Below the pieces are notes generated by a model. That model made no database searches, had not been told where the DNA came from, and worked only from the letters and a program-made list of their open reading frames with translations. A stretch of DNA of 64,000 bases, taken from the NCBI GenBank assembly GCA_943736015.1, contig OX031072.1, positions 10,877,501-10,941,500 of the forward strand, read 5' to 3'. Numbering within the stretch: the first letter of the stretch is position 1; every line of letters starts with the position of its first letter. Positions 1 to 64,000 of the stretch are shown here, piece by piece. The position numbers were made by a program, and so were the translations under genes. Origin of the DNA: Tridacna crocea (lineage: Eukaryota > Mollusca > Bivalvia > Cardiida > Cardiidae).

Positions 1-1082
1 ACTGTCTATTGCATCTTCGCGAGCCAAGTTTACGATCACTACGTGGATCTTACCTTGGCTGATTGAGCCCGATTTCGAGATTTCTGCGATGCGCCCTCTA
101 TTGGATGCTGGTTATTACCCCCCTTTACATAATATTTCAAAAAGCAAATGAAATATCGTTTTACTAACCGCTTACGAATACACATGAAGCGATAAGCATA
201 CATCAACGTGGGTTTCCATATATGTTTTACCTTCTGTTCGAAAGGTAGCGACCTTGTTCAATTTTTTATCAAAGATGAAATGCTACGAGCGATTTCATTC
301 GTTGCAGCTAGAGTGGGCTGCATCCAATGAAAAAGTGCATAGGGTGAATGTAAAAATCAAGCTCGATCTGCCAAGGGTAGAGTAGCGCAGTGAATCGTCG
401 GCCTTGGCTTGCAAGGATGTGTCTATTGCGTCTCGTTATACATAGATTTCAAATACTGCTATAGCTTTTTCACGAAACAAGAACAACAAATAACGATTTT
501 CTTGTCTCGATAGAGGCGTCTTTACCTGATTATTTAGTTATAAATATGCAAAGGAGCATTTTAAAAGACCATAATTTGATTGAATTTGCGGTGAGTCAGG
601 AATATCTTGTAAAACACGCTAGGAAATACATTTAGATACGAGCCATACTCCGAGTGTGAAAAGTGGATTTATAACGCTTCTGCAAAAATCATCTACATCT
701 ACCTACTTGTAGGTCAATCTGCGCAGGCTGGCATGAGTACAAACTTTTTGCTAGTAATCAATTTTCTGCATGGTAAAGACAGGTCTACTTTATGATTCAG
801 GTGATTGTTACAGGCACCTAGGAAGCATTTTAAGATGGGTGGGTGGGGGGGCTAACTTCGAAATACTGAGAGTTTTTTGAGTGGTCATTGCATTTTACTA
901 AAACTCATATTTTAGTTACTATGATTTTCAAAATTATTGGGGGGGGGGGGGGGGGGGTAAGGGAGACTAAGCCCCCCCCCAAGTCCCCGTTCCTACGGGC
1001 CTGTGTTTTAGACAAAAAAAGGATTTCATGGGTCGACAGTAATGTAATGACTGTACTTGGTATGATGCATCGCGTAGATTCA
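1..1082. other. Non-genic stretch with a D-family fragment
   Basis: No coding signal is recognised. Positions about 660-810 resemble the inner part of a D-type palindromic element (CTGCGCAGGCT centre, then a tract like TTTTCTGCATG). A 19-base G run lies at 939-957 and a 9-base C run at 972-980. The open frame crossing the G run is treated as spurious. Confidence 0.5.
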
Positions 1083-1313
1083 TTAACCTTTTATCAAACA
1101 ACAAAAATTTAGACTTGTGCATATTGAAAACATTTGCAGATGACGAAATAGATGTGGCTCAAAAATTGAAATTTGTTTTGTAAAAAGGGTAGAGAACACT
1201 GTGGGAAAAGGAGAAAGTGCTGGTTACCAGCATTTTATCCTTTTCCCTCAATGTTTTCTAAAGACTTCTTTCTCAGGGTCGTCAAAAGTAGGGATTGTGT
1301 GGTAACGGGTTAA
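1083..1313 (+). mobile_element. Family A TTAA MITE
   Basis: TTAA at both ends (1083-1086, 1310-1313), a left end like CCTTTTATCAAAC, the inner block ATTTGCAGATGACGAAAT, and an imperfect central hairpin around 1195-1260. Complete but diverged. TTAA target plus CCCTT-type ends is the pattern of piggyBac-mobilised non-autonomous elements (inference; no transposase is present). Confidence 0.85.
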
Positions 1314-1471
1314 AACCCCTTTTTTCCGAGCAGTGATCATTTAATTTTGTTTGTTGAAAGCGTAAAAACACTGGACGGTTATAGTTAGAATTAGATCTAG
1401 ACTAGTACGAATCCCAAGCACTGATGTGCCGATGCCTAATTAAAATGAGGCTAAAATTGTGTAAGTTGTCT

Positions 1472-1570
1472 TTGATAAGGTAGACAGACATTTTCTCCCT
1501 TTTCCACAAAGTTTTTTAAATGTCTTCTTTCTTGAAGCCGTCAAAAGTCGGCATTGTATGGTAAAGGGTT
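1472..1570 (+). mobile_element. Family A MITE, right half only
   Basis: Only the part from the hairpin's right arm (TTTTCTCCCTTTTCCACAAAG) to the right end (GGTAAAGGGTT) is present. Confidence 0.6.
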
Positions 1571-3344
1571 GAAGTACAATACGTCCATTTTGCAAATAAG
1601 ATTAGAACACCTTTTGTTTTGAGACTAAATAAGAGCATCAGTACCGCTAATTCTGAATTGCCCTTCGTATGACGTCATTGTGTTTAACGTTTCTTAAAAG
1701 AACTGAAAATACAATGAAGATGACAATCTGTTATTCCACATTCGGTCGAAGCGGAAGTCCCCCGCAAAAAAAGGAGTTTTAAGACCAGGTAAAAAGTAAA
1801 CAAAAGATAGCACGACCGGTCAACTTTGACTTACTTTAAATTTCTTCTTTTTTTTTTTCAGTGACTAACACTTGGACCGACTGTTCAATAACATAGTGTC
1901 TGCATCACAACAATTTCTGCACTGATAAATTATAGGATTTAAATATATATGATATTTAACGTATGCGTTGTACACTTTTGACCGCTAAGATTAATAATCA
2001 ACTGACATTCCCATAAAGACTGATTCCTGGTTTCCAGGGAACCAGCAACAAAGTCTCTTTTCCTCATGCAGAAATTTTTTATTGTCGCTCGTTCCCTGGG
2101 GTCCAATTTCTTAGAATGCTCTACATGTTGTCACTCGTTGCTTACCATAAGGGTATTGCTATACCACGTGATCCCTAGTTTTAACGACAATTTTGAGGAA
2201 GGAGTTTTATTGCAAAAAAGGTGGAAAAGGGAGAACACTTCTCGAGTAAAAGATGATGGGTTTGATTTTAAAGCTCTATAAACAACCCTGTGTTTAAACG
2301 AATTCGATTCAACAGGTTCTAGAAAAGTGCTTTGTGCTCTCATCGCTTAGTAGAACCTTTCATGAAGGTTAAAATAAAAAGAAATAGTTTTCAAGTTCCG
2401 TTTGTAAAAGTTTCAGAAAAAATCATGGTTCTCAAAGACGAAAGTATAAAGCCTTCTGTTGGATGACTTTGAAAAAAAACAAAAACAGATCCAAATATAT
2501 ATAGATCTATAAGAAGTGTACAACTTTTGAACAACACCCGTAGCCGCCGTTTTGAAAACAATCACGTGATGGCCACGTGATTTTTGACAGCCGACGGGAA
2601 ACACTTTCCTGTGGTAGGTTTAATTTAATCTGTCAAAATTCGTATTTCTGTTTTTTCACACATTAATTTTCAAATTCAGAAAAAAAGTAACAGCAAAATG
2701 ATTGAAATCAATCGTGATGAAAAATAAATAGGGATTACTCACCTGTTTCGTCCTCATTCTAGATATATAGACAAGCTTTTTTTTGCGTTTGCTTGGGCTA
2801 CTTACACAAAAACTGATGACGTCATTTGACTTCGGATACATGCTCTCGTAGAACGATCGACCGATTTAGGAGTCCAGCCGAAATAGGTAACTGTGAACGA
2901 TACCAGATCTAATTTGATAATGAAACCACGTACCATTTTCGCTCCGGATTCCTCCTTTGTTGTCAAGAGACTGCTTCGTGGTTGTGCTACACTGCGTTTT
3001 TTTCCTAGATCTATCATATTTACCATTTATTTTGTCTACAAGTCGGGCGAATCATATGTTTTGGTGACTCTTTGACATTCATGTTGAATAACAGACTCGA
3101 AAACGAGAAATCATTTGCTGTTCTCTCCAAAAATCAAATAGAAATCTCTTTCTTGGTTTTTCGACGTTCTCTTTTGTAGAGAGTATTTCAATTTCCCGGC
3201 TTAGCTTTGCGCGATAATAAAAATCCGGAACCCAGCACAGGTAGTTTAGAAAAGGTTAATCGACGGGTCCGTAGGGAAAATTCACTACTAAAGTTCATTT
3301 TGCAGTTCTGCACATATAATCATTTGGGATTATACTAATCTTCA
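1571..3344. other. Non-genic stretch
   Basis: No gene is recognised. It holds the first copy of a 160-bp direct repeat (2163-2325, listed separately). The part 1707-1885 shares inverted blocks with 4515-4700 (for example CTAACACTTGGACC), suggesting one more degraded palindromic element. Short open frames here have no recognisable domain. Confidence 0.4.
2163..2325 (+). repeat. Direct repeat, copy 1
   Basis: The stretch from CACGTGATCCCTAG to AACAGGTTCT matches 3345-3500 in the same orientation, including AAAGATGATGGGTTT and ATAAACAACCCTGTGTT. Copy 2 runs into a family A hairpin; copy 1 does not. Confidence 0.7.
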
Positions 3345-3500
3345 CATGATCCATAGTTTTAACGACAATCTTGATTGCAAAAAAAAAATAAAAGATGGAA
3401 AAGGGAGAAAAGTTCTCAAGGAAAAGATGATGGGTTTAACTTTAAAGCTCCATAAACAACCCTGTGTTCAAACGAATTTGAGTAAACAGGTTCTTGAAAA
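3345..3500 (+). repeat. Direct repeat, copy 2
   Basis: Second copy of the 2163-2325 repeat, followed at once by a degenerate family A hairpin (GAAAACATTGTGGGAAAAGG at 3498-3517), so copy 2 is interrupted by or fused to a MITE. Confidence 0.7.
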
Positions 3501-3655
3501 CATTGTGGGAAAAGGAGAAAACGCTGTTAACCAGCATTTTCTCTTTTTTTCTCGCAATGTTTTCTGCATGTTCCCAAACCAGTAACCATTTGACTTTGTC
3601 GTCTGTAAATAATTTCGATTTGGACAAGTCTAAAGTCATTTTGTCGTCTGCTTCA
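3489..3655 (-). mobile_element. Degenerate family A MITE
   Basis: The hairpin arms are recognisable but mismatched (TTCTCGCAATG). Inverted inner blocks follow (GTCGTCTGTAAAT, ATTTGGACAAGTCTAAAG). The terminal TTAA sites are lost. Confidence 0.6.
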
Positions 3656-3700
3656 AAGATAGATACCACATCTGGGAAATACCGATCTAAATAACTCGTC

Positions 3701-3902
3701 TTAACCCAAAAGCTGCCGAGTGCGACTCATTGACATTTTGCAGACAGTGTAGATCAAGGAATGTGCAGTCTGATCTTGGATCTACTCTGTTCGATAAGAA
3801 GATTTTTTTTTCGTCAAAAATTTAGTTTGATTAACATTTTTCTGTTTCTTACTATCAGTTTAAACGTTTTTCTTTTAATCTATTCGGCAGGATAAGGATC
3901 AA
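3701..3902 (+). mobile_element. Family B TTAA MITE
   Basis: Begins TTAACCCAAAAGCTGC, has the GACAGTGTAGATCAAGG...CTTGGATCTACTCTGTTCG hairpin with a deleted left arm, and ends CGGCAGGATAAGGATCAA. Its right end overlaps the next element. Confidence 0.75.
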
Positions 3903-4107
3903 CCTTTTTCTGCTATATAATTGAAAAGAAACGTTTTAAGCCGAAAGTAAAAAAAATCAAGTTTACTATTTCAATACTATTTTTGGGAAAAAATATGTTC
4001 TTATCGGACAGTGTAGAACCATCAAGAGTACACGTTTTCTGCAGTCTGATCCTGATCTGTACTATCGGCTAAAGATTCTTGAGTCACGCTTGTCAGCCTA
4101 AGGGTTC
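3899..4107 (-). mobile_element. Family B MITE, reversed
   Basis: Begins at the degenerate site TCAA shared with the preceding copy and ends GTCAGCCTAAGGGTTCA, i.e. the reverse complement of a family B left end. The central hairpin (GGACAGTGTAGAACC...) is diverged. Confidence 0.7.
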
Positions 4108-5299
4108 ATTTCGCTGCAATGCCGACTCTATCCAATAGGGAATAATTGAAACGCGTAATTTATTGCAACTTACAGAAATGTGTTATTATTTTTATTACGT
4201 TCTTCGAGGAAATACAAAAAAAAAAAACATGTACGTAGAATGTGATAAAATGGACACATTGTAAATGCGTTTCTTTTTATGTATCTCTGGAGTCATTGTC
4301 ACTTTTAATGTCCCTTGAAGTTAAAGTTTTATGGTAGCACTTTGTGATAAATTTTCCATCACAAGAGGAAACGCACTTTTAGTAGATGGAACAACACCAT
4401 ATACAGCCAGCAGCGTATTGGAATATTTGAAGGAATAATAAAGGCCAAACGTAAACATAGCGAGTGTTTTTAAAAAGATGTATTTGAATTAATATCAAAC
4501 CATTTAAAAGTATGGGAATTATTGAGAAGATGACAACCTGTCAACTTACGATCGGTCCAAGTGTTAGTCGCTGACAGAGAAATTATTTTCAAAACTGGGT
4601 GAAAATCTGCCAGGTAGCTGTGTCTTTTGTTTACTTTTTGCCTGATTTTCTGCCTGTGACTTACACGTGGTCTGACAAGGCGATAATAGACGACCATCTT
4701 CACAATATTATCCATACTTTTAAGAGGTACGATTTAAATCTAAATGTATAATGACACCTGCTTTAAGATTTCTGCCTTTAATTGAATTGAGAGTTCATTC
4801 TCGTTCTAGAACAAGATATTCGTTGTAGTTCTTGACCGCTCTAGTTCTTGTTCGTTCTTGTTCTTAGTCTTGTTCATTCTAGATCTTAGTCCTGTTCGTT
4901 ATTGTTCTAATTCACGTTCTTTGTAGTTCTTTTTCGCTCCTATTCCTCCATGAAACTTCAATTTTTTCTTTTTCATTTCTCTTCGTCTTCGTCTTCTTCT
5001 TCATCTTCTTGTTCGTGTTCTTCTTCTTCTTCTTCTTCTTCTCCTCCTTTTCTGCGTTCGAATCGATTATATTGAAATCTTTTGTTCCAGAGACTTAAAA
5101 ATTGGGTATGGCATGGATGTATAATTCACTTCGATCGGAATACAAAGTAATCATTTTTCTCCCTCCTTTAAAATAAATACTTTTATCCACCAACATTCCC
5201 TATTTGTATTGACGTTTTATCACAGCAAAGCTCCTCGTGTTTCATGCCGACTTTTCTCAAGGGAAAGACAATATTGTTAATTATTGATGTATCAAGCTA
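4108..5299. other. Non-genic stretch with pyrimidine-rich tract
   Basis: No gene seen. 4795-5050 is a low-complexity GTTCTTGTTCTT tract grading into (CTT)n. The rest is AT-rich without recognised elements apart from the weak palindromic similarity at 4515-4700. Confidence 0.45.
4795..5050. repeat. Low-complexity GTTCTT/CTT tract
   Basis: Imprecise repeats of TTCTTGTTCTTG and then TCTTCTTCTTC; microsatellite-like. Confidence 0.75.
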
Positions 5300-5525
5300 G
5301 ATTAACCCTTTTCCAGATGATAAAGTTTAAACTCTTCCCATTTCAGATCACCCGAAAACGACAAATTCGGACTTAGTATAAGTGAGTTTAGATTTTTAGC
5401 TTTTTCTTCTGATGAGGTAGACAACATTGTGCGAAAAGGAGAAATTGTTGCTTACCAGCATTTTCTCCCTTTTCAGCGATGATTTCTCAAGCTTACTGTC
5501 TCAGGATTAAAACTAGGGAACGTCT
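5300..5525 (+). mobile_element. Degenerate family A MITE
   Basis: Blocks in family A order: AACGACAAATTCGGAC, a hairpin CATTGTGCGAAAAGGAG with mutated right arm CCCTTTTCAGCGATG, then CTGTCTCAGG. Ends not preserved. A further truncated copy (GCCACAATATTTTT ... GTTTGGTAAAGCG) lies at about 5680-5745. Confidence 0.5.
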
Positions 5526-5944
5526 ATTAAAGTATTAATTCTACAATAAGTTACAAAATTCAGACAGTCCAAGTTGAAGCCAATGTAGACGAGAATCTCT
5601 ATTTTAAAACTGAGCCAAAAATAAAACCTGTCATTCAACAGATTAAGAAATACAATTTTCTAGTTTATGTCCTTTGCCACAATATTTTTAATCTTTCTTT
5701 GCCGAGGTCGTTAAAACTCTCGGTTGTTTGGTAAAGCGCTGAACTGTGATTTTTATCTGGAAATAGTCCTACAAATTCTTGTTTTTAAAAATGAACAATG
5801 TTATTGCCAAAAAGTTTAAGTTCTGTATAGTCCGATCTTGATTTAAACTGTCAGTGAACGCACCTGAAGTTCTTCGAAGCATTCTAGCGATCAGATGTAG
5901 TAAACAGTCTTGTTTTGCATGACAACCATATCGGCTGACAAACA

Positions 5945-6437
5945 TGTATCAGAAACTCCACCGATCCTTCTATCCTCCTTTCGATCCTTATATCTTTCAA
6001 TCGAACCTTCTATCCTCCCTTCGATCCTTCTATCTTTCCAATTTCCACCGATCCTACTATCCTTCCTTCGATCCTTTCCTGCGAACTTGCTTCGATCCTT
6101 TCCTTTATTTCTTCGAACCTTCTCTCGATACTACCTTCCTTTGGTCCTGTCTTTGATCCTTCGATCCTTCGTTAGATCAGGCTCCTTTGATCCTTCGATC
6201 CTCTCCTTCGATCCTTCTTTCGATCCTTCCATTAATCTTTCGATCGTCTCCTTCGATCATTATGGAATTTTTTATCTTTCGAGACTTTCTTCTATCCTTC
6301 GATCCTTCGATCCTTCTTTCATTCAAACCATAATCCTTTCCTCGATCCATTCATCCTTCTTTCGCTCATCCCTTCTATCCTTCGTTCCCTCGCTCTTCAT
6401 TCGATCCTTGCTTCGATCCTTCGATGCTTTGATCCTT
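5945..6437. repeat. TTCGATCC low-complexity satellite
   Basis: About 490 bp of irregular repeats of CTTCGATCCTTCTTTCGATC with variants CTATCC, GAACC and ATCTTTC. Two overlapping frames stay open only because of composition (Ser/Phe/Leu/Arg-rich), so it is not annotated as coding. Confidence 0.85.
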
Positions 6438-6714
6438 TGATGCTTCCTTCCTTCTTTCCAAAATATTTTAATGGGTTAAAAATGATAAAGAAAATTATAC
6501 AAATCACTTGGATAACTCAAAATTCATGTAGAGAAAGTTACAATATCAATGTGACACAGGAAAAAAAAATCTCTAGCTTAAGGCAGTCTCTCGTTGTCAA
6601 AAATGTTCTCAAAGAAAAACTGTGGTAAACATGATAAGAAATTGTTTGAAGATTCAATCACGTTTTCAAGTCGATACTAAAAAGCTTCTTATTGCGTTTT
6701 CAATTCCTCCAGAA

Positions 6715-6838
6715 AAATCAGATATATTTCACTGTACAGAACCAAGATCAGACTTCACAAACTGTGCAGTTTGATCTTAGATATACACTGTCTGCAAATG
6801 CAGGCTGAATCTTGCCGAGCAGCCTAGGTGTAAAAAGA
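6715..6838 (-). mobile_element. Family B MITE fragment
   Basis: Hairpin CCAAGATCAGACTTCAC...GTGCAGTTTGATCTTAG followed by GAGCAGCCTAGG, a reversed family B left end. The outer right part is missing. Confidence 0.65.
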
Positions 6839-6896
6839 AGAGGGTCATTAATTTAACATGACCCTCTTATCTTTAAATCCGAATTGATGTCATTAG

Positions 6897-7105
6897 CCCC
6901 TAACCTTTGAGGAGCGAATCACTGACATTTTGCGGACAGCGTAGATCAAGATCAGACTGCACAGAACATGCAGTCTGATCTTGGATCTACACTGTCCGAA
7001 AAGGAGATATTATCCCCCAAAAACAAAACGGTGAAATAGCACAATGTGTGTTTTTACTATCGAAATGAAACTTTCATTCTTGTTATTTAGCAGGATAAGG
7101 GTTAA
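6897..7105 (+). mobile_element. Family B TTAA MITE
   Basis: Well-preserved copy: GCGGACAGCGTAGATCAAG, hairpin arms around AGATCAGACTGCACAG / TGCAGTCTGATCTTGG, GTCCGAAAAGGAGATATT, right end AGCAGGATAAGGGTTAA. Confidence 0.85.
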
Positions 7106-7201
7106 CAGCAAATCGGTTTTGTTTTCTAGAAATAAAACAAAAGATAACCGAATTTCAGCGGAAGCTGTTTAACGAGCACTTTTTGTCATCATTAAATTCT
7201 C

Positions 7202-7430
7202 TTAACCCATTACCACACAATCCCTACTTTTGACGCCCCTAAGAAAGAAGTCTTTGGAAAACATTGTGGGAAAAGGAGAAAATGCTGGTAACCAGCATTT
7301 TCTCCTTTTCCCGCAATGTTTTCTGCTCTTCACAAAACAAGTTTCAAACCTTCAGTCACTTTTATTTTGTCGTCAGCAAATACTTTCAATTTGGACCAGT
7401 CTAAAATATTGTCGTTTGGTAATGGGTTAA
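7202..7430 (-). mobile_element. Family A TTAA MITE
   Basis: Intact: TTAACCCATTACCACACAAT at the left, ATGGGTTAA at the right. The central hairpin at about 7256-7322 is near-perfect, with a GGTAACC centre. A good reference copy for the family. Confidence 0.92.
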
Positions 7431-8164
7431 AATATTTGTCTTTGGTATTTGTTTGAATGATCAACCCTTGAAATGCACTTTTGCAAAGGTTTCGTTATTT
7501 TTTTCTTTTTAAACTTTTTGCACAAAGTTGTCTTTTTATTTCGAAACATGCCTTGTTCACAAAAAAAAAAAACCACGAGTCTCCGAAAACATTTGAGCTA
7601 AAAAGACTGCCCACTGAGTCACAGTAGACTCTTCAATATTTTATGTTTTAGATAAAGATAATTAACACTTTCAACTCCAAATGAATATACTTCGACCTGT
7701 TTTGACAGCTCTAAATACAACCCATTAAAATTTACATATATTTTGATTGTATAAGCTTGACTACAGAAGCGGACGGTATAGATAAAAGATCAGACGGCAC
7801 GTTTTGTGCAGTCTGATCTTGATCTATGCCCTCCGCAAAAGTAACTGTTTTTCGCTATGGCACCGAAATGGTTACTAGCAAAATTTGTTCGCGTATGAAT
7901 AATGGTGTTGTCTTTATAGGTCTAAAATGGCTAATAAATCTTAGTTCTGTTTGACAAATGCTCTCACGCGATTTCGTATAAATTTGTAAAATTAAATCAA
8001 CCAAGATATACGGGATAGATTGCATGGATAGAAATGTAAAGAATCAATGTTTAGTACTTTTGTAATTCGATCTACCCGCCCCCCCTCTAAACTCCCAGCA
8101 AATTTATTACACAAGAATGAAAACAGTCGTGTAAATTGAAAAAGATAAGCATGAAGTAATTCTA
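7431..8164. other. Non-genic stretch with one B hairpin
   Basis: AT-rich and without recognised genes. At 7768-7848 a family B hairpin remnant (AGATCAGACGGCAC...GTGCAGTCTGATCTTG) sits between GCGGACGGTATAG and CCTCCGCAAAAG. Confidence 0.5.
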
Positions 8165-8440
8165 TATGCATGGTTGCCGAGCACAAAAGCGCAGTCAGTA
8201 AAGTGCAGGACTCGATTCCCGGCCCGACCAATTTCTTTCTAAGGGTTGATGATAGTCATTGTGATAGGATTCATTCCTTTCTCACCTCTGACCATTGTAT
8301 CTACGATGGACACGTGTTGAGAAGATCTATTGGTAAGAGAAACTCTCAGGAAAGCTGGGATAGGTGCACTGACCGTCGCGATACAACCGAAATAATGTCG
8401 AAGACGGCCTTAAACACCATATAATCAATATCGATACGTC
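8165..8440 (+). mobile_element. tRNA-derived SINE (S1)
   Basis: Head with a B-box-like GACTCGATTCCC at about 8209, middle CATTCCTTTCTCACCTCTGACC, 3' domain GGTAAGAGAAACTCTCAGG ... GACCGTCGCGATACAACC ... GGCCTTAAACACCATATAATCAA. The same 3' domain recurs in the other SINEs of the window. The open frame across it is not a gene. Confidence 0.8.
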
Positions 8441-9209
8441 AGCGAACGACAGATTAAATGTGACTTCAAGAAAATATTGACGCGTAACATCGAAGGCATC
8501 GCAAATCAGTTGTTTCTGAAAAAAAAAGGGACATCATAGCATTTAAAAAATTGACCAAAGTAAATTTATGCAGAACTCGGTGAGAAATGAATTTAGGAGT
8601 CCTAGACAATCAGTAGAGTGCAACTTAAAAAAAAGAAACAAATAATTAGACACAGTAAGAGCCATTCTTCGGCGAAATTTTACATAGTTTCAGTTGGAGC
8701 TGTGAAGAAACAGTTTTCGAGCTATGTACAAAATCAGTTATCATTCGACAACCAACACAAGAAAAAATATTAAAACTAGGCTCTAAATTACCGAATTAAT
8801 ATTAAAAAGGGTGTGAAATTGGTTACAAAATTATCAAAGTACAAAATGGCCAAAGTAAGAAGTAAAGATGGGTACGAAATGGCGTAGGTATGAAATGACC
8901 TAGTTACGAAATGACTGGAGACGAAGTAAACAATATGGCTGCCTGCGTAGGTACTTTTCAAAACCGAATAAAATGTAGTGCCGCCGTACGACAGATTAAA
9001 TGTGATAAAGAAACTGAAATTCCTCAGGTAAAAAAGGTAGAGTAGAATTCATTGTGTAAAAAAGAGACCATGTTGCTTAGGCTACCTGCATTTTGTACTT
9101 CAGTGATTACGTCACTATATCTAAAAATACAAAGTAAAAAAAGCAAAACAAGGGTTACAAAAATGCACATATTTTGTTGCATACATATGTAATGGTATTT
9201 GGCAGGAAT
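8441..9209. other. Non-genic stretch
   Basis: No gene or complete element recognised. 8835-8930 shows short imperfect repeats of TACGAAATGNC. A CGACAGATTAAATGTGA motif occurs twice (about 8446 and 8990). Confidence 0.4.
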
Positions 9210-9400
9210 ATAACCCTTTACCAAACAATGTCGACTTTTAACGACCCTTGGAAAGGAGCCTTTTGAAAACATTTTGGGAAAAGGAGAAAATGCTGGTGAC
9301 CAGCATTTTCTTCTTTTCCCAAAATGCTTTCTAATCCGTCAAAAAAATGATTGCACTGTTTGACCCACATTTAAATTGTCGTCTGCAAATGCTTTCAATG
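9210..9400 (-). mobile_element. Family A MITE, truncated at right
   Basis: Starts ATAACCCTTTACCAAACAAT, has hairpin AACATTTTGGGAAAAGGAG with matching compensatory arm CTTTTCCCAAAATG, and stops in the inner block at GCAAATGCTTTCAATG. Confidence 0.8.
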
Positions 9401-10039
9401 CAAACAAAACAGAATGCCTTGAATTTGCAAAATCACTACAAAATGTTTGTAATTGGTAATTTGCAAATTATTCGACATGCGCATATCCACGTATACAGTA
9501 TTCTTTTTTATGAATGATATATGTAATTTCTCCCCTTTTTTGGTTCAATCTCTTTCGCCACAAGAACTAGAACTATGAACTATGTACGTTTTTATCCAGG
9601 GTTAAATGCATTCTATCATTGCAAATGAAAGACAAAAAAGCACACGGTGTCATTTAGCGTGACTCGTAAGATGATTAAAGATCTTTTGATCGACCGCAAT
9701 CCACGGCCAGGAAGGATGGTCGTTCTTTATCTGACATGTTCGACAACTGGTGTTTAACTTTCCTTAAATTTATGGTAATGATCATTTCTAAAACGCTTAC
9801 GATTACGACGACATCGTAGCATTTTCTTATTATCAAAGCATTGAAAGTGCTGGTGCAAACAAAGAGTTGATGAACCATTTTTCAAGTGGCATAGTTAAGA
9901 TTGTCATCACCTAACTCGTATACGTGTGATTCATGCTTTGGCAAAAATGATTTAATAAATCTCTATGATCCCTGTAACAAAGCAACTCATCAGATAATGA
10001 TGATAGTAGATAATTAATACCCGTTCTTTTACTCTGTAC
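9401..10039. other. Non-genic stretch
   Basis: AT-rich sequence with no recognised element or gene. Confidence 0.35.
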
Positions 10040-10222
10040 TAATGACACAAATTCAGACTCGTCGAAACTGAATCCGTTTGCAGACGACAAAATAAAAGTC
10101 ATTTGAAATTTCTTTTGTGAAGGGTAGAAGGTTACCAACATTTTCTCCTTTTCCAACAATATTTTCAAAAGACTTCTATCTCAGTGTCGTAAAAACAAGA
10201 GATTGTTTGGTAAAGGGTTAAA
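10040..10222 (+). mobile_element. Family A MITE with collapsed hairpin
   Basis: Inner block CAGACGACAAAATAAAAG, then only the right hairpin arm (ACCAACATTTTCTCC), then GTTTGGTAAAGGGTTAA. The left hairpin arm is deleted. Confidence 0.75.
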
Positions 10223-10305
10223 CAACCAGCTTAAAAATGAGTGGACTAGTTCTTTGTACTTAGTTGACACAAACTTTTCAATTGTGCTCCTTTTTTTTAC
10301 GATGC

Positions 10306-10484
10306 GTTATTGATGTGCGACTCACTAACCTTTTGCGGACAGTGTAGATCAAAGATCTTTGATATACAATGTCCAATAAGGAGGTATTACCCAATAAATA
10401 TTGTTGAAATAGCAAATTTTAGGTTTCGGTTTCTATTATTGGCTTAAAAGTCTTATTTCACCTTTTTAGCAGGATAAGAGTTAA
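10306..10484 (+). mobile_element. Family B MITE with collapsed hairpin
   Basis: GCGGACAGTGTAGATCAAAG passes straight into ATCTTTGATATACAATG: the middle of the palindrome is deleted symmetrically. Right end AGCAGGATAAGAGTTAA. Confidence 0.8.
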
Positions 10485-10569
10485 TTTATTTCAAAATATG
10501 ACTTAGGAACATGATGTAATCATCTAGAAACTGAAAAAAGGGTGTTTCATACTTAGTAAGTCTGTGCTC

Positions 10570-10778
10570 TTAACCCTTTCCCAAACGACAAACTTTTAGA
10601 CTAGACCAAATTGAAAGCATTTGCAGACAACAATTCAACTCTTGCTGAAAAGATGATTTCTATCTATTATAGGGTAGAAAACATTGTGGGTTACCAACAT
10701 TTTCTCCTTTTCCCACAAAAGGCAAAAGGCTACTATTCCAGACCCGTAAAAACCAGGGATTGTTTGGGAAAGGGTTAA
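10570..10778 (+). mobile_element. Family A (CCCAAAC subtype) MITE
   Basis: TTAACCCTTTCCCAAACGAC at the left, GTTTGGGAAAGGGTTAA at the right. The hairpin's left arm is partly deleted. This subtype has TTTCCCAAAC ends and CAGACCCGTAAAAACCAGG near the right end. Confidence 0.85.
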
Positions 10779-11044
10779 AAGAAAAAAAGGGTGTGTCCAT
10801 GGTACATTATTACTAATTTCGTAGATCAATTATATATGTTACTCCATATACATGTACTTTCAATTACCTAAAGACATCAAAGCCCTTTAAAAAGAGCGGA
10901 AGGACAGGAAAAAGGCGAGTAAATAGGGAAAGCAAGCAAAGAAAAAAAAAGACAATTGTTTTCCCAAAATTCAACTTCGATTCTTCTTGCGACCAGTAAA
11001 AATACCCTCGTTGGTGATGAAACTGTTTGGTCAAAGAAAGTTGA

Positions 11045-11115
11045 TGATGTGGTCTGTGCAGCCTGATCTTGATCAACGCTGTCTGTAAAAACTTCTATGG
11101 AGAGTCACGGGGTTA
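11045..11115 (-). mobile_element. Family B fragment
   Basis: GTGCAGCCTGATCTTGATCA then CTGTCTGTAAAAAC and a right boundary GGGGTTAA; only one hairpin arm remains. Confidence 0.55.
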
Positions 11116-11139
11116 ATACGTTTCCTATGTTATAATCCC

Positions 11140-11300
11140 TGGATAGACAAAAAACCTTGTATATTGATCAGGCTCTAGAGGAAACGGTGACATGCAATTT
11201 TGAGGGCAGCACCCTCTAAGATGAACGTGCTGTCATTGTGATTGAAACGTCCATTTCCTGGTTTATAAGGAGCCTTAATGATCTTCTGTAGTAATAAAAT
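11140..11300 (+). repeat. H repeat, copy 1
   Basis: Its reverse complement matches 57825-57985, for example GCTCTAGAGGAAACGGTGAC, GCACCCTCTAAGATGAACG and GGTTTATAAGGAGCCTTAAT. Family unknown. Confidence 0.65.
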
Positions 11301-11367
11301 AGAGTTTTTTTTTTTGACATCTTTGTCAAGTATAAGACGAATCCTTATCTTCTCTTGATCTCTCTCT

Positions 11368-11370
<3 letters not shown>

Positions 11371-11398
<28 letters not shown>
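11371..11398. repeat. (CT)n microsatellite
   Basis: About 14 uninterrupted CT dinucleotides. Confidence 0.9.
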
Positions 11399-11402
<4 letters not shown>

Positions 11403-11544
11403 GATTTGACCTTTTTTTCTAAAATCCTAAATTGTCTTGCAAAAAGAAAGAAATGACATGTGAGCGGAGTTGGGGCTGTAAAATTGTAGGCTCTCTTTGT
11501 TCGTTTTTTTTTTCGGTAGAAGGCTTTTGAAAAAGTAAGAGTGT

Positions 11545-11710
11545 ACAAAATAAGAAAATGCTGACGCTAGTAAGAAGCTTTTCCTTGTTTTTCCACAATG
11601 CTGTCAATCATCTCAAAGACATTTCCAGCTTTTTGAGTTACATTTTATTTTCGTCTGCCTTAGTTTAAAATTTGGACGAGTCCACAATTCTGTCTTCTGT
11701 TACATAGTTT
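11545..11710 (-). mobile_element. Highly degenerate family A MITE
   Basis: GAAAATGCTGACGCTAG, TTTTTCCACAATGCTGTC and TTTCGTCTGCCTTAG appear in the order of a reversed family A element. Confidence 0.4.
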
Positions 11711-11734
11711 GATAAGGCCTTGATTGTCAATCTG

Positions 11735-11835
11735 GCTTGTACCACGTGAAAAAGGGTGACTCGAACATTTGCGTAAAGTGTCGTTTCGGATCAGCTTGCA
11801 CAGTCCGCGCACCTTACGCAGATTTCCGAATCCTC
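11735..11835 (+). mobile_element. E palindromic element
   Basis: GCGTAAAGTGTCGTTTCGG followed by a GCACAGTCCGCGCA centre and CTTACGCAGATTTCCG; partly collapsed second arm. Confidence 0.6.
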
Positions 11836-12027
11836 ATATTTCCTATGTTGCAAGCCTATTACATGTATATCCACAGGAAGAACTCGACGGCTAAACTTGA
11901 CGGCTCCAGAAACGATATATGTAAGAATGTCCACAGAATTATAAGAAAATGTATTTACAAACAAAAAAATACGAGTTAAAAATAATTTTTCTTACTTGTA
12001 GCTAAAAAGGTTTCATCTGGATAAGGG

Positions 12028-12256
12028 TTAACCCATTACCAAACGACAATATTTTAGACTGGTCCAAATCGAAAGCATTTGCAGACAACAAAATAAAAGA
12101 GACTGAAAATTCAAAATTTGTTTTGTGAAGAGTAGAAAACATTGTTGGAAAAGGAGAAAATGCTGGTTACCATCATTTTCTCCTTTTCCCATAATGTTTT
12201 CAAAAGGCTTCTTTCACAGGGGTGTCAGAAGTAGGGATTGTGTGATAATGGGTTAA
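12028..12256 (+). mobile_element. Family A MITE sharing TTAA with a B end
   Basis: The left TTAA is also the right end of a family B remnant (TTTCATCTGGATAAGGG just upstream). Inner block, hairpin and right end GTGATAATGGGTTAA are all present. Confidence 0.85.
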
Positions 12257-12469
12257 AACACTGTAAAAATAAGGGGGGGGGGCTACTGAATACAACCCGG
12301 GACTATGCATTTTTCTCACCTGATTTCTGACCCGATGCTATTGCGCGTTATCAATTTTTGACAAATTACAATGCATAGTCTAGACACTTTAACAATACTG
12401 TCAGCAAAGAAACTGACAATGTAACACTAAAGTCAGGCACCTTCACACACACTAGACTAATTGGTTTGG

Positions 12470-12725
12470 AACGCGCAAAAAGGGGCAGTCGGACATTTGC
12501 ATAAAGTGTCGTCTCGGATCAGCTTGTGCAGTAGTAATTTTCTTGTCATGTGTTTTTGTGCAAGTTTACTGTAGCACAAAATCTAATGTAGTCGTAAAGT
12601 GCCGTCTCGGATCAGCCTGCGCGGAATGCGCAGGCTGATCCTAGACGACACTGTACGCAAAATGAACTATTGCCCTTTATCACGTGTTGCAGACAACTTT
12701 ATAAGAGTTGTGCTGTGTGAAAAAG
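12470..12725 (+). mobile_element. E palindromic element
   Basis: A 5' part GGACATTTGCATAAAGTGTC, a spacer with GTAGCACAAAATCTA, then a palindrome centred on GCCTGCGCGGAATGCGCAGGC at about 12617-12637, ending near CGTGTTGCAGACAAC. Confidence 0.7.
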
Positions 12726-12728
12726 GGA

Positions 12729-12957
12729 TTAACCCTTTCCCAAACAATCCCTGGTTTTTACGGGTCAGGAATAGAAGCATTTTGAAAACATTGTGGGAAA
12801 AGGAGAAAATGCTGGTGGCCAGCATTTTCTCCTTTTCCCACAATGTTTTCTACCCTATCATGAAGAAAAATCATATTTTTAGCAACTGTTAATTTGTCAT
12901 CTGCAAAATGTTTTCATTTTGGTCAGGTCCAAAATTTGCCGTTAGGTAAAGGGTTAA
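12729..12957 (-). mobile_element. Family A (CCCAAAC subtype) MITE
   Basis: TTAA ends at 12729-12732 and 12954-12957, intact hairpin with GGTGGCC centre, and the subtype block CCTGGTTTTTACGGGTCAGG. Confidence 0.88.
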
Positions 12958-13003
12958 TACAAGTGCGCAGCCTGACACTGGTCGATACTTTTTTGCAGAT
13001 TAT

Positions 13004-13464
13004 TTAACCCTTTACCACTCGACAAGATTTTAGGCCTGTCCGAATTGACAACATTTTCCCTTTACCAGATGACAGTTTCAATGTGGCTCATTTTAACTCT
13101 TTACCACACGACAACATTTTAGACTGGTTCAAATTGAAAGCATTTGCAGACAACAAAATAAAGGTGACTAAAAAATTGAAATCTGTTCTAGGAAGGGTAG
13201 AAAACACTGTGGGAAAAGGAGAAAATGCTGGTTACCAGCATTTTCTCCTTTTCCCACAGTGTTTTCAAAAGGCTTCTTTCTCAGGGGCGTCAAAAGTAGG
13301 GATTGTGTGGTAATGGGTTAAAGGATTTTTCTTTGAAAGGGAAGTAAACATTGTGAGAAAAGGAGAAAATGCTGGTAACTAGCATTTTCTCCTTTTCCCA
13401 CTATGTTTTCCAAAGCCTTCTCTTTCATGGGTGTTGAAAGTCGTTTTTGTATGGTAAAGGGTAA
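13004..13464 (+). mobile_element. Family A MITE split by a nested copy
   Basis: The left part TTAACCCTTTACCACTCGAC ... TTTCAATGTGGCTCA runs to 13092; the right part resumes after 13321 with TTTTTCTTTGAAAGGG, a hairpin, and GTATGGTAAAGGGTAAA. A full family A copy (13093-13321) sits between. The uninterrupted relative at 30566-30794 has the two parts joined (GTTGTGGCTCATATAAAATG). Confidence 0.85.
13093..13321 (+). mobile_element. Family A TTAA MITE, nested
   Basis: Complete copy with TTAA on both sides, perfect hairpin, right end GTGGTAATGGGTTAA, inserted in an older family A copy (13004-13464). Confidence 0.9.
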
Positions 13465-14100
13465 AGCCCCTTTTTCATAAAGCATGGCTCTTATTATTAT
13501 TTCTGGTTTGCTGTGCAGACGCACTGGTTTACCTTCAGAAATCTCAGGGTAGTAAAAAAATAAAATCTCTAAAATGAGTTATTAGGTTTAGCGCTTGGAT
13601 AAAATGTGAATAAATGATGAAAATGGATTGGATACTGGGAAAAGTTCTCAGGAGAACCCTCAAACTACGTGGTAAGTCTACCCTAGGTCTAAATCTGACA
13701 CCCATGGGCCCATAAAGTCACCCTATACATCAAAAGAATACAATAATGAACTTAAACAGTCGGAAAATAACATGAAACCTCCATCTACAAATCTTTCAGT
13801 AATTGCATTTGTGCATTGGGACTTCGTATTTGTAATAGAGAAGACAGATATGGCTGGAATCAAAGTACTGAAAGTCAGGTAGATTGGGCCCTGTTTCCTG
13901 AAAAAGACTTATGGTCATAGACCCCTACTGCTTCTTGTGTAACATAGAATTTACACTAATATAATACTTTTAGACATTTTTGACCGACAGAAATATCTTT
14001 GATTTCTATCTTGAAATTATGTTTTTGATACTTTTGTTACTTTCCTGAAAAGCGAGCTCGATTGTTAAAAATATGGCTGTCGGTGATCCATAAGTGTATG
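13465..14100. other. Non-genic stretch
   Basis: Just left of the duplicated region. A short frame from 13614 meets a donor-like GTAAGT, but no homology or partner exon is recognised, so no gene is called. Confidence 0.4.
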
Positions 14101-14691
14101 AACATTTACTTGTTATCATTCACCAGGAAGATTCATTGAGCCCCCTTTTGACAGAGCACTGCTCGTCAATGAAAAAGCAGCAACTTGTCTTTCCATGTGA
14201 AGACAATTTTGAACATCAAGTGACAGACCTTCACTGTACAGAATCCCAAATAACATACACTGCATACTTCCTATACCTTCTTTTTACTCAACGTGATTGT
14301 TTGAGGTTTCCCCGAATTTCATGGTATTATTTAATCCAGTTCTTAAGCATATAATTTTTTTTGCGCATTTCTATTGATCTAAAATGTGATCGAGAGATTA
14401 TGAAATTTCAGGAAGGGTCAGTCAAGTGATGAGATTGTGATCTAAATAAAGTAACGTCCTGGAAACACCTGGCATATTTTTAGCGCATGATTATACATGT
14501 ATAATTATCATTAATATGTCAAAAAACCAATAATAACTTTCTAATCCTTTATACTTTTTCAGACAGATCTTCTAATAAAATGAAGCCATTGTTATACAGT
14601 GAATAATTTACTGGTTGTGTGTGATAAAAAAGAAAATCTGTCACTAGTATGGCGGTGTGATGCGGCTGATAAATGAGTCTGAAGCACCGTA

Positions 14692-14867
14692 TTAACTCTT
14701 TACCAAACTACAAAATTTTAGACTGGTTCAGATTGAAAGCATTTGCAGACGACAAAATAAAGGTGACTGAAATATTGAAATTTGCTCTGGGAAGGGTAGA
14801 AAACACTGTGGGAAAAGCCCTCTTTCTCAGGGGCGTCAAAAGTAGGGATTGTGTGGTAATGGGTTAA
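14692..14867 (+). mobile_element. Family A MITE with one hairpin arm (unit 1 only)
   Basis: TTAACTCTTTACCAAACTAC ... GTGGTAATGGGTTAA, but from AACACTGTGGGAAAAG it jumps to CCCTCTTTCTCAGG, so the palindrome is lost. It is absent from the matching place in unit 2 (22404), which has a single TTAA. Confidence 0.88.
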
Positions 14868-14942
14868 CTCTTTACCAAACTACAGAATTTTAGACTTGTC
14901 TAAATTCAAAGCAATTGCAGACGACAAAGTAAACGTGACGCA
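14864..14942 (+). mobile_element. Family A MITE, left part
   Basis: Shares its left TTAA with the preceding copy and matches the left part of the unit 2 copy at 22404 (TTTAGACTTGTCTAAATT). It is cut after GTAAACGTGAC, where unit 1 joins to AATTCACTATCAC. Confidence 0.8.
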
Positions 14943-15098
14943 ATTCACTATCACGTATGCTTGAAATACCTCCATTTTCATCCAATGACAATTGCAGAAT
15001 CCCGTACTTTATATATCCACTGTCGTTATCTATTCTGTTAGACATAGAGTCATACAACCCATGCAGTCATTACTAATACTCTATGAAAATAGAGGCTG

Positions 15099-15313
15099 CT
15101 AACTCTTTACTAAACAAGAAAATTATAGCCGGACTGGTTTAAATTGAAAGCATTCGCAGACGACAAAATGAATGTGACTGAAAAATTGAAATTTGGCTTG
15201 AGAAGAGAAGGAAACATTGTGGGAACCAGCATTTTCTCCTTTTCCTACAATGTTTTCAAAAGGCTTCTCAAGGCAACTTAAAAGTCGTGATGGTGTAAAA
15301 AAAGCCGGCTTAA
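15099..15313 (+). mobile_element. Family A MITE with shortened hairpin
   Basis: CTAACTCTTTACTAAAC ... GACGACAAAATGAATG ... hairpin lacking the GGAGAAAATGCTGG left arm ... ending near GCCGGCTTAA. The unit 2 counterpart (23243-23470) keeps the whole hairpin. Confidence 0.75.
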
Positions 15314-15763
15314 AAAAAGCATTGTGGTAAAGAATGAGTTGCTTGTAACCAGCAGTTGCACCATTTCCTACTATGTTTTTATCATTCAAAGGACGAATCA
15401 CACCATTTCTTGGCACATTTCAATCGTCTTTTATAAATTCAGTCGTTTCGTTAGGTGTTGAAGTATGGTTATAATTTGTATGCTAGAACAATTAAGAATC
15501 TGTTACTTTTGAAAAATCCACATCCTTGTCCATGTCTGGCGGTTCTTGAAGAATGCACCTCAACACCCACTCTTGTTTTCCACGCTGTTTAAAGGTCATT
15601 GTTACTAAACAGCCGAGGAAATTTCAGTTTCTTACAATTGTGGATGCCGGCTTTCTCTGTCCTCTTCGAAATCCCTGTTCGTTGTATTTATATACACGTG
15701 TGTTGTAAACCTCGAAGATCCATGGGAAGTCGAAAATAATCATATTTGATCGCATTATCCCCC

Positions 15764-16125
15764 GCTAGATGGCATTCTACATATACATGTACATATACAT
15801 ATCATGTACTTATAGACAACTATCTAATATAGGCATTCTGGGTACAGAACCGGTCTACTTTTCTACGCGACAACCATTACCTCTGAATTTCGAACAAAAA
15901 TAAACATTTACTTAACTAAAGGGTACCTGGTGCGATTCATTCAGCTATGATCGGCTAGCATGTAACCTATGCACAGGCCATTTATTAAAACAGGCTTGAG
16001 AAATAGCTTCAGTGTAAGCCCTACTTTTCCCTAGTGTATGGGATGGGTGATGCGTCATAGAAGACAAGTCGAATCTTCAAAGAGTATGACATATGCAGAT
16101 CGTAGTCAACCTGCCATGTTTCACC
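15764..16125 (+). repeat. R dispersed repeat, copy 1
   Basis: From CGCTAGATGGCATTCTAC through GGCATTCTGGGTACAGAACC, GATCGGCTAGCATGTAACC and GGGTGATGCGTCATAG. Further copies at 23931, 51795, 60255 and 62445, all in the + orientation. No coding capacity; family unknown. Confidence 0.8.
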
Positions 16126-16250
16126 CTAAGGTTGGTAGGTGCGACTCAACGACTTTTTGCGGACATTGTAGATCAAGTTCAGGCTGCACGTTCCTTGCAG
16201 TCTGGTCTTGGATCTACATCGTCCGACAAGGAGATGGTTTTCCTTATTGG
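16125..16250 (+). mobile_element. Family B MITE, left part
   Basis: GGTGCGACTCAACGAC, GCGGACATTGTAGATCAAG, hairpin with TGCAGTCTGGTCTTGG, then GTCCGACAAGGAGATGG. The right end is missing. Counterpart in unit 2 at 24285-24405. Confidence 0.7.
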
Positions 16251-16381
16251 TCGAGACCCATTGTCGTAAACGTCGGACATGAAAGGCTGAAAGTGATCAT
16301 CTGCGGTCGTAGTCACTTTGTCACTGTTTACATTGTGTTATTTCTAAATTTCCAGGATAGCAATCTGATTGGTCGAGACAA

Positions 16382-16383
<2 letters not shown>

Positions 16384-16436
<53 letters not shown>
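16384..16436. repeat. (GA)n microsatellite
   Basis: About 26 GA dinucleotides; the unit 2 counterpart (24531-24561) is about half as long. The 158-codon open frame crossing it is not a gene. Confidence 0.9.
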
Positions 16437-16438
<2 letters not shown>

Positions 16439-17088
16439 GGGATGTGCAATGAAAAGAGAGAGAAAGGAAACCAAGACGTTACATCTCCACTCTAATGAGG
16501 CAAACAGCGAATAGCTTGAACAGTTACTATGCATAGCAGGTTAGTTTGCAAGCGTTGACTGCGCATGTCATATTCTTCGAAGATTCGACCTATCTTGCAA
16601 AACGCATCACTATCCCTAATGTTGGGGAGATTGTAGTAATACGCACTATAAAGTAGCAATGGAGGAAATGGCTTTCATCAATAGGTTTGAGGAAAAATCT
16701 GGCCAGTTTTATCTTCAGATTTCTCTTAACTGCTGACCATAGCTGAATGAATAGTACGAGGTAGTGTTTTATTGAATAAACGTTTATTTTTAGTTTGAAA
16801 TTCAAAGTAACGGTTATGAACCCAGGATGCTCAAATTAAATAGATGAGTATTTGTAAAATGCTATCTAGCATGAGATAATGAGTTTGGAAGTGTTTGTAG
16901 AATGATTATTAATAGCTGCACTGACGGCCGTTATTTAACGTATCTAATTCTATTTTAGAATGAACTCATCACCCACCTAGTCCCCAATCCCTATATCCAT
17001 CCCGTCTTCAGCACGCAGAAAATAGAAATAGGGGATGGGTTAAAGTCCCCATTATATCAGTAAAGGGATTCGTGTAATGTTACGTAAC

Positions 17089-17317
17089 TTAACCCTTTAC
17101 CAAACGACAAAACTTTATACTGGTCCAAATTGAAAACACTTGCAGAGGACAAAATAAAAGTAACTCAAAAATTGAAATTTGTTTCCAACAGGATAGAAAA
17201 CATTGTGGGTAAAGGAGAAAATGTTGGTTACCGGCATTTTCTCCTTTTCCCACAATGTTTTCAAAAGGCTTCTATCTCAGGGTCGTAAAAACCAAGGACT
17301 GTTTGGTAAAGGGTTAG
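17089..17317 (+). mobile_element. Family A TTAA MITE
   Basis: TTAACCCTTTACCAAACGAC ... TTTGGTAAAGGGTTAG, hairpin with GGTTACC centre. Same position as 24844-25071 in unit 2, so it predates the duplication. It lies about 240 bp upstream of receptor gene 1. Confidence 0.9.
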
Positions 17318-17451
17318 ATGACCGTATTTCACATCATCCAATTCTGATAATGAGTAACACCTTGGAATTTTTCATCGGTATTTCCAGATATTTCCAAAAT
17401 TAGCAATGAAATGCTGCATGGATCTATTTAGTGGGAAATGTTCAGCAAAGG

Positions 17452-17459
17452 TATATAAA
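17452..17459 (+). promoter_or_regulatory. TATA box candidate of receptor gene 1
   Basis: TATATAAA about 100 bp before the ATG at 17555, within a block conserved with gene 2 (GCATGGATCTATTTA ... GATCAATATTTTAG-type). The corresponding site in unit 2 (26019-26026) reads TATTATAG. Confidence 0.5.
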
Positions 17460-17554
17460 GCATCGCCGCGGAATCTCTGGTCAATATTTTAGAATTAAAT
17501 AAATAAATAATAAACAAAAATCATTGAAATTAAAAAAAAAAACTCTACAGACTG

Positions 17555-17720
17555 ATGGACAAATTTCTCTGTCTTCTTTTCTTGTGTTTAATGGCACCTT
17601 TTCCTGCTCTCAAACAGTGTCAATTCGGTCAGTATTGGAGTAGTGTACTGCAAGTATGTCGACCATGCAGAGATGTCTGTGAACCTACTGCACGACCGTC
17701 GTGCTGGGACTTTTGTCTAG
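17555..17720 (+). CDS. Receptor gene 1, exon 1 (signal peptide and CRD)
   Basis: 166 nt, 55 codons plus one base. The start is the only ATG before the hydrophobic signal sequence. If the intron were retained, translation would run on through a Val-rich hydrophobic stretch and stop at 17788. Confidence 0.85.
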
Positions 17721-19971
17721 GTATGCCTCACATCAACGTAGTAATTGTATCAGCGGCAGTAGTAGTAGCATTAGTAGTAGTAGTGTAGAAATTGTTGTAA
17801 TTGTTGCAGTACAAGTTGTTGATTTAGGGTGAAGAGGAGAAACAGTCGTTATTCTACTTGGTCTGAAAGAGATTTAACATATTTGGATAGCAAAAAGGCG
17901 AAAAGGGGCATTCGGACATTTCCGTAAAGTTTCGTTTCGGATCAGTCTGCGCAGTCCGCGCAGGCTCATCCGAACCGACATTTTCCGTTTTCATTTAATT
18001 TTCTATTTTGCACAAGTCTACTGTTGCACAAAATCTAGTGTAAGCATAAAGCGCCGTCTCGGATCAGCCTGCTCAGCTGATCCGAGACAACACTTGACGC
18101 CAGTGTCAGAAACCCCTCTTTTCGCATGTTGCGGGCCATATTAGATCCTTGATGCATAATACTATTCATGCTCTTTGACAAAGGTGTTTAAGGGGCTAAT
18201 ACATCAGGGGGTGGGGGTGATCGACCCAAGTCAACCTATGCAGTCCTCGTTGGTCAACTTTCTGCGTGTACAAGGATCATTCTACCCGTTTTGTCTATTC
18301 CGTTTCACCAGTTGTTATACACAAAGGACTGTATGGGTAATTATTGACGATTTTGTTGTTTTAATGCATCATGGAGATGCATTAATCCTTTCCCAAGCAA
18401 TCCCTGGTTTTTACGGGTCAGGAATAGAAGCCTTTGGAAAACATTGTTGGAAAAGGAGAAAATGCTGGTAACCAGCATTTTCTCCTTTTCCAACAATGTT
18501 TTCTACCCAATCATATAGAAAATTCATCTTTTTAGCAACTGTTAATTTGTCATCTGCGAAATTCTTTCAATTTGGTCTAATCCAAAATTTGCCGTTTGGG
18601 AAAGGGTTAACTCTTTACCACACAATCCCGAGTTTTGACGTCCTTGAAGAAAAAGCCTTTTGAAAACATTGTGGGAATGTTTTTTCCCGCAATGTTTTCT
18701 ACCCCTCTGAAAACAAATTTTATTTTTGGAGCAATGTTTATATTGTCGTCTGCAAATGCGTTGAATTCGGACCAGTCTGAAATTTTGTCGTTTGATGAAG
18801 AGTTAACCCCCCCCCACCCCCACTTTTGCCAGTTGGTATAAGTTATGTTTTTATGCGAGTTACTAGAAAGTGGTTTCAACTGTAATGTTGAAATAAATAA
18901 ATGACGTGTTTCGATCCAATCGCTCATGTACAGTGTTAATTTTAGGTTTCTAAGGGCAACTCGCTGACCTTTTGCGGACATCATAGATCAGGATCAGACT
19001 GCACAGAACGTGTCATTATGTATATATACTGCTCCTTTGACATACAGAAAATCGACCAATTGCGAACAGTTTCTGCCCAGGTTAGCCTGCGCGGACTGTG
19101 CAGGCTAACCTGGGTCGATACTTTTCGCAGATGCATAAAGCCCCCTTTTCACAGAGCATGGCTCATAGTTGTTTCATATTTTTTTATTTCTTTTTTGTTC
19201 AATTCCATTTCAGATGTCTTTTTCCAACGTCTGAATCAATCTAATAGCACAACTGTCGTGACAAAGATCATGTCAACAACTTCACAACCTATAATCGCTG
19301 ATTACACCTTTCTCAACGTTCTATCACCAATACTGGTAGCACCTTTACTTATGGTTGGTTCTGTCGTTGGTATGTTTTTCGTAGTGGATTACTTCAGAAA
19401 CACCAAAGTTAGAAATGCACATAGATGTAGGCGAGATGTAGAAAACGGGAATGGCCAACAGGGTATTGAACTGCAACCTCTCAATGGCACTGCTGTACAA
19501 CAGGAAAATGATAACCAAGATGTGGACGAAAATGGTGATGGTAACAGAGACGGCGACGCTTCGGGAACATGGGTTTATGAACCCGAATATGATTGCCCCA
19601 GGATCAGAGATATGGAGACCTTACCACAACAACGAGCTCAACCGCTGGATTCTCTGGACAGCTTACCACAACAACGAGCTCAACAGCCGGATTCTCTGGA
19701 CAACTTACCACAACAACGAGCTCAACAGCCGGATTCTCTGGACAGCTTACCACAACGAGCCCAACAGCCGGATTCTCTGGACAGCTTACCACAACAACGA
19801 GCCCAACAGCTGGATTCTCTGGACAGCTTACCACAACAACGAGCCCAACAGCTGGATTCTCTGGACAGCTTACCACAACAACGAGCTCAACAGCCGGATT
19901 CTCTGGACAGCTTACCACAACAACGAGCTCAACCGCTGGATTCTTTAGAAAGGAACCACAATTCTTATTAA
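17555..19971 (+). CDS. TNFR-superfamily-like receptor 1 (one BCMA/TACI-type CRD); join 17555-17720, 19214-19971
   Basis: Predicted 307-aa type I membrane protein from two exons. Residues 1-19 form a signal peptide (hydrophobic LCLLFLCLM core). Cys 22, 35, 38, 42, 50 and 54 follow C-x12-C-x2-C-x3-C-x7-C-x3-C, the spacing of BCMA and TACI ligand-binding domains, with the aromatic pair YW at 27-28. A Ser/Thr-rich stalk and a helix at about 91-113 follow, then a basic juxtamembrane stretch and a polar tail with eight tandem 14-aa units (residues 192-302). The intron is phase 1: donor GTATGC at 17721, acceptor TTTCAG ending at 19213. No death domain and no strict TRAF motif is seen. In that family such receptors bind TNF-like cytokines; ligand and signalling here are inference. 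The acidic residue of the mammalian DxL ligand motif is Ser. No AATAAA follows closely. Duplicate of gene 2. Confidence 0.82.
17895..18130 (+). mobile_element. E palindromic element in intron of gene 1
   Basis: GGGGCATTCGGACATTTCCG, GCGCAGTCCGCGCAGGCTC, GTTGCACAAAATCTAGTG, GCCGTCTCGGATCAGCC...; matches 26455-26680 in the intron of gene 2, so it predates the duplication. Confidence 0.75.
18165..18320 (+). mobile_element. D element fragment in intron of gene 1
   Basis: CATGCTCTTTGACAAAGG, GATCGACCCAAGTCAACC, then a tract like TTTCTGCGTGTACAAGGATC; counterpart at 26700-26830. Confidence 0.55.
18382..18610 (-). mobile_element. Family A (CCCAAAC subtype) MITE in intron
   Basis: TTAATCCTTTCCCAAGC ... 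TTTGGGAAAGGGTTAA with a perfect hairpin. Absent from the gene 2 intron. Shares its right TTAA with the next copy. Confidence 0.88.
18607..18806 (-). mobile_element. Family A MITE with shortened hairpin in intron
   Basis: TTAACTCTTTACCACACAAT ... GAAGAGTTAA. The hairpin retains only AACATTGTGGGAATGTTTT and TTCCCGCAATG. Shares the TTAA at 18607-18610 with the preceding element. Confidence 0.85.
18955..19165 (+). mobile_element. B fragment followed by D palindrome
   Basis: GCGGACATCATAGATCAGG...GCACAGAACGTG is the left half of a family B element (18955-19015). It is followed by a D palindrome centred on GCCTGCGCGGACTGTGCAGGC, then TACTTTTCGCAGATGCATAA and CACAGAGCATGGCTC. Confidence 0.65.
19214..19971 (+). 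CDS. Receptor gene 1, exon 2 (stalk, TM, repeat tail)
   Basis: Two bases complete the split Asp codon (residue 56), then 251 codons and TAA. Aligns along its length with exon 2 of gene 2 (shared blocks KIMSTxSQP, GMFFVV/AMFFVV, DVENGNGQQGIELQ, SGTWVYE). The frame continues upstream into the intron without a stop, but the CAG acceptor and phase match set the exon border. Confidence 0.85.
19621..19953 (+). repeat. 42-bp coding minisatellite
   Basis: Seven 42-bp units plus one 39-bp unit (the fourth lacks a CAA codon), in frame. Unit translation is LPQQRAQQPDSLDS with QP/QL/PL variation; the first and last units share the PL variant. Gene 2 has a single related unit (LPQQRAQQSNSLES). Confidence 0.95.
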
Positions 19972-20059
19972 CTCGTTTCACTACTGAGTTTTCTGAAAGG
20001 CAAAAAAACTAAAAACATTTCCTCTGACAGACCAAGAGAAAGTTCGGCCAGAATCTAGA

Positions 20060-20145
20060 ATGTAACAGTGGACAGCGTAGATCAGAGATCAACCTGCACG
20101 TTCTGTACACTCTGATCTTGATATACACTGTCCACATATGCTTCT
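20060..20145 (-). mobile_element. Family B hairpin remnant
   Basis: GTGGACAGCGTAGATCAGAG, centre CACGTTCTGTAC, CTCTGATCTTGATATACACTG. Counterpart at 27955-28060, downstream of both receptor genes. Confidence 0.65.
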
Positions 20146-20426
20146 TGGATCGTCTAGAGTATGAAAAAAAAGTTAAAAGACTGAACTTTACAAATAACTG
20201 AGGGATGCTTTGGGGAAAAGTGGATTTAACACATAATATCAAGCAAATTATCGGATTACTACGGAACTATTTAATCTGACAACGAACTGAGTAATGGGGT
20301 TAACTGGTCCTTTGATATAATTTATAGTTTGCGGACGACACAAAGAAAATGTGATTTAACTTTGACGGAATACAAAACCTTTTGGTAACCAATTGCAGTA
20401 CTTTCTCTTTTTTCGAAAAGCCTATT

Positions 20427-20535
20427 GACCCTTTACCACACAATGCCAACTTTTAACGACCCTAGGAAAGAAGCCCTCTGAAAACCTTGTAGGAAAAAGA
20501 GAAAATGCTGGTAACCACAATGTTTTCTAGCTTAT
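20427..20535 (-). mobile_element. Family A MITE, left part
   Basis: TTGACCCTTTACCACACAAT to TTTTCTAGC with the right hairpin arm mostly deleted; the rest is missing. Confidence 0.65.
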
Positions 20536-20564
20536 AATGTCTTTATTGTTATTTTTGTTTGTTC

Positions 20565-20720
20565 CAGGCAATTTTTTGCCTCTAACCTCTGATACACGTG
20601 AACAAAGTAATCAGTTGCTTGAATAGAAACTTCTCTTAATACTGGTGTCAGAAAGCAAGGAAACACATAAGTAGGTGTTCTGGTCGCCCTGATAGGACTT
20701 TTCCTGTTAAAATGGCAATT
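20565..20720 (+). mobile_element. SINE, 5'-truncated (S2)
   Basis: CCAGGCAATTTTTTGCCTCT, AATACTGGTGTCAGAAAGC, CTGGTCGCCCTGATAGG; nearly the same as the 3' part of the SINE at 28541-28800, so shared by the two units. Confidence 0.75.
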
Positions 20721-20938
20721 GACCCTTTACCACACAATGCCGACTTTTGACGACCCTGAGAAAGAAGCCTTTTGTGGAAAAAGGAGAAAATGCTGGTAAC
20801 CAGTATTTTCTTCTTTTCCCACAATGTTTTTTCTCATCCTCGATACAAATTTTAAATTTTCAGTCACTTTTATGTTGACGTCTGCAAATGCTTTCAATTT
20901 GGACCAGTCTAAAATTTTGTCGTTTGCTAAAGAGTTAA
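20719..20938 (-). mobile_element. Family A MITE
   Basis: TTGACCCTTTACCACACAAT ... TTGCTAAAGAGTTAA. The left hairpin arm lacks AACATTG, the rest is recognisable. Confidence 0.8.
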
Positions 20939-20977
20939 CTTCAGTGCAAACACACAAAAAAAATACTGGGTTTTTTT

Positions 20978-21135
20978 CACAGGAGTGTCCTTGGGCAAGA
21001 CACTTCAGAGCCTAGCCTAGTACTGGTGAAACCCAGGAAACATGAATATGTGAACTATCGCCGTGATATGACTGAAATACTGTTGAAAGCGGCGTAAAAC
21101 ACCATTCAAACAAAATTCAAACAAACACAAAAAAA
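20978..21135 (+). mobile_element. SINE 3' part (S3)
   Basis: TCCTTGGGCAAGACACTTC, AGTACTGGTGAAACCCAGG, TATCGCCGTGATATGACTG, GCGGCGTAAAACACCATTC then an A-rich tail: the shared 3' domain of the SINEs in this window. Confidence 0.75.
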
Positions 21136-21252
21136 TAAGCAGGGTACACTGATCATTGGAAACAAAAAAACAAGTTACATTACTGAGTTGTGTTGTCTAT
21201 TAAACGAACATATAAGTGCTAAAAATCTCTCTTTGGAATTGTGTGCATGTGT

Positions 21253-21450
21253 TTAACCTTTTACTAAACAATCTTTGGTTTTCACAACCCCGAGGAAGTG
21301 GCCTTTTAAAAACATTGTTGGAAAAGGAGAAAATACTGGTGACCAGCATTTTCTCCTTTCCCACAATGTTTTCTACCCTTCCCAAATCAAACTTCAATTT
21401 TTGAGTGGCACTAATTTTGTTGTCTGCAAATTCTTTCAATTTGGATGGGC
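21253..21450 (-). mobile_element. Family A MITE cut by a deletion
   Basis: Matches 28926-29143 of unit 2 up to CTTTCAATTTGGAT, then passes directly into GGCCGTTTTGTAGGGG of the P palindrome. The right end and about 1 kb seen in unit 2 are missing. Confidence 0.85.
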
Positions 21451-21845
21451 CGTTTTGTAGGGGAGGGCCATTTCTCTGCATTACACCGGCAAAATTTCAG
21501 TGGGTCGCGCGTAGCAGCTTAAGAGATAAAAATTATTATATACGATAAATTATCTTCTAAAATATGTCCGAGCTTTGTAAAAAGATGGTCTAATGCATCT
21601 GCGAACAGTATCTACCTTTGCCAGCTTGCCCAGTTCGTGCAGGTTGACATGGGTCGAAACGTTTTGCTATTTGTAAATTTCCAGCATGTCAAAAGACGGT
21701 ACTATCTCATAGTCCAATCGGTAGTTCGACTAAGTAGTTTTAATGGATCAATAACTCTGTGACGACTCGCTTAGTGTACTTTTCGACCCTGGCAAAGCGG
21801 GTGTAATGCAGAGAAATGACCTTCCCCTAGAAAATGACCCATTGG
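21451..21845. other. P-palindrome arms and D remnant at the unit 1 end
   Basis: 21451-21485 is one arm of the P palindrome (TTTTGTAGGGGAGGGCC). A D-type remnant lies at about 21590-21700. An opposing arm is at about 21797-21840 (GTAATGCAGAGAAATGACC). Corresponds to 30118-30455. Confidence 0.65.
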
Positions 21846-22403
21846 TATCACGGAGATTCATAGAGCCCCCTTTTGCCAGAGCACTGCTCGTCAATGAAAA
21901 AGCAACAACTTATCTTTCCATGTGAAGACAATTTTGAACACCAAAGGACAGACAGACTGTACAGAATCCCAAATCACATACACTGCATACTCCCGGTCCT
22001 ACACCGTGTTTTTACCCAAGGTGATTGTTTGAGGTTTCCCCAAATTTCGTTGCATCATTTAATCCAGTTCTTAAGCATATGATATTTTTGCGCATTTCTA
22101 TCGATCATATTCGTGATATTTAAGAAAGGGTCAATTAAGGGATGGGATTGTGATCTAAATAAAGTAACGTCCCGGAAACACCTGGCATATTTTTAGCGCA
22201 TGACTATACATGTATAGTTATCATTGATATGTCAAAAAACCAATAATAACTTTCTAATCCTCTATACTTTTTCAGACAAATCTTCTAATAAGATGAGGCC
22301 ATTGTTATACAGGGAATAATCATCTAGTTGTGTGTGAAAAAAAAGAAAATCTGTCACTAGTATGGCGTATGATGCGGTTGATAAATGAGTCTGAAGTAAC
22401 GCA

Positions 22404-22771
22404 TTAATTCTTTACCAAACTACAAAAAAATTAGACTTGTCTAAATTAAAAGCATTTGCAGACGACAAAGTAAACGTGACTGAAAAAATGAAATTTGACG
22501 ATGAAAGAAAAGAAAACAGTGTGGGAAAAGGAGAAAATGCTGGTTACCAGCATTTTCTCCTTTTCCCACAATGTTTTTGGAAGGCTTCTATTTCAGGTTC
22601 GTTAAAACCAGGGATTGTTTGTAAAATGAAATTTGACGATGAAAGAAAAGAAAACGGTGTGGGAAAAGGAGAAAATGCTGGTTACCAGCATTTTCTCCTT
22701 TTCCTACAATGTTTTTAGAAGGCTTCTTTTTCAGGTTCGTTAAAACCAGGGACTGTTTGGTTATGGGTTAA
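22404..22771 (+). mobile_element. Family A MITE with duplicated hairpin module
   Basis: TTAATTCTTTACCAAACTAC ... TTATGGGTTAA. The module AAAATGAAATTTGACGATG-hairpin-GTTCGTTAAAACCAGGGA occurs twice in tandem (about 22484-22622 and 22623-22760), each with a full hairpin. Confidence 0.9.
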
Positions 22772-23242
22772 ACCCCATTCGGACGACAGGTTTTTAATAC
22801 CACAAACAACCCGTTGATCATTCTATCTAGTATGATATTCCTAATTCAATACTCGTATATTCCTAATTCAACCTTTGATTTCAAAGAATTATCAAGAATG
22901 GAGCAATGTGAGCAAAGGAGGAAAAGGTAGTTTCGAAAAACATTTAGAAAAAAAAACCTATAGGTTAAAAGCTATATTGTCACTAGTGATGATATTATAA
23001 TTATGCAACGAAACAGTACTAACGCCAATTTCGAGAATTTTACATATCTTCCACATTTCCGGATCGCCATGCGCTGACGTCATACAATTCACTATCATGC
23101 ATGTTTGAAATACCTCCATTTTCATCCAGTGACATTTGCAGAATCCGGTACTTTATTTATCCACTATTGTTATCTATTCTGTTTGACATAGAGTCATACA
23201 ACAAATGCAGTCATTACTAATACTCTATGAAAATAGAGGCTG
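22772..23242. other. Non-genic stretch, partly unit 2-specific
   Basis: 22772-23085 has no match in unit 1; from AATTCACTATCATGC (about 23087) it is again colinear with 14944 onward. No gene recognised. Confidence 0.5.
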
Positions 23243-23470
23243 CTAACTCTTTACCAAACAACAAAATTATAGCCGGACTGGTTTAAATTGAAAGCATTCG
23301 CAGACGACAAAATAAATCTGACTGAAAAATTGAAATTTGGTTTGAGAAGGGAAGGAAACATTGTGGGAAAAGGAGAAAATGCTGGTAACCAGCATTTTCT
23401 CCTTTTCCTACAATGTTTTCAAAAGGCTTCTCAAGGCAACTTAAAAGTCGTGATGGTGTAAAAAAGCTGG
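23243..23470 (+). mobile_element. Family A MITE
   Basis: Counterpart of 15099-15313 with the complete hairpin (GTGGGAAAAGGAGAAAATGC). Confidence 0.82.
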
Positions 23471-23930
23471 CTTAAAAAAAGCATTGTGGTAAAGAATGAG
23501 CTGCTTGTAACCAGCAGTTGCACTATTTCCTACTATGTTTTTTATCATTCAAAGGACGAATCACACCATTTCTTGGCACATTTCAATCGTCTTTTATAAA
23601 TTCAGTAGTTTCGTTAGGTGTTGAAGTATGGTTATAATTTGCATGCTAGAACAATTAAGAATCTGTTACTTCTGAAAATCCACATCCTTGTCCATGCCTG
23701 GCGGTTCTTGAAGAATGCAGCTCAACATCCACTCTTGTTTTCCACGCTGTTTAAAGCTCATTGTTACTAAACAGCCGAGGAAATTTCAATTTCTTACAAT
23801 TGTGGATGCCGGCTTTCTCTGTGCTCTTCGAAATCCCTGTTCATTGTATTTATATACACGTGTGTTGTAAACCTCGAAGATCCATGGGAAGTCGAAAATA
23901 ATCATATTTGATCGCATTATCCCCCGCTAG

Positions 23931-24285
23931 ATGGCATTCTACAAACACACCATGTACATATACACAACTATCTAATATGGGCATTCTGGGTACAGAACCG
24001 GTCTACTTTTCTACGCGACAACCATTACCTCTGAATTTCGAACAAAAAAATAAACATTGACTGAACTAAAGGGTACCTGGTGCGATTCATTCAGCTATGA
24101 TCGGCTAGCATGTAACCTATGCACCGGTCATTTATTAAAACAGGCTTGAGAAATAGCCTCAGTGTAAGCCCTACTTTTCCCTAGTGTATGGGATGGGTGA
24201 TGCGTCATAGAAGACAAGTCGAATCTTCAAAGAGTATGACATATGCAGATCGTAGTCAACCTGCCATGTTTCACCCTAAGGTTGG
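23931..24285 (+). repeat. R dispersed repeat, copy 2
   Basis: Duplicated with copy 1; starts CGCTAGATGGCATTCTAC and ends near GATCGTAGTCAACC. Confidence 0.8.
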
Positions 24286-24405
24286 TAGGTGCGACTCAAC
24301 GACTTTTTGCGGACATTGTAGATCAAATTCAGACTCCACTTCCTTGCAGTCTGGTCTTGGATCTACATTGCCCGACAAGGAGATGGTTTTCCTTATTGGT
24401 CGAGA
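24285..24405 (+). mobile_element. Family B MITE, left part
   Basis: Counterpart of 16125-16250: GCGGACATTGTAGATCAAAT, TGCAGTCTGGTCTTGG, CCCGACAAGGAGATGG. Confidence 0.7.
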
Positions 24406-24527
24406 CTAAATGTCGTAAACGTCGGACATGAAAGGCTGAAAGTGATCATCTGCGGTCGTAGTCACTTTGTCACTATTTACATTGTTATATTTATTTCTAA
24501 ATTTCCAGGATAGCAATCTGATTGGTC

Positions 24528-24530
<3 letters not shown>

Positions 24531-24561
<31 letters not shown>
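24531..24561. repeat. (GA)n microsatellite
   Basis: Counterpart of 16384-16436, shorter. Confidence 0.9.
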
Positions 24562-24563
<2 letters not shown>

Positions 24564-24843
24564 TCGAGACGTTGCACCTCCACTTATGAGGCAAACAGCG
24601 GAGGATAGCCTGAACAGTTATATACGTGACAGGTTAGTCTGGAAGTGTTTGTAGAAAGGTTTTTAATAGCTGCACTGACGGCCATTATTTAACGTATCTA
24701 ATTCTATTTTAGAATGAACTCATCTATTACTTAGTCCCCAATTCCTATATCCATCCCGTCATCAGCACGCAGAAAATAGAAATAGGGGGATGGGTTGAAG
24801 TGCCCATCATATCAGTAAAGGGATTCGTGTACTGTCACCTAAC

Positions 24844-25071
24844 TTAACCCTTTACCAAACGGCAAAAATTTAGACTGGTCCAAATTGAAAGCATTTGCAG
24901 ACGACAAGATAAAAGTAACTCAAAAATTGAAATCTGTTTCCAACAGGATAGAAAACATTGTGGGTAAAGGAGAAAATGCTTGTTACAAGCATTTTCTCCT
25001 TTTCCCACAATGTTTTCCAAAGGTTTCTATCTCAGGGTCGTAAAAACAAGGATTGTTTGGTAAAGGGTTAA
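24844..25071 (+). mobile_element. Family A TTAA MITE
   Basis: Counterpart of 17089-17317; TTAA kept on both sides, hairpin centre CTTGTTACAAG. Confidence 0.9.
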
Positions 25072-25151
25072 ATAGCCGTATTTCAAATAATCCAATTCGA
25101 ACTGAAAAGATACAGATCAGGCTGGGGCGAATCTAAAGTTTTCTCTGGGTC

Positions 25152-25379
25152 TTAACCCTTTCCCAAACAATCCCTGGTTTTTACGGGTCAGGAAAAGAAG
25201 CCTTTTGAAAACATTGTGGGAAAAGGAGAAAATGTTGATCACCAGCATTTTCTCCTTTTCCCAAAATGTTTTCTACCCTATCATAAAGAAAATCATCTTT
25301 TTAGCAACTGTTAATTTGTCAACTGCAAAATACTTTGAATTTGGTCTGGTCCAAAATTTGCCGTTTGGGAAAGGATTAA
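25152..25379 (-). mobile_element. Family A (CCCAAAC subtype) MITE
   Basis: TTAACCCTTTCCCAAACAAT ... TTTGGGAAAGGATTAA; present only in unit 2, between the conserved MITE and the gene 2 promoter block. Confidence 0.88.
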
Positions 25380-25409
25380 TCACAATCTCTCTCACATTAT
25401 TTTTGAGGT

Positions 25410-25560
25410 ATAACTAACTGACTAAATGGTGTTTTACGTCATTTCACGGCGACAGCATACATATTGATGTAGTTTCTGGTTTTCAACTGTACTAGGCTGG
25501 GGCTCTGAAATGTCTTGCCCAGGGACATGCCCGCGGAAACTTAACTATTGTTACAATATC
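25410..25560 (-). mobile_element. SINE 3' part (S4)
   Basis: Reversed SINE domain: ATGGTGTTTTACGTCATTTC, CACGGCGACAG, GTACTAGGCTGGGGCTCTG, TGTCTTGCCCAGGGACA. Confidence 0.7.
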
Positions 25561-25631
25561 AACCAGTATACTACAGTATTTCGGCCTTTTGTTTTTCTTG
25601 CTCACAGAAATAAGCCTTTGACAAGAACCTA

Positions 25632-25715
25632 GGATATTTTTTATGGACAGTGCTTATCAAAGATCAGACTGTACAGAGTATGCAGTCTGATCTTTGATAA
25701 GCACTGTCCGATATG
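25632..25715. mobile_element. Family B-like hairpin
   Basis: Nearly perfect inverted repeat GGACAGTGCTTATCAAAGAT / ATCTTTGATAAGCACTGTCC with arms over 25 bp, without the outer family B parts. Confidence 0.7.
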
Positions 25716-26087
25716 TTTTTTATTTGTTCCCGCGCGAAAAACTTTAAAATCTGAATATTTGGGCTTTTTTTCTCTACTGGTTTCAAATGACTGTACAATT
25801 TTTTCAGCAGGCTTAAGATTCAATAGGGCTCCGCACCCTATTAACACCAAGAGCACAAAGACACGCTACGATGGCTAAGGTATTCATGCTCATATGCCCA
25901 TCCCATTGCCGAAAAACCTTTATTTCCCTCTATTCATAGTAACACTTTGGAAATTTTCGTCGGTATTTTTAGATGAAATATTGCATGGATCTATTTACTG
26001 GGAAATTTTCGGCAAAGGTATTATAGTATCGACGTGGAATCCCCGATCAATATTTTAGGATTAAATTTAAAAAAAAAAAGAACAAAA

Positions 26088-26292
26088 ATGGTAGAAATGA
26101 AAAAAAATATCGACAGACTAAAGGCCAAATTTAAATTTCTCTTTCTTCTTTTCCTGTGTTCAACGTCGACCTGTTCTGCTATTAAACGGTGTCAATTCGG
26201 TCATTACTGGAGTACTGTACTGCTAGAATGTCGACCATGTAGCGAGGTCTGTGAACCTCCTACTCGACCACCGTGCTCAGATTTTTGTCCAG
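26088..26292 (+). CDS. Receptor gene 2, exon 1 (signal sequence and CRD)
   Basis: 68 codons plus one base. The frame is open upstream but without an ATG before 26088. Intron retention would add a Val/Ala-rich hydrophobic stretch and stop at 26345, as in gene 1. Confidence 0.82.
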
Positions 26293-27825
26293 GTAGGCCT
26301 CATATCTACGTAGTAATTGTAGCAGCAGCAGTAGTAGTAGTGTAGAAATAGTTGTAATTGTTGCAGTACAAGTTGTTGATCTTGGGTAAAGAAGAGAAAC
26401 AGTCGTTGTTCCATTTGGTCTGAAAAAGATTTAACATGTAATTTACCTGTAACTCGCGAAAAGGGGCATTCGAATATTTCCGTAAAGTATCGTTTCGGAT
26501 CAGCATTCAAACGACACTTTCCGCGGTTTTTATGTAATTTTCTGTTTTGCGCAAGTCTACTGTTGTACAAAATCTAGTGTAGTCGGAAAACGCAGTCTCG
26601 TATCAGTCTGCGCAGTTGATCCGAGACGACACTTTACGCCAGTGTCCGAATGCCCCCTTTTCGCATGCTGCAGGCCACGGTCGATCCTTGATAAATGATA
26701 CTGTCAATGCTCTGTGAAAAAAGGGTTTAGGTGCAGACTGACCGGGCTCGAAACTTTTTGCTTTGGTCAATTTTCTGCATGTCCAAGGAGCATTCTACCC
26801 ATTCTTTTTAATTCTATTTCAGCAGTAACTGTTATGCAAACTGATAACTTGCTCTCTTCGATACGTCACGGACATGCATCAAAACCCCTTTTGCCAGAGT
26901 ATGGCTGTAATTCCAACGTTAACCCTTTACCCAATAAGGCATTTCTGTGGCATCTCTAAGTGACCCTAAATAACAGCAAAGATGAAGCCGTTTTTTATGT
27001 GTAAATGATACCTTTTGATAGCATAGAAAACATTGCGACAAAAGGTGAAATTGCTCGTGACGAGCAATTTCACCTTTTGCCACAATTTTTTCCAAAGGCT
27101 CCTACAAGCAATATGTAGAAATGAGTATCTATGGAGTAAAGGGTTAAGCATAAATAAGTCTGAGTTAAGGATTTCGTACGAATTATTGGAAAATGAGATG
27201 TTTTCCTCCAATAATTCATGTATAAGGAGATATCTCGGACTACGCATGCTGACCTGGGTCGATACTTTTCGCAGGAGCATCAAGCCCCCTTTATCACAGA
27301 GCATGGCTCAAATCTATCTTATAATTTATTTCTTTTTAGTTAAATTCTATTTCAGATGTTTATATACAACTTATGAATCAACACAGTAGTACAACTGCCA
27401 TCACAAAGATCATGTCGACAAAGTCACAGCCTGTGCCAGCAGATTACGCCCGCTTCAACGATCTATCACTAATACCGGCAGTACTTTTACTTCTGATCGG
27501 TTCTGTCATTGCTATGTTTTTCGTAGTCAATTATGTCAGAAACACCAAAGTTAGAGAAGCACATAGACGTAGGCGAGAAGATGTAGAAAACGGGAATGGC
27601 CAACAGGGTATTGAACTGCAATCTCTAAATGGCACTGCTGTACAACAGGGAAATGACATCCCAGATGTGGACGAAAATGCTGATGGCAACAGAGAAGGCG
27701 AGCCTTCGGGAACATGGGTTTATGAAAGCAACAATCGTTGCATCAGGATCAAAGATCTGGGGAGCTTACCACAACAACGAGCTCAACAGTCGAATTCTCT
27801 AGAAAGTAACCATTATTCTCATTAA
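26088..27825 (+). CDS. TNFR-superfamily-like receptor 2 (one BCMA/TACI-type CRD); join 26088-26292, 27356-27825
   Basis: Predicted 224-aa type I membrane protein, tandem duplicate of gene 1. A basic 14-16-residue N-terminus precedes a hydrophobic stretch (FKFLFLLFLC), giving a longer signal sequence than in gene 1; a second in-frame ATG lies at 26097. The CRD has Cys 35, 48, 51, 55, 63 and 67 with the same C-x12-C-x2-C-x3-C-x7-C-x3-C spacing. The stalk is Thr-rich, the helix spans about 105-126, and RNTKVREAHRRRR follows it. The tail carries one LPQQRAQQ unit where gene 1 has eight. Phase 1 intron: donor GTAGGC at 26293, acceptor TTTCAG ending at 27355. AATAAA occurs at 27856 and 27912. The upstream block matches gene 1, but the TATA-like motif is altered (TATTATAG, 26019-26026). 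Receptor role is inferred from the CRD spacing and topology. Confidence 0.82.
26455..26680 (+). mobile_element. E palindromic element in intron of gene 2
   Basis: Counterpart of 17895-18130: GGGGCATTCGAATATTTCCG, GTTGTACAAAATCTAGTG, GCGCAGTTGATCCGAGACG. Confidence 0.72.
26700..26918 (+). mobile_element. D element in intron of gene 2
   Basis: TCAATGCTCTGTGAAAAAAG, GGGCTCGAAACTTTTTGC, GGTCAATTTTCTGCATGTCC, and a final GCATCAAAACCCCTTTTGCC close to CAGAGTATGGCTG. Confidence 0.65.
26919..27147 (+). mobile_element. Family C TTAA MITE in intron of gene 2
   Basis: TTAACCCTTTACCCAATAAGG ... CTATGGAGTAAAGGGTTAA. Hairpin AACATTGCGACAAAAGGTG ... with GCTCGTGACGAGC centre. No copy at this position in gene 1. 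Confidence 0.9.
27235..27310 (+). mobile_element. D element right half
   Basis: CTGACCTGGGTCGATACTTT, CGCAGGAGCATCAAGCCCCC, CACAGAGCATGGCTC; corresponds to 19100-19165 in gene 1. Confidence 0.65.
27356..27825 (+). CDS. Receptor gene 2, exon 2 (stalk, TM, tail)
   Basis: Completes the split Asp codon (residue 69), then 155 codons and TAA. The conserved segment between the helix and the C-terminal repeat unit is the best-preserved part of the pair. Confidence 0.85.
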
Positions 27826-27855
27826 CTCGTTCCACAACTGCATTTTCTGAAAGGA

Positions 27856-27861
27856 AATAAA
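27856..27861 (+). terminator. Poly(A) signal candidate of receptor gene 2
   Basis: AATAAA 31 bases after the stop codon, with a second at 27912-27917. The matching place in gene 1 reads GGCAAAAAAAC, so the signal is not conserved there. Confidence 0.55.
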
Positions 27862-27954
27862 ACAACATCTGACAGATTTTGTATTTTGGGCCGGTGGCCT
27901 TATGTATTCTAAATAAACTATCAAGAGAAAGTTCGGTCAGAATCTAGAATGTAC

Positions 27955-28060
27955 ATGTAGCAGTGGACAGCGTAGATCAGACATCAGACCGCACAATCTG
28001 TGCACTCTGATCTTGATCAACATTGTCCACAAATGCTTCTGGTCTAGTCTTGGGTATGAA
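27955..28060 (-). mobile_element. Family B hairpin remnant
   Basis: Counterpart of 20060-20145: GTGGACAGCGTAGATCAGAC ... CTCTGATCTTGATCAACATTG. Confidence 0.65.
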
Positions 28061-28294
28061 AAAAGTTACTTCACAAATAATTGAAGGGTGCTTTGGTGAA
28101 AATGGGATTTAATGCATAATATTCAAGCAAGTTATCCAATCACTATAGATCTACATTATCTTACAATAAACTGAACCATAACCCTCAATGCAACAAAAAA
28201 AAATGTGATTTATCTTTGACGGAATACAAAACATTGCTTTACCAGTACTATCCCATTTTCCACAGCGTATTAAAGGTATTTTTATGCTATTGCC

Positions 28295-28521
28295 TTAACC
28301 CTTTACCACACAATTCCGAGTTTTAATTCCCCTGAGGAAGAAGCCTTTTGAAAACATCGTGGGAAAGAGAAAATGCTGGTAACCAGCATTTTCTCCATTT
28401 TTCCCACAATGTTTTCTACTTCGCTTGAAACAAATTTCAATTTTTGAGTTACATTTATTTTGTCGCCTGCAAGTGCTTTCAGTTTGGACAAGTACTATGT
28501 TTTCGTGTGGTAAAGAGTTAA
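28295..28521 (-). mobile_element. Family A TTAA MITE
   Basis: TTAACCCTTTACCACACAAT ... GTGTGGTAAAGAGTTAA; hairpin slightly mismatched (CATCGTGGGAAAGAG / CCATTTTTCCCACAATG). Confidence 0.85.
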
Positions 28522-28540
28522 AACCCATGGATCATGCGAT

Positions 28541-28800
28541 GTAAGGTTAAACTGGGTAGCTCAGTGGTTAGCGTATCTGACTAGTGACGTAGTGGTTGCG
28601 GGTTCGATACACATTTCAGATTTTTTTTTTCTAGGCAACTTTTTGCCTCTAACCTCTGATGCATGTAAACAAAGTAATCAAATGCTTGAATAGTAACTTC
28701 TCTCAGTACTGGTGTCAGAAAGCAAGGAAACACATGAGCAGGGGCACTGGTCGCCCTAATAGGACTTTTACTGTTAAAATGGCAATTAACTTCAGACCAA
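28541..28800 (+). mobile_element. tRNA-derived SINE (S5)
   Basis: Head GTAGCTCAGTGGTTAGCG (A-box region) and GCGGGTTCGATACAC (B box), T-run, AACCTCTGATGCATG, AGTACTGGTGTCAGAAAGC, CACTGGTCGCCCTAATAGG. It is a SINE head joined to the common 3' domain, not a free tRNA gene. Confidence 0.85.
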
Positions 28801-28925
28801 GCACACAAAACATTAAACAGGGTACATTGATCATTGAAAAAAACGATTAACGTTGCTGCGTTGTGTTGACTGTCAAACGAACATATAAGTGCTCAAAATC
28901 TTTCCTTGGAATTGTGTGCATGTAT

Positions 28926-29143
28926 TTAACCCTTTACCAAACAATCCTTGGTTTTCACAACCCTGAGGAAGAGGCCTTTTGAAAACATTGTTGGAAAAGG
29001 AGAAAATGCTGGTAACCAGCATTTTCTCCTTTCCCACAATGTTTTCTACCCTTCTCAAATCAAACTTCAATTTTTGAGAGGCATTAATTTTGTTGTCTGC
29101 AAATGCTTTCAGTCTAATTTTTTGTAGTTTGGTAAAAAGTTAA
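28926..29143 (-). mobile_element. Family A TTAA MITE
   Basis: Complete copy whose unit 1 counterpart (21253) is cut by a deletion. Hairpin slightly mismatched (ATTGTTGGAAAAGG / CTTTCCCACAAT). Confidence 0.88.
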
Positions 29144-29741
29144 ACGAACTTCTTTTCCACAACTTATTGTCTTTGTTTTGCCTAAAAATGACAGCATTTA
29201 TTTCCACGAGGGCTTACAGATCTTTTTCATAATTTCACTCTGGAACAAACTCACTAAGTTCAACAGTGTTTCACCTGATAAATTTAACTTCAGATAGAGC
29301 AAGTGTACCACTCAAAGTTTGCTAAGCACCAAGAATATTTTTGTACATATATATACATATCTTAGGGTAAATGTTTAGCATTTTTTCTTGTTGGACATAT
29401 ATTGGGCTTTATTAATTTTTGTTTGTTAAGTTTTCTTACACTTGTTAGGCACTCTTTTTTTTCCCTCATTTTAAACTGGATGGTCTCTAAAGCGATTCTT
29501 TTCCCAAAGCGAGTAAAAAAAAGGAATTTGCGAGAAAAGCTGGTGATTAATTTGGTATGGGCTATTTGCAAGACTTGCTCAAGGAATTTACCTGTCATAC
29601 AAGGTGTGTGTACTACAGACCTTCCCACTGAATAATTTCCACTACTAATTAATATCACAAAAATATAGAATACGGATTCTACTATGGTGCTAAAAAAAAT
29701 CTCGGTCCTTAACAAACTTTGAGTAGTATATAAAGCGACGA
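29144..29741. other. Unit 2-specific non-genic stretch
   Basis: Missing from unit 1 through deletion. Opposed short open frames near 29362-29715 have no recognisable domain. Confidence 0.4.
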
Positions 29742-29920
29742 TTAACCCTTATTCTGCTAGATAAAAGAAATGGCCCTTTCAAGGCAATTAGAAACTCCAT
29801 TTTTTCCCACTATTTCACAGGTATTTATGGAGGAAAGATAAATCCTTAATTGGGCACTATAGATCCAAGATCAGACTGCACGTTTTGTACAGTCTGATCT
29901 TGATCAACGCCGTCCCGATG
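29742..29920 (-). mobile_element. Family B MITE, reversed, left part lost
   Basis: TTAACCCTTATTCTGCTAG ... GGGCACTATAGATCCAAG, hairpin AGATCAGACTGCACG ... CAGTCTGATCTTGATC, ending in the P palindrome. Confidence 0.75.
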
Positions 29921-30160
29921 TAATGCAGAGAAATAACTCTCCCCTACAAAATGACTCGGGTCATTATTCTACGTAGAGAAATGATCCCAGAAATCATTTC
30001 ACCACGTAGAGGAATGACCCGGGTCATTATTCTACGTAGAGAAATGAACCCTCTGGGGTAATTTCTCTACGTAGAATAATGACCCAGGTCATTTCTCCAC
30101 GTAGAGGAATGACCCATGGGTCGTTTTGTAGGGGAGGGCCATTTCTCTGCATTACACCAG
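29918..30160. mobile_element. P palindrome (TACGTA-rich)
   Basis: Outer arms GTAATGCAGAGAAATAAC / GGCCATTTCTCTGCATTAC and inner repeated blocks TCTACGTAGAGAAATGA and GAATGACCCGGGTCATT arranged as nested inverted repeats around AACCCTCTGGGGTAA. No coding capacity. Confidence 0.85.
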
Positions 30161-30254
30161 CAAAATTTCAGTGAGTCGCGCATAGCAGCTTAAGAGATAA
30201 AATTATTATATACAATAAATTATCTTCTAAAGTATGCAATGGTCCGAGCTTTGT

Positions 30255-30565
30255 AAAAAGAGAGCCTAATGCATCTGTATACAGTATCTACCTTTGTCAG
30301 CTTGCCCAGTTCGTGCAGGCTGACATGGGTCGAAATTCTTTGCTATTTGTAAATTTCCAGCATGTCAAAGGACCGTTCTCTCTCATAGTCCAATGGGTTG
30401 TTCGACAAGGTAGTTATTTTGGATCAATAATTCTGTGACGACTCGCTTAGTATACATCAAGGAGATGGTTAGCCCTCCCACCCCCTTTTGCCAGAGCATG
30501 GCTCAATCCGAAATACAAATGATCCATGCTCTGGAAAAAGGGGGCTTAATGCATCTCCGTGATGC
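30255..30565 (+). mobile_element. D palindromic element
   Basis: GTCAGCTTGCCCAGTTCGTG, GGTCGAAATTCTTTGC, GTAAATTTCCAGCATGTC, CCTTTTGCCAGAGCATGGC, then GGGGGCTTAATGCATCTCC. The first 200 bp are shared with the end of unit 1. Confidence 0.7.
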
Positions 30566-30794
30566 TTAACCCTTTACCACACGACAAGATTTTAGACCTG
30601 TCCGAATTGAAAGCATTTGCCGATGGCAGTTTCGTTGTGGCTCATATAAAATGAGTTTTCTTTGATATAGTAAAAAACATTGTGGGAAAAGGAGAAAATG
30701 CTGGTAACCAGCATTTTCTCCTTTTCCCACACTGTTTTCAAAATCCATCTCTTTCAGGGGTGTTTAAAGTCGTCATTGTGTGGTAAAGGCTTAA
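30566..30794 (+). mobile_element. Family A TTAA MITE
   Basis: TTAACCCTTTACCACACGAC ... GTGTGGTAAAGGCTTAA, hairpin with one mismatch (CACTG). It shares subtype features with 13004-13464. Confidence 0.9.
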
Positions 30795-30899
30795 TACCAA
30801 GTGAGCCATCACATACTCATTGATTTATAATAGCCACTTTCTTTAAAAACCGACTAAACCATAAGGTAGACTGAGCCTTGGGCATACATAAAAGTGGTA

Positions 30900-31005
30900 A
30901 ATAGCTAAAAGTTTCGACTCAGGTCAGCAGTCCGCACAGGCTGACCTGCGTCGATACCTTTCGCAGATGCATTAAGCCCCCTTTTGACAGAGCATTCCTC
31001 AAATA
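30900..31005 (+). mobile_element. D palindrome, right part
   Basis: AGGTCAGCAGTCCGCACAGG, CTGACCTGCGTCGATACC, TTTCGCAGATGCATTAAGCC, ACAGAGCATTCCTC. Confidence 0.65.
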
Positions 31006-31832
31006 TTTCGAGTTCCGAGTGTATGTTGTTTAATTTTTTCACACTAGAGCTTTGTAAATATACATCTGCCACGATATTTTGTTGTAGATCTTGAATCATT
31101 TGCTTTGAAAATATATACGTGTAATTGCTGTACATTTACAATTGTTGTACGTGTCATTATGAATGAATGAATGAGTGAATGGCTTTACTGACTTATACAT
31201 CTTGTACATACATGTAGTCAGTTACTACCAAATTGTCCCACGTGATACAATTCTCTCTCTCTCTCATTTTCTGGTCACTGCTGTTTCGGTCTCAAAATTA
31301 CATCATATTTGTACGAGTATATTTGATCAAACTACGCAACAAAAATTAGTAAAAGTACTCTCTCTCTCTTTATGGAGAGGAACTTTGTAACCTTTCATGC
31401 TTCCATTCCAATCATTTTTATACTGCTCAATTGTACTTTATATGCATGTTATTCTTTCTACTTTTTACTGTATTAAATAAATATATTTTAACTAAGTGAA
31501 TTAATAAGAATTCAATTATTAGCTCAGCAATCTTCATATCATCGTATGCATGGTTGTCGTTATAGTTTGTGACTCATCAAATGCCTTCACACTGGGATAT
31601 AGTCAATTGTACAAGTTTACATAGTAGAGCCTGAATTATATATAAATAAATTGGGAATACCCATTCTATGCTATAAATATCTCTAGGTCTATAATAGATA
31701 TCAGGATGGGTGGGGAAAATCCAGCATGTTGCTATTTTGCAATCTAACACGAGCGATCACTTTAAGTTTCTTTAGTACTGTCCAAAGAGCTCGGTCGTTT
31801 CGTCACACCTTTTTAAATCTAATTAAAAAAAA
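31006..31832. other. Region upstream of receptor gene 3
   Basis: No coding exon recognised. A GAATGAATGAATGAG microsatellite lies at 31160-31180. A TATATATAAA motif at 31638-31647 is a possible but distant TATA element (about 190 bp from the ATG). It does not resemble the gene 1/2 promoter block. Confidence 0.4.
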
Positions 31833-32034
31833 ATGATGGAAATGACTTCGTCTGTTCAAGCGTTTTCAAAATCAGTTTTAATTATGATGTATATATGTTT
31901 ACTTACTCTCAATGGACATGCGAAGAAAGTTTGTACAGAAAACGAGTATTACCAGTCGGTTCTAAAAGACTGTCTACCTTGCGAAGGAGTTTGTGAACCT
32001 CTGACAAGATCCGACTGTGAAAGGCTCTGTAAAG
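31833..32034 (+). CDS. Receptor gene 3, exon 1 (signal peptide and CRD1)
   Basis: 67 codons plus one base, donor AAAG/GTTGGT at 32035. Reading on into the intron would stop after eight residues. Confidence 0.83.
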
Positions 32035-33429
32035 GTTGGTACGATTGCTTTTCTAAATAACTCCTCTGTGACATTGGCGAAAATACACACATTTGCGGCC
32101 GGTATAGATCAAGATCAGACTGCAAAAAACGTGAAGTCTGATCTTGGATTTATACCGTCCGCTTTATTAGCAACGATAAAGTAATTCTTATCTTCTGTGT
32201 TTAACTTAACCCATTACCATATAATCCCTACTTTTGACAACCCTGAGAAAGAAGCCATTAGAAAACATTGTGGGAAAACATTGTGGTAACTAGCATTTTG
32301 TCCTTTTCCCTCAATGTTTCTACCCTTTATAAAACAAATTTTAAGTTTTTAGTCACTTTTATTTTGTCGTCTACAAATGCTTTCGATTTGGACAAGCCTA
32401 AAATTTTGTCGTTTGGTAATGAGTTAAACGGATGTATGTTCAGCGTCAAAGGCGGCTTAGTTTATCTACATGACGCTGAACTATACGCTGAGCCCAAGCA
32501 GGCAGTTGGTAAAAAAAAGGCTTGGTATCTAGCAGTAATTCTAAGCATATAAAGTAAAACTTAAAATACTTTGTTTTGCGAAGAGATGAAAAATATGATT
32601 ATTAGCCCTTTACCAGGCCACAAAATTTACCTTAGAAAAGGGAAAGCATCAAAGGGGGGGGGGGGGGGGGGAAAGAATTCTTGTACGTCAAATTATCTTT
32701 CTAGCTAGATAACGACCGAAGATAAACAAGTAACAAATTGGTCCTTTAACATGTATTCCTTTGTTTTTATCCTAAATTACTTTGAGGATGTTGCGACAAA
32801 TATAATGATTTGTGATTACTTGTAAGGTACGAATCTTGAGAGAAATAAGTTGCATTGTATATCGATTTTGCAAAGCATTTTTTTCCTATTACAGTGTTTT
32901 TTAAGTCCGTGTTTCTCGGGGTTGGTAAAAGAAAAGTCTAAATTGAATGGGAATGGGTTAAATGGTTACTCTCTTTTCTCAACCTCAGGCTTTTACCAAA
33001 GACAAACAGAATGTAACCCCTACCAGTATTGGGAAAAATACCTAGAAATATGTGTTAACTGCAGTGATATTTGCGTTCCAGTCACCCGGCTAGATTGTAA
33101 AGACAGATGTCAGCGTAAGTATAGCTACAGATTAATCGCATCATCATCATCATCATCTTCGTCGTCGTCGTCCTCCACCTCACTCATCATCATCATGATC
33201 ATCATCATCATTATGAATTATGTTAAAATCTTAGGTTTATTGCTTTTCAGAGTATAGTTTTACAAGAAACATGATTAAACTGTTTTTTTTTTATACAGAT
33301 GTACTTGTTTTAAAATGAACAATCCCACGATAGATTTTTCTTCCGAGTGAGGCTTATTTAACCCTAGGCTGCTAAGAACGTGCAGTCTGATCTTGGGTCT
33401 ACACTGTCCGATAAGCAGACAGTGCCCCC

Positions 33430-33460
<31 letters not shown>

Positions 33461-34553
33461 AGAATAACACGGAAATAGCAATATTTGGTTTTTACTATCG
33501 AAATGAAAAATTCAATTTAGTTATTCAGCAGGATAAAGTTTAACTCTTTTACCAAACGAACAACATTTTAGATTGATCCAAATTGAAAGCATATTTGCAT
33601 ACGAAAAATAAATGTGACTAAAGAATTTAAATTTGTTTTAGGAAGGGAAGAAAACATTGTGGGAAAAGGAGAAAATGCTGGTTACCAGCATTTTCTCCTT
33701 TTCCCACAATGCTTTCACAGAGCAGTTAAAAGTCGGGATTGTGTGGTAAATGGTTAACATGATAAAGTCGAATTGCGACAAATTCGAATCACGAACTAGT
33801 CAAACTAATCGTTATCCTACTAAATTAAGTTAAACGAAACTTCCAAGCCAATAGTTAACACCCAAACAATGCTTTTATCAAACTTTATTTTTGGAGGAAA
33901 GTATCTCCTTATCGCACAGAAGAGATCAAAGATTTATAAAAGTCATTGCGAGAGAAGTCATTCCCCTCCCACCGCTGACCATCGTCTCGACAATGGTTGT
34001 ATGGGAAAGCAGCCAGTGGCTTGGAAAGCCTATTGCGCAGAGTTAGCCTACTGGTAAAAGAGACTCCAGGAAAGCATGGATATTTGCACTTGTCGCCGTG
34101 ATATAACTCAAACAAAGTTGAAAACGGCGCTAAATACCAAACAACCAATCAATCATCAGTCCAGATGATATAAATAATTGAAATTCCTCTACCTATATTG
34201 CAGATTACATTGATAGTCTGACAACAACAACGACAACAATAACAACAACAACAACAACAACAACAATAGAGAAGCCAAAACACACCGAAAACATTTCCCC
34301 CAAACAAACAGTAGAAGGAAACCGACCAGGACAATCAGATGTAGATTTGATCATCATCATTATCAGCTTGTCAGCCCTCATCGGTTTTGGTTTAATAATT
34401 GTCGCAATATGTTTGTGGCAGAAAGCTAAGATTAAGAAATTTTTCAGAGCTCTGCTGCATATCAATAAAACCGAGAAGGCACCAATTCAAGTGACAAATG
34501 ACTCAGGACCTAATAGTTTACTGCTTGTAAACGGCCAGCAATCCACTGTTTAA
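31833..34553 (+). CDS. TNFR-superfamily-like receptor 3 (two BCMA/TACI-type CRDs); join 31833-32034, 32989-33114, 34204-34553
   Basis: Predicted 225-aa type I membrane protein from three exons, both introns in phase 1. Residues about 12-30 form the signal peptide. CRD1 has Cys 34, 47, 50, 54, 62, 66; CRD2 has Cys 76, 89, 92, 96, 104, 108; both keep C-x12-C-x2-C-x3-C-x7-C-x3-C and an aromatic pair (YY, YW) before the second Cys. This two-CRD layout with a single helix is that of mammalian TACI (TNFRSF13B); orthology is not claimed. A run of Thr/Ile (116-130), coded by an ACA microsatellite, forms the stalk. The helix spans about 157-179, then a basic QKAKIKKFF segment and a 40-aa tail. No death domain. 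The middle exon is symmetric, so its skipping would keep the frame and give a one-CRD form. The stop codon lies inside the TTAA of a family A MITE. The start is at an ATG pair; the second in-frame ATG is the next codon. Confidence 0.82.
32088..32165. mobile_element. Family B hairpin in intron 1 of gene 3
   Basis: GCGGCCGGTATAGATCAAG, AGATCAGACTGCAAAAAACG, CTGATCTTGGATTTATACCG; outer ends missing. Confidence 0.65.
32206..32427 (-). mobile_element. Family A TTAA MITE in intron 1 of gene 3
   Basis: TTAACCCATTACCATATAAT ... GGTAATGAGTTAA; part of the left hairpin arm is deleted. Confidence 0.85.
32654..32671. repeat. G homopolymer in intron 1 of gene 3
   Basis: Eighteen G, preceded by a family A left-end fragment (about 32603-32650, CCCTTTACCAGGCCACAAAA). 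Confidence 0.9.
32989..33114 (+). CDS. Receptor gene 3, exon 2 (CRD2)
   Basis: 126 nt, symmetric phase 1-1. Acceptor CTCTTTTCTCAACCTCAG ending at 32988, donor GTAAGT at 33115. The exon codes one CRD and nothing else. Retention of the following intron would add a Ser run and an Ile-rich hydrophobic segment ending at 33257. Confidence 0.83.
33139..33214. repeat. (TCA)n/(TCG)n microsatellite after CRD2 donor
   Basis: Trinucleotide runs starting 25 bp inside intron 2 of gene 3. In the frame of CRD2 they would code Ser then Ile repeats. Confidence 0.85.
33358..33543 (+). mobile_element. Family B MITE in intron 2 of gene 3
   Basis: TTAACCCTAGGCTGCTAAG, left hairpin arm deleted, GTGCAGTCTGATCTTGG, right end CAGCAGGATAAAGTTTAA; shares the right TTAA with the next element. 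Confidence 0.82.
33540..33757 (+). mobile_element. Family A MITE in intron 2 of gene 3
   Basis: TTAACTCTTTTACCAAACG ... GTGGTAAATGGTTAA with a full hairpin, head-to-tail with the B element on a common TTAA. Confidence 0.87.
33880..34158 (+). mobile_element. SINE in intron 2 of gene 3 (S6)
   Basis: GAAGTCATTCCCCTCCCACC, GACCATCGTCTCGACAATGG, CAGCCAGTGGCTTGG, GGTAAAAGAGACTCCAGG, CTTGTCGCCGTGATATAAC, GGCGCTAAATACCAAACAAC, then an ATCA-type tail. Confidence 0.8.
34204..34553 (+). CDS. Receptor gene 3, exon 3 (stalk, TM, tail)
   Basis: Acceptor ATATTGCAG ending at 34203; completes the split His codon (residue 110), then 115 codons and TAA. The exon phase matches both exon 1 and exon 2. Confidence 0.8.
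34221..34268 (+). repeat. ACA microsatellite coding a Thr stalk
   Basis: Fifteen codons of ACA with ACG and ATA interruptions, in frame in exon 3 of gene 3, giving T6-I-T7-I. Confidence 0.88.
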
Positions 34554-34778
34554 CTCTTTGCCACACGAGAAAATTTTAGACTGGTCAAAATTGAAAGCAT
34601 TTGCAGACAACAAAATAAACATGACTGAAAAATTGAAATTTGTTCTGGGAAGGGTAGAAAACACTCTGGGAAAAGGAGAAAATGCTGGTTACCAGCATTT
34701 TCTCCTTTTCCCACAGTGTTTTCAAAAGGCTTCTTTCTCAGGGGCGGCAAAAGTAGGAATTGTGTGGTAATGGGTTAA
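34550..34778 (+). mobile_element. Family A TTAA MITE at the end of receptor gene 3
   Basis: TTAACTCTTTGCCACACGAG ... GTGTGGTAATGGGTTAA with full hairpin. The TAA stop of gene 3 is bases 2-4 of its left TTAA. The family A inner block here contains AATAAA (34614-34619), about 60 bases after the stop, a possible poly(A) signal. Confidence 0.92.
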
Positions 34779-34814
34779 ACGAATCACTTTACGTATATAG
34801 TGACCAAAACCCAT

Positions 34815-34895
34815 GTGCCTTTACGAACAGTGTAGATCCAAGATCAGAAAGCACAAAACGTGTAATTCTGATAGATGGATCAGCACTGTTCGTGG
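34815..34895. mobile_element. Family B hairpin remnant
   Basis: TTACGAACAGTGTAGATCC ... AGATCAGAAAGCAC ... GATCAGCACTGTTCG; outer parts missing. Confidence 0.55.
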
Positions 34896-35044
34896 TGCTG
34901 AATTGAAATCGTGCTATTTCTGGTCATTCTTACCAACAAAAAAATTTGCTTTTCTTACTTCACAGCGAGGTAAATTTAGAACAATACAGCAAATAACAAA
35001 TGTCATAATTCATCAGGCAAGTGACTTGGCCAAACATCTGTGCC

Positions 35045-35240
35045 AAACTTCTCCAAAAGGGGGCTAAATGTATCTGTGAAAAGTATCGATCCGCGCAATC
35101 TAACCTGGGTCGAAACTTTTAGCTACTGGTTAATTTTTCTACATGTCGAAGGATCGCTCTATCGCATGATTATGCGAAGTGGCTATTGTAGATTCATAAG
35201 TAGTTGATAGCTTGACTGATATCATGTATTACGGAACATG
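35045..35240 (+). mobile_element. D element fragment
   Basis: AAAAGGGGGCTAAATGTATC, GAAAAGTATCGATCCGCGC, AACCTGGGTCGAAACTTTT, CTACATGTCGAAGGATCGC. Confidence 0.65.
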
Positions 35241-35370
35241 ATCTATTTACAAATGCTATATGAGTGAAAAAACAGGTTCGGTTGGTAAACAAATGAGTCA
35301 TTTGATAAATTGAGTATGCGACCTTGTTTTTGACCATAATACCGCACTAAATTTTGGAGAGTCCAAGATC

Positions 35371-35569
35371 AGGGCTCGTATTCACCACCAATTCTTGAGA
35401 ATATTCCTAGTCTTATTCTTCAAAGTTTTCTAAATTTGTAAGTAACACAACTTCTGATTGGCTAAACTGAATGGTTTAGCCAATCGGACGTTGTGTTACT
35501 TACAAATGTAGAAAATTCTGGAGAATAAGACAAAGAAGGTTCTTAGAATGGTTGGTGAATACGGGCCCA
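35371..35569. mobile_element. F palindrome, copy 1
   Basis: Long inverted repeat with outer arms CTCGTATTCACCACCAATTC / GGTTGGTGAATACGGGCCC and inner arms TTGTAAGTAACACAACTTC / ACGTTGTGTTACTTACAAAT around GGTTTAGCCAATC. It interrupts a family B hairpin (GTCCAAGATCAG before, AATGCACATTCTGTACAG after). Confidence 0.88.
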
Positions 35570-35612
35570 GAATGCACATTCTGTACAGTCTTATCTTGAG
35601 CTACACTGTCCC

Positions 35613-35844
35613 CTAATTATTTCATTTTTCATTTTTTGCAAGTTGCTTAGGTTCGCATTTACAATAATGCAGGAAAAATATAGCAAACAGGGAACAAATT
35701 TTGCTCATATTTACATAATTTCTATTTAGAGATTCATTTATTTACCAAAATACCTATTTTTAATTTTTACAATTATTTCTTATTCTAAAGGATCGGTTTT
35801 CGCTTAATTTGTGGGTGTGTGTTTCTTTATTATCATTTGTGACC
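35613..35844. other. AT-rich non-genic stretch
   Basis: No recognised element or gene. Confidence 0.35.
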
Positions 35845-36105
35845 CATCACGCGAAAAGGGACCATCTGGGAATCCTGTACATCAATTAGATGAAAACATA
35901 TCAACGATAGTGAAGGTCAGTTTAAGTTGATTAATTCAAAAATAATTGTATAAAAATGTACAATGACCACTTTTCACACAGAAAATCTTATCAAAGCGAA
36001 AATTGTCAACGCTGGTCAGCCTGCGCAATTCGCGCAGTCTGACCAGGGTTGACACTTTGCGCAGTTCCCATAAGGCCCCTTTTAACGTGGTGGGTCACAT
36101 TTAAG
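35845..36105 (+). mobile_element. E palindromic element
   Basis: CCATCACGCGAAAAGGGACC, AACGCTGGTCAGCCTGCGC, CGCGCAGTCTGACCAGGG, CGCAGTTCCCATAAGGCCCC, GTGGTGGGTCACATTT. Confidence 0.7.
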
Positions 36106-36364
36106 TAAACACGCATTTGTTCAAATACATAACATCATTTCTCTTATCTTTATTTTTCATTTAAAGCAGAGTGCAATGGTTTCCTTTTTTTTTATGTATT
36201 CAGTCCCGTGTTTTCTAGATTAGGATGAACGCTGTGTGTAATCTAAGCCCGAATTACGTCGTCCGCAAAGTTATCCATGACGTTTATCTTGGGTTTCCAG
36301 TAAGGAGCGTTCGGGGAGGGGAGGGGGGGTTAAACACATCCAATTCATATGTAAATTATTTTTT

Positions 36365-36600
36365 GTCCTGCAGATCACAAAGTTTAGACCCGTCCAAATT
36401 GAAAACGTTTGCAGACCACAGATTTAATATAACTCAGACGCTGAGAGTTTGTTTTAGTAAGGAAAGAAAAACGTGGGTAAAGGGGAAAATGTTGGTAACC
36501 AGAATTTATATCTTTTTCCACACTATGTTTTCAAAAGTCTTCTTTCTCCTGGTTGTAAATACTCGGTATTTCTGGTTTTCCATTTGGTACAAGGTCACAA
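36365..36600 (+). mobile_element. Degenerate family A MITE
   Basis: AAGTTTAGACCCGTCCAAAT, CGTTTGCAGACCACAG, GTGGGTAAAGGGGAAAATG, TTTTTCCACACTATG, CTTCTTTCTCCTGG; ends lost. The 145-codon frame crossing it is not a gene. Confidence 0.6.
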
Positions 36601-36671
36601 GAAACAAAGATCTACGTTTGTGTCTTCCGAAGGCTGAAGCAAATAAAGAAGTCTTAGTCTAAAAACAGACT

Positions 36672-36750
36672 GATGAGGCGGACAGTGTGGATATAAGATC
36701 AGACTGCACGTTCTGTGCAGTCTGATCTTGGTCTACGCAAAAGGTACAAG
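36672..36750. mobile_element. Family B hairpin remnant
   Basis: GCGGACAGTGTGGATATAAG, AGATCAGACTGCACG/TTCTGTGCAGTCTGATC, TGGTCTACGCAAAAGG. Confidence 0.65.
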
Positions 36751-36941
36751 TTTTTTCTTGTAGCTAATGCGACCAAAAGGCTGGGTGGTATATTAGTTTC
36801 ATATCGTTCAATATTGTCATTTAGTTTTCATAACAATTACATAAGTCTTTCATGATAAATTGTTGGTTGTTTAAATTGTCTGTTTGATATTTATTATTCA
36901 ATACTTTGATCTTGATGCTTATTGTCTGTTAAAGTACACAA

Positions 36942-36942
<1 letters not shown>

Positions 36943-36982
<40 letters not shown>
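36943..36982. repeat. (GA)n(GACA)n microsatellite
   Basis: GAGAGA followed by GACA tetranucleotides. Confidence 0.88.
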
Positions 36983-36983
<1 letters not shown>

Positions 36984-37039
36984 GGACAGAGTTATAATAA
37001 TAAAGGCCAAATGTAAACAAATCAGGTCTTTCAACGCAT

Positions 37040-37267
37040 TTAACCCTTTCCCAAACGACAAATTTTGGACTCAACCAAACTGAAAGAGTTTGCAGACAAC
37101 AATTTTATATTTTGAGAAAATGACAGAAAGTTCTCAAAAAGGGTAGAAAACACTGTGGGAAAAGGAGAAATTGCTCGTTACGAGCAATTTCTCCTTTTCC
37201 CGCAGTGTTTTCGAAAGACTTTAACTGCAGACACGTAAAAACCAGGGCTTGTTTGGGAAAGGGTTAA
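37040..37267 (+). mobile_element. Mosaic family A/C TTAA MITE
   Basis: Ends and flanks are of the CCCAAAC subtype of family A (TTAACCCTTTCCCAAACGAC ... TTGTTTGGGAAAGGGTTAA), but the hairpin apex is the family C type, AATTGCTCGTTACGAGCAATT, in place of AATGCTGGTTACCAGCATT. Confidence 0.88.
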
Positions 37268-37342
37268 ATGTATATCATACCATTTAAAAAGAATGGAAAT
37301 TATTTTGATGGTGACAATCTGTATATCATTGCCTAATTCAAG

Positions 37343-37605
37343 GACCCGCCCGCGTGGCTCAGTGGTGAGCGCGTTGGACTCATGACCTGGTGGTTTGTGA
37401 GTTCGATACCCGGTTGAGGCAAACTTTCTTTCTGGCGTATTTTCGCCTCTCACCTCTGCTGAAGCATGTGAGAAAAGTAGTCGGTGGCTTTGGAAAGAAA
37501 GTAGTGTTAGTACTGGTATGAGAAAGCCAGGAAACACATGTGCGTCACCGACCGCCATGATATGACCAAAGCTGTTAAAAAGGCGTTAAACTCCAACACA
37601 ATCAA
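37343..37605 (+). mobile_element. tRNA-derived SINE (S7)
   Basis: Best-preserved head: CGTGGCTCAGTGGTGAGCGC (A box), anticodon-like arm GACTCATGACC, TTTGTGAGTTCGATACCCG (B box), then CTCTCACCTCTGCTGAAGC, GTACTGGTATGAGAAAGCC, GACCGCCATGATATGACC, AGGCGTTAAACTCCAACAC. The head is followed by the SINE body, so it is not an independent tRNA gene. Confidence 0.85.
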
Positions 37606-38244
37606 CCTATTTTAAGGCAATGGGATTTACTCACCTATTTCCATTAATAGAATTCAGATCTGCTTTTAAATTTGGAACCTGACCTAGTTTTTGTCCCAAA
37701 AGTAGGAGCGCCAGATTAATTCTGGTTTCCCAAAATGTCAGGTCGATCTCTGAATAATACACCTTTGTAAGATTTTGTTTCGGTAAAACACCGTTAAGTC
37801 TTCCTCCTTTGCAATTCCGATCTCAAAAGCGGTTGCAACCGCTGAAGCTTAACACTAACGACATAGTTACTTAAGTGATTGTAAATAAAAACTGCATTAA
37901 ACAACTAAATTAGAAGAATATTCCATAAACAATTAACCTGTGTAATCTATTTCACTTTATATCTTTCACATGACTTCAGGGTGTTGATTTCGTGTTCATT
38001 TCATTGGTTAAATATGATTAAATAAATATCTTGAAAATATTTAGAAAATATTTGGTGTTTGTACTTTAAGCTAGGTTATGTTTAGTTTTGGTTTTTACCA
38101 ACAGTAACAGGTTCTTTTATTTTTTTCTATCCATCTTTTTAACATAATGTTTGCTTGTTCACCCCGTAGTTCCCTTCGTAACTAACTAACTACGCATCAC
38201 GGAAGTAAACTAAACCCCGGTCTAACATACAGATTTAGTTATGT
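37606..38244. other. Non-genic stretch
   Basis: AT-rich, nothing recognised. Confidence 0.35.
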
Positions 38245-38605
38245 ATTAACCACACGATTCCAAGTTTTCCCAAACTCCCCCGAAAAAGACCAGCTTCGAA
38301 AACATCGTGGGAAAAGGAGAAAATGCTGGTAACCAGCATTTTCTCCTTTTCCCACAATGTTTTCTATTCTATCACGGACAAATTCCAACATTTGAGTCAC
38401 ATTTAAATTGTCGTCTACAAATAACTTCGATCTGAAATTTTGTCGTTTGTTAACCAGCAATTTCTCCTTTTTTTCCACAAGGTTTTTCATTATGCCTACT
38501 TCTACAGATAAATTCGCTCAAATAAGCCACATTTAACTCGTCTCTTGCAAATGTTTAGATTTTGGGCCAGTCTAAACTTTTGTCATTTGGTAAAGAGTTA
38601 AGCAA
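38245..38605 (-). mobile_element. Two merged family A remnants
   Basis: 38245-38452 has a diverged left part, a full hairpin and GTCGTTTGTTAACC. A second remnant (38452-38605: AGCAATTTCTCC, TTCCACAAGG, TTTGGTAAAGAGTTAA) follows directly on the TTAA. Confidence 0.7.
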
Positions 38606-38884
38606 AGGTTTAGGTAAGCAAACGTTTGAAAACAACATCGAAGGAAAAGCTAGTAAATCGTCATATTCTCGTTGTCTATGTTTTCTACCAGATGGAAGAT
38701 CAATCTGGTTGTTTGAACCATTTTCAAATTGTCGTTTGCAGAAGCTTTTATTATGCACAAATCTAAAACTATATCGTCTGTCGTAAAGCTAAATATAACT
38801 GAAATATATTTTGCGTCACTTTTACAGATAAATCGGTCATCCGTAAAGACCGATACCTGATACCCAGCCGGTTTTAGTGACCCA

Positions 38885-39725
38885 AAGAGACCTGTATCAG
38901 TAGTTTTAAAAGAGACCTAAGCAGAGCCAACACTCGACTTGTACATATGAGTAGTTTTAAAAAAGACATTGCGCAGAACCAACACTGGACTTGAACATTA
39001 AGTCTTTTTGAAGGGACTTGCGTAGAACCAACTCTGGACCTGTACATATAAGTCGTTTAAAAGAGACCTGCGCAGAACCAAGACTCGACTTGTACACATT
39101 GAATGTTGTAAAAGAGACCTACGCGGAACCAAAACTCGACTTGTACATAAGTAGTTTAAAAAAGACAGCAAAGAACGAAAACTCGACTTATACATATAAG
39201 TTGTTTTAAAAGAGACCTAAGCAGAACAAACACAAGAGACCTACGCAGAAGCAACACTCGAGTTGTACATATATGTAGTTTTAAAAGAGACCTACGCAGA
39301 ATCAACAGTCGACTTGTATATGCAACGAGTTTTAAAAGAGACCTACGCAGAACCAACACTCGACTTGTATATGCAACTAGTTTTAAAAGAGACCTATGCA
39401 GAACCAACACCTGACTGATAAATTTCAGACGTTTAAAAGAGTCCTTCACAGAACCACCATTCAACTTGTACATATAAGTGTTTTGTAAAAGAGACCGACG
39501 CAGAACCAAACACTCGACTTGTACACATAAGAAGTTTTAAGAAAGACAGCCCAGAACCAATACTTGACTTGCACATATAAGTAGTTTTAACAGAGACCTA
39601 CGCAAAACCAACACTCGACTTTTACATATAAGTAGTTTTAAAAGAGAACTTCGCAGAACCAACACTTGACCTGTAAATATAAGTAGTTTTAAAAAAGACC
39701 TGCACAGAACCAACAAGACTTGTAT
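38885..39725. repeat. 51-54-bp tandem satellite
   Basis: About sixteen imperfect copies with core AAAAGAGACCTACGCAGAAC, then CAACACTCGACTTGTACATA and TAAGTAGTTTT. The commonest spacing is 51 bp, a multiple of three, so frames on the minus strand stay open for over 100 codons; no protein family is recognised. Confidence 0.9.
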
Positions 39726-39938
39726 TTAACCCCTAAGCTGCTTAGCGCTATGCATTTGCCTTAATGCTGACAGTATCAGATCAAGAGTAGACTGTACAAA
39801 ACGTGCAGTCTGTACTTAGATGTACTCTGTCCGATAAGGAGATAATTAAAAAAAAACAACAAGCATTGGGTAGCATTATTCATATTCTTACTACCGGCTT
39901 GAAAACTTTATTTTATTTATTCAGCAGGACCAGGGTTA
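39726..39938 (+). mobile_element. Family B TTAA MITE
   Basis: TTAACCCCTAAGCTGCTTAG ... CAGCAGGACCAGGGTTAA; hairpin diverged at its arms (AGAGTAGACTGTAC / TGCAGTCTGTACTTAG). Confidence 0.82.
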
Positions 39939-40173
39939 AGAATAAAGTTCTCTTTACCTTACAATGAAGACTTTTGACGAACCATGGCACGAAGCACTTT
40001 GACAACATTGTGAAAAAGGAGAAAAAGCTGGGAACCAGCATTTTCTCCTTTTCCTACAATGTTGTCTGTGCTATCGATAAACAGTTGCACTATTTGAGCC
40101 ACACTGAAATTATCGTCAGCAAATGCTTTAAATCATGACAGGGTCAAAATTTTGTCGTCTGGTAAAGGGTTAA
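39935..40173 (-). mobile_element. Family A MITE sharing TTAA with B
   Basis: After the shared TTAA: CTCTTTACCTTACAATGAAG, hairpin AACATTGTGAAAAAGG..., GTCGTCTGGTAAAGGGTTAA. Confidence 0.75.
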
Positions 40174-40560
40174 GACTGGTTGGTGAATACTACCTCGGGT
40201 CCTATATCACTCAGACCACTAGAACAAGAAAGATACGATATAATCACAGATATATCGTCATGTTTTGTAATTCTTTTTATAAACGAACAAGCAGTCTTTG
40301 ATGCGGTGGCCCCTTGGGGCTTCCGTATCGAATAATACAACTGCCCATATCTATCAGTCATTTTGTCTTGATATCAGATACAAAACTGACAATATGACTC
40401 GTTATCCGGAACCATCGCATGTTACAGTGCTTAGTAAACCAATTGATATCGCCGCGGTAGATTTCCCGCGAGAATTCCTCCAATATCATAGACGAACACT
40501 GTAGAATGATATCAGTCCGTTAAATAGAGCAGTTTGATAAAAAAAAAAGAAGAATGTCAA
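40174..40560. other. Unclassified stretch
   Basis: Higher complexity than its surroundings (GCGGTGGCCCCTTGGGGCTT palindrome at about 40302; CGCCGCGGTAGATTTCCCGC at about 40450), but no open frame with a recognisable domain. Could be a piece of an unidentified element. Confidence 0.4.
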
Positions 40561-40721
40561 TTAACCCTCAAGCTATTAATCGCGACTCACTGGCCTTTTG
40601 CGGACAGTGTAGATCGAGATCAGACAGCACAGAACGACCGCACAGAATGTGCAGTCTGATCTTGGATTTACACTATCCGATTAAAAGTTTCATCTCGTTT
40701 ATTTAGCAGGATTAGGGTTGA
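40561..40721 (+). mobile_element. Family B TTAA MITE
   Basis: TTAACCCTCAAGCTATTAAT, GCGGACAGTGTAGATCGAG, duplicated ACAGAACG / ACAGAATG at the hairpin tip, AGCAGGATTAGGGTTGA. Confidence 0.82.
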
Positions 40722-40890
40722 TAATAAAAATGCGAAACAAATACAGTAACATAATTGGAGAGGTCACTGTGTAAATCTTGCATCTACACTATACGATTGA
40801 AAGTTTCATTTCTTTTATTTCGCAGAATGAGGGTTGATAGTAAAACTGCGAAACAAATACAGTAACATAATTGGAGAGGTCATCAGACCA
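40700..40890 (+). repeat. Local tandem duplication at a B element end
   Basis: The block from the B right end through TGCGAAACAAATACAGTAAC and TTGGAGAGGTCA occurs twice (about 40670-40775 and 40785-40882). The duplicate carries the last part of the MITE with it. Confidence 0.8.
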
Positions 40891-41555
40891 ACAGTGGTGA
40901 GTTTAAAAGGCAGACTGCCACAGAATTTGCTGTCTAAGTCCGTTTTTCTTTCGAAATTGTTCTGATACACAGTCTGTTTCGTCATGGTTTTGTAAATAAA
41001 GCGAAATCACGAAACAAGAAATAGACGTTTATTTTTTTTTTATATTAAGAATTCACAAAAAAAAATGTTATATTAATTTGCCATGGTTGAAAATAGCATC
41101 TCAAATAATTGTGATTTTTCGAATAAATTTAAGCAGAAGAAAAAAATGAGAAGAATTTCGCTAAAAAAGAGAAAGAATACCGCTGAAAAAAGCATATGAG
41201 GTTTCTACACGGCGGCTTTTTTAGCTGTTTTTTATTTTTCATGCACCAGAATGTATTGAAATTAAAAGCCAATAAACTATGTGAAAAGATTGATGCTGAC
41301 CTCTCCAGGCTTCTTTTATAAAGAAGCTAACTTGTGTTCCCTACGTCTGATTTCACGCCTGAATTGTATATAAAGGGCAAGTTAACAGCATATATTTCTG
41401 TAGTATTATTATACTTGTGTACGTTGTTGCCTGAGTACCAGGTTAGGAGCCCTCTAGAATCATATGGAAACGGAGGGATTCCACAGAAGGAGAGCGACCG
41501 GTTCTCCAGTTCTGTTTGATCAAACTATCTGAGCTGTGCTCTGCGAAAAGAGTGG
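40891..41555. other. Non-genic stretch
   Basis: AT-rich; short open frame at 41334-41519 has no recognisable domain. Confidence 0.35.
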
Positions 41556-41785
41556 TTAACTCATTACCACACGAGAAAATTTTAGACTGGTCCAAATTAA
41601 AAGCATTTGCAGACGACAAAAGAAAAGTGAATGAAAAATTACAGATTTATTTTGTGAAGGGTAGAAAACATTGTGGGAAAAGGAGAAAATGCTGGTTACC
41701 AGCATTTTCTCCTTTTCCCACAGTGTTTTCAAAAGGCTTCTTTTTCAGGGGCGTCAAAAGTGGGGATTGTGTGGTAATGGGTTAA
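41556..41785 (+). mobile_element. Family A TTAA MITE
   Basis: TTAACTCATTACCACACGAG ... GTGTGGTAATGGGTTAA with complete hairpin; its right TTAA runs into a D element (TTAATGCATCTGCG). Confidence 0.9.
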
Positions 41786-42010
41786 TGCATCTGCGAAAAG
41801 TATCGACCCAGGTCAGTATATGCAATCCGCGCAGACTAACCTTGGCCCAAACTTTTCGCTCTTGGTAGATTTTCTGTTTGTCTGACCAGTCTGCCTCATG
41901 ATTAAGTTAGTTATAAAAAAAAGGGGGGGTATGGATCCATAAGTATGTGTTGACTTGGGCTGGTATAACGGAGATGCACTAAGCCCCGTTTTGCCAGAGC
42001 ATGGCTGATT
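41782..42010 (+). mobile_element. D palindromic element
   Basis: TTAATGCATCTGCGAAAAG, TATCGACCCAGGTCAGTATA, GATTTTCTGTTTGTCTG, GGAGATGCACTAAGCCCCG, TTTTGCCAGAGCATGGCTG. Confidence 0.72.
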
Positions 42011-42234
42011 TATATTTATTTTGAAGAATTCGGAAAGCGACGCCCATCGTAATCAAAATCATTTACAGCAAATTATTTTAAACATATTTTATACAAAAGT
42101 ACACTATACAAGTTCACAGAAAAAAATACAAAACCATCACATGACAAAATTTGATATACTGAAGAAAAGGATAAGAACGAAAGCTTATAGGCTTATAAAG
42201 TTTTTACAACAAATTCACAGAGGTCACTATGAAA

Positions 42235-42279
<45 letters not shown>

Positions 42280-42325
42280 ATTGATTGATTGATTGAAAGA
42301 TTGGATTGATTGATTGATGCTTGAT
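42235..42325. repeat. (GATT)n microsatellite
   Basis: About 20 GATT units with interruptions, at the 3' tail of the reversed SINE that follows. Confidence 0.9.
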
Positions 42326-42605
42326 GCCGTTTTCATTATTATTTCAGCTATATCACGGCGACCAGTACAACTACCAACGCTTTCCTGGAATCTCTTTTAC
42401 CAATGCTCCACACAATACTCTTTCCAAGCCACTGGCTGCTTTCCCACATAACCATCGTTGAGGGTGGGAGCAGTGGGAGAGGAATGAGTCCTATCACAGT
42501 TATTATAATCTATCCTCGGAGAGAAATTGGCCGTGCCAGGGATCGAACCCACGACCCTTTGTTCTCAGGTGCAAGCCATCGACTGGCATGTAAGATTGGA
42601 AAACA
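42325..42605 (-). mobile_element. tRNA-derived SINE, reversed (S8)
   Basis: TATCACGGCGACCAGTACAA, AAGCCACTGGCTGCTTTCCC, CTCGGAGAGAAATTGGCCG, GCCAGGGATCGAACCCACG (reversed B box). The 3' tail lies at the (GATT)n tract. Confidence 0.83.
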
Positions 42606-42830
42606 TTCCATAAATAAATGATCCTGAGGAAGAAAACTTGAAAACATTGAAGGAAAAGAAATAGATGCTGGTAACCAGCATTTTATTTTTCACTTCCTTC
42701 AATCATTTTTTTTTAACCTTTTATAGACAAAATCCCATTGATCGAGCCAAACTTAATTTATCATCTGAAAAAGCTTTCAAGGTAGACAAGTTTACAAGAC
42801 TGTCGTCTGCTACCGAGACAAATGACATGT
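42606..42830 (-). mobile_element. Degenerate family A MITE
   Basis: ATCCTGAGGAAGAAAAC, hairpin AACATTGAAGGAAAAGAAAT / CACTTCCTTCAATCATT, CTGTCGTCTGCTACCGAG. The compensatory change in both arms suggests it was mobilised with this hairpin. Confidence 0.6.
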
Positions 42831-43679
42831 TTGCGGCCTGTTTATTGCGTACCCTGTCCACTCCATGCAGACAAGAAATAGTCTTATTGAGATATTTTTC
42901 TTCGAGTGAAAAATACCAATTTATCTTTCCAGCTATCCACGGGTTGATAGCCGCTCGGCTGTGGCTCGCTGTCTGTTTGGTTATTGGATAAATAAGGAGA
43001 AAACTTCGATCTGCATCTCAGTGTGGAAAATATGATGAAGTAGATAGCACGTCATTGTAAACACTACCATGTGTATGCGCGAATACACATTAATATTGCA
43101 AAAATAGTTTATATGTGTATACTATTGAATGTATGAATATGATTTTTTCGATTTTACAGTACAACCTATGTGTGTAGTTAATTTTGGACTATTTCCGTAA
43201 AGAAAATCTAGATCTATATACCGGGTATTCAACAAGACAACAATAAATTCACGTTTCGTCACCAGACAAATTCGCGACCGGACAAAGTTGGTCAGGAATA
43301 GATCTACAAACTACAAAATATAAAGCATGTGAGATTCTAGTATTTCAGGTAATTTTTTTAATGCTTTTATTTTATCTACAGGTAAAAGTTTTCTCTTTCA
43401 CGCGCTGCAAATGGCGATTTGAAGGTCCAATAGAGAGAGAGAGAAAAAAAACATAGGGTTGTTCAAATGTAAAGACCTGTTTTAAAATTCAAATTGTTGA
43501 CATGATGGAAATCTGTTATTGTATATACTTCTTAATGACAATTAATTTAAATGCACTGAAACATACAATTAGTTTACTTTTGACAGCTATTGTGACTAGG
43601 CTATAAGTATAAGTAGCTTTTGCAGTGTTTGCAGAACGTACAAGCTGATTTTGAATCTTTATTGTCTACTATTTTTTGT
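42831..43679. other. Non-genic stretch
   Basis: No gene recognised; AT-rich, with a (GA)n tract at about 43432-43446. Confidence 0.35.
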
Positions 43680-43916
43680 TTAACCCTTTACCACATAAGG
43701 CATTTCTATTGTATCCCTAAATGACCCTAAATAACAGCAAGGATGAAGCCGTTCCTTATATGTAGTCTATATGACACCTTTTGATAGCATTATAGAAAAC
43801 ATTGTGACAAAAGGTGAAATTGTTCATCACGAGCAATTTCACCTTTTGCCACAATCTTTTCTATAGGCACCTACAAGCAATGCTTAGAAATGAGTATCTA
43901 TGGAGTAAAGGGTTAA
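43680..43916 (+). mobile_element. Family C TTAA MITE
   Basis: TTAACCCTTTACCACATAAGG, CTAAATGACCCTAAATAAC, hairpin ACATTGTGACAAAAGGTGAA with CATCACGAGC centre, TATCTATGGAGTAAAGGGTTAA-type right end. Confidence 0.9.
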
Positions 43917-44037
43917 ATATGCAGGCGAAAATGCTATCGTCATTGTCAATGAACGAACGATCGATAGATTGATCGATTTATAGATAGATTGATGGATTGA
44001 TAGATTTTTCCACACATAACAATTTTTATTCCTTTAT

Positions 44038-44290
44038 CATGCTGATAACCAGCATTTTCTCCTTCACCCACAATGTGGTAGAGAAAAGGTAATGTCGTAT
44101 TATTAATCTCTTAGCAAATTAAAATTGTCTTTGAATACGACTTTGATAGGGTAGAAAATGTTTTTGGAAAAGAAGAAAATGCTGATAACAAGCAATTTTT
44201 CCTTTTCCCACCAGATTTTCAAGAGCATTCAGCCTCAGAGTCATCTAAAGAATGGATTGTTTGGTATAGAGCTTTATTTACTTAAATTGT
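44038..44290 (+). mobile_element. Family A fragments
   Basis: An isolated hairpin arm at 44038-44095 and a degenerate hairpin with flanks at 44145-44275 (AATGTTTTTGGAAAAGAAG ... TTGTTTGGTATAGAG). Confidence 0.5.
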
Positions 44291-44299
44291 ACCACCAAA

Positions 44300-44528
44300 T
44301 TAACTCTTTATCACACAATCCCAAGTTTTTATGCCCCAGGGGAAATCACTTTTTTAAAACCTTGTGGAGAAAAGGAGAAAATGCTGAAAACCATCTTTTT
44401 CTCCTTTTCCCACAATGTTTTCTACCCTTCAAAAGGCAAATTTTAGTTTTTTAGGCACATTTAATTTGTCATCTGCACATGCCTTCAAATTGGACTAGTC
44501 CATGAGTTTGACTTGTTGTCAAAGGGTA
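44300..44528 (-). mobile_element. Family A MITE
   Basis: TTAACTCTTTATCACACAAT ... TTGTCAAAGGGTAAC, hairpin with mismatched apex (TGCTGAAAACCATC). Confidence 0.75.
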
Positions 44529-44569
44529 ACATGTCTGTTGATGAGCATTCCTCTTTTTACGTGAACTAG

Positions 44570-44785
44570 TTAACCCTTTACCTGATATGCCAATGTAAGG
44601 CTCTTCCATTTCAGCAGCAAATAAAGATATGACGTCAAAAATATGGACAAATGAGGATACAAATATCTGATTGAGTGGAAAACACTGTGGGAAATTACAG
44701 CCATTTCTCCTTTTCCCACAATGTTTTTCCAAAAGCTGTCTGTTGTTGATAAGTCAAAATGGGTATGTATGGAGTAAAGGGTTAA
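44570..44785 (+). mobile_element. Family C-like TTAA MITE
   Basis: TTAACCCTTTACCTGATATGC ... GTATGTATGGAGTAAAGGGTTAA. Ends as in family C, hairpin arms (AACACTGTGGGAAATT / CTCCTTTTCCCACAATG) closer to family A. Confidence 0.8.
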
Positions 44786-44984
44786 AGATCTCCGATAAAT
44801 TTACGATTTTATAGAACGTTTACGTAAAAAATTACGTAGGGGTCACGTGTCCAGATATTTAACTTCTTCAACATGGCGACACGATCAGTTTACTAAGATT
44901 ATACAAATATTTGAGTTGTGCTCTGGCAAAAGGGGGTTTAATGCAACTTCATGACCCACCATAGCCAGTAATTCATCACATAGA

Positions 44985-45345
44985 TTACCACACAGCAAAA
45001 TTTTAGGCCAATCCAAAATGAAAGCAGTTGCAGACGACAATTTCTAAGTGGCTCAAATGGCGCAATTTTGCTTTGATAGTGTAGAAAACTTTGTGGGAAA
45101 AGGAGAAAATGCTGGTTACCAGCATTTTCTCCTTTTCCTACAATGTTTTCAAAAGGCTTCTTCCTCAGGGTCGTTAAAAGGCGTAGTCTCGTCCAAATTA
45201 AAAGCACGTGCAGACATAAAATTTCATATGCCTTGTTCAAGTAAATTGTCTTTGAATACGGCTTTGATAGGGTAGAAAATATTGTTGGAAAAGAAGAAAT
45301 TGCTGGAAACCAGCATATTTTCCTTTTCCTTAAACCTTAAAGGGT
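44985..45345 (+). mobile_element. Two family A remnants
   Basis: 44985-45185 has the inner block, a full hairpin (GGAGAAAATGCTGGTTACC) and GTCGTTAAAAGG. 45190-45345 has inner block remnants and a weaker hairpin (ATTGTTGGAAAAGAAG / TTCCTTTTCC). Confidence 0.65.
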
Positions 45346-46144
45346 TTATAGAGATTCATAATTACCATTTAGTGTAAAAATCGACCCGATATGGCGATAA
45401 AAAGGTCCTTTGACATGCAGAAATTTGAATAATGGCAAAAAGTTTCCCCGTATGTCAGCCTTTGTGAGCTGGGGAAATGCTTGCATTTATAGCGTATGGA
45501 CTGAAATGTCCGCACTACGTGTAAAAAACCTAAAGCAATTTATTTTGGAAAAGGCAAAAAGAAATAAAACAGCAAATTTGAAGACAATTCCTTGTGTCTG
45601 TAAATGTCACTTCATTTTAGACGGTCTGCTTCGTCTCAAATTGACAGCTCTTCTGCAGACGAAAATATTATCCTTTTTGAAACGTCTAACAGTTACAGGT
45701 ACCTCCTGGAAAAATAATAGCGAGTTCCTTTGAAAACATTTAATAAAAGGCGACATTATTTATAAAAAGTTAGAATGAAAGCACAGTGTAGGACCGGAAG
45801 TATTAGTATGCATTGTATGTGACTTGAGATTCTGTACAGTGACGATATGATATAATAACTATTCGTTGGGGTAAGATATCTTCTTATCCGAAAGGTAGAT
45901 CCAAGATCAGACTACACAGGTCGATGAGTGGCGCTTAGTAGCCGTATACTTAAAAATTGAGTCAGCTCTTGTAAAAGATACTAATTTAAAAGTACATGTA
46001 TTGGTGTTAAAGAGATACAGTTCTTTATGAAGAAAGCGCCTATTTATATGAACAACCAACAGACCAATTTATGCTATAAATATTGAATGAAACTGTACAG
46101 ATGAACCATTCTGTTCAAGGAAACTAGGAAAATTTGATCAATTT
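45346..46144. other. Non-genic stretch
   Basis: An open frame of 107 codons at 45410-45733 lacks a recognisable domain and has no supported neighbouring exon. A family B scrap lies at 45885-45945 (GATCCAAGATCAGACTACAC). Confidence 0.4.
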
Positions 46145-46345
46145 TAGTCTGCTAAGGGCGACTCACTGACCTTTTGCAGACAGTGTAGATCCAAGATCAG
46201 ACTGCATAGAACTTGCAGTCTGATCTTGGATCAATGCTGTCTGACAAGAAGATATTTTTTCACCAAATCAATACGGTTGAAGTAGCATTATGCGTTTCTT
46301 TTACTGTCAGCTTTGAAGTTAACTTATTTAGCAAGAGTTTAGAGA
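46145..46345 (+). mobile_element. Family B MITE
   Basis: TTTTAGTCTGCTAAGGGCG, GCAGACAGTGTAGATCCAAG, hairpin AGATCAGACTGCATAG / TTGCAGTCTGATCTTGG, GTCTGACAAGAAGATATT, ending near AACTTATTTAGCAAGAG. Confidence 0.75.
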
Positions 46346-46599
46346 AGAACAGAAATTCGCCCAGTCCTCGTCATCCGATCCGGGTTTTTAGCCTCTGTGT
46401 ACAGTTATATATAAGCGAAACGCTACTTTATTCAAATCGATGACGAAGTACATTCTCTAATTGCTTGTTTAAGCAGTAAAAAAGATCTTAAGTTTTCAAA
46501 GCACCAAAGGTGCGGAGTGGGTCCACTTCGTTTATGAACGAGATTGAAATACGGCTATGATAACATTGGCTGTCTTCTTTATGCTGGAAATAGTTCATC

Positions 46600-46690
46600 G
46601 TATCAGACAGTTCTGTGCAGTTTGATCTTGATCTACATTGTCTGCGAATTTCCACAGAATCTCATATAACGGCCTAAGGGTGAACTGTGT
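46600..46690 (-). mobile_element. Family B fragment
   Basis: GTGCAGTTTGATCTTGATC, CATTGTCTGCGAATTTCC, CGGCCTAAGGGTGAA. Confidence 0.55.
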
Positions 46691-47230
46691 TTAAATTAGC
46701 TGGAAAAGCTGAACGGACCCTGAAAGAACCCAATCAGAAAATGTTCGCTGAAACTCACTTATACTATCTAATAGAAGGCAATCACTTAAAATGTCGCAAA
46801 AAAGAGAGTCTCTATTTAATAAAGTTTTCATTACAAATGGCATGATTGACAGCTCTACTTAAGCCGATTTCCAAGCCAATAAGACTGAAACTTTCTTAAA
46901 GGGAGGTTTTCTGTTATTGTGCTCATTTGTTTTCGTGCTTTTTGCCATTAGACTTGTGACGGCACCGTCGTGACAGCACTGTGAAGTACTTTTTCATTAG
47001 ACAAATCATTACTAAAGGTCATACTTTAAACAGTTCACATTCAAAGGAAAAGAACAACCACAACGTGCACAAAAGTATTAACTTGATTTTCGTGGATTAA
47101 TTTGGACAGTCAAATGCCTATAGCCGCCAAGTAAACAACTCGGAGGTCAAACAGCAGACAAATTGAACTCATTCCATGTAAAAGTCTTGGTATTATTAGT
47201 CCAATTACTCCGAGTCTGCTAATGTAGTGC
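46691..47230. other. Non-genic stretch
   Basis: Nothing recognised. Confidence 0.35.
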
Positions 47231-47428
47231 GGGGCCGGTATTTACCGACCATTCTTGAGAATATTCTTAGTCTTATTCTCCAGAATTTTCTAAATTTGTA
47301 AGTAACACAACCTCTGATTGGCTAAACCAGTCGGTTTAGCCAATCAGAAATTGTGTTATTTACAAATTTAGAAAACCTTTGAGAATAAGACTAAGAATAT
47401 TCTCATGAATGGTCGGTGAATACTGGCC
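47231..47428. mobile_element. F palindrome, copy 2
   Basis: About 198 bp, nearly perfect inverted repeat: GGCCGGTATTTACCGACCAT ... ATGGTCGGTGAATACTGGCC around GGCTAAACCAGTCGGTTTAG. Confidence 0.9.
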
Positions 47429-47529
47429 AGAGCAATCTGTCAAATGTTGGTATTATACAGCTTCAGTGGTAAAAAAAAAAGTATTAATTACAATTTTTAT
47501 TCTAGTTTTGCTATACTTTTTTTCTGCAA

Positions 47530-47745
47530 GCATGTTGTGTCCAAGGTCTTGAGATAGAGCGTCGGCCCCGCAACCATAGAGTCACGAGTTCGATACCTTG
47601 GAGCGGGTGTCAACTTTGGAACTGTCACTGAGCCACAAATTTGGCCGAGTACTTGTGTAGTTTTCTGGTTACCAGCATTTTCTCCTTCTCCCCCGATGCA
47701 TTCAAAATGTTTTTTCTTCGGGTTTGTTAATCGCTGTTGTTTGGA
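47530..47745 (+). mobile_element. SINE head and family A fragment
   Basis: GAGATAGAGCGTCGGCCCC and CACGAGTTCGATACCTTGG (B-box-like) at 47550-47605, then the right half of a family A hairpin (GGTTACCAGCATTTTCTCC) from 47668. Confidence 0.55.
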
Positions 47746-48436
47746 AATAAAGAGAGAGACAGGGAGAAGCCTCGAAACAATTTTGGGAGAGATGAGAAAA
47801 AAGGCTGTAATTTTCTTGACAAATCCATTCTTGTAAGGTGGATTAGAAGCGAAAATGAGACCGTTTTGTTGGTTAGTTCGTGTTAGAACGAAATTGCCTA
47901 GAGACGGTCGAAAATAACAAGCCACAGACGGAACAAAATTAATGCTGATTTGCTCACAGGCTGTACCATTTTAAATACTTTTAATTCAGCATAATAAAAA
48001 ACATGTTTTCGAATTAAAAAAGAAACAACTGCATAAATTTTGCTAGTATTTTTCACTCTGTAAATCCATGGTGTAAATCACTCAACAGTAACTTGTGTTA
48101 TAATCATTTTCAACTGCTTCCGGGTTGTGATAGTCCAAATTTGTTCCGTTTGAAAATTTAACCGTCGGCATTTGTGCTGCCCTCTTTTATGAGAGAAAAC
48201 GTGTTTCCGGTGTTGACTTATGATTACTGTTGAAAGTTGAGTGCAACTTTTTTTTTTAATAAATATTTTGTACCTGTGACCATAGAGACCGCATAAAGTA
48301 ACATGGTTTACCACCTGGACGCGGGCCGTTTTTTCGCTTTAATTTTTCAAGGACATTTGTCTTTGAAGTAAAAAAGAAAACGGTTGAAGGACGTCGCACA
48401 CAGCAGTGCGCCAAAAACTGAAATGTTCTGTAGATA
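47746..48436. other. Non-genic stretch
   Basis: Short minus-strand open frames without domains; no element recognised. Confidence 0.35.
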
Positions 48437-48665
48437 TTAACCCATTACCACACAATCCCTACTTTTGACACCCCTGAGAAAGAAGCCTTTAGAAAACATT
48501 GTGAGAAAAGGAGAAAATGCTGGTAACCAGCATTTTCTCCTTTTCCCACAATGTTTTATACCCTTCACAAAACAAATTTCACATTTTCAGTCACTTTTAT
48601 TTTGTCGTTTGCAAACGCTTTCGATTTGGACAAGCCTTAAATATTGTTGTTTGGTAATGAGTTAA
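48437..48665 (-). mobile_element. Family A TTAA MITE
   Basis: TTAACCCATTACCACACAAT ... TTTGGTAATGAGTTAA; hairpin with one mismatch. Confidence 0.9.
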
Positions 48666-48819
48666 ATGTAGCAAGAACACAGTGTTGTGACACCAAGACC
48701 ATATGTAGAAAGAAACAGCCATCTACTGGGCTAACCATATAAAATTCCAAGATTCCCTAGTGTATGAAAGCCGGCATTATTTTTCCGCACAGATACGTTT
48801 CCCTAGTGTAGGGAAGTTA

Positions 48820-48940
48820 TTTTATCTCCCGTAAGACAAAAAAATCGTGGCACAGGGCGATAATTAGATTTTTTCATGTCAGAATGTCACACAATCAGAA
48901 ACAGCAGGGCTCTCTCTCCCTGGAGGATTTTCCCGCTTCG
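48820..48940 (+). repeat. Dispersed repeat, copy 1
   Basis: GGCGATAATTAGATTTTTTC and GTCAGAATGTCACA recur at 50655-50700 in the same orientation; each copy is followed by MITE sequence. Family unknown. Confidence 0.5.
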
Positions 48941-48942
48941 CG

Positions 48943-49120
48943 TTAACTCATTACCAGACGACAATCATCTTAGACTTGTCCAAATTGAAAACAGTTGCAG
49001 ACGACAATTTAAATGTGGCTAAAACATTGGAATTTGTTTCTTAATTTGGTAGAAAACATTGTTAGAAGAGAAAAAATGCCTTCTACGATTGTTTTCTCTT
49101 TGATTAAACATTTTTTAAAC
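48943..49120 (+). mobile_element. Family A MITE, right part lost
   Basis: TTAACTCATTACCAGACGAC, TTGCAGACGACAATTTAAAT, damaged hairpin, ending at the family B element. Confidence 0.7.
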
Positions 49121-49318
49121 CTTTATCCTGCTAAATAAATGAAAAGAAACCGATAGTAAAAGCATAAATATACCATTTTATTAAAGTATGGGGAAACATC
49201 TCGGTTTTCGGACAGTGAAGATCAAAGATCAGGCTGCACGTTCTGTGCAGCCTGATCTTGATCTTCACGGTCCGCAAAAGGTCGGTGAGTCGTGCTTGGC
49301 AGCCTAAGGGTTTGAAAA
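49116..49318 (-). mobile_element. Family B MITE, reversed
   Basis: TTTAAACCTTTATCCTGCTA ... near-perfect hairpin GATCAAGATCAGGCTGCACG-type arms ... GCTTGGCAGCCTAAGGGTTT. Confidence 0.85.
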
Positions 49319-50334
49319 ACTTTAAACTTAAGTGTCATTACACCACGGAACTCTGTTGTAAAAGGTTAACTCATAACGTCAAACAAGTTTGTAGTCGATT
49401 ACTCTAAATTTCCAATTGAAATCGATGTAAAATTGTGTAATCAATCAGAATTGAGTTTTAGTACGTAATTACAAGTAGAAAACATAGAGGCCGAACGAGA
49501 AATTACTCACACGAGAAACTGTTAGAGATACTGTTACTTCAAAAACCTCGTATCTACAGCTTGTTTCAAGTTGTAGTTACGAGGTTTTTGAAGTAAACAG
49601 ACGATATGAATATTGCAACTCTTTTGTGACTCAACATGAAGTAAAATAATGAACAGTACTTAATCTCATGAGCAATTCCCTCCTTTTTTTAGCTGTTTTC
49701 TTTTTCTCAATTGAGAAGTGGTATAAAAATATTGAATTTCCAAATAGCAAGAGAAAAGAATTATATTTTAGTTAGTACATTAACTATGGTATGAAAAAAG
49801 GCCCCGTGGTAGCTATATATTAGGCTATAATTAGCGGTAGCAACGCTTGGTAATAGTCGTTTCATAAATGCAAATATGCCTGCAGTGGTCCGCCCAATAA
49901 ACATGCCTTCACTTTTGACCAATCACAAATTTCTATTTATTCATTTTTCATCGGTACTAAAAAGTTGGTCAAAATCCAGCACACTCAGCCTCGCTGGAAA
50001 AAGTACAGTCTGTAGAGAATATTGTGCTAATAAATGTCTCTGGAGGTGACAACAAAGTGGTTTGAGGCCGGGGAAAGAAACCTGTACATTTACAAATGAG
50101 CTTCGAGTTATTTATCCTAGCTACCAACAGGGATTATATTGGAATTAGAGAGGTATTGGGTCACTTGGTCAATATGGTGGTTCTGTGATTGGTTATTATG
50201 GCATTGTCACTGGAAATAGTCAGTGGATGGCGTTGTTTTGCGTGTGTTGTAAGTTTGTGATTTTATGATTCGGTTTCTTTACAACTTAAACCATTAAAGA
50301 TACATCCTTTTAGCTAGACAGATTAAAGGCGGCT
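49319..50334. other. Non-genic stretch with one hairpin
   Basis: A 20-bp-arm inverted repeat (TTACTTCAAAAACCTCGTA / TACGAGGTTTTTGAAGTAA) lies at about 49535-49605. The CCAAT-bearing, mixed-composition tract at 49840-50130 could hold the unseen promoter or 5' exon of the phosphatase gene; this is a guess. Confidence 0.35.
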
Positions 50335-50585
50335 TAAAATGATGCTTTTGTGTCTTCGACAGGGTAGAAAATCTTGAACCTACGAAAGAAAGATTTCGAA
50401 AACACATTAGGTGAAGCAGAAATTGCTTGTCAGTGGTCACTAGGGCTTTTTCCTTTCCTCACTGTGTGATTTATACCCGTCACAGCACAAATACTGTAAG
50501 TTAAGCTTTATTAAGCTTGTCATTTGTCAAATGCTTTCAAATTGATCAGGTCTAAAATTCTGTTGTTTTGTAAAGAGCTTAACAC
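50335..50585 (-). mobile_element. Degenerate family A MITE
   Basis: Inner block in reverse (GTCATTTGTCAAATGCTTTC, GGTCTAAAATTCTG, TTTTGTAAAGAGCTTAA) with a decayed hairpin. Confidence 0.5.
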
Positions 50586-50829
50586 TTTCAATGAAGATTT
50601 CTTCGGTGACCAGGTCATTTTTCTCTCAGAAATGACAAAAGCTGCGTCACAAGGCGATAATTAGATTGTTTTTCGTCAGAATGTCACATAAATGCAAACA
50701 GCATTGTTCTCTACTTTAGAAATAACCCATTAACTTTTACGACATTGCGTTATGGGACTGAGTCTAGATTTGAAAGTGACGCGAGTTCTGACTGGCTAAG
50801 CCAATCCTCTAGGCATGGGCGTTTTTCTT

Positions 50830-51030
50830 TTACTCATATGCTACTAAGCCCGACTTACTTACCTCTTTTGAACAGTGTTGATTTAGATCAGACTGCAGTC
50901 TGATCTTTGATCTGTACTGTCCGATTAGGACATATCCCTCTCCAAAATACCTTTAAAGTAGCAAAATTAAGGTTTTTGCTATCGTATTAAACGTTTCTTT
51001 TCACTTATTCAGAAGGCCAAGGTTTAATTT
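50830..51030 (+). mobile_element. Family B MITE with collapsed hairpin
   Basis: ATGCTACTAAGCCCGAC, GATTTAGATCAGACTGCAGT / CTGATCTTTGATC, GTCCGATTAGGACATATC, CAGAAGGCCAAGGTTTAA. Confidence 0.78.
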
Positions 51031-51153
51031 GACATATCGATTCCCATCGTGCACCCCGTTATCTTGATAGTGTTTAGAAGGCATGTTTTATTCATCGTTC
51101 ACCCATCTTCTCCTCATTTCGAAAACCCAAGTGTCTTTCTAATGATATACCTC

Positions 51154-51383
51154 TTAACCCTTTACCCCATAAGGCATTTCTATGGTATCTTTAATTGACC
51201 CTAAACAACAGCAAAGGATGAAACCATTTTTTATATGTATAGGACACCTTTTGATAGCATAGAAAACATTGTGACAAAAGGTGAAATTGCTCGTCACGAG
51301 CAATTTCACCTTTTGCCACGATGTTTTCTAAAGGCTCCTACAAGCAATGCGTAGAAACGAGTATCTATGGAGTAAAAGGTTAA
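51154..51383 (+). mobile_element. Family C TTAA MITE
   Basis: TTAACCCTTTACCCCATAAGG ... CTATGGAGTAAAAGGTTAA with a long near-perfect hairpin centred on GCTCGTCACGAGC. Confidence 0.92.
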
Positions 51384-51479
51384 ACATTTCAGGAACTTTT
51401 CTAAACCACTCCAGAGATTCCTTTCTTTACAAAGGACCAATAGATGAATACAATAGCTGACAGACTGTATGGTGTTGAC

Positions 51480-51770
51480 TGTTTTACGTTGCTTTTGTCA
51501 TTATTTCAGTTACACCGGCGGCTGTCATTTCACATATACATGCTTTATTGGAGCTTCTTTTACCAGTACTCCGTACAGTGTTCTTTCAAAGCCACTGGCT
51601 GCTTTCCCACATAATCATCGTCGAAACAACGTTCAGCGATGAGAGTGGAATGAACCCTGTCGCAATGACTATCAATCCTCGGAAAGAAATTGTCCAAGCC
51701 AGGAATCGAGCCAGCAGCCACTTGTTCTCAAGTCCTGTACGCTAGTGACTGAGCTACTGGGGCTAGGTGG
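51480..51770 (-). mobile_element. tRNA-derived SINE, reversed (S9)
   Basis: TTACACCGGCGGCTGTCATT, AAGCCACTGGCTGCTTTCCC, CTCGGAAAGAAATTGTCC, CAGGAATCGAGCCAGCAG (reversed B box), TGAGCTACTGGGGC (reversed A box). Confidence 0.83.
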
Positions 51771-51794
51771 ATAGGCCTAAACGATATAGACGTT

Positions 51795-52110
51795 GTTAGT
51801 ATTATCTTCCGCTAGATGACATTCTACAAATATACATATATCTAATTGGGGCATTCTAGGTGAAGAACCGGACTACTTTTCAAAACCATAACCGTTGCTT
51901 TAAATTCAAAAACGATACCTAGTGCTATTTACTCAACTATCATCAGCTAGCATGTAACCTATGCACCGACCATTTATTAAAACAGCCCCTACAGGCTTGG
52001 TTAATAGCGTCGGTATGATCCTACGTTTCCCAAGTATATGGGATGGCTTACACGTCATAGCAGACAAGTCGAATCTTCGAAGAATATCACATGCGTAGAC
52101 AACGACGTTT
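51795..52110 (+). repeat. R dispersed repeat, copy 3
   Basis: CCGCTAGATGACATTCTAC ... GCTAGCATGTAACCTATGC ... GTCATAGCAGACAAGTCG ... ATGCGTAGACAACG. Confidence 0.78.
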
Positions 52111-52234
52111 TGAGTTATCAAAAAAGCTTTACTATATCTTGCAAGCGTTCAGATAGAAAGAAATATGCCAGGCAATAGGAAATATTTCATGTTTTTTTTT
52201 TTTCAGGCTTTTGTATTTTTTTTAAACTCAAGTC

Positions 52235-52330
52235 AGTTGCGAGAAATATCGAGACATATTTAGACAAGCTATATATCAACACTGTCCGGAAATATTTTGC
52301 TATAACACTTGATGTGCATTTCATGGAAGT
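52235..52330. repeat. GAGAAATATTTCGATA satellite, left block
   Basis: TGCGAGAAATATCGAGACA and AACACTGTCCGGAAATATTTTG belong to the same repeat as 53255-53500. The mariner remnant and a D element separate the blocks. Confidence 0.6.
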
Positions 52331-52331
52331 A

Positions 52332-52892
52332 CAGGGTGACCCAAAAAAGATGAGACCCATGAACATGTTAATAAAAACTTTAATTTTCAGGCTACAGAAA
52401 CCAAACATCACACATGTTATCTCAACTTAACACAAGGCCTGCACACCAAGTTTCATTAGTCAGGGCTTATCACTTTCTGTTTAATGACGTCTTTCCATAA
52501 TGTGCTCAAAATGAGCCCCTCAGCGCTGGCGGCACACTTGAACACGACGTTCTCAATGACTCAGTGTCTATAGGAATAATCTCCAAAATATTCACGAGTT
52601 GAAGAAGGCCATAACTGCTAAGATTCGTGAGATTCCAAAGGAGGAGTGCGTTCGAGTCATTGAGAATTTCGCGCGTCGTGTTCAAGTGTGCCGCCAGCGC
52701 TGAGGGGCTCATTTTGAGCACATTATGGAAAGACGTCATTAAACAGAAAGTGATAAGCCCTGACTAATGAAACTTGGTGTGCAGGCCTTGCGTTAAGTTG
52801 AGATAACATGTGTGATGTTTGGTTTCTGTAGCCTGAAAATTAAAGTTTTTATTAACATGTTCATGGGTCTCATTTTTTTTTGGGTCACCCTG
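52332..52892. mobile_element. Mariner-type remnant with inverted duplication
   Basis: Ends CAGGGTGACCCAAAAAA / TTTTTGGGTCACCCTG flanked by TA (52330-52331, 52893-52894), as in the Tc1/mariner superfamily. The left 245 bp is an inverted copy of the right part. On the + strand, about 52585-52703 reads as the C-terminus of a DDE transposase (LKKAITAKIREIPKEECVRV, then VIENFARRVQVCRQR, stop). Non-autonomous. Confidence 0.85.
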
Positions 52893-53014
52893 TATTTCGA
52901 TAAACTGGACGGTGTGCACGATGAGGAGATACCGGTATTTTGATGGACCATACCGCTGTCATTGTGTGGAAATACTAGAAGCATGTGAGGCATGCTATTT
53001 GAAAAGGTGACTTT

Positions 53015-53250
53015 AAAATGCATCTGCGAAAATTATCGACCCAGATTAGCCTGCGCAATGCGCGCAGGCTGATCTGGGCCGAAAATTTTCGCTGTTGGTC
53101 AGTTTTCTCTGTGTCCAAAGCCTAGTCCACCTGATGTTAAAGTCAGTTGTTAAAAAAGTAGACTAATAGATCCGTAAGTATGTGATAGCTTGCTAGGTAC
53201 CATGGATCACGGTGATGCAGGAAGCCCTATTTTGTCAGTGCAAAGCTGAA
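53015..53250 (+). mobile_element. D palindromic element
   Basis: AATGCATCTGCGAAAATTAT, palindrome GCCTGCGCAATGCGCGCAGGC, GGTCAGTTTTCTCTGTGTCC, GTGATGCAGGAAGCCC, TTGTCAGTGCAAAGCTG. Confidence 0.78.
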
Positions 53251-53254
53251 TTGT

Positions 53255-53500
53255 GATTTGCAGTTCTGGAAATATTTTGATAAACCATGTAATGGAACAC
53301 TGTCGAGGGACATTTCGATAAACCGTATGAAATGCACTGTCGAGAAATATTTCGATTTACAATATAATGTACAATTTCGAGAAATACTTAGATAGTTATT
53401 GTTATGTACACTGTCACGAAATATTCTGGATAGGCCAATTGGTGTACACGTTTTAGACTATCCCGATATAAACAATATAATGGTGTAAGCTGTTGAGAAT
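53255..53500. repeat. GAGAAATATTTCGATA satellite, right block
   Basis: Five to six imperfect units of about 45 bp, each with ACTGTCGAGAAATATTTCG-like and TAAACNATATAATG-like parts. Confidence 0.7.
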
Positions 53501-53665
53501 TTTTTCTCTTAATCCCCACATTGTACATCGACGACCTTTGGCTCCATTGTTAGCTTCCCAGACTAAAGGTCAGCTGCCTTGTCATCGAATTTAAGTTATG
53601 GATATCATATGTATTTTAATGTTTTTGCATTATATAACGTTAGTATGATTAAATTCTAAATATTA

Positions 53666-53667
<2 letters not shown>

Positions 53668-53700
<33 letters not shown>
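53668..53700. repeat. (ATTG)n microsatellite
   Basis: Eight GATT units ending directly in the polypyrimidine tract before 53713. Confidence 0.9.
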
Positions 53701-53758
53701 CTTTTTTTCTCAGTTCACAGGATTTTTCATCCAGGGATCGGAGACATTCTTTTAAGCA

Positions 53759-53828
53759 ATGAAAATAATCTGGAGAAGACGAACTGTGAAGGTTGTTTGT
53801 TTGCTATGTTTCATAGGCATTGTTCCAT
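53759..53828 (+). CDS. PXYLP1: PXYLP1-like exon 1 (cytoplasmic tail and start of anchor)
   Basis: 23 codons plus one base. The preceding acceptor-like CAG at 53713 suggests a non-coding upstream exon. The frame would stop two codons after the donor, so splicing is needed. Confidence 0.8.
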
Positions 53829-56800
53829 GTAAGTAAACTTGTTTCGAGTCGTTAATACTACATATTATTAGTGTGTTAATCCACAGGTACTTACATTTTG
53901 GCAATGTCTATTCCCTGTACCAAAATATTTGATTGAAGTTTAAAAAGGTAAATTCGTAAAAAAAAAAAAATCGTGAGTACCTGTAGTTTAAAACCATTTT
54001 TTTTTCAGATTTATTAACCCTTATCCCGCGTTTGCGACCATAGTTGTATTTCGCGGACAGTGTAAAGCAAGATCAGCTTTCTCATACATATACGTGCAGT
54101 CTGGTCTTGCTTTACACTCTCCGCTTCCTACTTAGTAGTTTTGGCCATCTTAACCTCCCTCAATGTTGATAAACTTGACGAACTCTATTTTTTTTATAGT
54201 CGCCAACAAGATAAATATCGCTAGAATGAGGGTTTATCTAGTGCAACACGACGCCGATTATAAGAATTATATCATGGCTGCTTTTGCACCTACGCAAAAG
54301 TTTTTGGTACACTTTTGATATTGTTGAGCTCATCTCTCTTTCCAAGCCACTGGTTGCTCTCCCAAAACGATACAGAGGGTCACTTTTAACATTTAATTGG
54401 GAAATTAGAAAGTACATGAGAGGTATGTTAATTCAAAATTCAAATGATGTCTGAAATGATTTACGTATATGTCATGCATGCAGGATTGTGAGATAGAAGG
54501 GTTTTGAAATATTTTGGGAAAAGGAGTACATACTGGTTTATATAACGGCTTCAAAAATTTTAACCCTTTACTCCACAGATACTCATTTCTACACATTGCT
54601 TGTAGAAGTCTTTGGAAAACATTGTGGCAAAAGGTGAAATTGTTCGTCACGAGCAATTTCACCTATTGAAAGTATTGTTACAATGTTTTCTGTGCTATCT
54701 AAAGGTGTCATATACACATAAGAAACGGCTTCATCCTGGCTGTTATTTGGGGTCGGGTCAGTAAGAGATGCCATAGAAATGCCTTATGGGGTAAAGGGTT
54801 AAACTTAAGGCTGCCAAGCGCGAATCAAAGACTTTTGGCGGACGGTGTAGATCACGATCAGACTGTACAAAACCTACTGTCTGATCGTGGATCTACAATG
54901 TCCGATGAGGAGATATGTTTCCCGAAAAAATACCATTGAAATAGCAAAAATTTGGTTTTTACTATCGGCTTGAAAGTTTCATTTTACTTAATTAACAAGA
55001 TAATAGTTAAAGATATGGTATTTCATAGTCTGAAATGATTCTGTTTACAGATATATTGTTAGTCAGGCTGGAGAAGACAGAGAACCGGTTCGACAGTGGA
55101 AAACAGCTTTTTATTGAACTGCGTCCTAACGGAAGTGGAAAGTTTCGGTACGAGGCGTTGGCTGTAGACAAACTTTCGGTGTATGGTGGAGCGAAAGTGC
55201 CACCCGTACGCCAAGACGGTCTCCGCCCTCATGATGTACCCATGATGATCAAATACTGTAACACGCAGTCAAAAGTCGATGGGGAAGAAGGTCTGTATAG
55301 GTTTGTTTCTGTTTGTTTTACACGCACAACCCAGTTACGTCATGCCTTTTCAGGAGTGCACTGAAATCGGTCATCCGTCCGTTCGTTCGTCCGACTAGGG
55401 GTATTTTTGTATTGCAAACTGCATGTTAAGCACTTTTCTATATTTACACTTTTTTACCCTGCTTTAACAGAAGAGAATGTTATATAATTTTTTAAGCCTC
55501 ATTAGGACAAAGGTTTTAGACGCCATTTTAAGCTCACTGCTTTGATTCAATTATTGTAGGGTCTTCAAGCCGTTTTCAACATTATTTGAGTTACATCGCT
55601 GCACCTATCCATTCTCTCAATTTCTATTACCAGCACCCCACACAATATTCTATCCAAGCCACTCTCTCCACATAACCATCATCAAAGCTATGACCAGCAG
55701 TGAGAGAGGAATGAAGCCTGTTGTAATAACTATTATCAACCTTCGCGACTACGTTTGGCTGAAATGCTCCGTGATTTACCAACTCAGCTTTCAGTGTCGC
55801 ACCCTTGGCTTTTCGGTCATGATCCAATACTAAAAATTCATACTAATGTGTATTTGATTATAATTATGTTCATAGAAATGAGAATGATAACAATAATTCA
55901 ATAACCTTTCACTTAAGTTCGAAATTATCCCCAAATTAAATACTATTTATTGATAAAGCCGTATAGATTTAATATTCCGAATTTCGTATATCTGTAGGTA
56001 AAACGCCGGAAGGGTACCAGCTAAAAATAGTCCATGTGTTTATCCGGCACGGTGACAGAACATCGATACACGACATACATGGCTACGATCCAGGCGAGTA
56101 CAGCTGCAAGTTCGATACTTGGTACAACGGTACTGACCCTAAAATCCACCAGTTTGTACCAACAGTGACTCGGTTAATGGGCAAGCAGCCAGGGAAGAGC
56201 CATTTTCTAAACTGGGCCATGTATCCAAATAAGGACAAGTGCGATAACTCAGATCTGACGAGTTTGGGCGCTTATCAACATATCCGTAATGGACAGTTTC
56301 TTCAACAACGATATATCAACAGTTCTAGTTTATTTGATTATAAACTGGCTCTGTCCAGTCAGATATATGTCAGAAGTACTGAAGTATCAAGAACATATCA
56401 AAGTTCGGTGGCATTTCTTTACGGATTTACACCTGACTTAAATGCAAAGTATCTAAATATCGACAGCTCGAGAAGTTTATTTTTCTGCTCCCAAAGATCA
56501 ACTCAGGAGAACAACTGTTTCTGTAAACATGGAAAGGATCTGAGTCATCAGGTGAAGAAGTTTAAAAAGGAATTTTCGGCAAACAGAACCTCATATACCA
56601 GGATAAAAAATACTCTTGCAGATATATTTGACAACACAGTTGAACAGTTACCATGGTTGAGTGGAGCTCTAGATGCACTGGCACCAGCATTGTGTCACAG
56701 ATCTAGGACACCCTGCTCTGTCTGGAACCAGGACAAATGTATAACTTCTGCGCTCATTAGTGACATGTGGGATGAAGCTATTGCCACCGATCTAGCTCAG

Positions 56801-57247
56801 ACTTCAGATCCAAATCAGTATTATTTACGATACTCTAGCGTTATGCTCCATCCGATCATGTTTGAAATTACGCGTCGAATGAAGGACGTCATAGAAGGGA
56901 GACAACGCGAGCGATTTGTGTTATACTCAGGACATGATTTGACGTTATCTCCCTTGCTGATGGTACTCGGTTTGTATGATGGTGTATGGCCGCCATTAGC
57001 GTCTAGGTTTGTTATAGAACTATACGAACGGAAAACATCTTTGTTCAATATGATCCAAACTCGACATTTTCTGAAATTTATATATAATGGGAAAGATAGA
57101 ACTAGTGATGTTTTATTCTGTAAGGAAAAAACTATAGAAGGACTTTGTGACTTTGATCTCTTCAGTGAATTTGTTTTCCGAACTATGCTACAACGATTCA
57201 AATACAATAGTTACGCAGATGCTTGTTCACGAATAAAGATCAGGTGA
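53759..57247 (+). CDS. PXYLP1: Histidine acid phosphatase, 2-phosphoxylose phosphatase 1-like; join 53759-53828, 55051-55290, 55998-57247
   Basis: Predicted 519-aa type II Golgi membrane enzyme. In the known family member it removes the 2-O-phosphate from xylose in the glycosaminoglycan-protein linker, letting chains elongate. The cytoplasmic end is basic (RRR at 6-8), with a hydrophobic anchor at about 12-28 that is split across exons 1 and 2. The catalytic motif RHGDR is at 120-124, a second conserved Arg in VRSTEVSRT is at 229, and the catalytic His-Asp pair in YSGHDLTLSP is at 416-417. The C-terminal part (YNGKD, Cys pair, YADAC) also matches the PXYLP1 branch and not the plain prostatic-type phosphatases. 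Splice sites: donor GTAAGT at 53829; acceptor TTTACAG ending 55050; donor GTCTGT at 55291; acceptor TCTGTAG ending 55997. The junction codons are Tyr 24 and Gly 104, and both introns are phase 1. TTTTTTTCTCAG at 53702-53713 looks like the acceptor of a 5'-UTR intron. No AATAAA is seen soon after the stop. Slightly longer than the 480 aa I recall for the human protein. Confidence 0.9.
54014..54240 (+). mobile_element. Family B-like MITE in intron 1 of PXYLP1-like gene
   Basis: TTAACCCTTATCCCGCG, GCGGACAGTGTAAAGCAAGA, TGGTCTTGCTTTACACTC, GCTAGAATGAGGGTTTA. The hairpin stem (TGTAAAGCAAGA) differs from the usual TGTAGATCAAGA, with compensating change in both arms. Confidence 0.75.
54300..54370 (-). 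mobile_element. SINE scrap in intron 1
   Basis: TTTCCAAGCCACTGGTTGCT and CTCCCAAAACGATA resemble the reversed SINE body. Confidence 0.45.
54560..54802 (-). mobile_element. Family C MITE, reversed, in intron 1
   Basis: TTAACCCTTTACTCCACAG ... GCCTTATGGGGTAAAGGGTTAA. Hairpin mostly kept (ACATTGTGGCAAAAGGTGAA), right arm disturbed by an extra AAAGTATTGTTACA. Confidence 0.85.
54799..55010 (+). mobile_element. Family B MITE sharing TTAA with C
   Basis: TTAAACTTAAGGCTGCC, GCGGACGGTGTAGATCACGA, TGATCGTGGATCTACAATG, ending TAATAGTTAA only 40 bp before the exon 2 acceptor. Confidence 0.83.
55051..55290 (+). CDS. PXYLP1: PXYLP1-like exon 2 (end of anchor, stem)
   Basis: Continues the hydrophobic anchor (YILLV), then a stem region to Gly 104. 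The donor at 55291 (AAG/GTCTGT) is chosen because it alone keeps phase with exon 3; the nearby TAG/GTTTGT at 55299 would break the frame. Confidence 0.82.
55545..55810 (-). mobile_element. SINE, reversed, in intron 2 (S10)
   Basis: GCCGTTTTCAACATTATTTG, TACATCGCTGCACC, CTATCCAAGCCACTCTCTCC, AGTGAGAGAGGAATGAAGCC; head diverged. Confidence 0.75.
55998..57247 (+). CDS. PXYLP1: PXYLP1-like exon 3 (whole catalytic domain)
   Basis: 416 codons including the stop; holds both catalytic motifs, so the phosphatase domain is coded by one exon. Cysteine-rich segments and several N-x-S/T sites (for example NGT near residue 147, NSS near 211) fit a lumenal glycoprotein. Confidence 0.93.
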
Positions 57248-57824
57248 TACTTAAAGTAGGCGTGTTTAACTCTCTTTTTCCCATGGACAAATTCGCAGTT
57301 TGAAGATAGGCCTACGCTGGTTATTTTTCAAATATGTTCTCTTTATTTATCTAGATCTTTATTTATCGGATGGCGTAAATAATCGCAATTGTAAAACTGT
57401 ATTTTTCATCATGTGTAAATATTGGGTTTTCTTTCCTGTAGTAGATCTAACTTCTTGTTAATAAGGAACCACTTTCAATTTCAATATTCTTTTTAAGAAA
57501 AGAAAAACTAAGTGTGGTTGAGAAACAGCCATAGCCTATAATTAATTCATTTCATCCATAGTGATCAGCCTGCAATTTCTTGGAGCCTGATGTTGATCTT
57601 TATAGCCCAAAAGAGCCTATGGCGAAATGAAGGTGTAAGAGTGTAAGATATGTGGAAGAAGTGAACGTGAGACTGCACGCGAGAGACAGACAGAAAGACA
57701 GACAGACAGACATAGATGGAGAGAGGGAGGGGCTGTCTCACACAGAGAGACCCAATCAAGAAACGTGATGTTTATCCTAGAACAACGAAAGAAGTGTTCA
57801 TCCTAGAACTTGACAAAAATGGCG
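57248..57824. other. 3' flank of the PXYLP1-like gene
   Basis: AT-rich probable 3'-UTR and flank; no AATAAA or ATTAAA found in the first 250 bases. A family B scrap (GATCAGCCTGCAATTTCTTG) is at 57560-57605 and a GACAGACA tract at about 57684-57712. Confidence 0.45.
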
Positions 57825-57985
57825 GTACATAAACTCTATTTTTGTGTTATAGAAGACCATTAAGGCTCCCTATAAACCAAGAAAAAGGACATTTCAATAA
57901 CAATGACGACACGTTCATCTTAGAGAGTGCTACCCTCAAAAGTGCATGTCACCATTTTCTCTAGAGCCAGATTAATATTAACCCA
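57825..57985 (-). repeat. H repeat, copy 2
   Basis: Reverse complement of 11140-11300; its end overlaps the TTAA of the following B element. Confidence 0.65.
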
Positions 57986-58182
57986 TATGGTGCAAAGAGC
58001 TACTCGCTGACTTTTTGCAGTCAGCGTAGATCAAGATCAAAGTGCACGAAATGTGCAGTCTGATCTTTGATTTACATTGTCTGATAAATAGGTATCTTCA
58101 CTTCAAAAGTTTCCTTTCAAAAAGCATAATTTGAGTTTTTACTTTCGACTTGAAATTTTTATTTCTTTTATTAGCAGGTTAA
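57978..58182 (+). mobile_element. Family B TTAA MITE
   Basis: TTAACCCATATGGTGCAAAG, GCAGTCAGCGTAGATCAAG, TGCAGTCTGATCTTTGATTT, ending TTTATTAGCAGGTTAA. Confidence 0.82.
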
Positions 58183-58398
58183 CTCTTTACCAAACGACAA
58201 AATTTTAGACTGGTCCAAATTGAAAGCACTTGCAGACGACAAAATAAACGTGGCTCAAAATTTGAAATTTGTTTCTAGCAGGGTAGAAAACATTGTGGGA
58301 AAAGGAGAAAATGCTGGTTACCAGCATTTTCTCCTTTTCCCACAATGTTTTCAGAAAGCTTCTATCTCAGGGTCAGGGATTGCTTGGTGAAGGGTTAA
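58179..58398 (+). mobile_element. Family A MITE sharing TTAA with B
   Basis: TTAACTCTTTACCAAACGAC ... TGCTTGGTGAAGGGTTAA with a perfect hairpin. Confidence 0.9.
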
Positions 58399-58449
58399 AG
58401 GTTAAGAACTTTGTTCTGTCTGTCCAGAGATTACATGTTAAGGATACAT

Positions 58450-58560
58450 ATGAACCCTTTCACTCCTTATAGGAGCCTTTACTTACGGTGTAGGTCAAGG
58501 TCAGACTGCACAGATGCTGCAGTCTCATCCTCAGTCTACACCGGCTACTAGACTACTAGG
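58450..58560. mobile_element. Family B-like hairpin
   Basis: AACCCTTTCACTCCTTATAG, GGTGTAGGTCAAGGTCAGAC / GTCTCATCCTCAGTCTACAC; variant stem. Confidence 0.55.
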
Positions 58561-58994
58561 TAATGAATTACATGTATGATCAGATAGCCGATTAATCTTC
58601 ATTTAAGTTTATATTTGACTTAGAGAATCGCACTTGTCTATTGGGAAGAAAATTGTAGTTGGGTCTTTCTTGGTTACTTGTTTATTTCTGTCGTTGCTTG
58701 CCTTTTAGCATCTGTCTTTCCTTTCTTCCTTCCTTCATACACTCCTACCCCTCTTCACCTATTCGTTCCCCTTCCAAGATACCCAAAGAGCTACAGTAGC
58801 TCTGTGTAAATGAGAGTACATGTAATATCATAATTTATTTTACACCTACAATTTAACTACCACATGAGTAAAGAATATCTTATTCCATATTGGACCCTGC
58901 AGAGTCCAGTATGTTTTTTTTTTTTTCAGAACGAGGCAAAAGTCCAATATGGATTTTTCAAATCGAGGCTAATGTTCCGTGAAGAGTGTCAGGG
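58561..58994. other. Non-genic stretch
   Basis: Pyrimidine-rich part at 58690-58780. An imperfect inverted pair TCCATATTGGAC / GTCCAATATGGA lies at 58883 and 58949. Confidence 0.4.
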
Positions 58995-59220
58995 ATTCTG
59001 CAAGAAACCAACAGATCCCGGGAAAGGAGGCTTTTGAAAACATTGTGGGAAAAGTAGAAAATGCTGGTTACTCTCATTTTCTTCTGTTTCAACAATGTTT
59101 TCTACCATTTGCAAGACAAATCACATACTTTTAGCGACATATAACTTTTCACCTGCAAAGCTCTATCAATTTGGACGATTCCATCACTTTGCCGTCTGGT
59201 AAAGGTATAAAGTTTAATGT
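58995..59220 (-). mobile_element. Degenerate family A MITE
   Basis: CAGATCCCGGGAAAGGAGGC, hairpin with mismatched apex, CTATCAATTTGGACGATTCC, CCGTCTGGTAAAGGTATAAAG. Confidence 0.65.
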
Positions 59221-59379
59221 CTCGTAAAACGTTTCCTTGAAATAAAATAACAAAAGTTAAAGAATCCAATATTTTTCTTCGTCTGTCGGAAACATACAAA
59301 TTTCGTAACTGTCTGGGGAGTCCCTAGAAGGTAGTAAATTACTTATACCGTTATTTCGTAATTTCAAAAATCTTCCCAA

Positions 59380-59725
59380 GCCACTGGTTGCTTTTCTACA
59401 TAATAATTGTCAAATCAATGGTGATCTAGGCCTGTATTTACCAACCATTCTTACAAAAGTTCTTAGTCTTGCACTCTATAATTACTGATTGAAAAGTAAC
59501 ACAACCTCTCATTGGCTAAAGCATTTGGTTTAGCCAATCAGAAGTTTTGTTACTTTCAGATTGAAAAAAAAAAGAAAAAAAATTGGAGAATAAGACCCAG
59601 AATTTTAAGAATAAATGTTGAATATGGACCCTGCAGTGTGAGAGGAATGAACACTATCGCAATTACTGTCCTCAATACTCGGAAATAACGAAACCGAGCT
59701 GCAGACCTTTCATGAATAACCCTTG
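59380..59725 (-). mobile_element. SINE interrupted by F palindrome (S11)
   Basis: TCCCAAGCCACTGGTTGC ... GTCAAATCAATGGTGATC before, and GCAGTGTGAGAGGAATGAAC ... CTCAATACTCGGAAATAAC after, the F element at 59429-59631. Confidence 0.75.
59429..59631. mobile_element. F palindrome, copy 3
   Basis: GGCCTGTATTTACCAACCAT ... GTTGAATATGGACC, inner arms GTAACACAACCTCTCATTGG / CCAATCAGAAGTTTTGTTAC. The most diverged of the three copies. Confidence 0.82.
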
Positions 59726-59935
59726 GCTGCTAAGCGCGACTAGCTGACCTTTAGCGAAGAGTGTAGATCAAGATCAGACTGCACAGAACGTGCAGTCTGA
59801 TCTTTGATTTACACTGTCCGACAAGGAGATGTTATTTCCCAAAACATAACTTTGAAACAGCAATATTTAAGTTAGTAATATCGAATTGAAAATTTAATTT
59901 TCAGTTATATAGCAGGATAAGGGTGAAATACCGGG
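59716..59935 (+). mobile_element. Family B MITE
   Basis: ATAACCCTTGGCTGCTAAGC, GTGTAGATCAAGATCAGACT, long hairpin, GTCCGACAAGGAGATG, AGCAGGATAAGGGTGAA. Confidence 0.87.
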
Positions 59936-60009
59936 AGAATATGAATTTTATTATTTTCTGGGAAGTCCCTAGAATGTAGTAAATCATTTATAACGTGATT
60001 TTGTAATTT

Positions 60010-60155
60010 CAAAATACTTCCCAAGCCACTGCTTGCTTTCCTACATAATCATTGTGAATACAACAATGGCCAGTAATGAGAGAGGCATGAACCCTGTTGC
60101 AATGTTTACAATCAATCCTCTGAAGTAGATTGGCCGAGCCAGGGACCTTCTTTTT
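60010..60155 (-). mobile_element. SINE fragment, reversed (S12)
   Basis: TTCCCAAGCCACTGCTTGC, AATGAGAGAGGCATGAACCC, AGATTGGCCGAGCCAGGGAC. The flanks at 59945-60010 repeat those of 59320-59380 (GGAAGTCCCTAGAATGTAG), so the neighbourhood is itself duplicated. Confidence 0.7.
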
Positions 60156-60494
60156 CTTAATGTCGAGAGCATTTGCATTTTGTTACATCATTAACAAGCA
60201 TTTATAACGTATTTGCATAAATTCAAAACTATTGAAAAGGCACTGGTTGCTTCATTATACCCCGCTAGATGGCATTCTTCATATACACATCTTTCTAATT
60301 TGGGCATTCTGGGTACAGAACCGGACTACTTTTCTAAACGACAACAAATGAAACAAACGTTTACTCAATAAAACGCTACCAATTGCGATTCATTCAGCTA
60401 TTATCAGCTAGCATGTAATCTATGCACCGGCCATTTATTAAAAGAGACCCACGGGCCTTGATAATAGTTTCGGTATAAGCCCTACTTTCCAAGT

Positions 60495-61051
60495 ATAAAG
60501 AGAAAATGTTCATTTTGTAATTTACACGAAGTAGAAGATGAATTTCATTTCATTCTAGTATGCCCATTATATAATAATTTGAGGAAAACTCACTTGAAAA
60601 AATATTTTTATATAAGACCTAGTGTATACAAGCTTACAAAACTTCTAAATAGCTCTAATCTTAGAGTTTTGAATAATCTATCTCTATTTTGTATTAAAGC
60701 TTTAAATGTAAGAAAAGAAAAACTAAATATAATTACACAAGAAAATTAAATACCTATAAAATCATTAACTCCAGGAAAGATGTTTGTTCAGGCAGCCTCT
60801 TCCGCTTATTTCACTTATTTCATTCATTCTATTTCAGTCATTTCATTATTTTCTAACGTATTCTTTTTTGATATATATAATGTCCATGTATTGTTTGTCC
60901 ATTATTACTGTTTGTTTGTTTGTTTGTTTTGTTTGTTTGTTTGTTTGTTTGTATACGTCTATCTGTTCCGTATGTATTTGTACATGAAATTGACGAGGAA
61001 CCTCATGGTTCAAGTCAAAGAATAAAACTATATCTATCTATCTATAAATAA
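60495..61051 (+). mobile_element. 5'-truncated non-LTR retrotransposon tail
   Basis: Begins in an open frame coding a zinc-knuckle-like C-x2-C-x11-H-x4-C end of a reverse transcriptase ORF. After the stop at 60747-60749 comes about 300 bp of 3' UTR with a (TTTG)n run at 60909-60950 and a 3' tail (TATC)n at 61032-61045. Inserted in an R repeat. Confidence 0.8.
60498..60749 (+). pseudogene. LINE ORF2 C-terminal fragment (zf-RVT-like)
   Basis: 83 codons without an ATG start: KCSFCNLHEVEDEFHFILVC is the Cys/His knuckle seen at the end of many LINE reverse transcriptases, followed by PLYNNLRKTHLKKYF and the stop. The reverse transcriptase and endonuclease parts are missing, so it is dead on arrival by 5' truncation. 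Frame fully open, suggesting a fairly young insertion. Confidence 0.82.
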
Positions 61052-61129
61052 TTATGGGATAGGTGATGCGTCATAGAAGACGAATCCTCGAAGAATATGA
61101 CATGCGCAGACAACGCTGGTTACTTTCGT

Positions 61130-61230
61130 ATTTTTTAAACACTGATTAACAGTGAGAGAGGAATGAAGCCTATATCAATGACTTATCATCAATCCTCGGA
61201 TTTAGATTTGGCCGGATTGGGGACGTTTTT
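61130..61230 (-). mobile_element. SINE fragment, reversed (S13)
   Basis: AACAGTGAGAGAGGAATGAAG, TATCAATGACTTATCATCAAT, CTCGGATTTAGATTTGGCCG. Confidence 0.6.
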
Positions 61231-61344
61231 TTTTTCCTCTATGTCGGACCATATGAATTTTGAAAACTGTCTGGGGAATTCCCTGAAGGTAGTACACCAT
61301 TTATAATGTACAGACTTGCGACGTCTGGGAAACTCTTTATTTAA

Positions 61345-61560
61345 AACAATCCTACGTTTAAAACGGCTAAGGGAAGAACTCTTTAGAAAACGTCGTGGAA
61401 AAAGGAGAAAATGCTGGTAAGCAGCATTTCTTCCTTTTTCCACAACATTTTCAATCCTTTCAAGAACAAATCCTATCTTTTACGCCACATTCAATTTGTC
61501 GTCTGCAAATGGTTTGAATTTGGACATGTCTAAAGTTTGGTCGTCTGGTAGAGTTAATGT
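61345..61560 (-). mobile_element. Family A MITE
   Basis: AACAATCCTACGTTTAAAAC, hairpin AACGTCGTGGAAAAAGGAG / CTTTTTCCACAACATT, GTCGTCTGCAAATGG, GTCTGGTAGAGTTAA. Confidence 0.75.
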
Positions 61561-61683
61561 CTAGTAAACCGGGACAACCTTTTTTCAAACGACAAAATGA
61601 TTGACTTTTCCAAACTGAGAGCATTTGCAGAATGGAAATGTTGAATGAACGATGTTTGCGAAGTTAGGTGCGACGAATTTGCT

Positions 61684-61724
<41 letters not shown>
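61684..61724. repeat. G homopolymer, 41 bases
   Basis: Uninterrupted G run followed by CGGGGGAGGGAGG. Preceded by a family A left-end scrap (61580-61640). Confidence 0.9.
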
Positions 61725-61734
61725 CGGGGGAGGG

Positions 61735-61973
61735 AGGATACTGACTACAGAACAAACATATTAAACATCGATTCTTTGTTTTTTCCCAAACAATCTAGTC
61801 CTTATTTCTAGGTTGAGTTGGTTTTAAAAAATTACAAAGAATTGCGTTTCGATCTATTTGTCAAAAGATACGAAAATTTATTAATATATAGGCATTTTAG
61901 AGATAAATGCTTAAAGACAACACCATTATTCAAACCTGAACAAATTTTGATATAAATGTCTTTGGTCTAGGGT
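61735..61973. other. Short non-genic stretch
   Basis: Nothing recognised. Confidence 0.35.
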
Positions 61974-62206
61974 TTAACCCATTACCACACAATCCCTACT
62001 TTTGACGCCCCTGAGAAAGAATTAAGCCTTTAGAAAACATTGTGGGAAAAGGAGAAAATGCTGGTAACCAGCATTTTCTCCTTTTCCCACAATGTTTTCT
62101 ACCATTCACAAAACAAATTTCAAATTTTCAGTCACTTTTATTTTGTCGTCTGCAAATGCTTTCAATTTAGAACAGTCTGAAATATTGTTGTTTGGTAATG
62201 GGTTAA
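61974..62206 (-). mobile_element. Family A TTAA MITE
   Basis: TTAACCCATTACCACACAAT ... TTTGGTAATGGGTTAA. Hairpin 62033-62099 is perfect: 33-bp arms and one central base. Confidence 0.93.
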
Positions 62207-62239
62207 AACATTTTGGAATATACTGTTACCCAGTGGTTA

Positions 62240-62445
62240 ATTGTTAGTTTATGTCGTGTACAACGCCATTTTCAACATTATTACAGTTATATCGTGGGGG
62301 CCAGTCTACGTATAGATCCATGCTTTCCTAGAATTTCTTCTACAAAGGATTGACGGAAGACGTATAATGTTAGGATTCATTCTTCTCTCACTGCCGAGCT
62401 GTCTTTCACGAGGGTTATGTGGGACGGTGCAGCCAGTCATTATCA
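62240..62445 (-). mobile_element. SINE fragment, reversed (S14)
   Basis: ACGCCATTTTCAACATTATT, TTATATCGTGGGGGCCAGTC, CATGCTTTCCTAGAATTTC, TTCATTCTTCTCTCACTGCC. Confidence 0.7.
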
Positions 62446-62785
62446 GTCCCGCTAGATGGCATTGTACAAATACACATCTATCTAACTTGGGCGTTCTGGG
62501 TATAGAATCGGACTACTTTTCTACGCGACAACCGTTACCTTGAATTTCTAACTAGAATAAACGTTTACTCAACGCGACCTAGTGCGACTCATTCAACTAT
62601 GATCAGCTAGCATGTAACCTATGCACCGTCCATCTATTAAAGCAGTCCCTACAGGTTTGGGTAATAGCTTCGGTGTAAGCCCTACTTTTCCCTAGTATAT
62701 GGGATCGGTGATGAGTCATAGCAGACAGGTAAAATCTTCGAAGAATATGACATGCGCAGACAACGTGCAGCCACTGCGAAGCTTG
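62446..62785 (+). repeat. R dispersed repeat, copy 5
   Basis: CCCGCTAGATGGCATTGTAC ... GATCAGCTAGCATGTAACC ... CCCTAGTATATGGGATCGGTG ... ATGCGCAGACAACG. Abuts the SINE fragment, as copy 3 does. Confidence 0.8.
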
Positions 62786-62981
62786 TATAGGTGCGCTGGC
62801 CGCCGCGGTAGAACTAAAACAATGACCATATACGACCAAATACGCTATATAAACTAGACCAAACGTATGTGTAAACAATGGGTTGAAATTTGCAGGGACT
62901 TGAAACTTTGTTTCATATGAAATATTGTTTAAAGCCGAGTTAATCCCTCATTCAAACAAACAACAAATGGATTTGAAAGGT

Positions 62982-63167
62982 TTAACCTATTTTCATTAGG
63001 ATAGTAAAAGCCAAAATACTGTCATTTCAAAGTCAAGACTTTGGGAATGATACTCCCTTATCAGGCAGTGTAGATCCAAGATCAGACTACACGTTCTGTG
63101 CAGTCTGATCTTGATTTACACTGTCCACAAAAGGTCAGTGCGTCGCGCAGAGCAGCTTAAGCGTTAA
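62982..63167 (-). mobile_element. Family B TTAA MITE, reversed
   Basis: TTAACCTATTTTCATTAGG, GGCAGTGTAGATCCAAGATC, TGCAGTCTGATCTTGATTTA, GCAGCTTAAGCGTTAA. Confidence 0.83.
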
Positions 63168-63649
63168 GAAAATTGTCAAATTATCTCCCTTTGCTGACAA
63201 AGTCGGTTTTATTACGGCAGTTATCTCCCTTCGTCAACGAGCTGTTGTTTTGAAAGAAACTCGATATGTACAACGAGAATCAGAAGCCCGAGCCGATAGT
63301 AGGGAAAAAATTTACACCAAATTGAGAAAATGTAACTATGCCGACCTGTATTACACATATGCCAGTGCTTGATGTTTGTTGTGCATTGAGGTATATCGGG
63401 AAGTTAAACCACTGCCGGAAGAAATTACGAAACTTTCAGATTTTGGAGGTTATTATTGAGATTTAGATTTAAAAGAATTTTCGAAGAACTGTATGTAGTG
63501 CCCGGACAAGAAATAACTAGATTATGGAAATTTTCATGGTGTTTTTGCCTACTATAGTTCAGTATTTATCATAAGAGATAATTCAGACTTTTGTTGAAAG
63601 AAGAACAAGGTAGATGTTGCTTTGGGGAATTCATACGATTTGTCGTGTT
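63168..63649. other. Non-genic stretch
   Basis: No gene or element recognised; a short direct repeat TTATCTCCCTT at 63181 and 63221. Confidence 0.35.
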
Positions 63650-63773
63650 ATTAAGGTAGATAGCATTGTACGAAAAGAATGCTGGTTACTAGCATTTTGT
63701 CCTTTTCCCACAATATTTTCAAAAGTGATCTTCCCCAAAGTTATTGAAAACTGATTATTTGGTAAAGGGTAAA
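63650..63773 (+). mobile_element. Family A MITE, hairpin and right part
   Basis: GATAGCATTGTACGAAAAG, GGTTACTAGCATTTTGTCC, CCCACAATATTTTCAAAAG, TATTTGGTAAAGGGTAAA. Confidence 0.65.
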
Positions 63774-63829
63774 ATGTTGCGCTGCTAGCTAAATGAATTA
63801 GACTTTTTGATAGGATGTACATTTTTACA

Positions 63830-64000
63830 TTTGAGACATGCTCTTTGAAAAACGGGGCTTAATGCATCTCCGTGATCCATGGTAGCAAACCACCCATCAC
63901 ATGCTTTAGCCATCCTTTTTAACATCGGCCTCAATCCTGAGGTAGACTGGTCCTTTGACATACAGAACAATTTACCAATAGAGAAAAGTTTCGGCCCAGG
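63830..64000. mobile_element. D element, cut by window end
   Basis: GACATGCTCTTTGAAAAACG, GGGCTTAATGCATCTCCGTG, GTAGACTGGTCCTTTGACAT, AGAAAAGTTTCGGCCCAGG. Confidence 0.65.

Follow-up and report, generated by a model that had tools for sequence, protein, structure and literature searches.

A family of putative TNF-superfamily receptors with BCMA/TACI-like CRDs in the bivalve Tridacna crocea

B cells and plasma cells receive support from BAFF and APRIL by way of the receptors BCMA and TACI. Both have type III topology and are not known to carry a signal peptide, and the ligand-binding CRD of TACI is CRD2. That role of CRD2 also appears in the title of a reference within PMC8024323. According to the same paper, an Asp-x-Leu motif lies at the hairpin tip in receptors of the BCMA/TACI/Fn14 kind, and the tail of Drosophila Grindelwald binds TRAF2. 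Single-CRD receptors have been described for BAFF, APRIL, TWEAK, and arthropod Eiger (PMC6684607).

Within molluscs, many TNFs and TNFRs are known from oysters and mussels (PMC4346834, PMC3308963, PMC4979521). A protein of Pomacea canaliculata carries a TACI name by annotation, "TNFRSF13B-like"; in Bellamya, the counterpart of this protein appears in a list of changes on exposure to toxic cyanobacteria (PMC9958990). Among the full-text matches listed, which come mostly from outside subscription journals, none describes a BCMA/TACI-type CRD from an invertebrate; the nearest prior cases among these matches are the topological likeness of Grindelwald and the snail annotation name.

Gene models in the window and a fourth gene

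The window analyzed here is a stretch of 64,000 nucleotides (C17:10877501-10941500) within a searched assembly of 1.05 Gb and 31 contigs. Scanning the entire window in six frames returned exactly four matches to C-x12-C-x2-C-x3-C-x7-C-x3-C, all on the plus strand (Table 1), which confirms the original prediction of four CRDs with this pattern in three genes; the same pattern was absent from 30 Markov-shuffled windows. An aromatic pair before the second cysteine, also predicted, reads YW, YW, YY, and YW in the four modules. Gene anatomy could be read directly: the modules belong to genes A (307 amino acids, 2 exons), B (224 amino acids, 2 exons), and C (225 amino acids, 3 exons), and the interval 17555-34553 starts precisely at the ATG of gene A and ends with the stop codon of gene C. 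Introns of all three genes are GT-AG and every one is in phase 1, with no internal stops; because all introns are in phase 1, the gene C exon that holds CRD2 is symmetric. Window scans for tRNAs and with Rfam gave no match.

Proteins A, B, and C share one order of parts: a hydrophobic N terminus is followed by the CRD or, in C, by two CRDs, then by a stalk, a single strong transmembrane stretch, and a tail. The single strong internal hydrophobic stretch of each agrees with the one helix per protein that had been proposed. Of the proposed signal peptide, the N-terminal hydrophobic stretch is present in A, B, and C, and the peptide itself is likely, judged by hydropathy; this holds for the product of gene D (below) as well, since the 19-mer hydropathy before the CRD is 1.4-1.8 in four of four proteins. 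The "short tail" stands for C, with a predicted cytoplasmic tail of 43 amino acids, and falls for A (191 amino acids) and B (95 amino acids).

A fifth module was located outside the window, in gene D (C1:22895458-22895556, minus strand). Its exon 1 encodes a signal-like segment and the CRD and ends in a GTAAGT donor in phase 1, and exon 2 encodes the stalk, a transmembrane stretch, and a 37-residue tail, giving a protein of 182 amino acids. Genome searches with C CRD1 and with the D CRD (E ≤ 10) each returned the same modules, at least five in number (four in the window plus that of D), and a search with the gene A module (E ≤ 0.001) returned A and B; genome counts of modules and genes are lower bounds. 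All five modules have one cysteine spacing at pairwise identities of 33-70%, and a transmembrane stretch plus tail, the architecture of a receptor, is found in all four genes. By sequence, A to D form a four-gene family. A relaxed spacing scan found no further modules within 60 kb on each side of the window, and none of 37 pattern matches in viral contigs was confirmed.

Genes A and B lie within a segment of about 8 kb that is duplicated in tandem. Identity between the two copies is uneven upstream, at 96% (14933-16376), 92% (16881-17344), and 84% and 75% in other segments; between the genes themselves, exon 1 is 81% identical and the stalk 72%, and the value is 83% for the part of exon 2 that precedes a coding repeat in the gene A tail. 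The 14-amino-acid unit of this repeat occurs as a single copy in gene B, and the repeat is an expansion of that unit. We rejected the idea that the A/B repeat (PQQRAQ) is a TRAF-binding site, as the strict motif is absent. Between A and B, dN/dS is 0.82 overall (204 codons) and 1.85 in the tail, the latter on 4.5 synonymous versus 28.5 nonsynonymous changes. Positive selection is not claimed, because the changes are too few and patchy homogenization explains the pattern equally well.

Table 1. Positions of receptor gene features and duplicated segments, counted from the first nucleotide of the window
Feature	Position	Strand	Content or basis
Left duplicon copy, with gene A	14129..20517	+	Tandem duplication
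Gene A exon 1	17555..17720	+	Start, hydrophobic signal-like segment, one CRD, phase 1 donor
Gene A CRD, CQFGQYWSSVLQVCRPCRDVCEPTARPSCWDFC	17618..17716	+	Cysteine pattern, profile comparison
Gene A exon 2	19214..19971	+	S/T-containing stalk, transmembrane stretch ~19330-19386, 191-amino-acid tail
Coding minisatellite (42 bp), gene A tail	19613..19944	+	About 8 copies of a 14-amino-acid unit around LPQQRAQQPDSLDS
Right duplicon copy, with gene B	21854..28385	+	Tandem duplication
Gene B exon 1	26088..26292	+	Signal-like segment and one CRD
Gene B CRD	26190..26288	+	Cysteine pattern, profile comparison
Gene B exon 2	27356..27825	+	Stalk, transmembrane stretch ~27472-27528, 95-amino-acid tail
Gene C exon 1	31833..32034	+	Signal-like segment and CRD1
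Gene C CRD1	31932..32030	+	Most BCMA identities (16), top Pfam score among modules
Gene C exon 2	32989..33114	+	Symmetric phase 1-1 exon with CRD2
Gene C CRD2	33012..33110	+	Cysteine pattern
Gene C exon 3	34204..34553	+	Thr-rich stalk, transmembrane stretch ~34347-34403, 43-amino-acid tail
PIQVT, gene C tail	34482..34496	+	Fits PxQx[TS], motif scan

Likeness of the modules to BCMA and TACI

The four window modules were combined into a profile and searched against 177,635 PDB sequences at E ≤ 10. The 12 best of 16 matches were BCMA (10 matches, E 7e-4 to 0.084) and then TACI (2 matches, 0.088 and 0.15), which supports the BCMA/TACI-type CRD class that had been predicted; the remaining 4 of 16 were tyrosyl-tRNA synthetases at 1.2-1.3, and no TNF receptor other than BCMA and TACI appeared at E ≤ 10. 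The gene D module alone returned BCMA in 10 of 10 matches, with E values of 0.002 to 0.017; as a yardstick, human TACI CRD1-2, likewise a single-sequence query, finds BCMA at 0.012-0.14.

Pairwise scores were then set against shuffles in which cysteines stayed fixed and other residues were permuted 2000 times. For TACI CRD1, all comparisons used letters presumed to be its sequence ("presumed TACI CRD1"). The five modules scored 46-85 (z 2.1 to 5.3) in 10 pairs with BCMA and presumed TACI CRD1, and the reference score of BCMA with presumed TACI CRD1 (66, z 3.7) was reached by 6 of these 10. The top score was that of the D module with presumed TACI CRD1; modules A, B, and C2 scored 46-61 with BCMA. 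Against TACI CRD2, scores were 35-50 (z 1.8 to 3.1), all five below that of BCMA with TACI CRD2 (55, z 3.6). A profile of the five modules gave 26.2 bits for BCMA, 28.5 for presumed TACI CRD1, and 16.7 for TACI CRD2; none of 200 column permutations reached the real score for any target, the best being 15.8, 19.0, and 15.6 bits, respectively. As judged by these scores, the likeness extends past cysteine spacing. The spacing itself, described in the original prediction as typical of BCMA and TACI, is identical in presumed TACI CRD1 and one residue off in BCMA.

The original prediction named a significant match to a TNFR CRD profile as its own test. In Pfam, no receptor model exceeded its curated cutoff in proteins or modules A to D. 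The best scores were 20 bits against a cutoff of 27 for PF09257 (BCMA-Tall_bind), obtained with C CRD1 (E 7e-4, module alone), and 17.3 bits against 22.9 for PF09305. PF09257 gave 16.2 bits for module A and 17.4 bits for module D. BCMA-Tall_bind nonetheless ranked first among Pfam models in two whole proteins (A and C) and in three isolated modules (A, C1, and D); in protein D it came third behind two unrelated weak matches, and the Pfam scans gave no TNFR-model match for modules B and C2 or for protein B. A whole-genome run of the BCMA model yielded eight places, with gene C in second position (E 0.3) and gene D in seventh (E 3.6), so that this single-module search is not significant; the other places are probably chance matches. 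At E ≤ 1, TNFR_c6 (PF00020) marked 19 places genome-wide, of which 10 exceed the cutoff; none of the 19 falls on genes A to D, nor did PF00020 appear in the Pfam scans of these genes. Overall, the comparisons support placing the modules in the BCMA/TACI class and not in the classical TNFR class.

The Asp-x-Leu ligand motif was found in none of the five modules. The triplets aligned to it are SSV, STV, QSV, EKY, and QPV, and the Leu that follows the site is kept in five of five. The fold of the BCMA/TACI class is a hairpin and then a helix-loop-helix. Two AlphaFold models built from four sequences reached pLDDT 73 and 70 and pTM 0.44 and 0.33; at this low confidence they show a helix in place of the BCMA hairpin, at residues 7-15 in one and 8-16 in the other, and Foldseek found no PDB match for the first. 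We do not take the helical models as disproof, because only four sequences entered and the five models of each job spread widely in pLDDT, from 52 to 73 in the first and from 55 to 71 in the second.

Missing Asp-x-Leu, together with a domain just 33 residues long, would suit an explanation in which A to D are TNF receptors that came to resemble BCMA and TACI by converging on a minimal CRD with six cysteines; their kin would be other invertebrate TNFRs and their ligand FasL/TRAIL-like. Fly Grindelwald offers a parallel, with similar topology and poor sequence similarity (PMC8024323). Against convergence stand the matches to BCMA and TACI at non-cysteine positions in excess of permutations, the lack of any other PDB TNFR at E ≤ 10, and the absence of these CRDs from the TNFR_c6 places; we consider it unlikely.

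TNF ligands and TRAF motifs in the same genome

Genes for TNF ligands and for TRAFs are present in this genome. The Pfam TNF model identified 12 exons, 11 of them over the cutoff, and all 11 lie on C13. One, L021 (C13:41494753), has an upstream exon that carries GIYFVYAQ and then a GT donor. In PDB, the two-exon TNF domain of L021 matches EDA (3e-8), APRIL (4e-8), 6i50 (1e-7), and BAFF (9e-5), followed by fly Eiger (0.002), with the next match at 0.15; entry 6i50 we take, from PMC6684607, to be Spodoptera Eiger. An APRIL fusion, 4zch, gave 4e-20 over three matching stretches, and the other parts of the fusion align as BAFF. A second exon, L056 (C13:41451781), was found by a human EDA query of the genome, which returned both of these C13 exons (E 0.007 and 0.12). 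It scores 22.7 bits with the Pfam TNF model against a cutoff of 23, and its first PDB matches are Eiger (2e-4) and EDA (5e-4); its BAFF match (0.5) stands beside chance matches. A search for an upstream exon of L056 found none. Human BAFF as a query returned a single genome match, at E 4.4 and with a stop.

L021 and L056 both hold a C-x14-C pair, as APRIL does, and the remaining 9 of the 11 exons compared lack it, a set that leaves out L016 and L017 as near copies of L015. This pair would bridge strands E and F; an E-F disulfide is given for Eiger, BAFF, APRIL, TWEAK, and EDA in PMC6684607. The convergence explanation can draw on the 10 other TNF exons over the cutoff, three of which were examined and fit other ligands: the best PDB matches are FasL/TRAIL/RANKL for L012, TRAIL/TL1A for L015, and LIGHT for L019. 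L012 also matches the APRIL fusion (1.5e-6), ranked under FasL, TRAIL, and RANKL.

The genome contains eight TRAF-C matches over the cutoff, two of them fragments with stops. Sequences of the forms PxQx[TS] and [PSAT]x[QE]E are TRAF-type motifs, which are short. Six patterns were scanned in the four receptor tails. PIQVT in the gene C tail is a motif of a type present in 2.1% of shuffled tails. Two [PSAT]x[QE]E motifs, AQEE and TQEE, occur in the gene D tail; 5.9% of shuffles hold as many, and these motifs could be due to composition. No strict TRAF motif was found in the A and B tails.

Eiger/EDA-type ligands, along with the two motifs in the gene D tail, would also fit A to D being equivalents of Wengen or Grindelwald, which serve Eiger in arthropods, and hence a protostome receptor already known, here in another phylum. 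In PMC8024323, Grindelwald has a single CRD with topology like that of BCMA, Fn14, and TACI CRD2 and is without Asp-x-Leu, and Wengen is aligned with TACI, BCMA, Fn14, and BAFF-R. However, TNFR_c6 finds Anopheles Wengen and a Grindelwald homologue and does not find A to D, and the cysteine pattern of Wengen, judged here by description, is TNFR1A-like (PMC9646898). Grindelwald has eight cysteines with C-x3-C-x11-C-x3-C, whereas A to D have six with C-x3-C-x7-C-x3-C. Nor do the profile matches at E ≤ 10 include fly Grindelwald, whose entry 6zt0 was presumably part of the PDB set. We regard such an equivalence as quite improbable. Another view takes A to D for cysteine-rich proteins, secreted or in the membrane, that have no kinship with TNF receptors and act, for example, in pattern binding or adhesion. 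This is very improbable: low single-sequence scores and low-confidence AlphaFold models unlike BCMA would allow it, but the PDB matches are specific to BCMA and TACI and a transmembrane stretch with a tail is present in four of four genes.

Proposed receptors and their relation to known systems

We favor, as probable on balance, the reading that A to D are single-pass receptors of the TNF receptor superfamily that carry BCMA/TACI-class CRDs on a stalk, one in A, B, and D and two in C, bind an EDA/APRIL/Eiger-type ligand, and reach TRAFs via C and D. A trimeric ligand of this type, with the two C13 genes of L021 and L056 as candidates, would cluster three receptors, provided that the genes are expressed and that the CRDs fold as their class suggests, and each receptor would grip the ligand mainly through one CRD. 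Co-occurrence in one genome, beside 10 other TNF exons over the cutoff, is what suggests this pairing. Clustered C and D tails would recruit TRAF adaptors via their PxQxT- or [PSAT]x[QE]E-type motifs, and the A and B tails may serve other signaling, a decoy or modulator role, or other partners. A function in defense or in tissue growth is conceivable.

Of the two origins offered in the original prediction, "convergent" seems less likely than "old," because non-cysteine positions match and because EDA/APRIL/Eiger-type ligands occur in the same genome. More tentatively, and as a reading somewhat less likely than not, a BCMA/TACI-type receptor and an EDA/APRIL/Eiger-type ligand may already have formed a pair in the protostome-deuterostome ancestor and been kept here as a small working set without B cells (four receptors and two ligands were found), the vertebrate B-cell survival axis having been recruited from it. 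Should A to D bind the APRIL/EDA/Eiger-type ligand of their own genome, it would become possible to test outside vertebrates how the BAFF/APRIL axis arose. Such binding would also bear on the proposal, derived from Eiger, that single-CRD recognition preceded multi-CRD receptors (PMC6684607). By CRD, A to D appear to be of the BCMA/TACI class, yet the probable signal peptide and the lack of Asp-x-Leu leave them as no more than candidate BAFF/APRIL receptors.

Among known systems, the Pomacea "TNFRSF13B-like" protein is a possible relative of A to D by its TACI annotation label. Wengen is alike as a receptor of protostomes, its ligand being the EDA-like Eiger; Anopheles Wengen is set apart by its description, with a TNFR_c6 match and no predicted signal peptide (PMC9646898). 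Drosophila Grindelwald is alike as a protostome single-CRD TNFR with no Asp-x-Leu (PMC8024323).

TACI (TNFRSF13B) has the spacing of the modules and a YW pair in its presumed CRD1 and, like gene C, has two tandem CRDs; its CRD2 differs in spacing (x14, x6) and has lower pair scores with the modules, and TACI has Asp-x-Leu whereas A to D are without it. BCMA (TNFRSF17) differs in having x8 in place of x7 between cysteines 4 and 5 and no known signal peptide, against the N-terminal signal-like segment of A to D. It also has Asp-x-Leu (PMC8024323), in which Ser, Gln, or Glu replaces the Asp in A to D. BCMA is nevertheless the best PDB match of the modules and is alike in its one six-cysteine CRD, with C-x12-C-x2-C-x3-C and a second module of the form C-x3-C ... 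C-x3-C, in the aromatic pair that starts 8 residues before the second cysteine, and in the Leu 3 residues before the same cysteine.

TNF ligand and TRAF genes elsewhere in the genome

All 11 of the TNF-domain exons that scored over the Pfam cut-off (L011-L021) were located on a single contig, C13, where several lie near one another; this distribution suggests that the ligand genes expanded in tandem. Matches to the adaptor domain TRAF-C on contig C3 were observed as two pairs, at 44.73 Mb and 45.96 Mb, with almost equal spacing, and each pair is accompanied by a short neighbour containing two stops.

Palindromic repeat families

The palindromic core GGAGAAAATGCTGGTWACCAGCATTTTCTCC occurs in 16 copies in the window. 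These cores sit inside repeats of ~240 bp, a dispersed foldback element; one copy is also carried in the intron of gene D, the fourth receptor gene, on contig C1. A second palindromic family, centred on AGATCAGACTGCA...TGCAGTCTGATCT, has 18 matches in the window.

Other features of the window

The histidine phosphatase-like open frame contains an RHGDRT motif.

Positions of repeats and of the open frame in the window
Feature	Position	Strand	Match
GGAGAAAATGCTGGTWACCAGCATTTTCTCC core, example copies	18455, 22530, 30691, 33668, 58304		
AGATCAGACTGCA...TGCAGTCTGATCT family, example sites	25681, 36696/36716, 46194/46214, 59771/59791		
Tandem array of a 51-bp unit, two blocks side by side	38899-39715		
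Long open frame, match to branch-2 histidine phosphatases	55973-57247	+	PF00328, E 1.8e-27
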